Shown here piece by piece: positions 1 to 64,000 of a DNA stretch of 64,000 nucleotides (position 1 is its first letter; each line of letters starts with the position of its first letter). The translations under genes were made by a program, and so were the position numbers. The stretch comes from Tricholoma matsutake (Eukaryota; Basidiomycota; Agaricomycetes; Agaricales; Tricholomataceae), in the NCBI GenBank assembly GCA_026075535.2, contig AP026538.1:17182337-17246336 (forward strand), written 5' to 3'. The notes under the pieces are model-generated. The model had not been told where the DNA came from. It made no database searches and was given only the letters and a program-made list of their open reading frames with translations.

Positions 1-299
1 TGTGCACACATCAATATCTGCATCAAAGAAATGCTAAATATAGAATCAGGCCATGAAACAATGCCCACTATGTGTTGCCATCACATTCCCATCAATTCCC
101 CATCAATCAGTCAAATTCCCATCAATCCCATCAATCCCCAAGAATGATGCACTCCCATCATTCCGATGTCATGAGGAGAGGTGGATTGCAGAAGGACATG
201 GACCCAGTCTGTGCAACAAAATGGACAATGAGAGGAGGAAGGGATGAGAGGAAAGGAAGGATGAAGAACAACAAAAATGGTTCAGAGGGACACAGCACA
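1..299. other. Left-edge sequence without a recognisable gene
   Basis: Short open frames overlap here, but none resembles a known protein. Positions 95-145 contain a run of near-repeats of CCCATCAAT. The segment abuts the Gypsy-B LTR that starts at 300 and is probably the original insertion site of that element. Confidence 0.5.
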
Positions 300-679
300 T
301 GTTAGGGCGACACCCACTATCTGCTAGCTAAGACCATGTGGGTTCTCTCTACAAGAAGGGGCGGGATCCATGCGCATGATGGGGGAATTGATGGTTTTGA
401 TGCGAGGGGTTATTTATAGATGAGTTTGTTGAGATAGGCCATTCACACCACAAGCATAGGTGGAATACCTAAGAGAACACAACTGGGGTCCCCTAGGTGT
501 ATATTTAGGGTTTATATACTATGTTACATATATTGTACATTGTTGTTATCAACACATGCATACAGGTGCATACATAATGATGCATGCAAAATAAAATTCT
601 CATCCTATCAAAGTGTAGCGTAATTTGACATAATAAAATTAAATGAAATTTTATTAGGTAATGGGGCTGTTTCCTAACA
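300..679 (-). repeat. Gypsy-B LTR (3' LTR of copy 1)
   Basis: The LTR runs TGTTAGGG...CCTAACA and is 380 bp. It matches the copies at 24319-24699, 26068-26468, 29624-30024, 31393-31773 and 35799-36179. Read on the minus strand it contains a CTATAAATAACCCC segment that is a plausible TATA region for retroelement transcription. The other LTR of this copy is not in the window, so its target duplication cannot be checked. Confidence 0.9.
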
Positions 680-690
680 TTACCCCCCTT

Positions 691-2279
691 TTATGCCTCG
701 ACTTCCAGGCGAGAAAATATTGTATCTGTCCTCTCCATGAAATTTTGGTAAGGCCGGAATTTCATCCCCTCATACACCATTCTCACAATGCAACATGGAG
801 CATTCGGATTACATTTAAAGAATTGGGTGATTGCATTATGTGCTCGCTTACAATTCTCTTTGGGTTCCCATGAATTATTTTTGTCAGTATAGTTTTTCCA
901 CTTTATTAAGAACTCCAATTTGTTTCATCGAAGATGTGAGTCTAGAATTTCTTCAACTATGTATTCTGGAGCACCTTCTACTATTATCGGAGGTTGTGGG
1001 GTGGTTTGTTGGCCAGGAATAGTGGGCAGGCAGTAAGGGTGTAGGTGGGATACATTAATCTCAGGATCGATCTTGAATGATTGGGGTAATTTTAGCACTA
1101 CCGCTTTAGGTGAGATCACTTTAGAGAACGCATATGGGCCAACTTGTTTCTCCGTAAGCTTTCTTGAAGGTCATGGAATATTTAGGTCCTTGGTACTTAG
1201 CCATACCAAGTCACCAACTTTGTACTCCAGAGCATGCACTTGAGTACAATCCACATGTCGCATCATGTCATCATGTGCTTTCTTCAATGCCACCTCTGCT
1301 TCCTCTTGTACCTTTTGCATCTTAGATACAAAATCTTCTACCGATTGTACTTTGACTTCCCTTCTGGGTTCTACTCCCATGTGAGGATGATACCCATAAT
1401 TCATGAAAAAGGGTGACATATGCGTAGTCGAATGGAATTTGTTATTGTGGGAAAATTTGGCAATTGCCAGCCATTCAGGCCAGTCAGTCTGTCAGTAGTT
1501 GACAAACATATATAGGTACTGCTCCAACTCCTGATTCATTCTCTCTGTCTGCCCATCAGTCTGTGGGTGATATGCCATAGATAATTTGGTTTGAATTCCC
1601 AATATGTTATTTAGTTCTCACATAAATGCGGAAGCAAATTGTGGTCCGCGATTGGAGATAACAGTATCAGGTAATCCATGTAATCGCCATACTTGATTTA
1701 GATAGAGGCGCGCCAAGCCCAATGATGAGGTTTCTGCAGTAGTAGGAATAATATGGACCTCCTTTGTGAAGCAGTTGCATACTATGAATATTGCATCGTA
1801 CCCTTGAGCTTCAGGTAATCCAGTGATAAAATCCACAGATATATCTCGCCATGGTGCTTTAGGTATCGGGTTCGGCATTAATTTTCCTGCAGGCTTCTCT
1901 GGAAATTTCTTCCCCCTCATGCATGTATCACATCCATCCACATATCCCAACACATATTTAGAAATTCCGGGCCACCAATAATTTCTCATCACCAACTCCA
2001 ACATCTTCCATCTTCCCGGGTGTCCAGCTGTCGGTGTATTATGATGTAACTGGACGATCTCCCTTCTCAAATCCTGATCCTTCGGCACATACACCTTTCC
2101 TTGGAATAACACCAACCCTTGCTCCTCAACCCATTCATCTCCTCTAATATTACCCTTCTTCTCTTCCTTCATAGCTTTCACAGCTTCCACTACCTCATTG
2201 TCCATATCCAAACATTGTCTAATTTTAGAAAACATTTCCACTTCTGAGCCATCTATTAATAGATGCCCTTGATGTAAGG
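691..2279 (-). pseudogene. Gypsy-B integrase and chromodomain remnant
   Basis: Integrase inserts retroelement cDNA, and in chromoviruses its C-terminal chromodomain steers integration to modified histones. The minus strand between 2279 and 1618 shows the HHCC zinc-binding region (HHNTPTAGHPG, then CDTCMRGK) and the first core aspartate (SVDFITGLP). The second core motif reads VISNRGPQFAS, so the catalytic Asp is replaced by Asn. Frames at 1419-1171 and 1119-925 carry the integrase C-terminal beta-barrel region (VGDLVWLSTKDL, then VSHLHPY). The chromodomain lies at 918-691 (FLIKWKNYTDKNNSWEP). At least three frame breaks separate these pieces, so the gene is dead. Confidence 0.85.
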
Positions 2280-2281
2280 TA

Positions 2282-3040
2282 GGACTCAAGCACGATGTGC
2301 CAATGTCATGTGATAAAGCATGACAATTTGACAACTTTTGACCAAAAATTTAATGGCACTCACGACTTCACAAAAATAAGAATTTGAGCTGCACCAGTGT
2401 CTAGATATCATTAATAGCTACAAATCAGTGCAGCCCGATTTGGGATTTTTGTCCACATCAAGCTGCCATTAACAAAATACACATTAATGATAAACATCAA
2501 TATGTTGCCAAAAATTTAATGGTACTTGGAACATTGGAAAAATAAGAATTTGAGCTGCACCAGTCTTTAGGTATAGTTAATAGCTACAAATCAGTGCAGC
2601 CAAATTTGGGATTTTTATCTGTGTCAATGTGCCATTAGCAAAATATGCATGTCACATCATTAATTAAGGACATCAACATGTTGATGTTGCAACATGCTGC
2701 AACACCCAAGTTTGATGCCAGGAAGTTTTTAATGTTGAATACACAATCCAGAGAAGGCTAATACACATGCATATAATCAAGAATTGCCTGGAAAACAAGC
2801 AGCACAGGCAGGAAACCATGTCATGCCAGAAATGGCCCAAGGGCTTCAACAAGGCTTAACTACCCACAAAGCAGAGCCCAATGATGTTGTTCATAATACC
2901 TAGCATTATTCCATGTCATACATAGTAGAATACTACATAATTGTCAGTCTCATCATGCATCCAACAGTTCAAGGGAGTCTGATCTTCATGAAGTCACACT
3001 TTGTCACATCACATGATGTTGGCACATCATGCTTGAGCCC
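2282..3040. mobile_element. Non-autonomous TIR element (MITE-like) with TA target duplication
   Basis: The element begins GGACTCAAGCACGATGTGCC and ends with the near-inverse, whose reverse complement is GGGCTCAAGCATGATGTGCC. The terminal inverted repeats are about 32 bp with a handful of mismatches. It is flanked by TA on both sides (2280-2281 and 3041-3042) and interrupts the Gypsy-B RNase H to integrase coding region, which resumes on the far side. No transposase frame is present. A TA duplication is typical of Tc1/mariner-type and some other superfamilies; the family assignment is inference. Confidence 0.75.
2342..2650. repeat. Internal tandem duplication of the TIR element, 166-bp period
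   Basis: Two diverged head-to-tail copies start at 2342 and 2508, each opening with CCAAAAATTTAATGG. Both share the landmarks AAGAATTTGAGCTGCACCAG and TAATAGCTACAAATCAGTGC. They differ by scattered substitutions, so the duplication is not recent. Confidence 0.85.
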
Positions 3041-3042
3041 TA

Positions 3043-4130
3043 CTTTATAGCGCAAATGCAAAAGTATTTGGGTTTGAGTAAGGTAACATTTTTATTGTCC
3101 TCTTCCACCCCCCTTTTGTGATCAATATGTCTGGATAATGCATCTGCCTTCCTCTTTAACCTTCCCACTTTGTGGACCAAGTGAAAATTGAAACACAATA
3201 GGAATAGCACCCAACATGCTTGCCTGTGGTTAAGCTTTTTAGTGGACATGAAGTATTGCAGATTTTGATGATCCATCCAGATCTCAATCTGATGGGTACA
3301 TCCCTCCAAATAATGTCTCCATACCTCCAACACTCATATTATCCTTAACATCTCTTGGTCATGCACATCATAATTCCTCTCCACATCATTCAACCCTCAG
3401 GACCAATATGCACAAGGATGCCATTTGTCATCTTCACACAGCATTGATAATACTGCTCCAGTAGCAAAGTTGGATGCATCTGATTCCACTCGTAAGGGAC
3501 GTGTGAAATCTACTGGGGCTAATATTGGTCCCTCCACAACTTTCTCTTCAACTCCTCAAATGCTGTCTGCTGTTGTTCTCCCCACCTCCACACTACTCCC
3601 TTTTGCGTAAGGTTATGTAAGGGTGCAGCAATTTTGGAAAAATTATGCACAAAGTGACGATAATAATTTGCGAGTCCCAAGAAGGCTTGCACCTCCTTGA
3701 TGCGGGTGGGCGCAGGCCAATCTGTGATTGCCTGTACCTTGATCGGATCCATTTTGATCCTGTCAGGGCTGATTAATAATCCTAGGAACTCAATCTTGCT
3801 TGCCCCAAACACACACTTCTCTGGTTTCAAAAATAGATCATTCTCTGCCAACCTCCGCAACACCTCCTGCACTATTGCCTCATGATTTTCTTCATCCTCT
3901 GTGAATATCAGAATGTCGTCAATAAATATTATTACCATGCCCTTGTCAATTACATCCTTGAAAATGTTGTTCATCATATTTTGGAAGGTCGGGGACTATT
4001 AGTCATCCCAAAAAACATGACAAGTGGCTCGAAGGATCCTCAATGTGTGGCAAATGCGGCCTTCCACTCATCTCCTTTCTTTATTCATACATTGTTGTAT
4101 CCCCATCATAAATCCAATTTTGTAAAGACT
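3043..4130 (-). pseudogene. Gypsy-B reverse transcriptase and RNase H remnant
   Basis: The minus strand from 3977 to 3519 encodes the palm of reverse transcriptase, with the catalytic motif FIDDILIF intact, followed by FLGLISP- and FLGLANYYRHF-like signatures of the thumb and connection. RNase H follows at 3333-3043 (IWMDHQNLQYF, then ADALSRH). Frames are shifted near 3990 and between 3519 and 3333. The copy ends abruptly at 4130 in the reverse transcriptase segment upstream of the catalytic motif. The intact FIDD differs from the FIDN seen in both palindrome copies near the centre. Confidence 0.85.
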
Positions 4131-5988
4131 AGATAATATTTTCTGCACTAACAGCCTGGCCAACTGCACACTGAAGTGTGACACCATGCCAGAGAGACAA
4201 CCAGGTAAAACTGACCACTACCCAATAGCAATCATCCTCAAACTAGAGCAGAAGAGAACAGCAATGAACCCATCACAAAACTTCAGAGAAACTGACTGGG
4301 AAGAGTTCAACGCATTCTTGGCAGGGAAATCAAACAACTCACTGCTGCTATCCAGAAAGCAATCAGTACCAAAGTCCCAGAAAACCACCTGTGCCCACTG
4401 TCCAAAAGGTGGTGGACGAAAGACCTGAAGAACATGAAAAAGTTAGTCAATCGCTTACATGCTGAATCCTACAGGTGCTGGGCTATAGAAGATCACCCAA
4501 GTCACCAAGACATCCGACAGGCCCGGTGTAAATATGCAGCGGAAATCGCAAAAGCTAAAACAGACCACTGGAACAACTACCTAAAGAATGCTGAGGGCAA
4601 CAATATTTGGATGGTGAACAGGTATATCTCTAACCCAATAGGCGACAGAGGCCAGACAAGAATCCCCACGCTGAAGGGAAAAGATGATGATGGGACTACT
4701 AGAGAAGTAAACACAAATGAAGACAAGGCAAAGTCTCTCGCAAAAGCCTTTTTCCCACCAAAGCCAGCAATCTTGATGGTCCCACAGGACTATAGCTACC
4801 CACCTCCACTACCCTCACCACCACAAGTCACAGAAGAGCAAATACACACACACATATCAAAACTGTCACCCTACAAGGCCCCAGGACCAGACCAAACTCC
4901 CAATATTGTACTACAGAAGGCAGTAAACCATATAGTCCCATACTTACTCTCCATCTACAGGTCGGTAATAAAGCATGGAACCTACTATCAGGGATGGCAG
5001 GAGTCCATGACATGCATACTACCGAAACCTGGGAAACCGAGCTATGAGGTGCCTAAAGCTTACTGCCCCATAGCTCTGTTATGCACAATGGCAAAAGTCC
5101 TTATGTCTATAGTCTCTGAGAACCTCATATCAATAGCGGAGCAGCAGCAGCTACTGCCAGACACGCACTTCGGTGGAAGACCATGCAGGAGCACAACTGA
5201 TGTGGTGCACCTATTGATTCACCAAGTAAAAGAGGCATGGAGGAAAGGGAAAGTTGTATCAATCCTCTTCCTAAATATAGAAGGAGCTTTTCCTAACGTG
5301 GTAACGGATTGGCTACTACACAATATGAAGAAGAGAAGAGTCCCAAACCAAATAGTCAAATTCATCGAACGGCTACTAAACGGAAGAACAACACAACTCA
5401 AATTTGATGACTATACATTGGACCCAATACCCATAGACAATGGAGTAGGACAAGGAGACCCAATCTCTCTCCCATCTTTCAATTTCTATAATGTGGATCT
5501 ACTCGAGCTGACCAGCACTCTACAGGCACTTGGATATGTCGACGACACGATGGTAATGGCCATTGGAAAAGATTTTGAAGAGACCACTCAGGCCATCTGC
5601 AAACATATGGAAGGGGCAAATGGCGGGTTTAAGTGGTCAGCTGACCACAACTCCAAGTTCAAAATCAGTAAGTTAGCAGTCATGCAACTAGGCCAGAAGA
5701 AAACTAGGTCACCAACTGGCACCCTCCAACCAATGCGCAAGCCAAAGCTCAACCTACAAGGAAAAGAGGTAAACACAGTTGACAGATACAGGTATCTTGG
5801 CATAGTCATTGATGACAAGCGAACATGGAGAAGGCATGAAGAGAAGGTCATAGAAAATGCCACTAAATGGGTACTGCAATGCCGCCGCCTAGTGAAAATC
5901 GACACTGGAATATCACCTAACCACATGCATCAGCTTTACATGACAGTTGCAATACCTGAGATGACCTATGGAGCAGACATATGGTATA
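4131..5988 (+). pseudogene. LINE ORF2 fragment, left arm: endonuclease tail and reverse transcriptase
   Basis: The 5' part (4131-4428) is the C-terminal endonuclease region, and the long frame 4434-6008 is a non-LTR reverse transcriptase with SPYKAPGPDQ, CPIALLCTMAKV, GVGQGDPIS and the catalytic GYVDDTMVMA. Motif A reads FLNIEGAFPNV, so its metal-binding Asp is Asn here, whereas the right-arm copy keeps FLDIEGAF. The coding sequence breaks off at 5988 in YGADIWY, where Gypsy-A is inserted; translation beyond that point is LTR sequence. It is truncated at 4131 by the palindrome junction, so no complete endonuclease remains. Confidence 0.9.
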
Positions 5989-6748
5989 TGTTACAATTTT
6001 CCTTGTAACTCATGGAACCCAATGCACCCGACGATCCCCTCCAGACAGGAGGCACCCCTTGATTCATGCCTAGGGCATGTCTTTGGCACCAGACACACAC
6101 ATGATGCATGCCAACTGTATGCATTCGATCCCCTTCCCATGGAAGGCACCCTTGACACATGGTGACTCCATGCACCCGAACCCACTCCCACACATGCTGC
6201 GATATGACAGCCCCCTGACATGAGGTCCGTGATGTCGGACTCTCACGATCGACATGCTGCGCTGTAGCATGTCCTTGACATTGGATCCTTGACATTGGAT
6301 CCGTGACATCGGACGCCTCATGCTAGGCATGAGGCTTATCTCTTATTGTTTCCTGACATGCTGCGGCACAGCACTCTGTGACATCGGATGCCTCATGCAA
6401 GGCATGAGGCCTATTGTTTCTATTCTTACTTGATACGCATCTATCTTTCTGATTGGACGATAAGGACCTCCCTCGTAGTATAAGTACTGCAACTCATAGT
6501 AGGGATGTCTTTAGTTTAGATCTAGGCAATCTACAGCCTTAACTTGTGAACTCGCAAACTTACTCGAAACCACTAAGGAAGCCCCTTAGTGCATGAACCT
6601 GAACGACTCTATGCAGAAGGCCTGCTAGAGTGCACTATCTCTCTTATGTCGGACGCTCTGAGTAAGACTAGTGCCGAACGACTTGTCGAGGAAGCACCTT
6701 GTCAAACAACATTGACTAGATCGAGTGATTGAGGCTTTGCCCTTAACA
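5989..6748 (+). repeat. Gypsy-A 5' LTR, left arm (760 bp)
   Basis: It starts with a perfect hairpin, GTTACAA and TTGTAAC separated by TTTTCC, and ends GCCCTTAACA. It holds two copies of the palindrome GCCTCATGCNNGGCATGAGGC near 6310-6415; the right-arm LTR has one and is 75 bp shorter. A repeated GACATTGGATCC-type unit lies at 6278-6305. Confidence 0.92.
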
Positions 6749-7064
6749 TAAGATCTAAACTATCTGCTAGCCCACCTACCTAGGTGTAGGCAATACGTCT
6801 CGATACACACCACAGTGACCTGGGTCTAGACAAACCCCAGACTGACCACCAAGAGAAGCAGAACCACAGCCAGGTTCATCTTGGTACCGATACAACAGAA
6901 GACTAGTCCGTTACTCGACCCCAGCACAGCGTTGGTTCTACGGATCAACTGACAGACAACGAGGAGATTTCCTCACCGACAAAGACTTTGAACAACCGCA
7001 CACACCCCCATCCAAAACATCCACCTGCTTCTTAACAGACAAAACCAACGACCTCTATAACGAG
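6749..7064 (+). other. Gypsy-A untranslated leader
   Basis: This is the non-coding stretch between the 5' LTR and the gag start at 7065. A primer-binding site should lie directly after 6748, but no match to a tRNA 3' end ending in CCA was recognised there. Confidence 0.6.
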
Positions 7065-9683
7065 ATGTCCGAACCCGCAACCGCACCAATGATGTCCGTG
7101 AAAGACATTCGAATCTGATCACCCACAGACTTCTCAGGAGAGTGGACCATGACCGCCAAGTTCCTGCAGGAGATAGACCTGTACTTGCGAATCAATGATC
7201 AGGTCTATGCCACGAACGACAAGAAGATCATCTTCACGCTGTCCTTCATGAATGGAGGGACAGCAGCTGCCTGGGCGCAGGCATTCATCAACCAACACCA
7301 GTCCATGATGAACGATCTCTTCCGAGATATGCTAGATGAAGGATGGCTCATCATCTATATGGACGACATCCTGATCTTCTCAAAGATGGAAGAAGAACAC
7401 TGGATAAGGACCGAAAGGGTCCTCGAACAACTATGACAATGTGATCTCTACCTGAGGGTAGAGAAGTGCAAATTCGATGTACAGGAAGTCGAGTTCTTGG
7501 GCATGATCGTCAGACCCAACAAACTTGCAATGGACAACACAAAGCTGGCTGGGATCAAGGACTGGCCCACGCCAAAGACAGTGAAGGATGTAAGATCCTT
7601 CCTAGGATTTGGAAACTTCTATCGACGGTTCATTGTACACTTCGTGGATCTGGCCAGACCGCTGAATGATTTGACAAAGAAGAACCAGAAATTTGAATGG
7701 ACAAACGACTGTCAGCAGTCGTTCAATGCGCTAAAAAGGAAGTTCAACAAAACCCCAGTACTGCTGATGCCAGATGCAACGAAACCATTTGTGGTAGAAT
7801 CTGATGCCTCAAAATTTGTGACAGGCGCAGTACTCAGACAACAGGACGCCAACGGAGACTGGCACCCATGTGGATACATCTCGCATTCTTTCAACAAAGT
7901 GGAAAGAAATTACGAGATATACGACTGAGAACTATTGGGAGTGATCCGAGCGCTAGAAACATGGAGACACTACCTACAGGGGATGCCGTTCCCTGTGACA
8001 GTATTATCCGATCACAAGAACCTGATGTACTTCCATCAGCCACAGAAACTAAACCGATGACAGGCTAGATGGGCCATCTACCTGTCACAATTCGACCTGA
8101 AGCTACAACACATACTGGGATCACAGATGGTACAATCTGATGCCCTATTGAGGAGAGCAGATCACATAGCTGAAGAAGACACCAATAACAAGGACAAGAC
8201 CATCCTCGCTGACAAACTGTTCATCAAAACGATTGACACTGAGCTCCAGGGAGCCCTGGTCTCAGCAATAATGAAGGATGACCTTGTAAATGATGCTTTA
8301 CGAGCCCTGAAAAACAATGGAACTCCCCCAATCAAGTCTGCATTGGAGGACTGGAAATTTGAAGACGGCCTGCTCTTTTTCAAAGACAGATGCTACGTGC
8401 CACAGGACAAAACCCTCCGCTGAGCGATCATATGAAAATACCATGATAGCATCACGACAGGACACCCTGGACAATGGCAGACAATCGAACTGATCCGACG
8501 AGACTACTGGTGGCCAGGAATGGCCAACTTCATCAAGAAGTACGTCGAAGGCTGCACAAAGTGCCAGCAAATGAAAGTGAATACACACCTGACAACCCCA
8601 CTGCCGACACCGATATCATCCGATGCCAGCAGACCATTCGAGCTGGTAACGACAGATTTTATCACGGACTTGCCTGTGATAAACGGATTTGACTCAATCA
8701 TGGTCATGGTAGACCATGGTCTTACGAAGGGGGTAATTTGTATCCCTTGCGCGAAGACGATCGATGCACTTGGCGCCGCAGACCTTTACCTGCACCATGT
8801 ATACACAAGATTTGGACTCCCCGGAAGAATCATCTCAGACAGAGACCCTCGATTCGCATCCAAACTCTTCCGAGAACTCGGACAACTGCTCGGGATTAAG
8901 CTATCCATGAGCACTGCCTATCACCCCCAGACCAACGGAGAAATGGAGCGAGTAAACCAAGAGCTAGAGGTTTACCTCCGCATGTTCTGTTTGAACAAAC
9001 CCGAAGATTGGGAGCATTATCTCCCAACGGCAGAATTCGTGCACAACCAGAAGACGCACTCCACAGTAAAACACTCGCCATTTTACTTGATGATGGGATA
9101 TCGACCACGCACTATCCCCACCCCTTACAAAAAAACGAATGTGCCAGCCGCCGAACAGAGAATCCAAGAACTTCTCTCTGTGAGAAGGGAAGCTCTTGCC
9201 GCACACGAACTAGCCGGACAGGCTATGGCTGCCCAAACGAAAGGGCAATACGAACCATTCAAGGTTGGAGAACAAGTATGGCTTGACTCCAAGAACCTGA
9301 AGATTGGCTACCCAATGAGAAAACTGGCGCCAAAACGAGAAGGGCCCTTCGTGATTGAAGACGCCTTGTCGAGAATGACATACCGATTGAAACTGCCACT
9401 GGGATGGAAGATCCACCCGGTATTCCATGTGGCTTTACTCACGCGATACCATGAGAACGACACTCATGGGCAAAACTTCCTGACTCCACCACCTGACCTC
9501 ATGGAAGGAGAGAACAAATACGAGGTGGAAGCGATCATCGCACACAAGAAGCACGGCAAGACATGCCGTTACCTCATGAAATGGGTTGACTACCCGACAT
9601 CCGAAAACACATGGGAACCCGAATCGAACCTAAAGAATGCCCCTGAGATCCTGATGGCATATAAGAAGAGGTACCACCTCTGA
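7065..9683 (+). pseudogene. Gypsy-A gag-pol deletion derivative, left arm
   Basis: The frame opens MSEPATAP. Gag sequence (FLQEIDLYLRINDQVY) passes directly at MMNDLF into reverse transcriptase ([16 protein letters not shown]), so the rest of gag, protease and the N-terminal reverse transcriptase are missing. RNase H follows (VVESDASKF), then integrase with HHCC residues (CTKCQQMK), core motifs TDFITDLP, IISDRDPRF and NGEMERVNQ, and a chromodomain (YLMKWVDYPTSENTWEP) ending at 9683. In-frame stops occur near 7118, 7434, 7926, 8058, 8421 and 8433; those near 7118, 7434 and 8421 are absent from the right arm. The catalytic YMDD is intact here but is YMDN in the right arm. Confidence 0.92.
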
Positions 9684-10483
9684 TGGAAACCCAAAAACCC
9701 CCCTCTCTTCCCACAACAACACTCCCCAATATGCCTGCCAAACGACGATTTACCCGAGAATACCTACGAAACCGATTGAATGCTGACGCCCTTCGTGTTC
9801 ACCTCGCCCATGATCCACCAAAATACCATCTAGCCAGGATGTGCTTCTACTATGCGAGCACTATCGAACAGATGGAACAAAATCTAGAAGAAGCAATGAA
9901 CAATGCAGACGCCCTGGGGATCGAGCAAACAATCCAGGAAATGATTGCACCGCGGTCAGACAGACCGAGAACAGCTGAGGAGAGACCTCACACCCCTTTA
10001 GGTCAACACAGACGACCACCGACCTCGCTCTCGCCATTCAGGGAGCAGAGCAACAGAGACGAACAATGAGCTCCCTCTGGAGGCTCCTCCCGTTCTACGA
10101 AGAACCCGAAGATCGTGCCTAGGGCACCCGAAATAATTGATCTGACCACCCCCGAACCCGAACCAAAGACCACCCAACCACCTTGGTCTCCCCCACACAT
10201 GAGACATGCTAGATGTTTCATCTGCCAACAGATAGGCCACTTCGGCCTGATTTGCCAACGATACGTTTGCAAGTATTGCAAACAGCGAGGCCCCAGACAC
10301 TATAGGATGAACTGCCCGGAGAAACCTCGGAAAGATCGAGAGACCGATCAAAGAGAAGCCGAACACAGACAGTGGCTCTTCTTTAACTCCGGATACGATG
10401 ATTTTGATGACGACGCGATGGGAAACATGACAGGGGAGCCATATGGAAGGATTTATAAGGCAGAGCTCAAGACGATGGCATGA
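9683..10483 (+). pseudogene. Gypsy-A third ORF with zinc knuckles, left arm
   Basis: The start codon overlaps the pol stop as TGATG (9681-9685), a geometry known to allow termination-reinitiation. The first half is basic and helical (MPAKRRFTREYLRNRL). In the same frame, after a TGA at 10067, comes an IDLTTPEPEP linker and a cysteine-rich region (CFICQQIGHFGLIC, then CKYCKQRGPRHYRMNC) that fits CCHC knuckles of nucleic-acid-binding Gag-like proteins. The right arm has CGA at that stop, and instead carries its own TGA about 17 codons earlier where the left arm has CGA. The ancestral ORF was therefore about 266 codons. Placing a zinc-knuckle ORF after integrase is unusual for Ty3/Gypsy. Confidence 0.75.
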
Positions 10484-10495
10484 CAAGACAGACCC

Positions 10496-10831
10496 ATGCT
10501 CACAGGGATTACGATCCTCGCCATCATTGTTGACATGACCCTGGCTGCAGCGGCAGCCCTAACCTTTGCATTCGGCCTCTACGCCATCTTCCGAACAGAA
10601 CCCGAACCCCCGATTACAGACGTTGAATTTGCCATCCTGCAACGCCCCCCTTTCAACAATACTACCAACTCCTTGACACTGCTACCTAGGGCAGCGCGAA
10701 CCAGAAGAACCCGATCATGGTCTGAGTTCAGACATGAATTATTCCTCCATTGTACCCCTCGACCCCGACCTACCCACATATCCAGACCACCCCCGATCAG
10801 ACCACGAAGGAGAGATGAAGATTTAGGTTGA
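10496..10831 (+). CDS. Gypsy-A fourth ORF, single-pass membrane protein, left arm
   Basis: This 111-residue frame opens 12 bases after the previous stop and in the same frame. Residues 2-31 are strongly hydrophobic (ILAIIV, then AAAAALTFAFGLYAIF), giving one predicted membrane helix. It is followed by a Pro/Arg-rich tail (RTRRTRSWSEFRH, then RPPPIRPRRRDEDLG). There is no cleavage-site-like motif after the helix, so a signal anchor is more likely than a secreted protein. Its position between pol and the 3' LTR is where envelope-like genes sit in some LTR elements, but no envelope homology is recognised. The frame is open in both arms. It could instead be the C-terminal part of the preceding ORF if the shared TGA at 10481 was once sense. 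Confidence 0.55.
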   Translation: MLTGITILAIIVDMTLAAAAALTFAFGLYAIFRTEPEPPITDVEFAILQRPPFNNTTNSLTLLPRAARTRRTRSWSEFRHELFLHCTPRPRPTHISRPPPIRPRRRDEDLG

Positions 10832-10864
10832 AGTGTGGAACTTTCGACCATAGCGAGGGGGTAA

Positions 10865-12300
10865 TGTTACAATTTTCCTTGTAACTCATGGAACCCAATG
10901 CACCCGATGATCCCCTCCAGACAGGAGGCACCCCTTGATTCATGCCTAGGGCATGTCCTTGGCACCAGACACACACACGACGCATGCCAACTGTATGCAT
11001 TTGATCCCCTTCCCATGGAAGGCACCCTTGATGCATGGTGACTCCATGCACCCGAACCCACTCCCACACATGCTGTGATATGACAGCCCCCTGACATGAG
11101 GTCCGTGACGTCGGACTCTCACGATCGACATGCTGCGCCGCAGCATGTCCTTGACATCGGATCCTTGACATCGGACACCTCATGCTAGGCATGAGGCTTA
11201 TCTCTTATTGTTTCCTGACATGCTGCGCCGCAGCACTCCGTGACATCGGACGCCTCATGCAAGGCATGAGGCCTATTGTTTCTATTCTTACTTGATACGC
11301 ATCTATCTTTCTGATTGGATGATAAGTGTTAAGGGCAAAGCCTCAACCACTCGATCTAGTCGATGTCATTCGACGAGGTGCTTCCTCGATGAGTCGTTCT
11401 GCACTAGTCTTACTCGGAGCATCTGACGTAAGAGAGATAGTGCACTCTAGCAGGCCTTCTGCGTAGAGTCGTTCAGGTTCACGCACTAAGGGGCTTCCTT
11501 AGTGGTTTCAAGTAAGTTCGCAAGTTCACAAGTTAAGGCTGTAGATTGCCTAGATCTAAACCAAGGACATCCCTACTACAAGTCGCAGTACTTATACTAG
11601 AAGGGAGGTCCTTATCGTCCAATCGGAAAGGTAGATGTGTATCAAGTAATAATAGAAACAATAGGCCTCATGCCTTGCATGAGGCGTCCAATGTCATGGA
11701 GTGCTGTGGCGCAGCATGTCAGGAAACAATAACAGATAAGCCTCATGCCTAGCATGAGGCGTCCGATGTCACGGACCTCATGTCAGGGGCTGTCATATCA
11801 CAGCATGTGTGGGAGTGGGTTCGGGTGCATGGAGTCACCATGCGTCAAGGGTGCCTTCCATGGGAAGGGGATCGAATGCATACAGTTGGCATGCATCATG
11901 TGTGTGTCTGGTGCCAAGGACATGCCCTAGGCATGAATCAAGGGGTGCCTCCTGTCTGGAGGGGATCATCGGGTGCATCGGGTTCCATGAGTTACAAGGA
12001 AAATTGTAACAATAAGGACCTCCCTCATAGTATAAGTACTGCAACTCGTAGTAGGGATGTCCTTAGTTTAGATCTAGGCAATCTACAGCCTTAACTTGTG
12101 AACTCGCAAACTTACTCGAAACCACTAAGGAAGCCCCTTAGTGTGTGAACCTGAACGACTCTACGCAGAAGGCCTGCTAGAGTGCACTATCTCTCTTACG
12201 TCGGACGCTCTGAGTAAGACTAGTGCCAAACGACTTGTCGAGGAAGCACCTCATCAAACGACATTGACTAGATCGAGTGATTGAGGCTTCGCCCTTAACA
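10865..12300 (+). repeat. Gypsy-A 3' LTR, left arm, split by a nested LTR
   Basis: It starts at the polypurine tract boundary with TGTTACAATTTTCC and ends with CTTAACA at 12300. Removing the nested LTR (11327-12011) and one copy of its target duplication leaves about 746 bp, comparable with the 760-bp 5' LTR. It carries two GCCTCATGC-GGCATGAGGC hairpins. A short repeat near 11150 differs from the right arm by 14 bp. Confidence 0.9.
11327..12011 (-). repeat. Solo Gypsy-A LTR nested in reverse inside the 3' LTR, left arm
   Basis: It reads TGTTAAGG...TTGTAACA on the plus strand, so it is opposite to its host LTR. A 5-bp duplication ATAAG flanks it (11322-11326 and 12012-12016). No internal sequence is present, which is the mark of LTR-LTR recombination after a full insertion. 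The same nested LTR is in the right arm, so it predates the duplication. Confidence 0.92.
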
Positions 12301-12305
12301 GTATA

Positions 12306-12897
12306 GCCCACCACGAAAAAACCCGGGCACAAAACGGATGACAGGATTGGTAAGAATTATGTGACAGCTAACTAAACTCCAGCAGATCACTACTTTGGCC
12401 ATCAATTGTGCATTATGTACCACCCCGACAGACATGCTAAACTCCCAAGAAGCGTAGCGGCAGTGAAGCAGAGGTATCACAATGACCTGCCAAAAAGATG
12501 GAACAACATGTGGCTAGACTTGCCAAGACAACCAAAGCTAAGTCGACTCGACCCAAATTTCTCATACAGCCGGTACACTAAGATACAGTCCAGTCTGAGC
12601 AGGCACCAGGCCAGCCTCCTGACTCAAATTCACACAGGACACATCCTGCTAAACTACTACCTACATCGGATCAAGAAGGCTGACACAAGCAATTGCAATG
12701 CATGTCAAAGAAGAGGGTCGCCCACCAAAGAAACCATCATCCATTTCCTTTTCGAATGCAAGGAATATAACAAAGAACAGCACGAGCTAGACCACAAGAT
12801 GAGAAGGGATTCCAGAGATCTATCCACTTTACTGAGTTCAGAGAAGGGAGTTAAAGCTCTGGTCAGCTATGTAGATAAGACTGGAAGGCTACATTGA
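12306..12897 (+). pseudogene. LINE ORF2 C-terminus, left arm
   Basis: The sequence resumes the LINE after Gypsy-A. It carries the post-RT region (TTLAINCALCTTPTDMLN) in broken frame and then, from 12406, the C-terminal domain (LSRHQASLLTQIHTGHILLN) ending in a zinc knuckle (CNACQ, then HFLFEC), as in Tad/I-group LINEs. The RNase H domain expected between these parts is missing. The copy differs from the right arm at two residues of the last 163. Confidence 0.85.
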
Positions 12898-13387
12898 TCT
12901 AAAGGTGAATACCCAGTCTCATAAAGAACTCATGCTTGCATGCAGTCATACAGGGCACCACGACGATATGGTTTCATCCACTCACTACCAACTCAAAATA
13001 CAAATACAAGCCTGCAACACAGGGGACTCCAGAAGAATATACAAAGTACATGCTGACTGCGAGAACCAAGATAGCTGACACATGCGACTACTTTTGTCCA
13101 CCTTGGCAATGAGCCAGGCGCTTAACAGTCATATAAAATCCCAATATGACAAAATGCCAGGCGAACAAACAGAGAGGTTGAAGGAGGTCCTGCAGTCCTA
13201 AATGGCTCGAGGAACAAGGTCTCAGGGGGAGCAATTGCCAAGGGCATGCCATCTGAGATGCAAGGACTGGGGCGAGGGCAAGGCAATGGGGCCTCGAGTA
13301 GATACTCTAAAAATGTAAAGACCATTATAGGGCACTCCCTGAGAGGTTGTGAAAATGACAAAAAAAAAAAGAAAAAAAAAGAATAAA
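12898..13387 (+). mobile_element. LINE 3' untranslated region and A-rich tail, left arm
   Basis: After the stop the sequence has no credible frame and ends at 13360-13387 in A11-G-A9-G followed by AATAAATAC. This fits the poly(A)-type 3' terminus left by target-primed reverse transcription. The target duplication could not be matched because the LINE 5' boundary is unclear. Confidence 0.75.
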
Positions 13388-14366
13388 TACTAGACTCACA
13401 TTGATAGGCTGCTCTCGAAAAAATACCCACAGGGGCGTTTGATGGGTAGCATACTATTTTGACCTATTTTTGACATCCGAAAGCTACATGACTACTTTGG
13501 TGTGCAATTTGAAAAGCCCTGGGCAATTGAGAAGTTGGGGGCCTATCATTTGACTCTTGAGTTTAGCTGGAATGCCATAATCACACAATGGGATGATAAC
13601 AATTGAGTTGCTGAGGGACTAACCTAGATTCAACATCTGTCACCCATCCATTTAATTCAAATAGATTGTTGCATTAGAATTTGGACTAATTATGAAGCTG
13701 CTCATCACGTCGCATTCACTTTTGCTGTGTGGGAAAGTAGAATTTCCATTTTTGGCATATTTATTTATTTTATTCAACTCGATCCATTTGGTGAATGACC
13801 TTCTTTTGTTCAGAATCAAACACAGCACATCAAAAGGAAGTGATTCCACTATTTTTGGTAATTTTAGTGATTTTTTTGAGGGGTGGCCAAATCTTTTAGG
13901 GTCAAAAACCAAGATGGTTGATTTATAAGAATCAGCTTGTACAAACCTGTTCATTATGGTCAAAAATACATGTCTGACTGGTTTTTAGACTGTCTGAATG
14001 TTTGTGCCTTCCCACAAAATTCAGTCAAAAATATTGTCGTGTTTGGCTGTCCGCAACTGTAGGTAAGGTGAAACTTGTTGGGTTAGGCCATGGCTATGCC
14101 TGGCATGAATGAGTCCTCATGGACTTTTTTCTCTCTTCTTTTGATGCAAGCCATATGGCAGATAACATATACAATTGTGGTATAAAACAAACAAACTGGA
14201 GTCTGGCTTTCAATAATGTACAGGAATGAAACACCTTACACTGTTTCATTATCTGGAACATTTCCTTCACTAAGCAGTGCCCAAGACAGGATGTGCACAG
14301 ATCTCAATAACAGAACTGAGGAACGAAGTATGTCGCAAAGTTCATGTAGTAGGCTTTGGTTCCAGG
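13388..14366. other. AT-rich interval without a recognised gene
   Basis: Only short frames with biased composition are present, among them a 103-residue minus-strand frame at 13652-13963 that resembles nothing known to me. The mirrored interval is 46118-47096. It contains TCAAAAATA-type short repeats but no clear terminal repeats. Confidence 0.5.
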
Positions 14367-16014
14367 CTAATCTCAATCAATTTTAGCGGTAGATACAGCT
14401 GAAACCTCCAGTCATGACTCCAGTCCATGCAGTCCGCTTCAGTTGTCACCTCTCAGCCATTACAGAGGAATATTTACTAGAGCTTCTTGGCTCCATTGAA
14501 CATGTGTCGGGCAGCAATATAGCTGGAGCTGTGAGATACACCAACCTTATAGACTCAGATTTTCATATTGATAGGGGAAAGAATGATGTTCTGTTGATCA
14601 TGGTCAATCTTCTCCATCAGTTCAATTGACTTATTGGGTGTCATAGCACTATTGATTTCATGCTGCAAGTAGTCCACCACCACATTTTACTCCTGAACCT
14701 TATACTGTGGGAATGGTTGGAAGGCAAAATCAAGGATTCATACCAAAACTTTAGCCACTGGCTGCATCCTCTATGGTTCTGCATACAGGGTTTACTCAAT
14801 TCTTAGCCACAAACATCCACAGAGCTTCGCATAGATGATTTTATTACTGGTCTTTCCCTGGCTGCCCCTATCTATTGCCATATTGGCCATGTAAATCATT
14901 GGTATGATCTAGAAAGTTCACCAACAAGATTACAGGATGAGGAGACCCTGCTGGAAAATTTTCTCGTTCAATGGTTTGACTTTTCTTCTGACCCAAATTT
15001 CCATTTGCAGGCACTCTTTCTTTGAGAGATTGTGGACACCATAGGTTGTGATGTGTTGTTTCTTCAGCCTATATGGCAAATAGAGTCATCAGTTTTGTGG
15101 GTTTTATTCAAGAATATCCCCTGAAATCCTACCTGAGCTGATCTCTGCAAGTGGGCTATGAGTGAACTCTGCCACCACACCTTAGCACAGACAGACAGCA
15201 AATTGAGGGATATTCTGAGCCAAATTGGGCACCACTTTGGAAAACTGAGTCCTAGCGAGAAGTCTTTGTCTTCTTGGGTCATTGAAGAGTTATCTTCACC
15301 CTCATGTGCTCCCCAATCCCCCTCACCTAGAAATGCTTTAGTATTCCCAGACGAGGCACAGATGCACAAGCTTGTTAGCCAAATTGAGCTTTTATACACA
15401 TTTTTGGATCATCCACACCATGTTCCTCACAATTGCAGCTGAACCTGAGAGGAATGTGATGCAAAGGCCATGGCCAAGTTCCTTGCACATGTTCAAGAAA
15501 ATGCTGATAAAAAGCTCCCATTCTGTGATTACATGCCCTTTTGTCTATGTATCCTGGAGCCAGGAGGGCCATTTAGCCCAGACATGGTATGGTATCCACC
15601 CAGGAAGGACTTTTTAGTGCATTGATTCTCAGAGGTGTCACCTTTCACACAGATTTTCTACTCCAGCAAGAACAGATATTTTGACATCTATCTGATTGGC
15701 AGGAGTTATTCAAGAAGTTATCATCAGTTCATCCCCCTATTTATTTCTGCAACAGAAACACCTATAGACAGTGCATGGATGGACAGGATGTCCACCACAT
15801 CCCTGCATTTTGGGAGGCATCAGGCAATTTGGAGTTGGCAGGATGGGTAAAGGATACAAGACCCATCAAATTCAAAACATTATACAACACATTTCCCAAG
15901 GGGACCCTCAGGAAGCGAAAGGTGTTTCCTGGATTCAAAACCTTGAAGTTGTTTCTGCTGGTGTTGGACTATAGCTGGGAAGGCAACAATGCCATCACCA
16001 GCTTCAGTAGGTAA
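14367..16014 (+). pseudogene. Decayed unrecognised gene, left arm
   Basis: From 14414 to about 15750 a single frame stays readable, with only in-frame stops breaking it (14627, near 14795, 15121, 15133, 15440, 15446 and 15622). Stretches include LELLGSIEHVSGSNIAGAV, DDFITGLSLAAPIYCHIGHV, FLREIVDTIGCDVLFLQPIW, LEPGGPFSPDMVWYPPRKDF and IYLIGRSYSRSYHQFIPLF. After a frame change near 15770 it continues as GQDVHHIPAFWEASGNLELA. This is the signature of a protein-coding gene of more than 500 codons that has decayed. I do not recognise the family. A 2-bp deletion near 14455 breaks the N-terminal frame in this arm only; the right arm keeps it. Confidence 0.6.
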
Positions 16015-16245
16015 GGTAATGTGAAATTGGTCATGGGAGTGTGAAGGGACTGTCATACTGGGGATTTGCTTGCACTGACATCGAGTCGACAGCCCAAGCT
16101 TTTACAACAGTCCATGATTATCTCATGCACATCATCCCAGATCATCAGTGTCAACAGATGGACTTCAGGGTAATATTTGTTGAGTATGCTTTCTGCAAAT
16201 CTGGCTGGCTCAACACTAGTATATTCAGAAATGTGTATCAAAAAA

Positions 16246-16451
16246 TGTAACATAGAATTGCCTGTACTATGTAATCTCAGAGAAATTAACTAAACAAAAG
16301 ACAAGGGGAAAGAACGAGCAGAAGAGATGTATTGGAAAACAACTCTAGAGTATGAAGATGGTGGTGGTAGTGATAAGATATTGGTAAGGATTAGTGTGGC
16401 CAAAGTATGAGGCCTTTGGTAAATAAGTATAAGCAAGGGAACATCCTTACA
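16246..16451 (-). repeat. Gypsy-D 3' LTR, left arm (206 bp)
   Basis: Read on the minus strand it is TGTAAGGATG...CTATGTTACA, with inverted tips TGTAA and TTACA. It is directly preceded by a polypurine tract, GGAGGGGGAGGG. The same arrangement is at 44031-44236. Confidence 0.75.
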
Positions 16452-16618
16452 CCCTCCCCCTCCATCAACAACAAGATGACAACCAATAAAGGGAAAGGAA
16501 AAAAAAATTTACATAAAAGGTGCACAATCATGGGTGCATTAAAAACCCACTTGGGGAAAAGCTACCGGTCAGTGTTCGAAAGCAAAAAGAGCTATCTAAG
16601 ATAAAACCCTGTCCTTTC

Positions 16619-17858
16619 TCACCGACCAAATGTCAAGTGCTTTGCAATCCTCAAGTCATGTCCAGGTAGCCAACAATCTTCCTCTGGGCCATAGCTGCAC
16701 CAACGTACAAGGTACTGAATTCCTCGTCTGTGCTTTTGTTCCTCCAGGATTTTGTCAATGGTGTACTCCTTGTGTGAGTCAACCATTATGGCAGACGGTT
16801 TTCTAATTCACAGTTTGGGAAAAGTTCTTGGTTGTTTTCAATGAAAGGTAGAGCTTGAGACATATGAAAGGTGGGGAAGGTGTTAGGGTGATTAGGCATG
16901 TTGACAGTGATTGTTGAGATTTCAGGTGCAGTTTTGGTAATGAGGTATGGGCCATCATATCAAGGCATGAATTTTCCCACACACTGTTCATTCTTGGCCT
17001 TGTAGCATCTGTGTAATGTTGATAATATGACTCAGTTGCCCTTTTCAAAAGGAAAATTGTCAGATCAGTGTTTGTTTGCAGCAATAGATTGTGAGATCTT
17101 AGCCCAGAGCAAGTTATCTTGCACTTCCTTGATGTCTAGTCAGAGGTATTTGATGACAGTGATGGCATGGATGTCCTTGACCACACCATCTGAGGAAGAT
17201 ATGAGAGGGGGAATGATTCTTGGGCTTTGTCCCATTCACAGTTGAAAAGGTGAAAAACCTGTTGACGTGTTAACAGAGTTCATAATGTCAAAATGTACAC
17301 GAGGTAGGGCCTGGTGCCGCCCAGTTTGATTTTGCTCAACGTGGTATCAGAGACATTGATTGATTGTCTTATTAGAGTGCTCACTGGTGCCGTCGGTCTG
17401 AGGATGATATGCTGTAGACATTTTCAGTTTTATGCCAGTCAGTTTATGCACCAGTCAGTTTATGCAGTGTCTGCCAAATTTTTGAGAGGAAAGGCTTATT
17501 GCAGTCTGAGATGATCTCCAAGGGGAGACCATTCTCACGGTACCATTCATCAAAAAATATGACTGCAAGGTCTCCTGCACTGATATCAGTGCATGTGGGG
17601 ATGATCCAGATGTTGCTGTTCAGGTGGTCTGTGAAAGAGACAATGCAGTTGAAACTCTTGTCTTCTGGTAAGGGTCCAATGAAATCCATTGTGACTGAAT
17701 CTTCACATTGGTCTGGGATGGGGAGAGGGTGCAAGGGACCCATTGGTTTCTTTGTGGTAGGTTGTTGCATTGACAGTCTGCACACGCAGGTACATATGCC
17801 ATCTCCAGGTCACGACGCATGTTGGGCAACAAAATCAGCACCACTGAAGCAATCTGAA
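16619..17858 (-). pseudogene. Gypsy-D integrase and chromodomain, left arm
   Basis: Recognisable motifs are the end of the zinc-binding region (CADCQCNN), the core motifs MDFIGPLP and IISDCNKPF, and a C-terminal chromodomain in another frame. A 16-bp tandem duplication (CCAGTCAGTTTATGCA-type) near 17430-17460 disrupts the frame just before the third catalytic region; the right arm lacks it. Single-residue differences from the right arm begin at about this point and continue outwards. Confidence 0.85.
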
Positions 17859-17859
17859 G

Positions 17860-20289
17860 TTAGCAACTCATACCAGGCTGATCAAAATCAAGAAAACTCA
17901 GATAGTTATCCATGTTAATTTTGGATGAACTTCCACCTTTTGAGGGAGAGGAGTACTTTGACAAGTGAGCACCCAAATATTTTTCTGGAGCTAAGTTATG
18001 ACCAGTATAACTTGAAATGTGCAGGATTTTCAATGAAAAACTCACAGCCTGAGCTAGCTCCCTCTTTCCATGTACTGAGCACAAATGTGGGCCCAGAAAC
18101 AGGACCTGCAAGGTTGCATACCCCAAAGGCATTGCCTAGGTATGCCACCACCAGTTGGAATTCCTGACTGAGAGGGACTAAATGAAAACAATATACTCAT
18201 TTATCAGAATCATAGCCTGAGCCGTATGGGGTTCTGAGATAGGTTTCCCCAATGCAGCCTGTGATCAAGAATACCGCATTCTCCCCTGTGTCAGAGGTCA
18301 CCAGTCTGGAATCTTTTGCCCTGACAAAGGACAAGCTTGTGCGAGCAGGATTTAAGAAACATCCATAATTTCAAAAGCTAGGGCCGCATCCAAGTCCCCA
18401 TTCGGGTGTAAAACAATTACCAAAACATCTCTGATATTCATTAAAAACTTACTCTGTTTGTATCCTGTACAAATCTGGCCCAATCAGTAAATATTTTATA
18501 TAACTATCAGTGTCAACAACATCCTTGGAACTATGTGGTGCCATGTAGACATATCTGAAATAGCACAAGGTCTCAGAATTGATGCAAGAAACAGAACCCT
18601 CCTACAGTAGTGGCTTCAAGGACTTGTACACATCCTTGAGAGCTTTGTCTTGAAGGCTTTCATTGAGTACAGTTCCATCTTTGACCACAGCTTTATCCTT
18701 TTCGAGACCTTCTGACATTTTTTCAGGGGTAGCTTGTCTGTCTTCCTTATGTGCCATAGGTCTGTCCCCAATGCTAGAAACCACAGAAGTTCTGCATTTA
18801 ATTCAAAGTAATCAGAATAGACAGTGGTATTAATACATTTTTCCTTTGTATGTCCTCTTCCTGGCTGGCTTCCCCTGTTCAGACCTTTACATCCATGCAA
18901 TGTAAGAGAACCAGTAGACAATAATAAAGCAGTGCTGACCTCTAGCCAGACTCATCATTCACTAATGCAGATTTGTCAATAAAGTCCCAATCATCAGAAT
19001 TCTTTTCATATACAAGTCTGGCAGAACTTTTGGACTTTTTTAAAGCCACACCTAGTGTTTGAAGGTCCAGTCTATAGGACCAACAAAATTGTTCATGTAG
19101 ATTGTCTTGTGTCGGCATCTGTCATTACTACTAGATCCTAAAAAGTGAAGGAATGGAGTTAGTTAGTTCCTAAAAACAAGAAACAAAAAAAAAACACATT
19201 GAGGACTGTTCCTTCTCCATCTTTCATCAGGTGCTTGGGGGCTTACTGATCACTGTGCTGGGTGTCTAATAATGTTATTAGCCACAGCAATTGCCATGCA
19301 CACAACAACATTTGTCTCTCTTTGCTGTACTTCTGCCTGTCATACTACCTTGTTTTACATGAAAATAGTGCAGCAGTAATGTGGTGTTTCTGTCTTTTCA
19401 AAAGATTATTTGGGCTTCTATGGGCCAAGGAAATTGATCTAGTGTTAATGACCAGACAGTGGCACTGCCACAAGTTATCTGCCATAGGGGTCAGTTATTA
19501 GCCATCCACCCAATATTATTGGTCTCCACTCTGGATATACGGCTGCATCTTCCCAACAAGCACTCCTAGTTCATTTCAAATGTCTCCCATTTAATATTCC
19601 CTGCTGTAATTTAAAAATGAGACAAAACTCTGCTTAGGATCATGTCTTTCTTGGTCACTCCTCAATATTCATCTGCACACCCTAATTTTTTGCTATGAAT
19701 CTACTATCAAACTACTGGAAGGCTATTCCACAGGTATCAAGGAGGTTTTAAGCAACTTGTAGTGCAGTATACCCAGCAGTCAGTGACCAATTGCAAGACT
19801 TCTAGGTAGTTGTCACATCCCTGGATCTCTTATTCTCAGCTGTGGGCTAAATACACATGAAAGGTTAGGCTCAGGTACTTCTGTCCATGTACTGTAGATT
19901 TCAATCATATTCATATCATTCTAAGAGGACCTGGTCCATTTGTTCAGCAAAAATACCTGTTGTTAGCTTATTCACTACTGACAGCACAAAAAAGATATTT
20001 TGAAAGGATGAGTAGTAGTTGTGAAGAGTACTAAGTCCAGTAGCAGTTTTTTTGATCAGCAGCAAATGGCTGCAACCTTTTGCAGGAGGAGCCAGCAATT
20101 CTTTTGATTTTTAGTTCTTTTTCTGATATTTGCATCTATTTATACCCAGCAGAGTGGTCAGAAAACCTGCTTGGGTGCCTGTTTTCGACGTCATCGTCAC
20201 ATCTTTGCACTAAAAAGAGAAAGCAAAGTTAGTATGATAAAGAGAACAAAAAACTCACGGATTCCAAATGACACTAAAATGGTACCCAT
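17860..20289 (-). pseudogene. Decayed intron-bearing gene-like region, left arm
   Basis: This mirrors 40209-42638, which is described in more detail there. The minus strand shows a short first exon, a well-formed 49-bp intron and scattered readable segments, but no continuous product. I do not recognise a family. It lies in the part of the arm that is identical between arms. Confidence 0.35.
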
Positions 20290-20610
20290 TTTATTCCCTG
20301 TTGTGATAGTTGTTGTTTACGAGCAAGCAAGGAAACTAGTTGGCTTGTGACTGAACGTGACAATTACCTTTTTCGTCCAAAATCCGCGTGTCGGTAAAAC
20401 CCGCTGGGTTTCAAATACTCTATAGGGCTGACTTCGAAATGTAAACCCTGTCTCCAGGCAGAATTAAAGCTCCGGTTCCTGCCGAGCAGCCGCCTCTCTT
20501 AACTTTTCGCTGGATGGTCAGGTTAAAAGAACGAGTCCGAGGTACGAGGACTCGTAACTAGTTGGCATAGCAAATATTCAAGCAACACAGTCTATCGCTA
20601 CAGTCGTAAT

Positions 20611-21015
20611 CTAACAAACGGCGTTGGCGTAGCAAACCAGCCTGTCGGACACTGAAACATTTATGGTGCCCAAACTACAACCATATTCTGCCACATTTGG
20701 ATAGCACGTCCCCAGGGCTTCGGTTACCCCGTCGAAGTACGAAGCCCAGGTTTCATCATCAGGATTCTTGATTATGATTATCCTTGACGTCCCACAAAGG
20801 TTTAGGACTGTCATGGAAGAGGACGGGAGTGTGGAGGAATCTTCGATTGTTCGGAAATCATTGCCGAAGCATTTGCCGAACGAATCCGAAGGGATGGCAA
20901 CAATATGCTCAGTGCCATCCGCCCATGTTTGTATCGAAACGTGAAAATGGGCAAGGGTAGAAGGGATGGTGAGAGCCGCGGTGACAAAAAAAACGAGTGA
21001 TTGAGAGAATTTCAT
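20611..21015 (-). CDS. Small cysteine-rich secreted protein, left-arm copy
   Basis: This intact 134-codon frame, without introns, is identical in protein sequence to the right-arm copy at 39483-39887. Residues 1-22 form a signal peptide (MKFSQ, hydrophobic core LVFFVTAALTIP, cleavage expected after STLA). The mature protein of about 112 residues has six cysteines at 49, 74, 104, 113, 128 and 134, an even number that fits three disulfides, and one glycosylation sequon NVS at 119. No known domain is recognised. A TATA box lies about 255 bp upstream (21272-21279). Small secreted cysteine-rich proteins in repeat-rich fungal regions are often lineage-specific and sometimes act at the host or environment interface; that role is inference only. 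Confidence 0.85.
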   Translation of the reverse strand: MKFSQSLVFFVTAALTIPSTLAHFHVSIQTWADGTEHIVAIPSDSFGKCFGNDFRTIEDSSTLPSSSMTVLNLCGTSRIIIIKNPDDETWASYFDGVTEALGTCYPNVAEYGCSLGTINVSVSDRLVCYANAVC

Positions 21016-21271
21016 GGTCTAATCTCGGGCTGAAAACGCTGAATCATTGGTCACTTATGGTCAGCGAGAGCAATGGATGTGTTAGAGATAAACACACAGT
21101 GAAATGTGAATTGAATGTAAATCTAAAGAACCAGCGGTGATCTGGGGAGCTTTTTGTTACTTTGAAAGTTGGATGGCAACACACTGGAATGTGTCAAGAA
21201 TGTGTACTGGCTGGTTGGTGTCAAGCCCTCGAGCTGGATATCGGCATCAGCTTGTCCATATACTCAATGTG

Positions 21272-21279
21272 TATTTATA
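21272..21279 (-). promoter_or_regulatory. TATA box of the secreted-protein gene, left arm
   Basis: TATAAATA on the minus strand, about 255 bp before the start codon. The spacing implies a long 5' untranslated region. The sequence is identical to that at 39219-39226. Confidence 0.5.
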
Positions 21280-21289
21280 CCTTATGCAG

Positions 21290-22613
21290 AACTGCTTGCC
21301 ATGATATTTATTTATCTTTGGTAATGCAAATAATGCACTGAAAGCTCCGAAATTGCAGTCCTGACAGATTTTTGTGGGGCAACGATAATCCCGACATCGT
21401 TAAGGGCTGCGACTCTGATAAAATGTGTATCTCTGTCGTTCATTACAGTTCCTGTAATGACGCCCGTGATAGCGCTTGATACGAAGTACTAGAAGAAAAG
21501 GATGAAAACATGCCCGCAGCGTCGTCGTCTTCCCATAGTAAGCCTAACCGTGACCCCCTGCAGGAGGCAAATAGCCGCCGGCAAGAAATCAAATAATCAT
21601 ATCCGCCATCGTCCAAGCGGTGTGTACATCAAGTATTCACAGAAAGTCAACTGTAGCATAAATGGCCACGTGGCATGGAAATCAGATGTTATATCTAATA
21701 TAAGTATACTATCCCTGTCTTGCACGCCTTTAAGTAAAATCGCAGGACAGTCAGCACAGAAATTCACAGTACGTGGACTGTGTCGATGTGATACACTTAT
21801 GAACCTTTTCCTTTTGTGCGAGGCTACGGGTCTAGGCATATGGCCTAGGGATGAACTCCGCCGAAGAGGCCGAACATACGGAAGGATTTCCGTTTGACAT
21901 AGACAGTATACTTGGTGGCGTGGCTGAAATTGATACCGCTTTCTCAACATGACCTACCTCCTAGAAAATGGTGGTATACAATACAGATAAAGATACAGTA
22001 AGGTTCGAGATGGTTCAAATTCCTTCCTACAGTTTAGTGATGTCACGGCTTAGGCACTTGAGCCGATCAAAATGGTGCTAAGTCGCCCTGAGCGGCTCTG
22101 AGCTGGCTAAGCCGATTGAGATTGCCCAAAGTTATGGGCTCGCCATCCTAGTTGTATTTATGCTTCAGTTGTGCCTTTTAACTGTCAAATAGGTTGTGTA
22201 GACCATGCCTACAAAAGAAGTAAGTCATACTATTGAGTTTTGCGCAGATCGGCATCAGTGTTTTGACAGGCAACTTTTCCGAGCTTGTCCGAGCTTTTAT
22301 TTCCTTATATGGTGCGATTTTGATGCAATTTGATGGGATTTCGCAAGCTCGCAAGCCATGTCTAAAAAGCCGCAAGTTGGCAAATTTTGCATCACTACAG
22401 CAACTCAAATTCAAATCCCAGAGCTCCAAGATTTTTTGTATGGGAAGTGGGCCTGAAACAGTACATTTCCTACCTTGCAACCTTGCCAGTTTATGGCTTG
22501 CTTCATGCACAGTGAATCCTCCACAAACCCAATAAGTTCGGAAGTCAGCAATCAAAATGTGCTCTTGCTGATGCGGTATCTTTGATGAGATTATTTGGCC
22601 ATGTTTATCTCCT
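21290..22613. other. Interval without a supported gene
   Basis: Open frames of 131 residues (21502-21897, plus), 117 (21597-21950, minus) and 157 (22178-22651, minus) overlap one another and have no recognisable domains or signal sequence. The 157-residue frame overlaps the LTR-like sequence at its start, which argues against it. It mirrors 33479-34822. Confidence 0.5.
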
Positions 22614-22920
22614 TGTTGGAACCCTGGCTCCGAAAAAGAGACAGGAAACAATAGGAGAGAGCGAATAGTGGAATACTAAGACTCACTTCTTAATCATGCA
22701 AGGTGATAAGACACAGCATAGTATTCCAAAAGTGAGTAGATGGTGTAATAGGAGATATCGAAGGGGGGAGAAGGAAGAAGAAGAGAGCAATCAATGAACT
22801 ACCCGACTTCGTACATGCATGGATCCAAATACATCAATACAGTAGCATAGTAAGCCAGGCTTATAACTTTGGTTCCAGTTTCACCTCCTCAGTGATGCAT
22901 AAATTCTGGATTCCACAACA
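22614..22920 (-). repeat. LTR-like sequence, left arm (307 bp)
   Basis: On the minus strand it starts TGTTGTGGAATCCAG and ends GGTTCCAACA, the tip pattern of Copia-type LTRs, and it holds a pyrimidine-rich CTTCTTCTTCC tract. The flanking pentamers (CTCCT and TCACG) do not match, so a target duplication is not visible and no internal retroelement sequence adjoins it. Confidence 0.4.
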
Positions 22921-22947
22921 TCACGAAAATTAGTCGAGTAACTGGAG

Positions 22948-24318
22948 ATGCTTGTTTGTATTCATAGAGATGTCTTGCACGATGATGACAAACTCACAGA
23001 AATGACACCAGGGAGGCGCCAGGAGGCCTGTGAAGCTGGGTACCTGCAAGGTGTGCACCTGATCCCTCAACATCTGCCACATCACACTGACAACACACCC
23101 ACAGGGCACAATGGCAACAACAGATGGTGCAAAAGTACCTGCACCATGCTCATGAGCAGCTGCTCATGGATCACAGGTGCTCACTGTGAACACCATCCAC
23201 ACCCATACCATGCCAATGCAGACAACAGGGCACCCACCCCCATGCTGACAAGCAACTTCTCATTGGGTGGATGGTGGGTGCTTTGGCCACAATGAGGCCC
23301 TCAAATGACAGAGCACCCACCTACAAACACTGCTGCCAACACCAACACCCAAACAGGGAAAAACAAGATGCTGCCAACAATGTGGCAACTGCCCCTGGCC
23401 CTGCAGACCCCAACATCAACCAGCACCACCCACCTCACAGGGTGGATACAGGTTGCAGGTACAATTAGGAGACGGTACCACCACCCCACTGCGAGATGAT
23501 AGACAGTGGGGAAGGGAACAATGCCGAGGGGGCCAGGGAGGAGGGATGGAGGAGACAGTGAACATACCTGCCCCACACCTACAAGCAGCTGCTTGTGATG
23601 CAGAGGGAACACCACCACCACCGTTGTCAATGTTGCTTCCTCCTCCTCTCCACTCTACCACCACCACTGTGTGTGCACCCACCACCACCATTCCCATGCC
23701 CACTGCCACCATCACCACCACTTTCAAATGAGCTGACTGGATGGAACATGGGCCCAAACAATGGCAACTGTTGTTTGGGCCATAGATAAGTTTTTTTATT
23801 TTTTATTTTTCTTTTTATCAGTCAACTAAATGTAATTTATTGCTTTTTAGGTTGTATACTACTGGGGATGACCTGCTGTGACGAAAAACATGCAATGCAT
23901 GCCCACAGCCACCCAATCCCCTCCTCCCCTTTCAAATGGGATGTGAGGCTGTTGACATGGGCTAGGTGGGTACAGGTACAGAGGGATGCCAGGAGACCCC
24001 AGGAGGGGGATACCTACCTAGTAAGCACCCACCAACCCCTGTAAGCATGCCACATCACACTGATGTGCCCCCCCCCCAAACAGAAATCCACAACAACACT
24101 GACCTACCACCCACTCCCACTGCTGCAAGTGCCTGCTTGCAGGTTGGGTAGGGTGAGTGGATGACGGTAGGCACTGACGACAACAAAGAACAAGCACCAG
24201 GGCCCCACCACAGTCCCAGGACCCACCACAACAACCCAACAAGGATGCCAATGCTGACGCTGACACACAACCTGCCTCCAGCCCCATGAGCAACTCCATC
24301 GATAGGAGAGCCCTGTGC
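22948..24318. repeat. Low-complexity repeat with short perfect palindromes, left arm
   Basis: CA/CCA-rich sequence holds perfect palindromes CATGAGCAGCTGCTCATG (23151-23168) and ACAAGCAGCTGCTTGT (23581-23596). Another landmark is GGCCCAAACAATGG...TTTGGGCC at 23752-23780. Landmarks such as GGATGTGAGG, AGGAGACCCCAGGAGGGG and TTTGGGCC-TAG recur in the same order at 59620-59900, so it belongs to a dispersed family. Open frames through it are compositional artefacts. Gypsy-B is inserted at its end. Confidence 0.75.
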
Positions 24319-24699
24319 TGTTAGGAAACAGCCCCATTACCTAATAAAATTTCATTTTATTTTATTATGTTGAATTACACTACACTTTGATAGCATGAGA
24401 ATTTTATTTTGCACACATCATTATGTATGCACCTGTATGTGTGTGTTGATAACAACAATGTACAATATATGTAACATAGTATATAAACCCTAAATATACA
24501 CCTAGGGGACCCCAGTTGTGTTCTCTTAGGTATTCCACCTATGCTTGTGGTGTGAATGGCCTATCTCAACAAACTCATCTATAAATAACCCCTCGCATCA
24601 AAACCATCAATTCCCCCATCATGCACGCAGATCCCGCCCCCTTCTTGTAGAGAGAACATGCATGGTCTTAGCTAGCAGATAGTGGGTGTTGCCCTAACA
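24319..24699 (+). repeat. Gypsy-B 5' LTR, left arm (381 bp)
   Basis: TGTTAGGAAACAGCC...GCCCTAACA. It contains CTATAAATAACCCC and a TATATAAACCCTAAATATA tract, possible core-promoter elements. Its mirror is 31393-31773, and it recurs at 35799-36179 in the duplicated stretch. Confidence 0.93.
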
Positions 24700-25163
24700 G
24701 AAGAACACAACTTCCCATATCAGTGCACTTTCTCTTACTTGTGCATACGTCATTGTTTCACTGCGCCACATCCAATTACTCATCCTTTCAGCACGAGCCA
24801 GAAGTACTTGCATATATGTAATCTACCTTTTCTTTCATAAGCCGACACCAGGCCTCGCCTTACATTGCGATTGAGAGGCAGTACTCGTCATTAGGACAGC
24901 TGCAACTGGACAACTGATTGGATATGATTTACATTACTCTATTCGGATGACTATTTTAGTTACAGGCCAAATTCAGTGATATCTCCGAGATCAGGCACTG
25001 TTGGAAGGGGTATTGATCCAAAGTGCCAAATTAGGCGCTCGACGAACGATGAACCATTGACGAACGATCGACAAACCATCATGTGACCTGTAAACATTCG
25101 GAGAGGTTTTGAAGAACAAGTCTTGAATTGTTGAAGAAGTGACTCATCACAGATTTTACAATT
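24700..25163 (+). other. Gypsy-B untranslated leader
   Basis: Non-coding sequence between the LTR and the gag start. It includes a CGACGAACGATGAACC / GACGAACGATCGACAAACC short repeat near 25038-25078. No primer-binding site was recognised. Confidence 0.6.
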
Positions 25164-26067
25164 ATGTCTGAACCCTCAAGTTCTAATCCCAGTCCTAACC
25201 CTGTTCCCATGCCAGTGCTAGAAGTGAAGATTGATGCACTTACAGTGCAAATGTCGCAATTAGTGTCAGTGTTGACCACATCACAGCCCAGACAGCCAGA
25301 GATGACAGGTGATAGAGATGATGAGATGGAGGAGATGATGGAGTGGATGTCACAGGAGGGAGAGACAGGGGAGAAGTCTGGAAATGGAAAACTGCGCTTA
25401 CCTAAATATGCACCCCCGCAAATCTTTGACGGTACCATGGAGAATACAAAATCTTTTATCAGGTCTATAGTATTGTACGTCCATGGGAGGAAGCCAGAGT
25501 TTCATACAGCCGAGTCTAGGATTATGTTTGCTCTCTCATACATCCAGGGGGGCAAAGCACAGTTCTGGAGAAACAAGGCTATTAATCAAATTGCTGTGGG
25601 AAATAAACCATTTGCAACTTTCAAGGAATTTTTGGAGAGATTGGAGGCACAGTTTGGGGACCCTAATCCAAAGGCAACAGCCAATGCCAAATTAAAAACC
25701 ATGCACCAAGGTTCCCTAATGGCGGATGAATTTATTTTGCAGTTCAAAGCAGAAGCTTCACAAATGGATATGGGAGAAGCTGCATTGGTAGAATTTTTGA
25801 AAGCAGGATTAAATCCCTCTTTATTCAAGTCTATCTACCAACTACCTTCCATGCCAGAGAAGTTGGACAAGTGGTACAATTGGGCAATGCACCTTGACCA
25901 GCAATAGTGGCAGGAACAGGCAGAATTGAAGTTGATGTATGGAAGTAGCAAATTTGGAAAGCCATCAGGAGGAAAGTCCGAGAAAGGAAAGACACCTCAG
26001 GTACAGACTCCGAGGGCACAGCCACTGGCCATGGCAGTGACACCTATAGTTGCAGAGTCAGCAGCAC
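25164..26067 (+). pseudogene. Gypsy-B gag N-terminal part, left arm
   Basis: The frame opens MSEPSSSNPSPNP and runs 247 codons to a TAG at 25905, after which the same frame continues (WQEQAELKLMYGSSKFGK) to the inserted solo LTR at 26068. Residues about 85-245 match the retrotransposon Gag core (FWRNKAINQI, then FKEFLERLEAQFGDPN). An acidic stretch lies near residues 50-70. Gag forms the particle and packages element RNA. The protein is identical to its mirror copy, and the TAG is shared by both arms. Confidence 0.88.
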
Positions 26068-26468
26068 TGTTAGGGTGACACCCACTATCTGCTAGCTAAG
26101 ACTGTGCGGGTTCTCTCTACAAGAAGGGGGTGGGATCTGCACGTGTGATGGGGGAATTGATAGTTTTGATGTGAGGGGTTATTTATAGATGAGTTTGTTG
26201 AGATAGGCCATTCACACCACAAGTGTAGGTGGAATACCTATGAGAACACAACTGGGGTCCCCTAGGTGTATATTTAGGGTTTATATACTATGTTACATAT
26301 ATTGTACATTGTTGTTACCGACGTGCATGTACAGGCACATACATAATGATGCATGCAAAATAAAATTCTCATGCTATCAAAGTGTAGTGTTATTCGGCGT
26401 CATGTAGCATAATTCAACATAATAAAATAAAATGAAATTTTATTAGGTAATGGGGCTGTTTCCTAACA
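26068..26468 (-). repeat. Solo Gypsy-B LTR inserted in gag, left arm (401 bp)
   Basis: It reads TGTTAGGGTGACACC...TTTCCTAACA on the plus strand, opposite to its host. A perfect 5-bp duplication AGCAC flanks it (26063-26067 and 26469-26473). A 20-bp extra segment (around ATTCGGCGTCATGTAGCATA) makes it longer than the 381-bp LTRs. Confidence 0.93.
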
Positions 26469-28059
26469 AGCACCAGCAGACGCAATGGAGATTGATCAAG
26501 CAGGGAGATGACCCCCACTTAGATGTTTTAACTGTGGGCAGTTAGGACACATCTCTAGGAATTGTAAGCAGAAGAGAAAGATCAGGGGAGCTATAATCGA
26601 GGAAGTGAAGCAGGAGGAAGGCAAGCAGGAGAATTTTGTGGAAGAGTCCCAGTGAAGGTTTCCCCATTGGTGACCCAGAATCGTTACAATGTATAAGTAT
26701 CCGAGGAAACCCAGAGCAAACCAGAAAAGGAAATTGACGAGGAGTACAACTGTTGCGAATCACATGACAAAGATAATCGCCAAGCGCTATTTCCGAAAAC
26801 CCCTAAATTCTTATTCGCTCTGTGCAGATAGAACCCAAAATCACATTGACTATGGGATTCAAGACAGTGGACACACATGCAGCAATTAATGTGGAAGCAT
26901 TGCTTGATAGCGGTGCTACAGGATTATTTATTAATCGATCCTTAATTACTGGAAATGGTATTAGCATGCGCAAGCTGTCGCAACCAATAATGGTGTATAA
27001 TATTGATGGAACAGTCAATCATGGAGGAACTATCAAGGAGGAGGTGACTATGGTACTAAAGTATCAGGAGCATCAGGAGCGAGCCGTATTTGAAGTGTGC
27101 GATCTTGGGAAGACCAATCTAATAATAGGATGTCCTTGGTTATGAAAGCATAATCCCAAAATTGATTGGAAAACTGGGAAAGTACAAATGACTTGTTGTC
27201 CTAAGGAATGTAATGTGTATGGGAGGAAGGTGAAGAAAGAGAAAAAGAAAAAGAGAGAGGAGGAACATCCAAGGAAGTATGCAGTTACGATGGAGGAAGT
27301 GGAGGATGAGGAAATGCCAAATGGGGAAGTTCCAATCATGATCGAGAAAGAAGAGCAGAGGCAAACCTTTAGAGCAATTCGTGGAGGACAGTTGTGGGAC
27401 AAGAATATTGTGAATGTGAAGAAGCCAGTGGAGGAGTTGGTGCCAAAAGTGTATCATGAATATCTGTCAGTGTTCCAGAAGAAGGAGTCCGAGCGACTTC
27501 CAGTGTGGAAGCCATGGGATCATGGGATCGAGATGAAGCTGGGGTTTGTGCTGAAGAAGTCAAAGGTATATTCATTATCCCCGATGGAACAAGAGGAAGT
27601 GGATGCATTCCTAAATGAGCAATTGCGCAAAGGATATATATGACCTTAGAAATCGCTGCAGACATCACCAATATTCTTTGTACCAAAGAAAGATAAGAGG
27701 AAGATGATGTGTACAGATTATAGGTACCTGAATGAGTGGACAGTGAAGAACGCATACCCCTTGCCGTTGATCTCAGAAATCATAGACAAGGTGGGAAAAG
27801 CCAAAGTCTTTACAAAATTGGATTTATGATGGGGATACAACAATGTATGAATAAAGAAAGGAGATGAGTGGAAGGCCGCATTTGCCACACATTGAGGATC
27901 CTTCAAGCCACTTGTCATGTTTTTTGGGATGACTAATAGTCCCCTGACCTTCCAAAATATGATGAACGACATTTTCAAGGATGTAATTGACAAGGGCGTG
28001 GTAATAATATTTATTGACAACATTCTGATATTCACAGAGGATGAAGAAAATCATGAGGC
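26469..28059 (+). pseudogene. Gypsy-B gag knuckle, protease and partial reverse transcriptase, left arm
   Basis: After the solo LTR the sequence gives a CCHC knuckle (RCFNCGQLGHISRNCKQ) and then, in another frame, an aspartic protease active site (EALLDSGATGLFIN). The frame at 27188-27643 is the protease-RT linker. Reverse transcriptase follows with [25 protein letters not shown] and GMTNSP. The catalytic box reads FIDNILIF, so the second Asp is Asn in both arms, whereas copy 1 at 3.9 kb keeps FIDD. Stops include a TGA in the conserved DLRWGY-type motif. The sequence ends at the symmetry centre a few codons later. Confidence 0.88.
28033..28059. other. 27-bp asymmetric spacer at the palindrome centre
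   Basis: Base pairing between the arms holds up to 28032/28060 and fails inside 28033-28059. The spacer continues the left-arm Gypsy-B reverse transcriptase frame (residues FTEDEENHEA), so it is ordinary element sequence and not a filler. The centre lies a few codons past the catalytic FIDN motif. Confidence 0.9.
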
Positions 28060-29623
28060 AATATCAGAATGTTGTCAATAAATATTATTACCACGCCCTT
28101 GTCAATTACATCCTTGAAAATGTCGTTCATCATATTTTGGAAGGTCAGGGGACTATTAGTCATCCCAAAAAACATGACAAGTGGCTTGAAGGATCCTCAA
28201 TGTGTGGCAAATGCGGCCTTCCACTCATCTCCTTTCTTTATTCATACATTGTTGTATCCCCATCATAAATCCAATTTTGTAAAGACTTTGGCTTTTCCCA
28301 CCTTGTCTATGATTTCTGAGATCAACGGCAAGGGGTATGCGTTCTTCACTGTCCACTCATTCAGGTACCTATAATCTGTACACATCATCTTCCTCTTATC
28401 TTTCTTTGGTACAAAGAATATTGGTGATGTCTGCAGCGATTTCTAAGGTCATATATATCCTTTGCGCAATTGCTCATTTAGGAATGCATCCACTTCCTCT
28501 TGTTCCATCGGGGATAATGAATATACCTTTGACTTCTTCAGCACAAACCCCAGCTTCATCTCGATCCCATGATCCCATGGCTTCCACACTGGAAGTCGCT
28601 CGGACTCCTTCTTCTGGAACACTGACAGATATTCATGATACACTTTTGGCACCAACTCCTCCACTGGCTTCTTCACATTCACAATATTCTTGTCCCACAA
28701 CTGTCCTCCACGAATTGCTCTAAAGGTTTGCCTCTGCTCTTCTTTCTCGATCATGATTGGAACTTCCCCATTTGGCATTTCCTCATCCTCCACTTCCTCC
28801 ATCGTAACTGCATACTTCCTTGGATGTTCCTCCTCTCTCTTTTTCTTTTTCTCTTTCTTCACCTTCCTCCCATACACATTACATTCCTTAGGACAACAAG
28901 TCATTTGTACTTTCCCAGTTTTCCAATCAATTTTGGGATTATGCTTTCATAACCAAGGACATCCTATTATTAGATTGGTCTTCCCAAGATCGCACACTTC
29001 AAATACGGCTCGCTCCTGATGCTCCTGATACTTTAGTACCATAGTCACCTCCTCCTTGATAGTTCCTCCATGATTGACTGTTCCATCAATATTATACACC
29101 ATTATTGGTTGCGACAGCTTGCGCATGCTAATACCATTTCCAGTAATTAAGGATCGATTAATAAATAATCCTGTAGCACCGCTATCAAGCAATGCTTCCA
29201 CATTAATTGCTGCATGTGTGTCCACTGTCTTGAATCCCATAGTCAATGTGATTTTGGGTTCTATCTGCACAGAGCGAATAAGAATTTAGGGGTTTTCGGA
29301 AATAGCGCTTGGCGATTATCTTTGTCATGTGATTCGCAACAGTTGTACTCCTCGTCAATTTCCTTTTCTGGTTTGCTCTGGGTTTCCTCGGATACTTATA
29401 CATTGTAACGATTCTGGGTCACCAATGGGGAAACCTTCACTGGGACTCTTCCACAAAATTCTCCTGCTTGCCTTCCTCCTGCTTCACTTCCTCGATTATA
29501 GCTCCCCTGATCTTTCTCTTCTGCTTACAATTCCTAGAGATGTGTCCTAACTGCCCACAGTTAAAACATCTAAGTGGGGGTCATCTCCCTGCTTGATCAA
29601 TCTCCATTGCGTCTGCTGGTGCT
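28060..29623 (-). pseudogene. Gypsy-B gag knuckle, protease and partial reverse transcriptase, right arm
   Basis: Exact inverted counterpart of 26469-28032, with the same stops, the same FIDN substitution and the same protease motif. Its first 226 bp (28061-28287) are the direct-repeat partner of 3905-4130, differing at about half a dozen positions. Beyond that point this copy carries on through KVFTKLDL, whereas copy 1 stops. Confidence 0.88.
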
Positions 29624-30024
29624 TGTTAGGAAACAGCCCCATTACCTAATAAAATTTCATTTTATTTTATTATGTTGAATTATGCTACATGACGCCGAAT
29701 AACACTACACTTTGATAGCATGAGAATTTTATTTTGCATGCATCATTATGTATGTGCCTGTACATGCACGTCGGTAACAACAATGTACAATATATGTAAC
29801 ATAGTATATAAACCCTAAATATACACCTAGGGGACCCCAGTTGTGTTCTCATAGGTATTCCACCTACACTTGTGGTGTGAATGGCCTATCTCAACAAACT
29901 CATCTATAAATAACCCCTCACATCAAAACTATCAATTCCCCCATCACACGTGCAGATCCCACCCCCTTCTTGTAGAGAGAACCCGCACAGTCTTAGCTAG
30001 CAGATAGTGGGTGTCACCCTAACA
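29624..30024 (+). repeat. Solo Gypsy-B LTR inserted in gag, right arm
   Basis: Mirror of 26068-26468, with the same 5-bp duplication (GTGCT on this strand) and the same 20-bp extra segment. The insertion predates the inverted duplication. Confidence 0.93.
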
Positions 30025-30928
30025 GTGCTGCTGACTCTGCAACTATAGGTGTCACTGCCATGGCCAGTGGCTGTGCCCTCGGAGTCTGTACCTGAGGTGT
30101 CTTTCCTTTCTCGGACTTTCCTCCTGATGGCTTTCCAAATTTGCTACTTCCATACATCAACTTCAATTCTGCCTGTTCCTGCCACTATTGCTGGTCAAGG
30201 TGCATTGCCCAATTGTACCACTTGTCCAACTTCTCTGGCATGGAAGGTAGTTGGTAGATAGACTTGAATAAAGAGGGATTTAATCCTGCTTTCAAAAATT
30301 CTACCAATGCAGCTTCTCCCATATCCATTTGTGAAGCTTCTGCTTTGAACTGCAAAATAAATTCATCCGCCATTAGGGAACCTTGGTGCATGGTTTTTAA
30401 TTTGGCATTGGCTGTTGCCTTTGGATTAGGGTCCCCAAACTGTGCCTCCAATCTCTCCAAAAATTCCTTGAAAGTTGCAAATGGTTTATTTCCCACAGCA
30501 ATTTGATTAATAGCCTTGTTTCTCCAGAACTGTGCTTTGCCCCCCTGGATGTATGAGAGAGCAAACATAATCCTAGACTCGGCTGTATGAAACTCTGGCT
30601 TCCTCCCATGGACGTACAATACTATAGACCTGATAAAAGATTTTGTATTCTCCATGGTACCGTCAAAGATTTGCGGGGGTGCATATTTAGGTAAGCGCAG
30701 TTTTCCATTTCCAGACTTCTCCCCTGTCTCTCCCTCCTGTGACATCCACTCCATCATCTCCTCCATCTCATCATCTCTATCACCTGTCATCTCTGGCTGT
30801 CTGGGCTGTGATGTGGTCAACACTGACACTAATTGCGACATTTGCACTGTAAGTGCATCAATCTTCACTTCTAGCACTGGCATGGGAACAGGGTTAGGAC
30901 TGGGATTAGAACTTGAGGGTTCAGACAT
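30025..30928 (-). pseudogene. Gypsy-B gag N-terminal part, right arm
   Basis: Mirror of 25164-26067, with an identical 247-residue protein and the same premature TAG. Part of it is repeated beyond the assembly gap (34923-35334) because of the contig overlap. Confidence 0.88.
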
Positions 30929-31392
30929 AATTGTAAAATCTGTGATGAGTCACTTCTTCAACAATTCAAGACTTGTTCTTCAAAACCTCTCCGAATGTTT
31001 ACAGGTCACATGATGGTTTGTCGATCGTTCGTCAATGGTTCATCGTTCGTCGAGCGCCTAATTTGGCACTTTGGATCAATACCCCTTCCAACAGTGCCTG
31101 ATCTCGGAGATATCACTGAATTTGGCCTGTAACTAAAATAGTCATCCGAATAGAGTAATGTAAATCATATCCAATCAGTTGTCCAGTTGCAGCTGTCCTA
31201 ATGACGAGTACTGCCTCTCAATCGCAATGTAAGGCGAGGCCTGGTGTCGGCTTATGAAAGAAAAGGTAGATTACATATATGCAAGTACTTCTGGCTCGTG
31301 CTGAAAGGATGAGTAATTGGATGTGGCGCAGTGAAACAATGACGTATGCACAAGTAAGAGAAAGTGCACTGATATGGGAAGTTGTGTTCTTC

Positions 31393-31773
31393 TGTTAGGG
31401 CAACACCCACTATCTGCTAGCTAAGACCATGCATGTTCTCTCTACAAGAAGGGGGCGGGATCTGCGTGCATGATGGGGGAATTGATGGTTTTGATGCGAG
31501 GGGTTATTTATAGATGAGTTTGTTGAGATAGGCCATTCACACCACAAGCATAGGTGGAATACCTAAGAGAACACAACTGGGGTCCCCTAGGTGTATATTT
31601 AGGGTTTATATACTATGTTACATATATTGTACATTGTTGTTATCAACACACACATACAGGTGCATACATAATGATGTGTGCAAAATAAAATTCTCATGCT
31701 ATCAAAGTGTAGTGTAATTCAACATAATAAAATAAAATGAAATTTTATTAGGTAATGGGGCTGTTTCCTAACA
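31393..31773 (-). repeat. Gypsy-B 5' LTR, right arm
   Basis: Mirror of 24319-24699, reading TGTTAGGGCAACACC...TTTCCTAACA on the plus strand. The element leader lies at 30929-31392. Confidence 0.93.
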
Positions 31774-33144
31774 GCACAGGGCTCTCCTATCGATGGAGTT
31801 GCTCATGGGGCTGGAGGCAGGTTGTGTGTCAGCGTCAGCATTGGCATCCTTGTTGGGTTGTTGTGGTGGGTCCTGGGACTGTGGTGGGGCCCTGGTGCTT
31901 GTTCTTTGTTGTCGTCAGTGCCTACCGTCATCCACTCACCCTACCCAACCTGCAAGCAGGCACTTGCAGCAGTGGGAGTGGGTGGTAGGTCAGTGTTGTT
32001 GTGGATTTCTGTTTGGGGGGGGGGCACATCAGTGTGATGTGGCATGCTTACAGGGGTTGGTGGGTGCTTACTAGGTAGGTATCCCCCTCCTGGGGTCTCC
32101 TGGCATCCCTCTGTACCTGTACCCACCTAGCCCATGTCAACAGCCTCACATCCCATTTGAAAGGGGAGGAGGGGATTGGGTGGCTGTGGGCATGCATTGC
32201 ATGTTTTTCGTCACAGCAGGTCATCCCCAGTAGTATACAACCTAAAAAGCAATAAATTACATTTAGTTGACTGATAAAAAGAAAAATAAAAAATAAAAAA
32301 ACTTATCTATGGCCCAAACAACAGTTGCCATTGTTTGGGCCCATGTTCCATCCAGTCAGCTCATTTGAAAGTGGTGGTGATGGTGGCAGTGGGCATGGGA
32401 ATGGTGGTGGTGGGTGCACACACAGTGGTGGTGGTAGAGTGGAGAGGAGGAGGAAGCAACATTGACAACGGTGGTGGTGGTGTTCCCTCTGCATCACAAG
32501 CAGCTGCTTGTAGGTGTGGGGCAGGTATGTTCACTGTCTCCTCCATCCCTCCTCCCTGGCCCCCTCGGCATTGTTCCCTTCCCCACTGTCTATCATCTCG
32601 CAGTGGGGTGGTGGTACCGTCTCCTAATTGTACCTGCAACCTGTATCCACCCTGTGAGGTGGGTGGTGCTGGTTGATGTTGGGGTCTGCAGGGCCAGGGG
32701 CAGTTGCCACATTGTTGGCAGCATCTTGTTTTTCCCTGTTTGGGTGTTGGTGTTGGCAGCAGTGTTTGTAGGTGGGTGCTCTGTCATTTGAGGGCCTCAT
32801 TGTGGCCAAAGCACCCACCATCCACCCAATGAGAAGTTGCTTGTCAGCATGGGGGTGGGTGCCCTGTTGTCTGCATTGGCATGGTATGGGTGTGGATGGT
32901 GTTCACAGTGAGCACCTGTGATCCATGAGCAGCTGCTCATGAGCATGGTGCAGGTACTTTTGCACCATCTGTTGTTGCCATTGTGCCCTGTGGGTGTGTT
33001 GTCAGTGTGATGTGGCAGATGTTGAGGGATCAGGTGCACACCTTGCAGGTACCCAGCTTCACAGGCCTCCTGGCGCCTCCCTGGTGTCATTTCTGTGAGT
33101 TTGTCATCATCGTGCAAGACATCTCTATGAATACAAACAAGCAT
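31774..33144. repeat. Low-complexity palindrome-rich repeat, right arm
   Basis: Mirror of 22948-24318, including the two perfect short palindromes and a run of ten G near 32018. A third listing at 36180-37550 comes from the contig overlap. Confidence 0.75.
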
Positions 33145-33171
33145 CTCCAGTTACTCGACTAATTTTCGTGA

Positions 33172-33478
33172 TGTTGTGGAATCCAGAATTTATGCATCAC
33201 TGAGGAGGTGAAACTGGAACCAAAGTTATAAGCCTGGCTTACTATGCTACTGTATTGATGTATTTGGATCCATGCATGTACGAAGTCGGGTAGTTCATTG
33301 ATTGCTCTCTTCTTCTTCCTTCTCCCCCCTTCGATATCTCCTATTACACCATCTACTCACTTTTGGAATACTATGCTGTGTCTTATCACCTTGCATGATT
33401 AAGAAGTGAGTCTTAGTATTCCACTATTCGCTCTCTCCTATTGTTTCCTGTCTCTTTTTCGGAGCCAGGGTTCCAACA
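33172..33478 (+). repeat. LTR-like sequence, right arm
   Basis: Mirror of 22614-22920 with tips TGTTGTGGAA and GGTTCCAACA. No target duplication or adjoining retroelement is seen, so the assignment is tentative. Confidence 0.4.
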
Positions 33479-34822
33479 AGGAGATAAACATGGCCAAATA
33501 ATCTCATCAAAGATACCGCATCAGCAAGAGCACATTTTGATTGCTGACTTCCGAACTTATTGGGTTTGTGGAGGATTCACTGTGCATGAAGCAAGCCATA
33601 AACTGGCAAGGTTGCAAGGTAGGAAATGTACTGTTTCAGGCCCACTTCCCATACAAAAAATCTTGGAGCTCTGGGATTTGAATTTGAGTTGCTGTAGTGA
33701 TGCAAAATTTGCCAACTTGCGGCTTTTTAGACATGGCTTGCGAGCTTGCGAAATCCCATCAAATTGCATCAAAATCGCACCATATAAGGAAATAAAAGCT
33801 CGGACAAGCTCGGAAAAGTTGCCTGTCAAAACACTGATGCCGATCTGCGCAAAACTCAATAGTATGACTTACTTCTTTTGTAGGCATGGTCTACACAACC
33901 TATTTGACAGTTAAAAGGCACAACTGAAGCATAAATACAACTAGGATGGCGAGCCCATAACTTTGGGCAATCTCAATCGGCTTAGCCAGCTCAGAGCCGC
34001 TCAGGGCGACTTAGCACCATTTTGATCGGCTCAAGTGCCTAAGCCGTGACATCACTAAACTGTAGGAAGGAATTTGAACCATCTCGAACCTTACTGTATC
34101 TTTATCTGTATTGTATACCACCATTTTCTAGGAGGTAGGTCATGTTGAGAAAGCGGTATCAATTTCAGCCACGCCACCAAGTATACTGTCTATGTCAAAC
34201 GGAAATCCTTCCGTATGTTCGGCCTCTTCGGCGGAGTTCATCCCTAGGCCATATGCCTAGACCCGTAGCCTCGCACAAAAGGAAAAGGTTCATAAGTGTA
34301 TCACATCGACACAGTCCACGTACTGTGAATTTCTGTGCTGACTGTCCTGCGATTTTACTTAAAGGCGTGCAAGACAGGGATAGTATACTTATATTAGATA
34401 TAACATCTGATTTCCATGCCACGTGGCCATTTATGCTACAGTTGACTTTCTGTGAATACTTGATGTACACACCGCTTTGGACGATGGCGGATATGATTAT
34501 TTGATTTCTTGCCGGCGGCTATTTGCCTCCTGCAGGGGGTCACGGTTAGGCTTACTATGGGAAGACGACGACGCTGCGGGCATGTTTTCATCCTTTTCTT
34601 CTAGTACTTCGTATCAAGCGCTATCACGGGCGTCATTACAGGAACTGTAATGAACGACAGAGATACACATTTTATCAGAGTCGCAGCCCTTAACGATGTC
34701 GGGATTATCGTTGCCCCACAAAAATCTGTCAGGACTGCAATTTCGGAGCTTTCAGTGCATTATTTGCATTACCAAAGATAAATAAATATCATGGCAAGCA
34801 GTTCTGCATAAGGTATAAATAC
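33479..34822. other. Interval without a supported gene, up to the gap
   Basis: Mirror of 21271-22613 with the same overlapping uninformative frames. It ends at the TATA region of the secreted-protein gene where the contig stops. One extra T near 34475 shortens a frame relative to the other two copies and looks like a contig-end error. Confidence 0.5.
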
Positions 34823-34922
34823 NNNNNNNNNNNNNNNNNNNNNNNNNNNNNNNNNNNNNNNNNNNNNNNNNNNNNNNNNNNNNNNNNNNNNNNNNNNNNN
34901 NNNNNNNNNNNNNNNNNNNNNN
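34823..34922. other. Assembly gap of exactly 100 N
   Basis: One hundred undetermined bases separate two contigs. The sequence before the gap ends in the TATA region of the secreted-protein gene and the sequence after it restarts inside Gypsy-B gag. The same stretch lies on both sides, so the true gap size is probably negative. Confidence 0.98.
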
Positions 34923-37900
34923 TGTTTCTCCAGAACTGTGCTTTGCCCCCCTGGATGTATGAGAGAGCAAACATAATCCTAGACTCGGCTGTATGAAACT
35001 CTGGCTTCCTCCCATGGACGTACAATACTATAGACCTGATAAAAGATTTTGTATTCTCCATGGTACCGTCAAAGATTTGCGGGGGTGCATATTTAGGTAA
35101 GCGCAGTTTTCCATTTCCAGACTTCTCCCCTGTCTCTCCCTCCTGTGACATCCACTCCATCATCTCCTCCATCTCATCATCTCTATCACCTGTCATCTCT
35201 GGCTGTCTGGGCTGTGATGTGGTCAACACTGACACTAATTGCGACATTTGCACTGTAAGTGCATCAATCTTCACTTCTAGCACTGGCATGGGAACAGGGT
35301 TAGGACTGGGATTAGAACTTGAGGGTTCAGACATAATTGTAAAATCTGTGATGAGTCACTTCTTCAACAATTCAAGACTTGTTCTTCAAAACCTCTCCGA
35401 ATGTTTACAGGTCACATGATGGTTTGTCGATCGTTCGTCAATGGTTCATCGTTCGTCGAGCGCCTAATTTGGCACTTTGGATCAATACCCCTTCCAACAG
35501 TGCCTGATCTCGGAGATATCACTGAATTTGGCCTGTAACTAAAATAGTCATCCGAATAGAGTAATGTAAATCATATCCAATCAGTTGTCCAGTTGCAGCT
35601 GTCCTAATGACGAGTACTGCCTCTCAATCGCAATGTAAGGCGAGGCCTGGTGTCGGCTTATGAAAGAAAAGGTAGATTACATATATGCAAGTACTTCTGG
35701 CTCGTGCTGAAAGGATGAGTAATTGGATGTGGCGCAGTGAAACAATGACGTATGCACAAGTAAGAGAAAGTGCACTGATATGGGAAGTTGTGTTCTTCTG
35801 TTAGGGCAACACCCACTATCTGCTAGCTAAGACCATGCATGTTCTCTCTACAAGAAGGGGGCGGGATCTGCGTGCATGATGGGGGAATTGATGGTTTTGA
35901 TGCGAGGGGTTATTTATAGATGAGTTTGTTGAGATAGGCCATTCACACCACAAGCATAGGTGGAATACCTAAGAGAACACAACTGGGGTCCCCTAGGTGT
36001 ATATTTAGGGTTTATATACTATGTTACATATATTGTACATTGTTGTTATCAACACACACATACAGGTGCATACATAATGATGTGTGCAAAATAAAATTCT
36101 CATGCTATCAAAGTGTAGTGTAATTCAACATAATAAAATAAAATGAAATTTTATTAGGTAATGGGGCTGTTTCCTAACAGCACAGGGCTCTCCTATCGAT
36201 GGAGTTGCTCATGGGGCTGGAGGCAGGTTGTGTGTCAGCGTCAGCATTGGCATCCTTGTTGGGTTGTTGTGGTGGGTCCTGGGACTGTGGTGGGGCCCTG
36301 GTGCTTGTTCTTTGTTGTCGTCAGTGCCTACCGTCATCCACTCACCCTACCCAACCTGCAAGCAGGCACTTGCAGCAGTGGGAGTGGGTGGTAGGTCAGT
36401 GTTGTTGTGGATTTCTGTTTGGGGGGGGGGCACATCAGTGTGATGTGGCATGCTTACAGGGGTTGGTGGGTGCTTACTAGGTAGGTATCCCCCTCCTGGG
36501 GTCTCCTGGCATCCCTCTGTACCTGTACCCACCTAGCCCATGTCAACAGCCTCACATCCCATTTGAAAGGGGAGGAGGGGATTGGGTGGCTGTGGGCATG
36601 CATTGCATGTTTTTCGTCACAGCAGGTCATCCCCAGTAGTATACAACCTAAAAAGCAATAAATTACATTTAGTTGACTGATAAAAAGAAAAATAAAAAAT
36701 AAAAAAACTTATCTATGGCCCAAACAACAGTTGCCATTGTTTGGGCCCATGTTCCATCCAGTCAGCTCATTTGAAAGTGGTGGTGATGGTGGCAGTGGGC
36801 ATGGGAATGGTGGTGGTGGGTGCACACACAGTGGTGGTGGTAGAGTGGAGAGGAGGAGGAAGCAACATTGACAACGGTGGTGGTGGTGTTCCCTCTGCAT
36901 CACAAGCAGCTGCTTGTAGGTGTGGGGCAGGTATGTTCACTGTCTCCTCCATCCCTCCTCCCTGGCCCCCTCGGCATTGTTCCCTTCCCCACTGTCTATC
37001 ATCTCGCAGTGGGGTGGTGGTACCGTCTCCTAATTGTACCTGCAACCTGTATCCACCCTGTGAGGTGGGTGGTGCTGGTTGATGTTGGGGTCTGCAGGGC
37101 CAGGGGCAGTTGCCACATTGTTGGCAGCATCTTGTTTTTCCCTGTTTGGGTGTTGGTGTTGGCAGCAGTGTTTGTAGGTGGGTGCTCTGTCATTTGAGGG
37201 CCTCATTGTGGCCAAAGCACCCACCATCCACCCAATGAGAAGTTGCTTGTCAGCATGGGGGTGGGTGCCCTGTTGTCTGCATTGGCATGGTATGGGTGTG
37301 GATGGTGTTCACAGTGAGCACCTGTGATCCATGAGCAGCTGCTCATGAGCATGGTGCAGGTACTTTTGCACCATCTGTTGTTGCCATTGTGCCCTGTGGG
37401 TGTGTTGTCAGTGTGATGTGGCAGATGTTGAGGGATCAGGTGCACACCTTGCAGGTACCCAGCTTCACAGGCCTCCTGGCGCCTCCCTGGTGTCATTTCT
37501 GTGAGTTTGTCATCATCGTGCAAGACATCTCTATGAATACAAACAAGCATCTCCAGTTACTCGACTAATTTTCGTGATGTTGTGGAATCCAGAATTTATG
37601 CATCACTGAGGAGGTGAAACTGGAACCAAAGTTATAAGCCTGGCTTACTATGCTACTGTATTGATGTATTTGGATCCATGCATGTACGAAGTCGGGTAGT
37701 TCATTGATTGCTCTCTTCTTCTTCCTTCTCCCCCCTTCGATATCTCCTATTACACCATCTACTCACTTTTGGAATACTATGCTGTGTCTTATCACCTTGC
37801 ATGATTAAGAAGTGAGTCTTAGTATTCCACTATTCGCTCTCTCCTATTGTTTCCTGTCTCTTTTTCGGAGCCAGGGTTCCAACAAGGAGATAAACATGGC

Positions 37901-39227
37901 CAAATAATCTCATCAAAGATACCGCATCAGCAAGAGCACATTTTGATTGCTGACTTCCGAACTTATTGGGTTTGTGGAGGATTCACTGTGCATGAAGCAA
38001 GCCATAAACTGGCAAGGTTGCAAGGTAGGAAATGTACTGTTTCAGGCCCACTTCCCATACAAAAAATCTTGGAGCTCTGGGATTTGAATTTGAGTTGCTG
38101 TAGTGATGCAAAATTTGCCAACTTGCGGCTTTTTAGACATGGCTTGCGAGCTTGCGAAATCCCATCAAATTGCATCAAAATCGCACCATATAAGGAAATA
38201 AAAGCTCGGACAAGCTCGGAAAAGTTGCCTGTCAAAACACTGATGCCGATCTGCGCAAAACTCAATAGTATGACTTACTTCTTTTGTAGGCATGGTCTAC
38301 ACAACCTATTTGACAGTTAAAAGGCACAACTGAAGCATAAATACAACTAGGATGGCGAGCCCATAACTTTGGGCAATCTCAATCGGCTTAGCCAGCTCAG
38401 AGCCGCTCAGGGCGACTTAGCACCATTTTGATCGGCTCAAGTGCCTAAGCCGTGACATCACTAAACTGTAGGAAGGAATTTGAACCATCTCGAACCTTAC
38501 TGTATCTTTATCTGTATTGTATACCACCATTTTCTAGGAGGTAGGTCATGTTGAGAAAGCGGTATCAATTTCAGCCACGCCACCAAGTATACTGTCTATG
38601 TCAAACGGAAATCCTTCCGTATGTTCGGCCTCTTCGGCGGAGTTCATCCCTAGGCCATATGCCTAGACCCGTAGCCTCGCACAAAAGGAAAAGGTTCATA
38701 AGTGTATCACATCGACACAGTCCACGTACTGTGAATTTCTGTGCTGACTGTCCTGCGATTTTACTTAAAGGCGTGCAAGACAGGGATAGTATACTTATAT
38801 TAGATATAACATCTGATTTCCATGCCACGTGGCCATTTATGCTACAGTTGACTTTCTGTGAATACTTGATGTACACACCGCTTGGACGATGGCGGATATG
38901 ATTATTTGATTTCTTGCCGGCGGCTATTTGCCTCCTGCAGGGGGTCACGGTTAGGCTTACTATGGGAAGACGACGACGCTGCGGGCATGTTTTCATCCTT
39001 TTCTTCTAGTACTTCGTATCAAGCGCTATCACGGGCGTCATTACAGGAACTGTAATGAACGACAGAGATACACATTTTATCAGAGTCGCAGCCCTTAACG
39101 ATGTCGGGATTATCGTTGCCCCACAAAAATCTGTCAGGACTGCAATTTCGGAGCTTTCAGTGCATTATTTGCATTACCAAAGATAAATAAATATCATGGC
39201 AAGCAGTTCTGCATAAGGTATAAATAC
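34923..39227 (+). repeat. Duplicate of 30517-34822, probably an unmerged contig overlap
   Basis: The segment repeats 30517-34822 at an offset of 4406, falling to 4405 after a single T deleted from a homopolymer (CGCTTTGG near 34475 against CGCTTGG near 38881). The left arm has one copy of this region and agrees with CGCTTGG. Features inside are therefore second listings: gag fragment 34923-35334 (minus), Gypsy-B LTR 35799-36179, low-complexity repeat 36180-37550, LTR-like sequence 37578-37884 and the promoter side of the secreted-protein gene. Confidence 0.93.
39219..39226 (+). promoter_or_regulatory. TATA box of the secreted-protein gene, right arm
   Basis: TATAAATA about 255 bp before the ATG at 39483. 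The intervening sequence has no upstream gene and would be the 5' untranslated region. Contig A ends inside this box at 34822. Confidence 0.5.
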
Positions 39228-39482
39228 ACATTGAGTATATGGACAAGCTGATGCCGATATCCAGCTCGAGGGCTTGACACCAACCAGCCAGTACACATTC
39301 TTGACACATTCCAGTGTGTTGCCATCCAACTTTCAAAGTAACAAAAAGCTCCCCAGATCACCGCTGGTTCTTTAGATTTACATTCAATTCACATTTCACT
39401 GTGTGTTTATCTCTAACACATCCATTGCTCTCGCTGACCATAAGTGACCAATGATTCAGCGTTTTCAGCCCGAGATTAGACC

Positions 39483-39887
39483 ATGAAATTCTCTCAATCA
39501 CTCGTTTTTTTTGTCACCGCGGCTCTCACCATCCCTTCTACCCTTGCCCATTTTCACGTTTCGATACAAACATGGGCGGATGGCACTGAGCATATTGTTG
39601 CCATCCCTTCGGATTCGTTCGGCAAATGCTTCGGCAATGATTTCCGAACAATCGAAGATTCCTCCACACTCCCGTCCTCTTCCATGACAGTCCTAAACCT
39701 TTGTGGGACGTCAAGGATAATCATAATCAAGAATCCTGATGATGAAACCTGGGCTTCGTACTTCGACGGGGTAACCGAAGCCCTGGGGACGTGCTATCCA
39801 AATGTGGCAGAATATGGTTGTAGTTTGGGCACCATAAATGTTTCAGTGTCCGACAGGCTGGTTTGCTACGCCAACGCCGTTTGTTAG
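39483..39887 (+). CDS. Small cysteine-rich secreted protein, right-arm copy
   Basis: Intact 134-codon frame ending in TAG, identical to the left-arm protein. The start context is GACCATGAAA, and a purine at -3 favours this ATG. The signal peptide occupies residues 1-22; the mature chain starts HFHVSIQTWADGTEH and ends YANAVC. Six cysteines (49, 74, 104, 113, 128, 134) and a sequon at 119 are visible. It is the only host-like gene in the window that is complete, promoter-bearing and free of stops, while neighbours on both sides are decayed. That contrast suggests selection or recent conversion. No family is recognised. Alternatives are a cell-wall or adhesion-type protein or an orphan. Confidence 0.87.
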   Translation: MKFSQSLVFFVTAALTIPSTLAHFHVSIQTWADGTEHIVAIPSDSFGKCFGNDFRTIEDSSTLPSSSMTVLNLCGTSRIIIIKNPDDETWASYFDGVTEALGTCYPNVAEYGCSLGTINVSVSDRLVCYANAVC

Positions 39888-40208
39888 ATTACGACTGTAG
39901 CGATAGACTGTGTTGCTTGAATATTTGCTATGCCAACTAGTTACGAGTCCTCGTACCTCGGACTCGTTCTTTTAACCTGACCATCCAGCGAAAAGTTAAG
40001 AGAGGCGGCTGCTCGGCAGGAACCGGAGCTTTAATTCTGCCTGGAGACAGGGTTTACATTTCGAAGTCAGCCCTATAGAGTATTTGAAACCCAGCGGGTT
40101 TTACCGACACGCGGATTTTGGACGAAAAAGGTAATTGTCACGTTCAGTCACAAGCCAACTAGTTTCCTTGCTTGCTCGTAAACAACAACTATCACAACAG
40201 GGAATAAA

Positions 40209-42638
40209 ATGGGTACCATTTTAGTGTCATTTGGAATCCGTGAGTTTTTTGTTCTCTTTATCATACTAACTTTGCTTTCTCTTTTTAGTGCAAAGATGTG
40301 ACGATGACGTCGAAAACAGGCACCCAAGCAGGTTTTCTGACCACTCTGCTGGGTATAAATAGATGCAAATATCAGAAAAAGAACTAAAAATCAAAAGAAT
40401 TGCTGGCTCCTCCTGCAAAAGGTTGCAGCCATTTGCTGCTGATCAAAAAAACTGCTACTGGACTTAGTACTCTTCACAACTACTACTCATCCTTTCAAAA
40501 TATCTTTTTTGTGCTGTCAGTAGTGAATAAGCTAACAACAGGTATTTTTGCTGAACAAATGGACCAGGTCCTCTTAGAATGATATGAATATGATTGAAAT
40601 CTACAGTACATGGACAGAAGTACCTGAGCCTAACCTTTCATGTGTATTTAGCCCACAGCTGAGAATAAGAGATCCAGGGATGTGACAACTACCTAGAAGT
40701 CTTGCAATTGGTCACTGACTGCTGGGTATACTGCACTACAAGTTGCTTAAAACCTCCTTGATACCTGTGGAATAGCCTTCCAGTAGTTTGATAGTAGATT
40801 CATAGCAAAAAATTAGGGTGTGCAGATGAATATTGAGGAGTGACCAAGAAAGACATGATCCTAAGCAGAGTTTTGTCTCATTTTTAAATTACAGCAGGGA
40901 ATATTAAATGGGAGACATTTGAAATGAACTAGGAGTGCTTGTTGGGAAGATGCAGCCGTATATCCAGAGTGGAGACCAATAATATTGGGTGGATGGCTAA
41001 TAACTGACCCCTATGGCAGATAACTTGTGGCAGTGCCACTGTCTGGTCATTAACACTAGATCAATTTCCTTGGCCCATAGAAGCCCAAATAATCTTTTGA
41101 AAAGACAGAAACACCACATTACTGCTGCACTATTTTCATGTAAAACAAGGTAGTATGACAGGCAGAAGTACAGCAAAGAGAGACAAATGTTGTTGTGTGC
41201 ATGGCAATTGCTGTGGCTAATAACATTATTAGACACCCAGCACAGTGATCAGTAAGCCCCCAAGCACCTGATGAAAGATGGAGAAGGAACAGTCCTCAAT
41301 GTGTTTTTTTTTTGTTTCTTGTTTTTAGGAACTAACTAACTCCATTCCTTCACTTTTTAGGATCTAGTAGTAATGACAGATGCCGACACAAGACAATCTA
41401 CATGAACAATTTTGTTGGTCCTATAGACTGGACCTTCAAACACTAGGTGTGGCTTTAAAAAAGTCCAAAAGTTCTGCCAGACTTGTATATGAAAAGAATT
41501 CTGATGATTGGGACTTTATTGACAAATCTGCATTAGTGAATGATGAGTCTGGCTAGAGGTCAGCACTGCTTTATTATTGTCTACTGGTTCTCTTACATTG
41601 CATGGATGTAAAGGTCTGAACAGGGGAAGCCAGCCAGGAAGAGGACATACAAAGGAAAAATGTATTAATACCACTGTCTATTCTGATTACTTTGAATTAA
41701 ATGCAGAACTTCTGTGGTTTCTAGCATTGGGGACAGACCTATGGCACATAAGGAAGACAGACAAGCTACCCCTGAAAAAATGTCAGAAGGTCTCGAAAAG
41801 GATAAAGCTGTGGTCAAAGATGGAACTGTACTCAATGAAAGCCTTCAAGACAAAGCTCTCAAGGATGTGTACAAGTCCTTGAAGCCACTACTGTAGGAGG
41901 GTTCTGTTTCTTGCATCAATTCTGAGACCTTGTGCTATTTCAGATATGTCTACATGGCACCACATAGTTCCAAGGATGTTGTTGACACTGATAGTTATAT
42001 AAAATATTTACTGATTGGGCCAGATTTGTACAGGATACAAACAGAGTAAGTTTTTAATGAATATCAGAGATGTTTTGGTAATTGTTTTACACCCGAATGG
42101 GGACTTGGATGCGGCCCTAGCTTTTGAAATTATGGATGTTTCTTAAATCCTGCTCGCACAAGCTTGTCCTTTGTCAGGGCAAAAGATTCCAGACTGGTGA
42201 CCTCTGACACAGGGGAGAATGCGGTATTCTTGATCACAGGCTGCATTGGGGAAACCTATCTCAGAACCCCATACGGCTCAGGCTATGATTCTGATAAATG
42301 AGTATATTGTTTTCATTTAGTCCCTCTCAGTCAGGAATTCCAACTGGTGGTGGCATACCTAGGCAATGCCTTTGGGGTATGCAACCTTGCAGGTCCTGTT
42401 TCTGGGCCCACATTTGTGCTCAGTACATGGAAAGAGGGAGCTAGCTCAGGCTGTGAGTTTTTCATTGAAAATCCTGCACATTTCAAGTTATACTGGTCAT
42501 AACTTAGCTCCAGAAAAATATTTGGGTGCTCACTTGTCAAAGTACTCCTCTCCCTCAAAAGGTGGAAGTTCATCCAAAATTAACATGGATAACTATCTGA
42601 GTTTTCTTGATTTTGATCAGCCTGGTATGAGTTGCTAA
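40209..42638 (+). pseudogene. Decayed intron-bearing gene-like region, right arm
   Basis: An ATG at 40209 opens a 31-base exon followed by a typical fungal intron, 40240-40288 (donor GTGAGT, branch-like ACTAAC, acceptor TTTTTAG, 49 bp). Splicing extends the frame to about 35 codons (LQRCDDDVENRHPSRFSDH) before a stop near 40360. Further readable pieces follow: MPTQDNLHEQFCWSYRLDLQ near 41380, YVYMAPHSSKDVVDTDSYI near 41945, and VPLSQEFQLVVAYLGNAFGV near 42325, the last preceded by a segment reading SRLVTSDTGENAVFLITGC. No complete product can be joined with confidence. It may be one multi-exon gene or the remains of two. I do not recognise a family. Confidence 0.35.
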
Positions 42639-42639
42639 C

Positions 42640-43863
42640 TTCAGATTGCTTCAGTGGTGCTGATTTTGTTGCCCAACATGCGTCGTGACCTGGAGATGGC
42701 ATATGTACCTGCGTGTGCAGACTGTCAATGCAACAACCTACCACAAAGAAACCAATGGGTCCCTTGCACCCTCTCCCCATCCCAGACCAATGTGAAGATT
42801 CAGTCACAATGGATTTCATTGGACCCTTACCAGAAGACAAGAGTTTCAACTGCATTGTCTCTTTCACAGACCACCTGAACAGCAACATCTGGATCATCCC
42901 CACATGCACTGATATCAGTGCAGGAGACCTTGCAGTCATATTTTTTGATGAATGGTACCGTGAGAATGGTCTCCCCTTGGAGATCATCTCAGACTGCAAT
43001 AAGCCTTTCCTCTCAAAAATTTGGCAGACACTGCATAAACTGACTGGCATAAAACTGAAAATGTCTACAGCATATCATCCTCAGACCGACGGCACCAGTG
43101 AGCACTCTAATAAGACAATCAATCAATGTCTCTGATACCACGTTGAGCAAAATCAAACTGGGTGGCACCAGGCCCTACCTCGTGTACATTTTGACATTAT
43201 GAACTCTGTTAACACGTCAACAGGTTTTTCACCTTTTCAACTGTGAATGGGACAAAGCCCAAGAATCATTCCCCCTCTCATATCTTCCTCAGATGGTGTG
43301 GTCAAGGACATCCATGCCATCACTGTCATCAAATACCTCCGACTAGACATCAAGGAAGTGCAAGATAACTTGCTCTGGGCTAAGATCTCACAATCTATTG
43401 CTGCAAACAAACACTGATCTGACAATTTTCCTTTTGAAAAGGGCAACTGAGTCATATTATCAACATTACACAGATGCTACAAGGCCAAGAATGAACAGTG
43501 TGTGGGAAAATTCATGCCTCAATATGATGGCCCATACCTCATTACCAAAACTGCACCTGAAATCTCAACAATCACTGTCAACATGCCTAATCACCCTAAC
43601 ACCTTCCCCACCTTTCATATGTCTCAAGCTCTACCTTTCATTGAAAACAACCAAGAACTTTTCCCAAACTGTGAATTAGAAAACCATCTGCCATAATGGT
43701 TGACTCACACAAGGAGTACACCATTGACAAAATCCTGGAGGAACAAAAGCACAGACGAGGAATTCAGTACCTTGTACGTTGGTGCAGCTATGGCCCAGAG
43801 GAAGATTGTTGGCTACCTGGACATGACTTGAGGATTGCAAAGCACTTGACATTTGGTCGGTGA
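42640..43863 (+). pseudogene. Gypsy-D integrase and chromodomain, right arm
   Basis: This copy keeps all three catalytic residues of integrase in one frame: MDFIGPLP, IISDCNKPF and YHPQTDGTSEHSNKTI. It then stops at 43133 (INQCL) and continues with frame breaks through GKFMPQYDGPYLITKTAP to a chromodomain at 43697-43860 (MVDSHKEYTIDKILEEQ, then YLVRWCSYGPEEDCW). It lacks the 16-bp duplication found in the left arm, so it is the less damaged copy. Confidence 0.87.
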
Positions 43864-44030
43864 GAAAGGACAGGGTTTTATCTTAGATAGCTCTTTTTGC
43901 TTTCGAACACTGACCGGTAGCTTTTCCCCAAGTGGGTTTTTAATGCACCCATGATTGTGCACCTTTTATGTAAATTTTTTTTTCCTTTCCCTTTATTGGT
44001 TGTCATCTTGTTGTTGATGGAGGGGGAGGG

Positions 44031-44236
44031 TGTAAGGATGTTCCCTTGCTTATACTTATTTACCAAAGGCCTCATACTTTGGCCACACTAATCCTTACCA
44101 ATATCTTATCACTACCACCACCATCTTCATACTCTAGAGTTGTTTTCCAATACATCTCTTCTGCTCGTTCTTTCCCCTTGTCTTTTGTTTAGTTAATTTC
44201 TCTGAGATTACATAGTACAGGCAATTCTATGTTACA
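44031..44236 (+). repeat. Gypsy-D 3' LTR, right arm (206 bp)
   Basis: TGTAAGGATG...CTATGTTACA, directly after the polypurine tract GGAGGGGGAGGG. Mirror of 16246-16451. Confidence 0.75.
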
Positions 44237-44467
44237 TTTTTTGATACACATTTCTGAATATACTAGTGTTGAGCCAGCCAGATTTGCAGAAAGCATACTC
44301 AACAAATATTACCCTGAAGTCCATCTGTTGACACTGATGATCTGGGATGATGTGCATGAGATAATCATGGACTGTTGTAAAAGCTTGGGCCGTCGACTCG
44401 ATGTCAGTGCAAGCAAATCCCAAGTATGACAGTCCCTTCACACTCCCATGACCAATTTCACATTACC

Positions 44468-46117
44468 TTACCTACTGAAGCTGGTGATGGCATTGTTGCC
44501 TTCCCAGCTATAGTCCAACACCAGCAGAAACAACTTCAAGGTTTTGAATCCAGGAAACACCTTTTGCTTCCTGAGGGTCCCCTTGGGAAATGTGTTGTAT
44601 AATGTTTTGAATTTGATGGGTCTTGTATCCTTTACCCATCCTGCCAACTCCAAATTGCCTGATGCCTCCCAAAATGCAGGGATGTGGTGGACATCCTGTC
44701 CATCCATGCACTGTCTATAGGTGTTTCTGTTGCAGAAATAAATAGGGGGATGAACTGATGATAACTTCTTGAATAACTCCTGCCAATCAGATAGATGTCA
44801 AAATATCTGTTCTTGCTGGAGTAGAAAATCTGTGTGAAAGGTGACACCTCTGAGAATCAATGCACTAAAAAGTCCTTCCTGGGTGGATACCATACCATGT
44901 CTGGGCTAAATGGCCCTCCTGGCTCCAGGATACATAGACAAAAGGGCATGTAATCACAGAATGGGAGCTTTTTATCAGCATTTTCTTGAACATGTGCAAG
45001 GAACTTGGCCATGGCCTTTGCATCACATTCCTCTCAGGTTCAGCTGCAATTGTGAGGAACATGGTGTGGATGATCCAAAAATGTGTATAAAAGCTCAATT
45101 TGGCTAACAAGCTTGTGCATCTGTGCCTCGTCTGGGAATACTAAAGCATTTCTAGGTGAGGGAGATTGGGGAGCACATGAGGGTGAAGATAACTCTTCAA
45201 TGACCCAAGAAGACAAAGACTTCTTGCTAGGACTCAGTTTTCCAAAGTGGTGCCCAATTTGGCTCAGAATATCCCTCAATTTGCTGTCTGTCTGTGCTAA
45301 GGTGTGGTGGCAGAGTTCACTCATAGCCCACTTGCAGAGATCAGCTCAGGTAGGATTTCAGGGGATATTCTTGAATAAAACCCACAAAACTGATGACTCT
45401 ATTTGCCATATAGGCTGAAGAAACAACACATCACAACCTATGGTGTCCACAATCTCTCGAAGAAAGAGTGCCTGCAAATGGAAATTTGGGTCAGAAGAAA
45501 AGTCAAACCATTGAATGAGAAAATTTTCCAGCAGGGTCTCCTCATCCTGTAATCTTGTTGGTGAACTTTCTAGATCATACCAATGATTTACATGGCCAAT
45601 ATGGCAATAGATAGGGGCAGCCAGGGAAAGACCAGTAATAAAATCATCTATGCGAAGCTCTGTGGATGTTTGTGGCTAAGAATTGAGTAAACCCTGTATG
45701 CAGAACCATAGAGGATGCAGCCAGTGGCTAAAGTTTTGGTATGAATCCTTGATTTTGCCTTCCAACCATTCCCACAGTATAAGGTTCAGGAGTAAAATGT
45801 GGTGGTGGACTACTTGCAGCATGAAATCAATAGTGCTATGACACCCAATAAGTCAATTGAACTGATGGAGAAGATTGACCATGATCAACAGAACATCATT
45901 CTTTCCCCTATCAATATGAAAATCTGAGTCTATAAGGTTGGTGTATCTCACAGCTCCAGCTATATTGCTGCCCGACACATGTTCAATGGAGCCAAGAAGC
46001 TCTAGTAAATATTCCTCTGTAATGGCTGTGAGAGGTGACAACTGAAGCGGACTGCATGGACTGGAGTCATGACTGGAGGTTTCAGCTGTATCTACCGCTA
46101 AAATTGATTGAGATTAG
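44468..46117 (-). pseudogene. Decayed unrecognised gene, right arm
   Basis: Inverted counterpart of 14367-16014. It retains two bases that the left arm has lost, so the N-terminal part stays in frame (AVDTAETSSHDSS, then SPLTAITEEYLLELL). The same in-frame stops follow. The shared stops show that the gene was dead before the duplication; the 2-bp loss came after. No family is recognised. Confidence 0.6.
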
Positions 46118-47096
46118 CCTGGAACCAAAGCCTACTACATGAACTTTGCGACATACTTCGTTCCTCAGTTCTGTTATTGAGATCTGTGCACATCCTGTCT
46201 TGGGCACTGCTTAGTGAAGGAAATGTTCCAGATAATGAAACAGTGTAAGGTGTTTCATTCCTGTACATTATTGAAAGCCAGACTCCAGTTTGTTTGTTTT
46301 ATACCACAATTGTATATGTTATCTGCCATATGGCTTGCATCAAAAGAAGAGAGAAAAAAGTCCATGAGGACTCATTCATGCCAGGCATAGCCATGGCCCA
46401 ACCCAACAAGTTTCACCTTACCTACAGTTGCGGACAGCCAAACACGACAATAGTTTTGACTGAATTTTGTGGGAAGGCACAAACATTCAGACAGTCTAAA
46501 AACCAGTCAGACATGTATTTTTGACCATAATGAACAGGTTTGTACAAGCTGATTCTTATAAATCAACCATCTTGGTTTTTGACCCTAAAAGATTTGGCCA
46601 CCCCTCAAAAAAATCACTAAAATTACCAAAAATAGTGGAATCACTTTTTTTTGATGTGCTGTGTTTGATTCTGAACAAAAGAAGGTCATTCACCAAATGG
46701 ATCGAGTTGAATAAAATAAATAAATATGCCAAAAATGGAAATTCTACTTTCCCACACAGCAAAAGTGAATGCAACGTGATGAGCAGCTTCATAATTAGTC
46801 CAAATTCTAATGCAACAATCTATTTGAATTAAATGGATGGGTGACAGATGTTGAATCTAGGTTAGTCCCTCAGCAACTCAATTGTTATCATCCCATTGTG
46901 TGATTATGGCATTCCAGCTAAACTCAAGAGTCAAATGATAGGCCCCCAACTTCTCGATTGCCCAGGGCTTTTCAAATTGCACACCAAAGTAGTCATGTAG
47001 CTTTCGGATGTCGAAAATAGGTCAAAATAGTATGCTACCCATCAAACGCCCCTGTGGGTATTTTTTCGAGAGCAGCCTATCAATGTGAGTCTAGTA
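46118..47096. other. AT-rich interval without a recognised gene, right arm
   Basis: Mirror of 13388-14366. Frames at 46294-46524 and 46521-46832 are short and unrecognised, and the second differs from its mirror at two residues. Confidence 0.5.
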
Positions 47097-47586
47097 TTTA
47101 TTCTTTTTTTTTCTTTTTTTTTTTGTCATTTTCACAACCTCTCAGGGAGTGCCCTATAATGGTCTTTACATTTTTAGAGTATCTACTCGAGGCCCCATTG
47201 CCTTGCCCTCGCCCCAGTCCTTGCATCTCAGATGGCATGCCCTTGGCAATTGCTCCCCCTGAGACCTTGTTCCTCGAGCCATTTAGGACTGCAGGACCTC
47301 CTTCAACCTCTCTGTTTGTTCGCCTGGCATTTTGTCATATTGGGATTTTATATGACTGTTAAGCGCCTGGCTCATTGCCAAGGTGGACAAAAGTAGTCGC
47401 ATGTGTCAGCTATCTTGGTTCTCGCAGTCAGCATGTACTTTGTATATTCTTCTGGAGTCCCCTGTGTTGCAGGCTTGTATTTGTATTTTGAGTTGGTAGT
47501 GAGTGGATGAAACCATATCGTTGTGGTGCCCTGTATGACTGCATGCAAGCATGAGTTCTTTAGGAGACTGGGTATTCACCTTTAGA

Positions 47587-48178
47587 TCAATGTAGCCTTC
47601 CAGTCTTACCTACATAGCTGACCAGAGCTTTAACTCCCTTCTCTGAACTCAGTAAAGTGGATAGATCTCTGGAATCCCTTCTCATCTTGTGGTCTAGCTC
47701 GTGCTGTTCTTTGTTATATTCCTTGCATTCGAAAAGGAAATGGATGATGGTTTCTTTGGTGGGCGACCCTCTTCTTTGACATGCATTGCAATTGCTTGTG
47801 TCAGCCTTCTTGATCCGATGTAGGTAGTAGTTTAGCAGGATGTGTCCTGTGTGAATTTGAGTCAGGAGGCTGGCCTGGTGCCTGCTCAGACTGGACTGTA
47901 TCTTAGTGTACCAGCTGTATGAGAAATTCGGGTCGAGTCGACTTAGCTTTGGTTGTCTTGGCAAGTCTAGCCACATGTTGTTCCATCTTTTTGGCAGGTC
48001 ATTGTGATACCTCTGCTTCACTGCCGCTACGCTTCTTGGGAGTTTAGCATGTCTGTCGGGGTGGTACATAATGCACAATTGATGGCCAAAGTAGTGATCT
48101 GCTGGAGTTTAGTTAGCTGTCACATAATTCTTACCAATCCTGTCATCCATTTTGTGCCCGGGTTTTTTCGTGGTGGGC
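47587..48178 (-). pseudogene. LINE ORF2 C-terminus, right arm
   Basis: Mirror of 12306-12897, with the zinc knuckle CNACQ...HFLFEC intact. It differs at SYSWYTK (left SYSRYTK) and YVGK (left YVDK). The 3' untranslated region and tail follow at 47097-47586. Confidence 0.85.
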
Positions 48179-48183
48179 TATAC

Positions 48184-49633
48184 TGTTAAGGGCGAAGCCT
48201 CAATCACTCGATCTAGTCAATGTCGTTTGATGAGGTGCTTCCTCGACAAGTCGTTTGGCACTAGTCTTACTCAGAGCGTCCGACGTAAGAGAGATAGTGC
48301 ACTCTAGTAGGCCTTCTGCGTAGAGTCATTCAGGTTCACACACTAAGGGGCTTCCTTAGTGGTTTTGAGTAAGTTTGCGAGTTCACAAGTTAAGGCTGTA
48401 GATTGCCTAGATCTAAACTAAGGACATCCCTACTATGAGTTGCAGTACTTATACTATGAGGGAGGTCCTTATTGTTACAATTTTCCTTGTAACTCATGGA
48501 ACCCGATGCACCCGATGATCCGCTCCAGACAGGAGGCACCCCTTGATTCATGCCTAGGGCATGTCCTTGGCACCAGACACACACATGACGCATGCCAACT
48601 GTATGCATTCGATCCCCTTCCCATGGAAGGCACCCTTGACGCATGGTGACTCCATGCACCCAAACCCACTCCCACACATGCTGTGATATGACAGCCCCTG
48701 ACATGAGGTCCGTGACATCGGACGCCTCATGCTAGGCATGAGGCTTATCTGTTATTGTTTCCTGACATGCTGCGCCACAGCACTCCATGACATCGGACGC
48801 CTCATGCAAGGCATGAGGCCTATTGTTTCTATTATTACTTGATACACATCTACCTTTCCGATTGGACGATAAGGACCTCCCTTCTAGTATAAGTACTGCG
48901 ACTTGTAGTAGGGATGTCCTTGGTTTAGATCTAGGCAATCTACAGCCTTAACTTGTGAACTTGCGAACTTACTCGAAACCACTAAGGAAGCCCCTTAGTG
49001 CGTGAACCTGAACGACTCTACGCAGAAGGCCTGCTAGAGTGCACTATCTCTCTTACGTCAGACGCTCCGAGTAAGACTAGTGCAGAACGACTTGTCGAGG
49101 AAGCACCTCGTCGAACGACATCGACTAGATCGAGTGGTTGAGGCTTTGCCCTTAACACTTATCATCCAATCAGAAAGATAGATGCGTATCAAGTAAGAAT
49201 AGAAACAATAGGCCTCATGCCTTGCATGAGGCGTCCGATGTCACGGAGTGCTGCGGCGCAGCATGTCAGGAAACAATAAGAGATAAGCCTCATGCCTAGC
49301 ATGAGGCGTCCGATGTCACGGATCCAATGTCAAGGATCCAATGTCAAGGACATGCTGCGGCGCAGCATGTCGATCGTGAGAGTCCGACGTCACGGACCTC
49401 ATGTCAGGGGGCTGTCATATCACAGCATATGTGGGAGTGGGTTCGGGTGCATGGAGTCACCATGCGTCAAGGGTGCCTTCCATGGGAAGGGGATCGAATG
49501 CATACAGTTGGCATGCGTCGTGTGTGTGTCTGGTGCCAAGGACATGCCCTAGGCATGAATCAAGGGGTGCCTCCTGTCTGGAGGGGATCATCGGGTGCAT
49601 TGGGTTCCATGAGTTACAAGGAAAATTGTAACA
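48184..49633 (-). repeat. Gypsy-A 3' LTR, right arm, split by a nested LTR
   Basis: TGTTAAGG at 48184 to TTGTAACA at 49633 on the plus strand. It has two direct copies of GGATCCAATGTCAA near 49320-49347, one more 14-bp unit than the left arm. Confidence 0.9.
48473..49157 (+). repeat. Solo Gypsy-A LTR nested in the 3' LTR, right arm (685 bp)
   Basis: TGTTACAATTTTCC...CCCTTAACA, flanked by the 5-bp duplication CTTAT (48468-48472 and 49158-49162). Mirror of 11327-12011. Confidence 0.92.
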
Positions 49634-49666
49634 TTACCCCCTCGCTATGGTCGAAAGTTCCACACT

Positions 49667-50002
49667 TCAACCTAAATCTTCATCTCTCCTTCGTGGTCTG
49701 ATTGGGGGTGGTCTGGATATGTGGGTAGGTCGGGGTCGAGGGGTACGATGGAGGAATAATTCATGTCTGAACTCGGACCATGATCGGGTTCTTCTGGTTC
49801 GCGCTGCCCTAGGTAGCGGTGTCAAGGAGTCGGTAGTATTGTTGAAAGGGGGGCGTTGCAGGATGGCAAATTCAACGTCTGTAATCGGGGGTTCAGGTTC
49901 TGTTCGGAAGATGGCGTAGAGGCTGAATGCAAAGGTTAGGGCTGCCGCTGCAGCCAGGGTCATGCCAACGATGATGGCAAGGATCGTAATCCCTGTGAGC
50001 AT
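49667..50002 (-). CDS. Gypsy-A fourth ORF, single-pass membrane protein, right arm
   Basis: 111 residues with the same N-terminal hydrophobic helix and Pro/Arg-rich tail as 10496-10831. It differs at a few residues (VGMT against VDMT, AFSLYAIF against AFGLYAIF, TDSLTPLPR against TNSLTLLPR) and has no stop. Retention of an open frame in both arms, when all neighbouring element genes are broken, may be chance for so short a frame. Confidence 0.55.
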   Translation of the reverse strand: MLTGITILAIIVGMTLAAAAALTFAFSLYAIFRTEPEPPITDVEFAILQRPPFNNTTDSLTPLPRAARTRRTRSWSEFRHELFLHRTPRPRPTHISRPPPIRPRRRDEDLG

Positions 50003-50014
50003 GGGTCTGTCTTG

Positions 50015-50815
50015 TCATGCCATCGTCTTGAGCTCTGCCTTATAAATCCTTCCATATGGCTCCCCTGTCATGTTTCCCATCGCGTCGTCATCAAAATCAT
50101 CGTATCCGGAGTTAAAGAAGAGCCACTGTCTGTGTTCAGCTTCTCTTTGATCGGTCTCTCGATCTTTCTGAGGTTTCTCTGGGCAGTTCATCCTATAGTG
50201 TCTGGGGCCTTGCTGTTTGCAATACTTGCAAACATATCGTTGGCAAATCAGGCCGAAGTGGCCTATCTGTTGGCAGATGAAACATCTAGCATGTCTCATG
50301 TGTGGGGGAGACCAAGGTGGTTGGGTGGTCTTTGGTTCGGGTTCGGGGGTGGTCAGATCAATTATTTCGGGTGCCCTAGGCACGATCTTCAGGTTCTTCG
50401 TAGAACGGGAGGAGCCTCCAGAGGGAGCTCGTCGTTCGTCTCTGTCGCTCTGCTCCCTGAATGGCGAGAGCGAGGTCGGTGGTCATCTGTGTCGACCTAA
50501 AGGGGTGTGAGGTCTCTCCTCAGCTGTTCTCGGTCTGTCTGACCGCGGTGCAATCATTTCCTGGATTGTTTGCTTGATCCCCAGGGCGTCTGCATCGTTC
50601 ATTGCTTCTTCTAGATTTTGTTCCATCTGTTCGATAGTGCTCGCATAGTAGAAGCACATCCTGGCTAGATGGTATTTTGGTGGATCATGGGCGAGGTGAA
50701 CACGAAGGGCGTCAGCGTTCAATCGGTTTCGTAGGTATTCTCGGGTAAATCGTCGTTTGGCAGGCATATTGGGGAGTGTTGTTGTGGGAAGAGAGGGGGG
50801 TTTTTGGGTTTCCAT
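50015..50815 (-). pseudogene. Gypsy-A third ORF with zinc knuckles, right arm
   Basis: It starts at 50815 overlapping the pol stop (TGATG on the minus strand). It is cut after HTPLGRHR by a private TGA near 50483 and then stays open in the same frame through the linker and knuckles (CFICQQIGHFGLIC) to 50015. The left arm is open at this TGA but has its own stop 51 bases further on. Together the two arms show that the ORF was once continuous. Confidence 0.75.
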
Positions 50816-53433
50816 CAGAGGTGGTACCTCTTCTTATATGCCATCAGGATCTCAGGGGCATTCTTTAGGTTCGATTCGGGTTCCCATGTGTTTTCGGATG
50901 TCGGGTAGTCAACCCATTTCATGAGGTAACAGCATGTCTTGCTGTGCTTCTTGTGTGCGATGATCGCTTCCACCTCGTATTTGTTCTCTCCTTCCATGAG
51001 GTCAGGTGGTGGAGTCAGGAAGTTTTGCCCATGAGTGTCATTCTCATGGTATCGCGTGAGTAAAGCCACATGGAATACCGGGTGGATCTTCCATCCCAGT
51101 GGCAGTTTCAATCGGTATGTCATTCTCGACAAGGCGTCTTCAATCACGAAGGGCCCTTCTCGTTTTGGCGCCAGTTTTCTCATTGGGTAGCCAATCTTCA
51201 GGTTCTTGGAGTCAAGCCATACTTGTTCTCCAACCTTGAATGGTTCGTATTGCCCTTTCGTTTGGGCAGCCATAGCCTGTCCGGCTAGTTTGTGTGCGGC
51301 AAGAGCTTCCCTTCTCACAGAGAGAAGTTCTTGGATTCTCTGTTTGGCGGCCGGCACATTCGTTTTTTTGTAAGGGGTGGGGATAGCGCGTGGTCGATAT
51401 CCCATCATCAAGTAAAATGGCGAGTGTTTTACTGTGGAGTGCGTCTTCTGGTTGTGCACGAATTCTGCCATTGGGAGATAATGCTCCCAATCTTCGGGTT
51501 TGTTCGAACAGAACATGCGGAGGTAAACCTCTAGCTCTTGGTTTACTCGCTCCGTTTCTCCGTTGGTCTGGGGGTGATAGGCGGTGCTCATGGATAGCTT
51601 AATCCCGAGCAGTCGTCCGAGTTCTCGGAAGAGTTTGGATGCAAATCGAGGGTCTCTGTCTGAGATGATTCTTCCAGGGAGTCCAAATCTTGTGTATACA
51701 TGGTGCAGGTAAAGGTCTGCAGCGCCAAGTGCATCGATTGTCTTCGTGCAAGGGATAAAAATTACCACCTTCGTAAGACCATGGTCTACCACGACCATGA
51801 TTGAGTCAAATCCGTTTATCATGGGCAAGTCCATGATAAAATCTGTCGTTACCAGCTCGAATGGTCTGCTGGCATCGGATGATATCGGTGTCGGTGGTGG
51901 GGTTGTCAGGTGTGTATTCACTTTCATTTGCTGGCACTTTGCACAGCCTTCGACGTACTTCTTGATGAAGTTGGCCATTCCTGGCCACCAGTAGTCTCGT
52001 CAGATCAGTTTGATTGTCTGCCATTGTCCAGGGTGTCCTGTCGTGATGCTATCATGGTATTTTCATATGATCGCTCGGCGGAGGGTTTTGTCCTGTGGCA
52101 CATAGCATCTGTCTTTGAAAAAGAGCAGGCCATCTTCAAATTTCCAGTCCTCCAATGCAGACTTGATTGGGGGAGTTCCATTGTTTTTCAGGGCTCGTAA
52201 AGCATCATTTACGAGGTCATCCTTCATTATTGCTGAGACCAGGGCTCCCTGGAGCTCAGTGTCAATCGTTTTGATGAACAGTTTGTCAGCGAGGATGGTC
52301 TTGTCCTCGTTATTGGTGTCTTCTTTGGCTATGTGATCTGCTCTCCTCAATAGGGCATCAGATTGTACCATCTGTGATCCCAGTACGTGTTGTAGCTTCA
52401 GGTCAAATTGTGACAGGTAGATGGCCCATCTAGCCTGTCATCGGTTTAGTTTCTGTGGCTGATGGAAGTACGTCAGGTTCTTGTGATTGGATAATACCGT
52501 CACAGGGAATGGCATCCCCTGTAGGTAGTGTCTCCATGTTTCTAGCGCTCAGATCACTCCCAATAGTTCTCAGTCGTATATCTCGTAATTTCTTTCCACT
52601 TTGTTGAAAGAATGCGAGATGTATCCGCATGGGTGCCAGTCTCCATTGGCGTCCTGTTGTCTGAGTACTGCGCCTGTTGCGAATTTTGAGGCATCAGATT
52701 CTACCACAAATGGTTTCGTTGCATCTGGCATCAGCAGTACTGGGGTTTCGTTGAACTTCCTTTTTAGCGCATTGAACGACTGCTGACAGTCGTTCGTCCA
52801 TTCAAATTTCTGGTTCTTCTTCATCAAATCGTTCAGCGGTCTGGCCAGATCCACGAAGTGTCCGATGAATTGTCGATAGAAGTTTCCAAATCCTAGGAAG
52901 GATCTTACATCCTTCACTGTCTTTGGCGTGGGCCAGTCCTTGATCCCAGCCAGCTTTGTGTTGTCCATTGCAAGTTCGTTGGGTCTGACAATCATGCCCA
53001 AGAACTCGACTTCCTGTACGTCGAATTTGCACTTCTCTACCCTCAGGTAGAGATCACATTGTCGTAGTCGTTCGAGGACCCTTTTGGTCCTTATCCGGTG
53101 TTCTTCTTCCGTCTTTGAGAAGATCAGGATGTTGTCCATATAGATGATGAGCCATCCTTCATCTAGCATATCTCAGAAGAGATCGTTCATCATGGACTGG
53201 TGTTGGTTGACGAATGCCTGTGCCCAGGCAGCTGCTGTCCCTCCATTCATGAAGGACAGTGTGAAGATGATCTTCTTGTCATTCGTGTCATAGACCTGAT
53301 CATTGATTCGCAAGTACAGGTCTATCTCCTGCAGGAACTTGGCAGTCTTGGTCCGCTCTCCTGAGAAGTCTGTGGGTGATTGGATTCGAATGTCTTTCAC
53401 GGACATCGTTGGTGCGGTTGCGGGTTCGGACAT
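50815..53433 (-). pseudogene. Gypsy-A gag-pol deletion derivative, right arm
   Basis: Mirror of 7065-9683 with the same gag-to-RT deletion joint at MMNDLF. Here a TGA at 53170-53172 directly follows the joint (left arm CGA), and the catalytic box is YMDN, not YMDD. The frames 53169-52570, 52371-52063 and 51978-50815 carry the RT thumb and RNase H, the linker, and integrase plus chromodomain. Stops at the positions equivalent to 7926 and 8058 are shared with the left arm. The integrase segment differs from its partner at roughly 15 of 387 residues. Confidence 0.92.
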
Positions 53434-53749
53434 CTCGTTATAGAGGTCGTTGGTTTCGTCTGTTAAGAAGCAGGTGGATGTTTTGGATGGGGGTGTGTGC
53501 GGTTGTTCAAAGTCTTTGTCGGTGAGGAAATCTCCTCGTTGTCTGTCAGTTGATCTGTAGAACCAACGCTGTGCTGGGGTCGAGTAATGGACTAGTCTTC
53601 TGTTGTATCGGTACCAAGATGAACCTGGCTGTGGTTCTGCTTCTCTTGGTGGTCAGTCTGGGGTTTGTCTAGACCCAGGTCGCTGTGGTGTGTATCGAGA
53701 CATATTGCCTACACCTAGGTAGGTGGGCTAGCAGATAGTTTAGATCTTA
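53434..53749 (-). other. Gypsy-A untranslated leader, right arm
   Basis: Mirror of 6749-7064, with no frame of interest. Confidence 0.6.
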
Positions 53750-54434
53750 TGTTAAGGGCGAAGCCTCAATCACTCGATCTAGTCAATGTCATTTGACAAG
53801 GTGCTTCCTTGACAAGTCGTTCGGCACTAGTCTTACTCGGAGCGTCCGACGTAAGAGAGATAGTGCACTCTAGCAGGCCTTCTGCATAGAGTCGTTCAGG
53901 TTCACGCACTAAGAGGCTTCCTTAGTGGTTTCGAGTAAGTTTGCGAGTTCACAAGTTAAGGCTGTAGATTGCCTAGATCTAAACTAAGGACATCCCTACT
54001 ACGAGTTGCAGTACTTATACTATGAGGGAGGTCCTTATCGTCCAATCAGAAAGATAGATGTGTATCAAGTAAGAATAGAAACAATAGGCCTCATGCCTAG
54101 CATGAGGCGTCCGATGTCACGGATCCAATGTCAAGGATCCAATGTCAAGGACATGCTACAGTGCAGCATGTCGATCGTGAGAGTCCGACATCACGGACCT
54201 CATGTCAGGGGGCTGTCATATCGCAGCATGTGTGGGAGTGGGTTCGGGTGCATGGAGTCACCATGTGTCAAGGGTGCCTTCCACGGGAAGGGGATCGAAT
54301 GCATACAGTTGGCATGCATCATGTGTGTGTCTGGTGCCAAAGACATGCCCTAGGCATGAATCAAGGGGTGCCTCCTGTCTGGAGGGGATCGTCGGGTGCG
54401 TCGGGTTCCATGAGTTACAAGGAAAATTGTAACA
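53750..54434 (-). repeat. Gypsy-A 5' LTR, right arm (685 bp)
   Basis: TGTTAAGGGCGAAGC...GAAAATTGTAACA on the plus strand. It has a single GCCTCATGC-GGCATGAGGC hairpin near 54090, whereas the left-arm LTR has two separated by the 75 bp missing here. The deletion is consistent with recombination or slippage between the hairpin repeats. Confidence 0.92.
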
Positions 54435-56016
54435 TATACCATATGTCTGCTCCATAGGTCATCTCAGGTATTGCAACTGTCATGTAAAGCTGATGCATGT
54501 GGTTAGGTGATATTCCAGTGTCGATTTTCACTAGGCGGTGGCATTGCAGTACCCATTTAGTGGCATTTTCTATGACCTTCTCTTCATGCCTTCTCCATGT
54601 TAGCTTGTCATCAATGACTATGCCAAGATACCTGTATCTGTCAACTGTGTTTACCTCTTTTCCTTGTAGGTTGAGCTTCGGCTTGCGCATTGGTTGGAGG
54701 GTGCCAGTTGGTGACCTAGTTTTCTTCTGGCCTAGTTGCATGACTGCTAACTTACTGATTTTGAACTTGGAGTTGTGGTCAGCTGACCACTTAAACCCGC
54801 CATTTTCCCCTTCCATATGTTTGCAGATGGCCTGAGTGGTCTCTTCAAAATCTTTTCCAATGGCCATTACCATCACATCGTCGACATATCCAAGTGCCTG
54901 TAGAGTGCTGGTCAGCTCGAGTAGATCCACATTATAGAAATTGAAAGATGGGAGAGAGATTGGGTCTCCTTGTCCTACTCCATTGTCTATGGGTATTGGG
55001 TCCAATGTATAGTCATCAAATTTGAGTTGTGTTGTTCTTCCGTTTAGTAGCCGTTCGATGAATTTGACTATTTGGTTTGGGACTCTTCTCTTCTTCATAT
55101 TGTGTAGTAGCCAATCCGTTACCACATTAGGAAAAGCTCCTTCTATATCTAGGAAGAGGATTGATACAACTTTCCCTTTCCTCCATGCCTCTTTTACTTG
55201 GTGAATCAATAGGTGCACCACATCAGTTGTGCTCCTGCATGGTCTTCCACTGAAGTGCGTGTCTGGCAGTAGCTGCTGCTGCTCCACTATTGATATGAGG
55301 TTCTCAGAGACTATAGACATAAGGACTTTTGCCATTGTGCATAACAGAGCTATGGGGCAGTAAGCTTTAGGCACCTCATAGCTTGGTTTCCCAGGTTTCG
55401 GTAGTATGCATGTCATGGACTCCTGCCATCCCTGATAGTAGGTTCCATGCTTTATTACCGACCTGTAGATGGAGAGTAAGTATGGGACTATATGGTTTAC
55501 TGCCTTCTGTAGTACAATGTTGGGAATTTGGTCTGGTCCTGGGGCCTTGTAGGGTGACAGTTTTGATATGTGTGTGTGTATTTGCTCTTCTGTGACTTGT
55601 GGTGGTGAGGGTAGTGGAGGTGGGTAGCTATAGTCCTGTGGGACCGTCAAGATTGCTGGCTTTGGTGGGAAAAAGGCTTTTGCGAGAGACTTTGCCTTGT
55701 CTTCATTTGTGTTTACTTCTCTAGTAGTCCCATCATCATCTTTTCCCTTCAGCGTGGGGATTCTTGTCTGGCCTCTGTCGCCTATTGGGTTAGAGATATA
55801 CCTGTTCACCATCCAAATATTGTTGCCCTCAGCATTCTTTAGGTAGTTGTTCCAGTGGTCTGTTTTAGCTTTTGCGATTTCCGCTGCATATTTACACTGG
55901 GCCTGTTGGATGTCTTGGTGACTTGGGTGATCTTCTATAGCCCAGCACCTGTAGGATTCAGCATGTAAGCGATTGACTAACTTTTTCATGTTCTTCAGGT
56001 CTTTTGTCCACCACAT
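54435..56016 (-). pseudogene. LINE reverse transcriptase, right arm
   Basis: A long frame of 533 codons, of which the last few are Gypsy-A LTR. Motifs are APGPDQIPN, FLDIEGAFPNV (catalytic Asp intact), GVGQGDPIS, GYVDDVMVMA and YLGIVIDDKLTWRRH. The reverse transcriptase core looks functional at the residue level, unlike the left-arm copy, but the protein is severed by Gypsy-A before its C-terminal domain. Confidence 0.9.
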
Positions 56017-56944
56017 TTTGGACAGTGGGCACAGGTGGTTTTCTGGGACTTTGGTACTGATTGCTTTCTGGATAGCAGCAGTGAGTTGTTCGATTTCCCT
56101 GCCAAGAATGCGTTGAACTCTTCCCAGTCGGTTTCTCTGAAGTTTTGTGATGGGTTCATTGCTGTTCTCTTCTGCTCTAGTTTGAGGATGATTGCTATTG
56201 GGTAGTGGTCAGTTTTACCTGGTTGTCTCTCTGGCATGGTGTCACACTTCAGTGTGCAGTTGGCCAGGCTGTTAGTGCAGAAAATATTATCTGGTCTGGA
56301 GAAACGCTTTGTTACCATGTGTTTTAGTGTGGGGATACTCTTTGGTAATGGCATGAACATTTCTTGGTCCACTATTAGTTTGATTAGTTCTTGTGTGTCC
56401 TTGAGAGCTTTGGTTGTAAAAAGGCACGAGTCTTTGTCTCTGTCCCACATGGGGTGGTGTCGGTTGAAGTCCCCCCCCCCCACAGTACGTGATGAACTTG
56501 TTGACCACGCGATTCATTTTGGTTATTGTGCATGTACCTTCTTAGTATTGACAGAGAATGCAAGTTCTCACCTGCATTGTAGATGCTGAAGATTTTTAGG
56601 CTACCATACCCGCCATTCAGTTCAATTGCTACTATGTCGTTCAAGTTGGGGATGTCTAGGATTATCCAGTTGTTAGTGGAAAGTGCTGTATTTACCCATA
56701 TTGTAGACTGCATGGTCGAGTATAAGACTGCTCGCGAGGTGAGGGCTACTGCTATAAATCGGTTCGTCGTTCTGATGCTGCTAAAAAAAGTGATGTATGG
56801 TTCCTGAACTAGTACAATATCCCAGTGGGCTGCCAGTGAGTCGTTGATGAGTTCAAGATGTGCAGTGAGTGATTTGTTCAGGTTTATTTGGAGAATTCTT
56901 AACTTTGTTGTCAGGTTTGGTTCATTACTCATTCGCTGTTCCAT
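55995..56944 (-). pseudogene. LINE endonuclease domain with homopolymer frameshift
   Basis: The first part (56944-56480) is an apurinic-type endonuclease start (LRILQINLNKS, VLVQEPYI). The frame changes at a run of ten G on the minus strand (plus strand C10, 56468-56477), where it becomes GGGDFNRHHPMWD, the catalytic GDFN motif. It continues to 55995 through DHYPIAI, which holds the catalytic His of the SDH-type motif. A one-base change in the run would account for the break, so either polymerase slippage or a consensus error is possible. Only the part below 56292 is in the palindrome. Confidence 0.85.
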
Positions 56945-57086
56945 ATTTGTTGGTTTGCTGTTCTGTAGTCTGGTTCATGTTGTTGGGAGTGAGGGGTCCT
57001 TGTTCCATTAGCCTGTCCCATGCGAGATGTTCGAGTTCTCGACCATTTGGTGCAGTTTGTCTGGGTTGGAATGGGAGTTGCATTTG

Positions 57087-58504
57087 TCATGTGTTGCCTC
57101 TTCTGTTTGGCCGCACAAAGTTTGCGAGATCCAAAGGAATTGCTGACCGTTGACTGCTTGGTGGCATGGACTCCCATGTCCAAGACTCCTTAGACGGGAA
57201 GAAGGGGAGTAGGTTTTCGGGGTTTTTCACCTCATGGTTGGTGCATTTCTTTAGAAAGGTCGGGCAGGTCCAGTTGCTGCTGGCATGGCCTTGTACTCTG
57301 CATGGGGTGCATGTGAGGATCGGCGAGTTGCATTCCGAGGCCCTATGGTTTTCTCCACACTTGGCACAGATATCTCTTTGGATGATGCATTCATTCATGA
57401 CGTGGTTGTAGCCTTGGCACTTGAGGCATCTGACTGGTTCCCATTTGCATTTTGTTACCAACACCTTTTTGTTGCAGATGACTAGTCCGTTCAGTATAGC
57501 TTGGTTTGTGCTGTCTGGGTCAGTGAAAGTGATAATTATGTGCCCCACTGTCTGGTTGGGGTTACGTTGCTCTGGTGCTTTGGCCCACCTACATTTCTTA
57601 ATGGAGTCTTTGGGGAGATTATTAGTTTCTGCTACTTCTTCAATGTGGGATCTTTCCATTGCATTGAAAGTGAGAGGGATGAAATACGCCATACTGCTGT
57701 AGTTGTGGGATTCGATCACAATGGAGGTTTCTAGTTTGCATTCCATGTGTAAGATGTTTGCTTCACTGCATAACCAGGTGGCTGACTTGTCATCTTCTGC
57801 TTTGACTAGCATCCCCCCATTTTTGAGCCATACTGCTGAGCAAAGCCTACACTCTTCCCTCATCATTTTCACAGCTTTGTCCAGTTTCGTGTTCAGGTGT
57901 TTCAGGAGCTGTGGTGCCAACATGGTTTTGAGGTCTTGTGTGTCCATTGATAGCGTCCAGAGGAACTGTCTTGCCCTTATGCTTTCTTTTGCCCTAACCC
58001 GTGGGTCCACTTGAACAGGTGGGCCAACTGGTTCCTGGTTCAGTGCGTCCTGGTAAGGGGTGGCCGTCGTCCTCTCTTTCTCTGCAATGTCACCTATTTT
58101 GGTTGTTAGTTTTCCTAGTTCTTCCACTGAGTCTGTAGCCTGAGTCAGTATCTCGTACGCTTTTCATGTAACTTGGTGATAGCTTCTTCCATTTTTTCTC
58201 TGAGGGTAGTCTGTATTCTGTCAGTGATGGAGGTCAGCTCCTTCATCATCATGTCGGAGACTTCCTTTGCCATATTTGCTATCTCGGACTCTTGCAGCAA
58301 AAAGGCCACCACTTGAATTCCATTAAGTGTCTGCAGAGGGGTATTTGGTAGTGCTCTGACCTGAAAGAGGGTTTTGGCTAGTGCCGCCAACGATGGCATT
58401 GAGCCCGATGGGGCTAGTAGCCCCTTCACCGTTAGCCAGGAGCATCCTTTCTCCACATCGGGAATGTCACCTGTGTTGGAGCTAGAGGGGGCCACTACAC
58501 CCAT
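57087..58504 (-). pseudogene. LINE ORF1, nucleic-acid-binding protein with three zinc knuckles
   Basis: 58504-58145 encodes a helical N-terminus with coiled-coil character (MMKELTSITDRIQTTLREK), and 58127-57087 encodes the rest after a frameshift near 58135. The central part resembles an RNA-recognition-like fold (TFDPDSTNQAI-type IIITFTDPDSTNQAILNGL). It is followed by CLKCQGYNHVMNEC, CAKCGENHRASEC and CTPCRVQGHASSNWTC, the three CCHC knuckles typical of ORF1 in I/Tad LINEs. It binds element RNA in such families. It lies outside the palindrome and occurs once. Confidence 0.85.
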
Positions 58505-58860
58505 TCATCTTGTGATCCTACCTTTTTCCGCTTGAGTGGGTGCCGTTCTGATGTGCTTCTCCTTTGCGATCTGTTCCGGTGTAGCTACTGGGTGGATTGT
58601 TCTTCTTTGAGTTGATGCGGTGTTCTCTGTGAGTGTTGTTTGCCATAGGTTTGGTGATACTGCCAGTGGCTGAGTGTCTGACATATCGCCATCCTAGATA
58701 GTGTATACTATGCTGTTCTGCACTGGGTTTCATTCCACAAAATCCCAGACTCCTAACCAGTCGTCTTCTGGTGTTCATTCCAAGGCCAGGACATTCCATG
58801 CCAAACAGTGACAAATTCAAACCTTAAACTTGGAAGAACACCCTACGACGACTGGCAAAA
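58505..58860 (-). other. LINE 5' region and junction with Gypsy-C
   Basis: A 100-residue minus-strand frame (58820-58518) lies upstream of ORF1 and has no recognisable domain; it may be LINE 5' untranslated sequence. The Gypsy-C integrase similarity stops near 58860, which bounds the LINE 5' end. Confidence 0.4.
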
Positions 58861-59021
58861 GATGTCAGCCACAATTGTGGGAACCCTGACAGGTGAATAC
58901 GCTGGAATGACATGGGTCTTAGTCCCGGAAGCTTCACAGAGCTCTGTGACCTCGTGGCTAGTAAAGTGAGTACCTCCATCTGTCATGAATGTTTTGGCTG
59001 CTATGAAATTGTGGAAAATGT
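58861..59021 (-). pseudogene. Gypsy-C integrase core, distal piece
   Basis: The frame gives FMTDGGTHFTSHEV, TELCEASGTKTHVIPAYSP, the second Asp and the AYSP region of a DDE integrase core. It follows directly from the piece ending at 61103 once the hAT-like insertion and one target duplication are discounted. Similarity is lost after AYSPV, probably at the LINE insertion. Confidence 0.75.
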
Positions 59022-59312
59022 GAGGTCTTTACACTCCCCCCCATATTCCTATAGGAATCCGATGATTCCGATGATTCCAATCGGAGTCCGATCGGAATCC
59101 AACCATATTCCGATGTCATTTTCACCAGCCAAATTGACATGAAATGGCACATTTAGTCCTAGTCCAGTCTGATGTAGTCCGATCAGAGTCCGATCGGACT
59201 ATCAGAATTTCCGATCATAGAAATCACATAGGACTAGTCCGAAGTTATGCTAAGACATCAGACAACATAGGATTGAAAGCAGCCTTGCTTAGTAATATAG
59301 TATGAAAAATTA

Positions 59313-59391
59313 AACGCACAGACGAGAATTGAACACTTGACTACAGAAGATTATGTAAGCGTAAACCAACAACAATACCATTAGGCTAAAC
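59313..59391 (-). repeat. tRNA-like (SINE head) sequence in the hAT-like element
   Basis: On the minus strand it opens GTTTAGCCTAATGGTA, an A-box-like segment, and has GTGTTCAATTCTC (59324-59336), a B-box-like segment. The spacing fits an internal RNA polymerase III promoter. A full cloverleaf does not form, so this is a tRNA-derived SINE or tRNA relic, not a working tRNA. Confidence 0.5.
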
Positions 59392-59429
59392 AGTCATTAC
59401 AGGTAAGTGATCATACTACACTACATACC

Positions 59430-60570
59430 ATTCCCGTGGGTGTGATGACAAAGCACATAGCCGCGTCATCACACCTGCCAGCTCATCAACTCCCACCACC
59501 ACCACCAATGACGACAAGCACACCACCTCCATCCCCCCCACCTCAACCACCTCAACCCAGCAACTCCCACCACTCCCACTTCACCCCCATCTCTAGACGA
59601 GCCCCCAAGACTGGTTTCGACTGGTTTTGACACCAAACGACGCCCAAACGACGCAATCATCGTTTGGGCCGTAGCAAGTTTTTTTTTTCATTCATTTTTT
59701 ACTTTTGTAAACTAACTAATTCATTTGCCTTGTTTCTAGGTTCTAATCTACATGAGTAACGATGGACTGACGCAAGCCAAACCCACACCCAATGACACCC
59801 CTGGCAACCCCCCTCCTCCCCGTCAAAACGGGATGTGAGGGTATCGATCATGGTCAGGAGCATGGGGAGCAACACCAGGAGACCCCAGAAGGGGAATACC
59901 TGCCTGTAAGCACCACCCGACCCCTCCCCTCGTGCCACATCACTGATGAACCGACAATGCACCCACCCCACGCCTACGAGCTGCTGCTTGTAGGGTGGAT
60001 CGTGAGTGCATGGACCCCCCATGACACCAATGACATCCAGCACCCCCCATCACCGCCGTGAGCGACTGCTCACGGGGTGTATATGGGGTGCGAGAACATG
60101 GGAACGGCGTGGAGGGACGATGACGGCACCAAACGACATGCCTACGAGCAGCTGCCCGTAGGGTGGTTCGTGGGTGCAGACGATGAAGGGGATGAATGAC
60201 AAGGGTGACAAAACAACAAGGGGAAAGGGAAACGATGACCAGAAGGGGAGACAATGGCGACACCCGCCCCACGCCGCCACCAACATACGATGCACCACCC
60301 ACCACCAGCCTTGCGAGCAACTGCTCGTGGGGTGGATGGTGGGTGGAACGATGAGGGAGGGGAGACGAGCGATGTGAGGGAAGCCATGGAGGAGGCGAGG
60401 TGAGGGAGGCGAGACACGATGGAGACGAGAGGGAGGGGAAACGACGGGACAGGGCTGACGAGACAGCCAACGCGACGCACCACCACCCCCTCCCCCGTTT
60501 CGTGGGGGGGTGGGTTTTTTTGTAGAATTTAAAATAGTATAATTAAATAGTATAATTAATTCTCCCCCTT
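59430..60570. repeat. Low-complexity palindrome-rich repeat, diverged copy
   Basis: It shares ordered landmarks with 22948-24318: TTTGGGCC-GTAG before a T-run (59664), GGGATGTGAGG (59831), AGGAGACCCCAGAAGGGG (59877) and hairpins such as GTGAGCGACTGCTCAC (60058) and CGAGCAACTGCTCG (60307). It is much more CG-rich than the palindrome copies, in which the equivalent sites are mostly TG or CA. The overlapping 114-176-residue frames here are compositional. Confidence 0.7.
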
Positions 60571-60660
60571 GCATTTGCAGGGGGGTTTTTTTTTTAAATC
60601 TATATTAGTTATCTACTCCCTCGCGAAGATGCGAGGGCTCAACAATTTTTTTTCGAGCTC
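60571..60660. other. Hairpin and T-run segment
   Basis: CCCTCGCGAAGATGCGAGGG (near 60618-60637) is a stem-loop followed within 12 bases by a run of eight T. The preceding segment has a T10 run. The arrangement resembles an RNA polymerase III or SINE terminus, but nothing links it firmly to either tRNA-like sequence. Confidence 0.35.
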
Positions 60661-60734
60661 TTGTGAGAGAGGTTAAAAATAAGTGAACTAATCCTAAGTG
60701 CTTTAAATGGACTTTATATTACATATTTATTAGT

Positions 60735-60820
60735 GCTCCTGTGGCTCAACTGGTTGAGCACTTGTTTGGTAGTCATGTCACTTATATCCCAAGGTCTAGA
60801 GTTCAATTTCTGCTCTGCCC
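60735..60820 (+). repeat. tRNA-like (SINE head) sequence in the hAT-like element
   Basis: It contains GTGGCTCAACTGGTTGAGCA, an A box with a good D-stem (GCTC/GAGC), and GAGTTCAATTTC (60799-60810), a B box. The anticodon and acceptor stems do not pair, so it is a tRNA-derived SINE or relic. It points away from the one at 59313-59391. Confidence 0.55.
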
Positions 60821-61102
60821 ATTTATTTTGTAAGCACTTTCATCAAGTTAAGTCTTCCGAAATGGTGTGGTATTCCGACTACTACCTGTTGGAATTGCAT
60901 AGGACTTTACTCGGAATTTACTAGGAATTTCTTGGAAATAAAAGTACATGGTCATCAAGATACATTCCAATCGGATTCCTATCAGACTCCTAGGACTATT
61001 GTCGGACTAGTAGGACTCCTATCGGATTCCGATCGGACTCTTATCGGAAAACTCAGACTCCTAGGACTCCGATAGGAATACGGGGGGGAGTGCAAAGTTT
61101 AT

Positions 61103-61882
61103 GAAAATGTTGTGTAACAACCTAACCATTGTTTTCCCACTGCTGTGCGTTTTGAATTTGTACCCCCAGACATGTTGTGTGCATGTGTTGAGGTAGAGTC
61201 CAATTTGGAAATACCTGCCTTTCCCTTCAGGCAAAGTAAGATAGTCTCCCATTAGTAGCTCAAATGGGTGCCAGTGTGTGATCAGATTCAACAATGCATG
61301 AAGATGCACCCCCCCAAAACTTTTGCAGTGTGCACAGCTCATAATTGCTGTTATGATTAAGCTGTTGAGCGCCAGACTGTGTACCTTGTCCAGCAATGCT
61401 AGCTTGATGTTATCCCTGTGCCAATGACCTCCACTTTCATGTTCTTTCCTAGCCAACTCAATCGCCTCCATTTTCGTGACACACTCTCGCTGTGCTCGTG
61501 CTCTAATTTTGGTGCCGCCTCCAATGAACCAAAGTTTCCCATCTTCAATCTGGTAGTTTATCACATTATGTTGTGCCCCCTTTCGATCCCTGAGTCGAGT
61601 ACTGTAGTCTAACTCCAGTAAAATGTCAATGATGTGCATGAACATCGGTTCATTTGCAAAATGTTCCCTTAACCCACTATGTTCTTCTGGCACTTCCATG
61701 AAGAATAGGTTTTGCTTGATGCCTGTAAGTAGCTCATTGTCTGGACTAACCTCCCACTCACTTCCGTCGCCTTGTCCTTTTGGTAACCCTTCGTATTGTT
61801 GGCTAATCCCATCCACTATGTTGTTGATCCCAGGTATGTGTCGTATGTCAACAATATGATGCGCCAGAACACCATCTCGCCA
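61103..61882 (-). pseudogene. Gypsy-C integrase, N-terminal piece
   Basis: The frame at 61816-61103 shows the zinc-binding region (HESGGHWHRDNIK, then SCAHCKSFGG) and the first catalytic Asp (LLMGDYLTLPEGKG). It is then cut by the hAT-like element at LLHNIF. The reading frame itself is long and free of stops. Confidence 0.82.
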
Positions 61883-63026
61883 TCATGCATGTGTAGCATT
61901 CAATGTATCACTTAGGAGCACATCCCGAAGTGCTTGACAATCTGTTTCAAGCTCTACTGGGAATCCCCAAATGGTGTCAGCAAACTTATCCAGTGAAAAC
62001 TTTAGTGCTGCAAATTCCTGCAGGTAGTGCTTATACTTCTCTTCTGCACTCGATGTCCACTTTGATGCATATCCTAGTGGGTGTAAGCGTGTCACTTTCT
62101 TTCCTCCCGGTAGCATAGATGTGATACACTGTGCTAAGACCCCTGCAAACACATCCTTGGATCCATCCATTGTCAAGATAAAGTGTGTTCCATCAAACTG
62201 AGGAGCCTGTAAGACAGGCTCAGAGATTAGCCTCCTCTTGATCTCCACAAAGGTCCTATCATGCTCTTCATTCCAAACCTTGTCAAGCTTGTGGTTGCAC
62301 ATTATATGCTGGTAAGCCTGTTTACCTATGCCTTTCAGAATTTCTACCTTACGCAGAATGTCATGTAATGGCTGTTCGAGCTTTGCATATCCTTGTATTG
62401 AGTCACGAAAGTATCCTGACAGGCCTAAGAATCCTTCCAAATGCAATGCATCTTGCGGTTTTGGCCATTCTACAATTGCTGTGAGTTTTGCTGTGTCCTG
62501 GCTTTACACCATCAGGTCCTGTGGTTGCACCTGTGAAAACTGCTTCCATCATGAAAATGTGTAATTTGCTGGCTGACAGTGAAAGCTTTTCATCTCGTAC
62601 CCGCTTCAGAAATTGACAAAGCTTTGACATTCCATCCTTGAAGGTGTCTGCTGCCACACCACCATCATCTACGAAAAGCTTGATAGTGTTGTTACCCACC
62701 AAGTCACATAGTTGTTCAGCTGTGAGCTGCCCAAACTCAGATGGGCTGCCAGTGATACCAAATGGCATTCTCAGGTACTTGAAGTATCCTTTTCCTTCAA
62801 CGAAAAATGTGAGATATGGTTGTGACTCATCATCAATAGATATCGTGTAGAAACCTGCAGCAAAATCAAAAATGTGCACGTATCGGTGTCCTGATAAGCA
62901 CTGCTGTTTCCCTTGTATATCACCTTGCGGCATTGGCACTATATGCATGACACGGTTTATCTCTGAGAAATCCTGGCATAACCGCCAATTCTGGCCTTGC
63001 AGTTCGTCTGTGACTCCTTCTTGCAC
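61883..63026 (-). pseudogene. Gypsy-C reverse transcriptase and RNase H
   Basis: 63026-62403 carries reverse transcriptase: RLCQDFSEINRV, FDFAAGFYTISID, YLRMPFGITGSPSEF and the catalytic LFVDDGGVAADTF. After a frame change near 62440 the thumb (LEGFLGLSGYFRDSI) and RNase H follow (FILTMDGSKDVFAGVL, LGYASKWTSSAEEKY, ETDCQALRDVLL) to 61883, with its catalytic acidic residues visible. There is a stop (ATHA*) before the integrase frame and another near 63027. It is one of the better preserved elements in the window. Confidence 0.87.
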
Positions 63027-63032
63027 GATTGG

Positions 63033-63794
63033 TCAGGGTGGTAATTCTTCAGCACTTGGCAGCCCCAGCTTGACACACTGGTCATTAACCCGATGCTTCA
63101 ATTTGTCGAGTGGTAGTCCTTGTCCTTCGTGGGTTTTCTTTGCAAACACCACTGGTGCTACTGCATGAACATCCTTAGGGTGTATTGGAGCTATGATCCC
63201 TGCTGCCCTCATATTGTCCACCTTCACATGGAGGTATGCCTTTTGTGCGGGGTTCAATGAATGCTGCATCAACTTGGTGCGAAACTTTGCATCACTAGGT
63301 ATGTTGAGTTTGTGTATTGCACCTGGAACTGTGTTCACTTCGGTCATCGCAAGCGCGAAGCAATGAGTGAACTCAGCAATGAGTTCATCAACCTTACTGC
63401 AACGTTCTAGTGTGATATCAGGTCCAACCGTGACTTGTGATATGATCTGCTTCACACGTTCGGCTTTGAATGGTTCTGTGTGCCTTGTGTATATGTCATC
63501 GTTGATTGCAGTGACACCATGCACCGCTATCTCTGTTGTCATCTGGTTTATGTCCATGTTTTTCCAGTTTTTCGCTTTTGAGCCCACATCTGGATCTGGA
63601 TCTGCCACTAATTCATCAGGTGTGTTACCCACAGGTTGTGGTATATCATGGATACTGATTAAGACTTGTGTCAAAGGGGGTTTCATGGCCAAAGAGCCTC
63701 GGATTATGTCTCCCCACTGTTTCACATCCAGTGTGAGGCTGATGACTTGCTTGTCCACTGCTTCCACTATTGGTGAATGGAGCTGTTTGTACAA
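63033..63794 (-). pseudogene. Gypsy-C pol N-terminal region
   Basis: 254 codons of the segment between protease and reverse transcriptase. It ends in the usual lead-in of this class (NPAQKAYLHVKVDNMRAAGI, APIHPKDVHAVAPVVFAKK), which precedes the fingers domain. Upstream frames at 63795-64000 look like the end of a protease-containing region (NSGGGWGFLFSKPLLRLFNV) but the active site is beyond the window edge. Confidence 0.72.
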
Positions 63795-64000
63795 AATGGT
63801 AGTGATCTTCGTGCTTGGGTCTCAAACTGTAACCGTGACTGTGTTGTAATCGTGTACCACATTAAACAGGCGAAGTAGTGGTTTGCTGAATAAGAATCCC
63901 CATCCTCCGCCACTGTTGAACACCTCGAATTGTCCTTGTGATATAACACTGCCCAGCTTGATCAAACCTCCCCACCTTCTTTTAGATGGCTCTATAGCTC

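Follow-up and report, generated by a model that had tools for sequence, protein, structure and literature searches.

The genome of Tricholoma matsutake contains what is probably a real inverted duplication, carried by one or both nuclei of the sequenced dikaryon. It lies in assembly GCA_026075535.2, AP026538.1, positions 17,182,337-17,246,336 of the forward strand, a stretch of 64,000 nt that is referred to as the window and by whose positions all features are given. More tentatively, with somewhat less than an even chance, it may be a natural and long-lived 24-kb palindrome with a 27-bp spacer, whose outer arms have come to lie 1.4% apart and whose centre has been repeatedly rewritten, being broken or extruded and then repaired from the other arm rather than deleted, with over 10 kb of each arm kept free of differences. 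A genuine palindrome, as proposed in an earlier note on this DNA, is still the best reading, now on firmer evidence: a fold-back within a single contig (contig A), a split Gypsy-B element, a LINE-like element cut on the left side only, and an identical core.

Architecture of the arms and the assembly gap

The recurrence of 4131-28032 in inverted form to the right had been described in the earlier note and is confirmed in the sequence; the 27-bp centre between the arms, at 28033-28059, is asymmetric. The arms consist mostly of transposons, and the reported mirroring of nested elements with their target duplications is likewise present: the Gypsy-B 5′ LTR with TGTGC and a solo LTR with AGCAC occur in both arms. 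The right-arm interval of that note, 28060-56292 (28,233 bp), includes a gap of 100 N that was overlooked; because 4.3 kb is written twice around this gap, the arm measures 23,827 bp once the redundant stretch is collapsed. Contig A precedes the gap and contig B follows it.

4131-28032, no strand: left arm, read as the added inverted copy (23,902 bp; self-comparison)
26068-26468, minus strand: solo LTR nested in Gypsy-B, with an AGCAC target duplication on each side; mirrored in the right arm
28060-34822, no strand: inner part of the right arm, at the end of contig A; no difference from the left arm over the 6,418 bp nearest the centre, followed by an extra T
34823-34922, no strand: scaffold gap of 100 N, interrupting the right arm
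34923-39227, no strand: start of contig B, a redundant second writing of 30517-34822 (sequence comparison)
34923-56292, no strand: right arm within contig B; its inner 8,109 bp equal the left arm of contig A

The length of the arms excludes a chance origin. The 264 kb around the locus hold eight further pairs of inverted sequence, each 200 bp or longer and less than 1 kb apart (four beyond the window, four within the arms), the longest spanning 362 columns.

The gap interrupts the palindrome in the assembly, and the final 13.5 kb of one contig are the sole source for the centre. One stretch of about 4.3 kb is written on either side of the gap (30517-34822 and 34923-39227), the two writings differing solely by an extra T at 34478, near the end of contig A and absent from contig B. 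According to the matsutake genome paper, chromosome 1 of this assembly (TMA_r1.1) was joined with 100 Ns, and the reads, from a PacBio HiFi library on Sequel IIe, had an N50 of 10-11 kb; a contig break at this point fits an identical core of 10.6 kb per arm. We infer that the gap is the A4-A9 joint, for which the accessible part of that paper gives phased contigs as support. The published PCR does not back the joint at this gap, as its primers do not place here: neither has an exact match in the window or in 100 kb on either side. The first has eight exact and two one-mismatch matches, the closest to the gap 1.9 Mb away on the same chromosome, and the second has no match with up to one mismatch.

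A split element, the outer boundaries and the ancestral order

A single Gypsy-B insertion is divided between the left flank, which holds its 3′ half, and the arms, which hold its 5′ half, with matching TGTGC target duplications and LTRs that are 95.3% identical. The earlier note had counted the left-flank part as a copy of its own; it is the remainder of the element whose 5′ half stands at the centre. A stretch of 259 bp of Gypsy-B (27805-28063), which that note had missed, is present once more in the left flank.

295-299, minus strand: target site duplication at the Gypsy-B 3′ end, TGTGC in element sense (sequence comparison)
300-4130, minus strand: Gypsy-B 3′ half in the left flank; 3′ LTR at 300-679, integrase zinc-binding domain in ORF 1618-2334
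3873-4130, minus strand: left-flank copy of Gypsy-B stretch 27805-28063, with 4 substitutions and 1 indel relative to the arm copy
4126-4130, no strand: derived left junction; AGAC common to Gypsy-B and the LINE, then Gypsy-B T versus right-arm C
24314-24318, plus strand: TGTGC target duplication ahead of the Gypsy-B 5′ LTR (24319-24699), left arm (sequence comparison)
31774-31778, minus strand: TGTGC target duplication, right arm, adjoining the 5′ LTR at 31393-31773
54415-58127, minus strand: LINE-like element, unbroken over the right outer boundary at 56292/56293, cut at 4131 in the left arm

The LINE and Gypsy labels are based on matches to RVT_1, Exo_endo_phos_2, gag and integrase; beyond these the naming is putative. 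Pfam matches below the curated cut-offs, such as that in ORF 56384-56944, were set aside as chance.

The endonuclease domain of the LINE-like element straddles 56292/56293. A probe of this boundary scored 40 loci, and all 38 beyond the window continue past the point at which the left arm ends. The left junction occurs once in the genome at up to three mismatches and lies within its contig, with sequence free of N for at least 100 kb further left. The inverted copy ends in a unique Gypsy-B/LINE joint with AGAC, the kind of secondary junction that a fold-back would leave. Since the Gypsy-B insertion is split with one target duplication, and the LINE is intact on the right and cut on the left, the anatomy of the sequence indicates that the ancestral order ran from left flank through whole Gypsy-B, right arm and LINE to right flank, with the left arm as the probable added inverted copy. 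A path leading from the left-flank Gypsy-B directly into the right arm, which the earlier note would have counted against a palindrome, would be this ancestral arrangement.

Past the outer boundaries, a comparison of 1-4140 with 56280-64000 gave no significant inverted homology (best E 0.24), and none of the pairs of at least 1 kb in the 264-kb self-comparison extends the palindrome outward. This speaks against a longer allelic join, with flanks examined to 100 kb.

The centre of the palindrome

28029-28063, plus strand: centre; TATT at 28029-28032, 27-bp loop at 28033-28059, AATA at 28060-28063

The centre lies inside contig A, 6.8 kb ahead of the gap, within a perfect fold-back of 6,418 bp, so the arms do not meet only across the gap as in a scaffolding artefact. 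The 27 bp, called a spacer in the earlier note, are ordinary Gypsy-B sequence, identical to the left-flank copy, between the halves of a 4-bp inverted repeat. All five Gypsy-B copies checked run on past the fold-back point, three with AATA and two with GATA. The centre therefore sits at a short inverted repeat of the parental sequence with the loop kept, as expected of a fold-back, and the loop continues in native order from the left arm rather than from the right one. Matches of 4 bp are weak evidence taken alone.

Divergence of the arms and the identical core

17467-28032, no strand: inner part of the left arm, 10,566 bp, with no difference from the right arm except the extra T at 34478

Divergence along the arms is highly uneven, a pattern missed in the earlier note: 187 substitutions fall in 4131-17466 (1.40% divergent, 98.6% identical) and none in 17467-28032, the inner 44% of the arm. 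From the outer arms, a fit that takes CpG into account predicts 110 differences in the 10,566-bp core; where only contig A is compared with contig B, 87 would be expected in 8,109 bp and 0 are found. The left-flank piece of Gypsy-B, split at the same event, carries five differences in 259 (p = 7.5e-9 versus the core). The implied dates nest, with identity rising from the LTR pair (95.3%) through the outer arms (98.6%) to the core (100%). If both arms belong to one lineage, they are more alike in the core than the age of the duplication predicts, and the absence of inner differences is best explained by gene conversion from arm to arm.

Private mutations occur in both arms, as claimed earlier, the 139 CpG transitions among the 188 arm differences being derived on the left in 67 cases and on the right in 72. 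The argument that these exclude a pure copy of one molecule holds, but on their own they cannot tell two arms from two alleles, because the 1.40% divergence of the outer arms is to be set against a heterozygosity of 1.05% in the matsutake genome paper. With values so close, contig B might have taken its right arm from the other nucleus. The density of CpG sites is not constant over the arm, and a smooth gradient of divergence from centre to edge was not retained: with CpG as covariate the distance term has p = 2.6e-4 but overdispersion is 2.0. As the apparent gradient is partly CpG density, only the step to zero at 17466 is claimed as firm.

The same features may be read as a heterozygous inversion, in which one nucleus carries the arm inverted, with the 259 bp duplicated at a staggered breakpoint, and the other retains the standard order. 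Contig A would then represent the inverted allele, ending in a chimeric fold-back read, and contig B the standard allele. This would account for the left junction, the duplicated 259 bp, the gap and an outer divergence close to heterozygosity, but we consider it unlikely. One artefact would have to fall precisely on the breakpoint, and the window does not contain the joint of Gypsy-B 5′ half and right flank that such an inversion should have produced. Alleles separated for as long as the split with 5 differences in 259 suggests should not match over 8,109 bp, although allelic conversion or a homozygous run could produce this. In the accessible part of one survey (PMC12870357), fold-back reads are virtually absent from Revio PacBio HiFi genomic data; the library here was run on Sequel IIe.

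The palindrome could also be real and its core identical for another reason than gene conversion, for example a recent single re-copying, or a contig B arm from the other nucleus with the core as a homozygous run. A step at 17466 and a gradient fit the substitutions equally well, and one long re-copying would leave the same trace; however, a separate event would be required, and the symmetry of the core about the centre is what centre-initiated repair predicts, which makes this less probable still. Least probable is a pure assembly artefact, two standard haplotypes set head to head across the 100-N gap, even though the right arm has a gap with redundant contig ends and erroneous scaffolding is known to create artificial palindromes (PMC7953838, in its accessible part). 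Contig A alone has two novel junctions (4130 and 28033-28063) with only 4-bp matches, both of which would have to be chimeric, and the left one lies within N-free contig sequence. Overlap-based assembly is not known to produce junctions with only 4-bp matches.

Proposed formation of the palindrome

For a real inverted duplication, DNA synthesis within Gypsy-B would have folded back at the 4-bp inverted repeat (TATT and AATA around a loop of 27 bases) and gone on outward, copying the arm. Some 23.9 kb further on, within the LINE, the copy would have been joined to Gypsy-B through the 4-bp AGAC match, leaving 259 bp of Gypsy-B on both sides; the two junctions are present in the sequence, and the process is deduced from them. 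Because the 259 bp remain on both sides, replication or a sister chromatid is required. Break-induced fold-back, two-step microhomology template switching, and an inverted triplication of the ODIRA type later trimmed by deletion could all give the same product, and we make no choice among them. If the broken right-hand end had simply folded back and primed itself, the loop should be placed the opposite way. Since the loop goes with the left arm, self-priming needs an extra step, which could be an arm crossover or breakage of the first arm; with it, this route is retained as one of the three. Subsequently, as the pattern of divergence suggests, conversion between the arms, initiated at or close to the centre, would hold over 10 kb of each arm free of differences as divergence accumulates in the outer arms and in the small Gypsy-B piece of the left flank.

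Comparison with known systems

The following comparisons draw on the accessible parts of the cited articles. Fold-back inversions in Saccharomyces cerevisiae resemble the matsutake structure in having their centre at a pre-existing short inverted repeat, a retained loop, long arms and a second rearrangement that closes the structure (PMC7467729, PMC10622511). In Mre11/Sae2-proficient cells, the median loop over unique sites is 35.5 nt (PMC7467729, PMC10622511), and a 5-bp repeat with a 35-bp spacer underlay two of three wild-type events, compared with 4 bp and 27 bp here (PMC10622511). The yeast events are selected laboratory rearrangements, mostly in repair mutants, whereas the matsutake case is natural and interstitial, and its age has allowed the outer arms to diverge by 1.4% (PMC7467729, PMC10622511).

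As in ODIRA, one junction has an interrupted short inverted repeat, although in yeast the repeats measure 5-6 bp and lie 40-80 bp apart, against 4 and 27 here (PMC10766186). An ODIRA triplication followed by a microhomology deletion would yield the exact matsutake order, including the 259-bp overlap (PMC10766186). Unlike ODIRA, there are two copies rather than three with the middle one inverted: a probe of 18000-20000 found two copies at 100% and the next at 96%, with 40 of 445 candidates scored. The outer junction has no inverted repeat but a direct 4-base match of LINE and Gypsy-B; a later deletion could have removed an original one.

Arms held nearly identical are also found in the human Y palindrome P6 (PMC3723533), where conversion tracts average 2,068 bp and reach more than 9 kb, and in willow W palindromes (PMC7023750). 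Those arms carry genes, whereas the matsutake arms are mostly transposons and identical only over the inner 44%; the willow spacers measure kilobases rather than 27 bp (PMC3723533, PMC7023750). Palindromes in the Adineta vaga and Folsomia candida assemblies likewise place inverted blocks in one scaffold, with possibly allelic divergence (PMC7953838, PMC5490193). In matsutake, by contrast, a single contig contains the centre, and each of the new junctions can be placed to the exact base, although the gap leaves the same doubt (PMC7953838, PMC5490193).

Implications

Titles and abstracts of the literature on fungal palindromes, and on basidiomycete inverted repeats with gene conversion, yielded no comparable natural case, which is not proof of absence. 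The published telomere-to-telomere chromosome contains a gap and 4.3 kb of redundant sequence at the palindrome locus. A single sequence here reveals the ancestral state, the two junctions and an internal clock, which makes it possible to test in a wild dikaryotic fungus how a palindrome forms, survives and is homogenised. If the repeated rewriting is true, the split retroelement would serve as that clock, and the fragility and homogenisation of a near-perfect palindrome would be measurable in nature.

Assembly structure and boundaries of the probable palindrome

The genome searched comprises 161,040,721 bases in 13 contigs, and the window occupies C1:17182337-17246336 of the 19,249,005-base contig C1. 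Chromosome 1 of this assembly is reported to consist of hifiasm contigs A3, A4 and A9 linked by 100 Ns (Kurokochi et al. 2023; PMC10211490). A 100-N scaffold gap lies inside the window at 34823-34922, with no further N elsewhere in the window or within 100 kb on either side, leaving contig A (1-34822) and contig B (34923-64000). The end of contig A (30517-34822) is identical to the start of contig B (34923-39227) save for an additional T at position 34478, which lies 345 bases short of the contig A end. Because the left arm carries the contig B version, this T was most likely introduced in error near the contig end. With the overlap collapsed, the left arm (4131-28032) measures 23,902 bp and the right arm 23,827 bp (28,233 in raw coordinates); the 75-bp difference reflects one 75-bp indel at 6410, plus smaller indels that nearly cancel (two in the left arm, one in the right). 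The redundant 4.3-kb overlap around this chromosome 1 joint should be collapsed. For the remaining chromosome 1 joint, a pair of PCR primers has been published, and one of the pair matches nothing in the assembly when up to one mismatch is allowed.

The palindrome centre lies inside contig A and folds back perfectly for 6,418 bp outward, until the extra T. Its 27-bp spacer is identical to left-flank sequence of Gypsy-B, an LTR retroelement split between left flank and arms. Past the fold-back point, which is flanked by TATT (28029-28032) and AATA (28060-28063), the left-flank copy and all five other Gypsy-B copies checked run on into AATAGT or GATAGT. Among the 80 listed matches of a 501-bp centre probe (best 40 of 1,509 candidates scored), the only full-length ones, in either orientation, are at this site. 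The LTR elements are placed as follows.

300-679 (3′ LTR) to 4130, minus strand: Gypsy-B, left-flank part, stopping inside the reverse-transcriptase region
24319-24699 (5′ LTR) to 28063, arms: Gypsy-B, arm part
61061-63794, right flank: LTR-type element with a reverse transcriptase ORF

On the outer side of the left-flank LTR stand the same five bases as on the outer side of the arm LTR, in both arms. Given this common TGTGC target duplication, the Gypsy-B pieces are two halves of a single insertion, not two copies. An insertion of ~770 bp (2274-3046) in the 3′ half is missing from four of five compared copies, the fifth having no alignment there.

At the right boundary (56292/56293), a minus-strand LINE-like element continues unbroken. 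An ORF spanning this position (55995-56483) encodes an Exo_endo_phos_2 endonuclease domain (residues 3-96, E 9.2e-8, above the curated cut-off), followed in the element by the reverse transcriptase. When a 600-bp boundary probe was searched, the best 40 of 70 candidates scored comprised the window itself, the left arm and a further 38 loci. Each of these 38 runs through the boundary position, whereas the left-arm match ends at probe position 301, the boundary. The right boundary is therefore ancestral and the left derived; before the event, the order ran left flank, whole Gypsy-B, arm, LINE, right flank. In the derived chromosome, the extra inverted arm sits between the Gypsy-B halves, with 259 bp of Gypsy-B (27805-28063) retained in the left flank as well as in the arm.

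Arm divergence and the identical core

Divergence was measured by aligning the contig A left arm against the contig B right arm, which yielded 188 substitutions and four indels. One substitution lies at the junction (4130) and 187 in 4131-17466 (1.40%). Transitions number 176, of which 139 fall at CpG sites; of these, the left arm holds the derived state at 67 and the right arm at 72. Both arms have thus mutated independently. The inner 10,566 bp (17467-28032), the core, shows 0 differences. When a Poisson model using length and CpG count is fitted to the outer arm, it predicts 110 differences in the core, and 87 in the 8,109 bp of core for which contigs A and B can be compared; scaling only to 13126-17466, where the rate is lower (19 SNVs), still gives 46 for the core, which is not CpG-poor (198 sites). 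The 259-bp left-flank piece, which the duplication itself parted from the arms, carries four substitutions and one indel, compared with 0 differences in the core (p = 7.5e-9), and the LTRs of the split Gypsy-B are 95.3% identical. These divergences therefore order Gypsy-B insertion (4.7%), duplication (1.4-1.9%) and core identity (0). The simplest cause of the last is arm-to-arm conversion: after the duplication, conversion proceeding from the centre would render the core identical. Tracts in the human Y palindrome P6 are reported to average 2,068 bp, with a maximum over 9 kb (PMC3723533).

CpG observed/expected across 4126-28032 varies between 0.03 and 0.96 among kilobases within a single arm, suggesting elements that differ in age or methylation history. 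A repeat family of 250-700 bp occurs in both orientations per arm (5983-6748 and 10860-12300; mirrors 48184-49638 and 53750-54440), making small inverted pairs 391-645 bp apart.

Discussion

The assembly breaks where a real palindrome would be expected to break it. Reported matsutake read N50 is 10-11 kb (PMC10211490), and most such reads are too short to span a core that is identical over 10.6 kb in each arm. Contig A stops 6.8 kb beyond the centre; contig B starts within the core, at a depth of 8.1 kb, roughly one read length away from the first variant of the right arm (43031). We infer that such contig ends are the effect of a real palindrome on assembly, for which the rival readings account less directly. 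Outer-arm divergence is close to the 1.05% heterozygosity that has been reported (PMC10211490), so contig B may derive from the other nucleus. An inversion in the heterozygous state, together with a chimeric contig end, is possible, though unlikely. Artificial palindromes are a known problem of scaffolding (PMC7953838). In one survey, HiFi genomic data from a different instrument contained virtually no fold-back reads (PMC12870357). The gap in the window is probably the A4-A9 joint, which the assembly paper describes as backed by phased contigs (PMC10211490); if so, that support would favour continuity.

We infer that keeping 259 bp of Gypsy-B on both sides required either a sister chromatid or replication; simple breakage followed by rejoining could not yield this duplication. 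At the left junction, AGAC is common to Gypsy-B and the LINE and is followed by T, and the junction sequence has a single occurrence in the genome when up to three mismatches are allowed. The event may have involved fold-back priming followed by later breakage and joining, a route known in yeast (PMC7467729, PMC10622511); microhomology template switching, twice; or an inverted triplication of the type in the yeast ODIRA model (PMC10766186), trimmed by deletion. All three would give the observed product. It is in the left arm that the loop has its native context, a result not expected from self-priming of the right-hand end in its simplest form, although a crossover between arms would flip the loop; such crossovers are reported in P6, though rarely (PMC3723533).

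Among the ORFs scanned in the arms and left flank, those with Pfam matches encode retroelement proteins (reverse transcriptase, integrase, chromodomain, gag). Three ORFs in the arms, 156-163 aa long, and two further ORFs gave no Pfam match. No sign of a selected function was seen among these ORFs. The palindrome is most reasonably seen as a rearrangement within transposon-rich DNA and is of interest for the origin and persistence of such structures.
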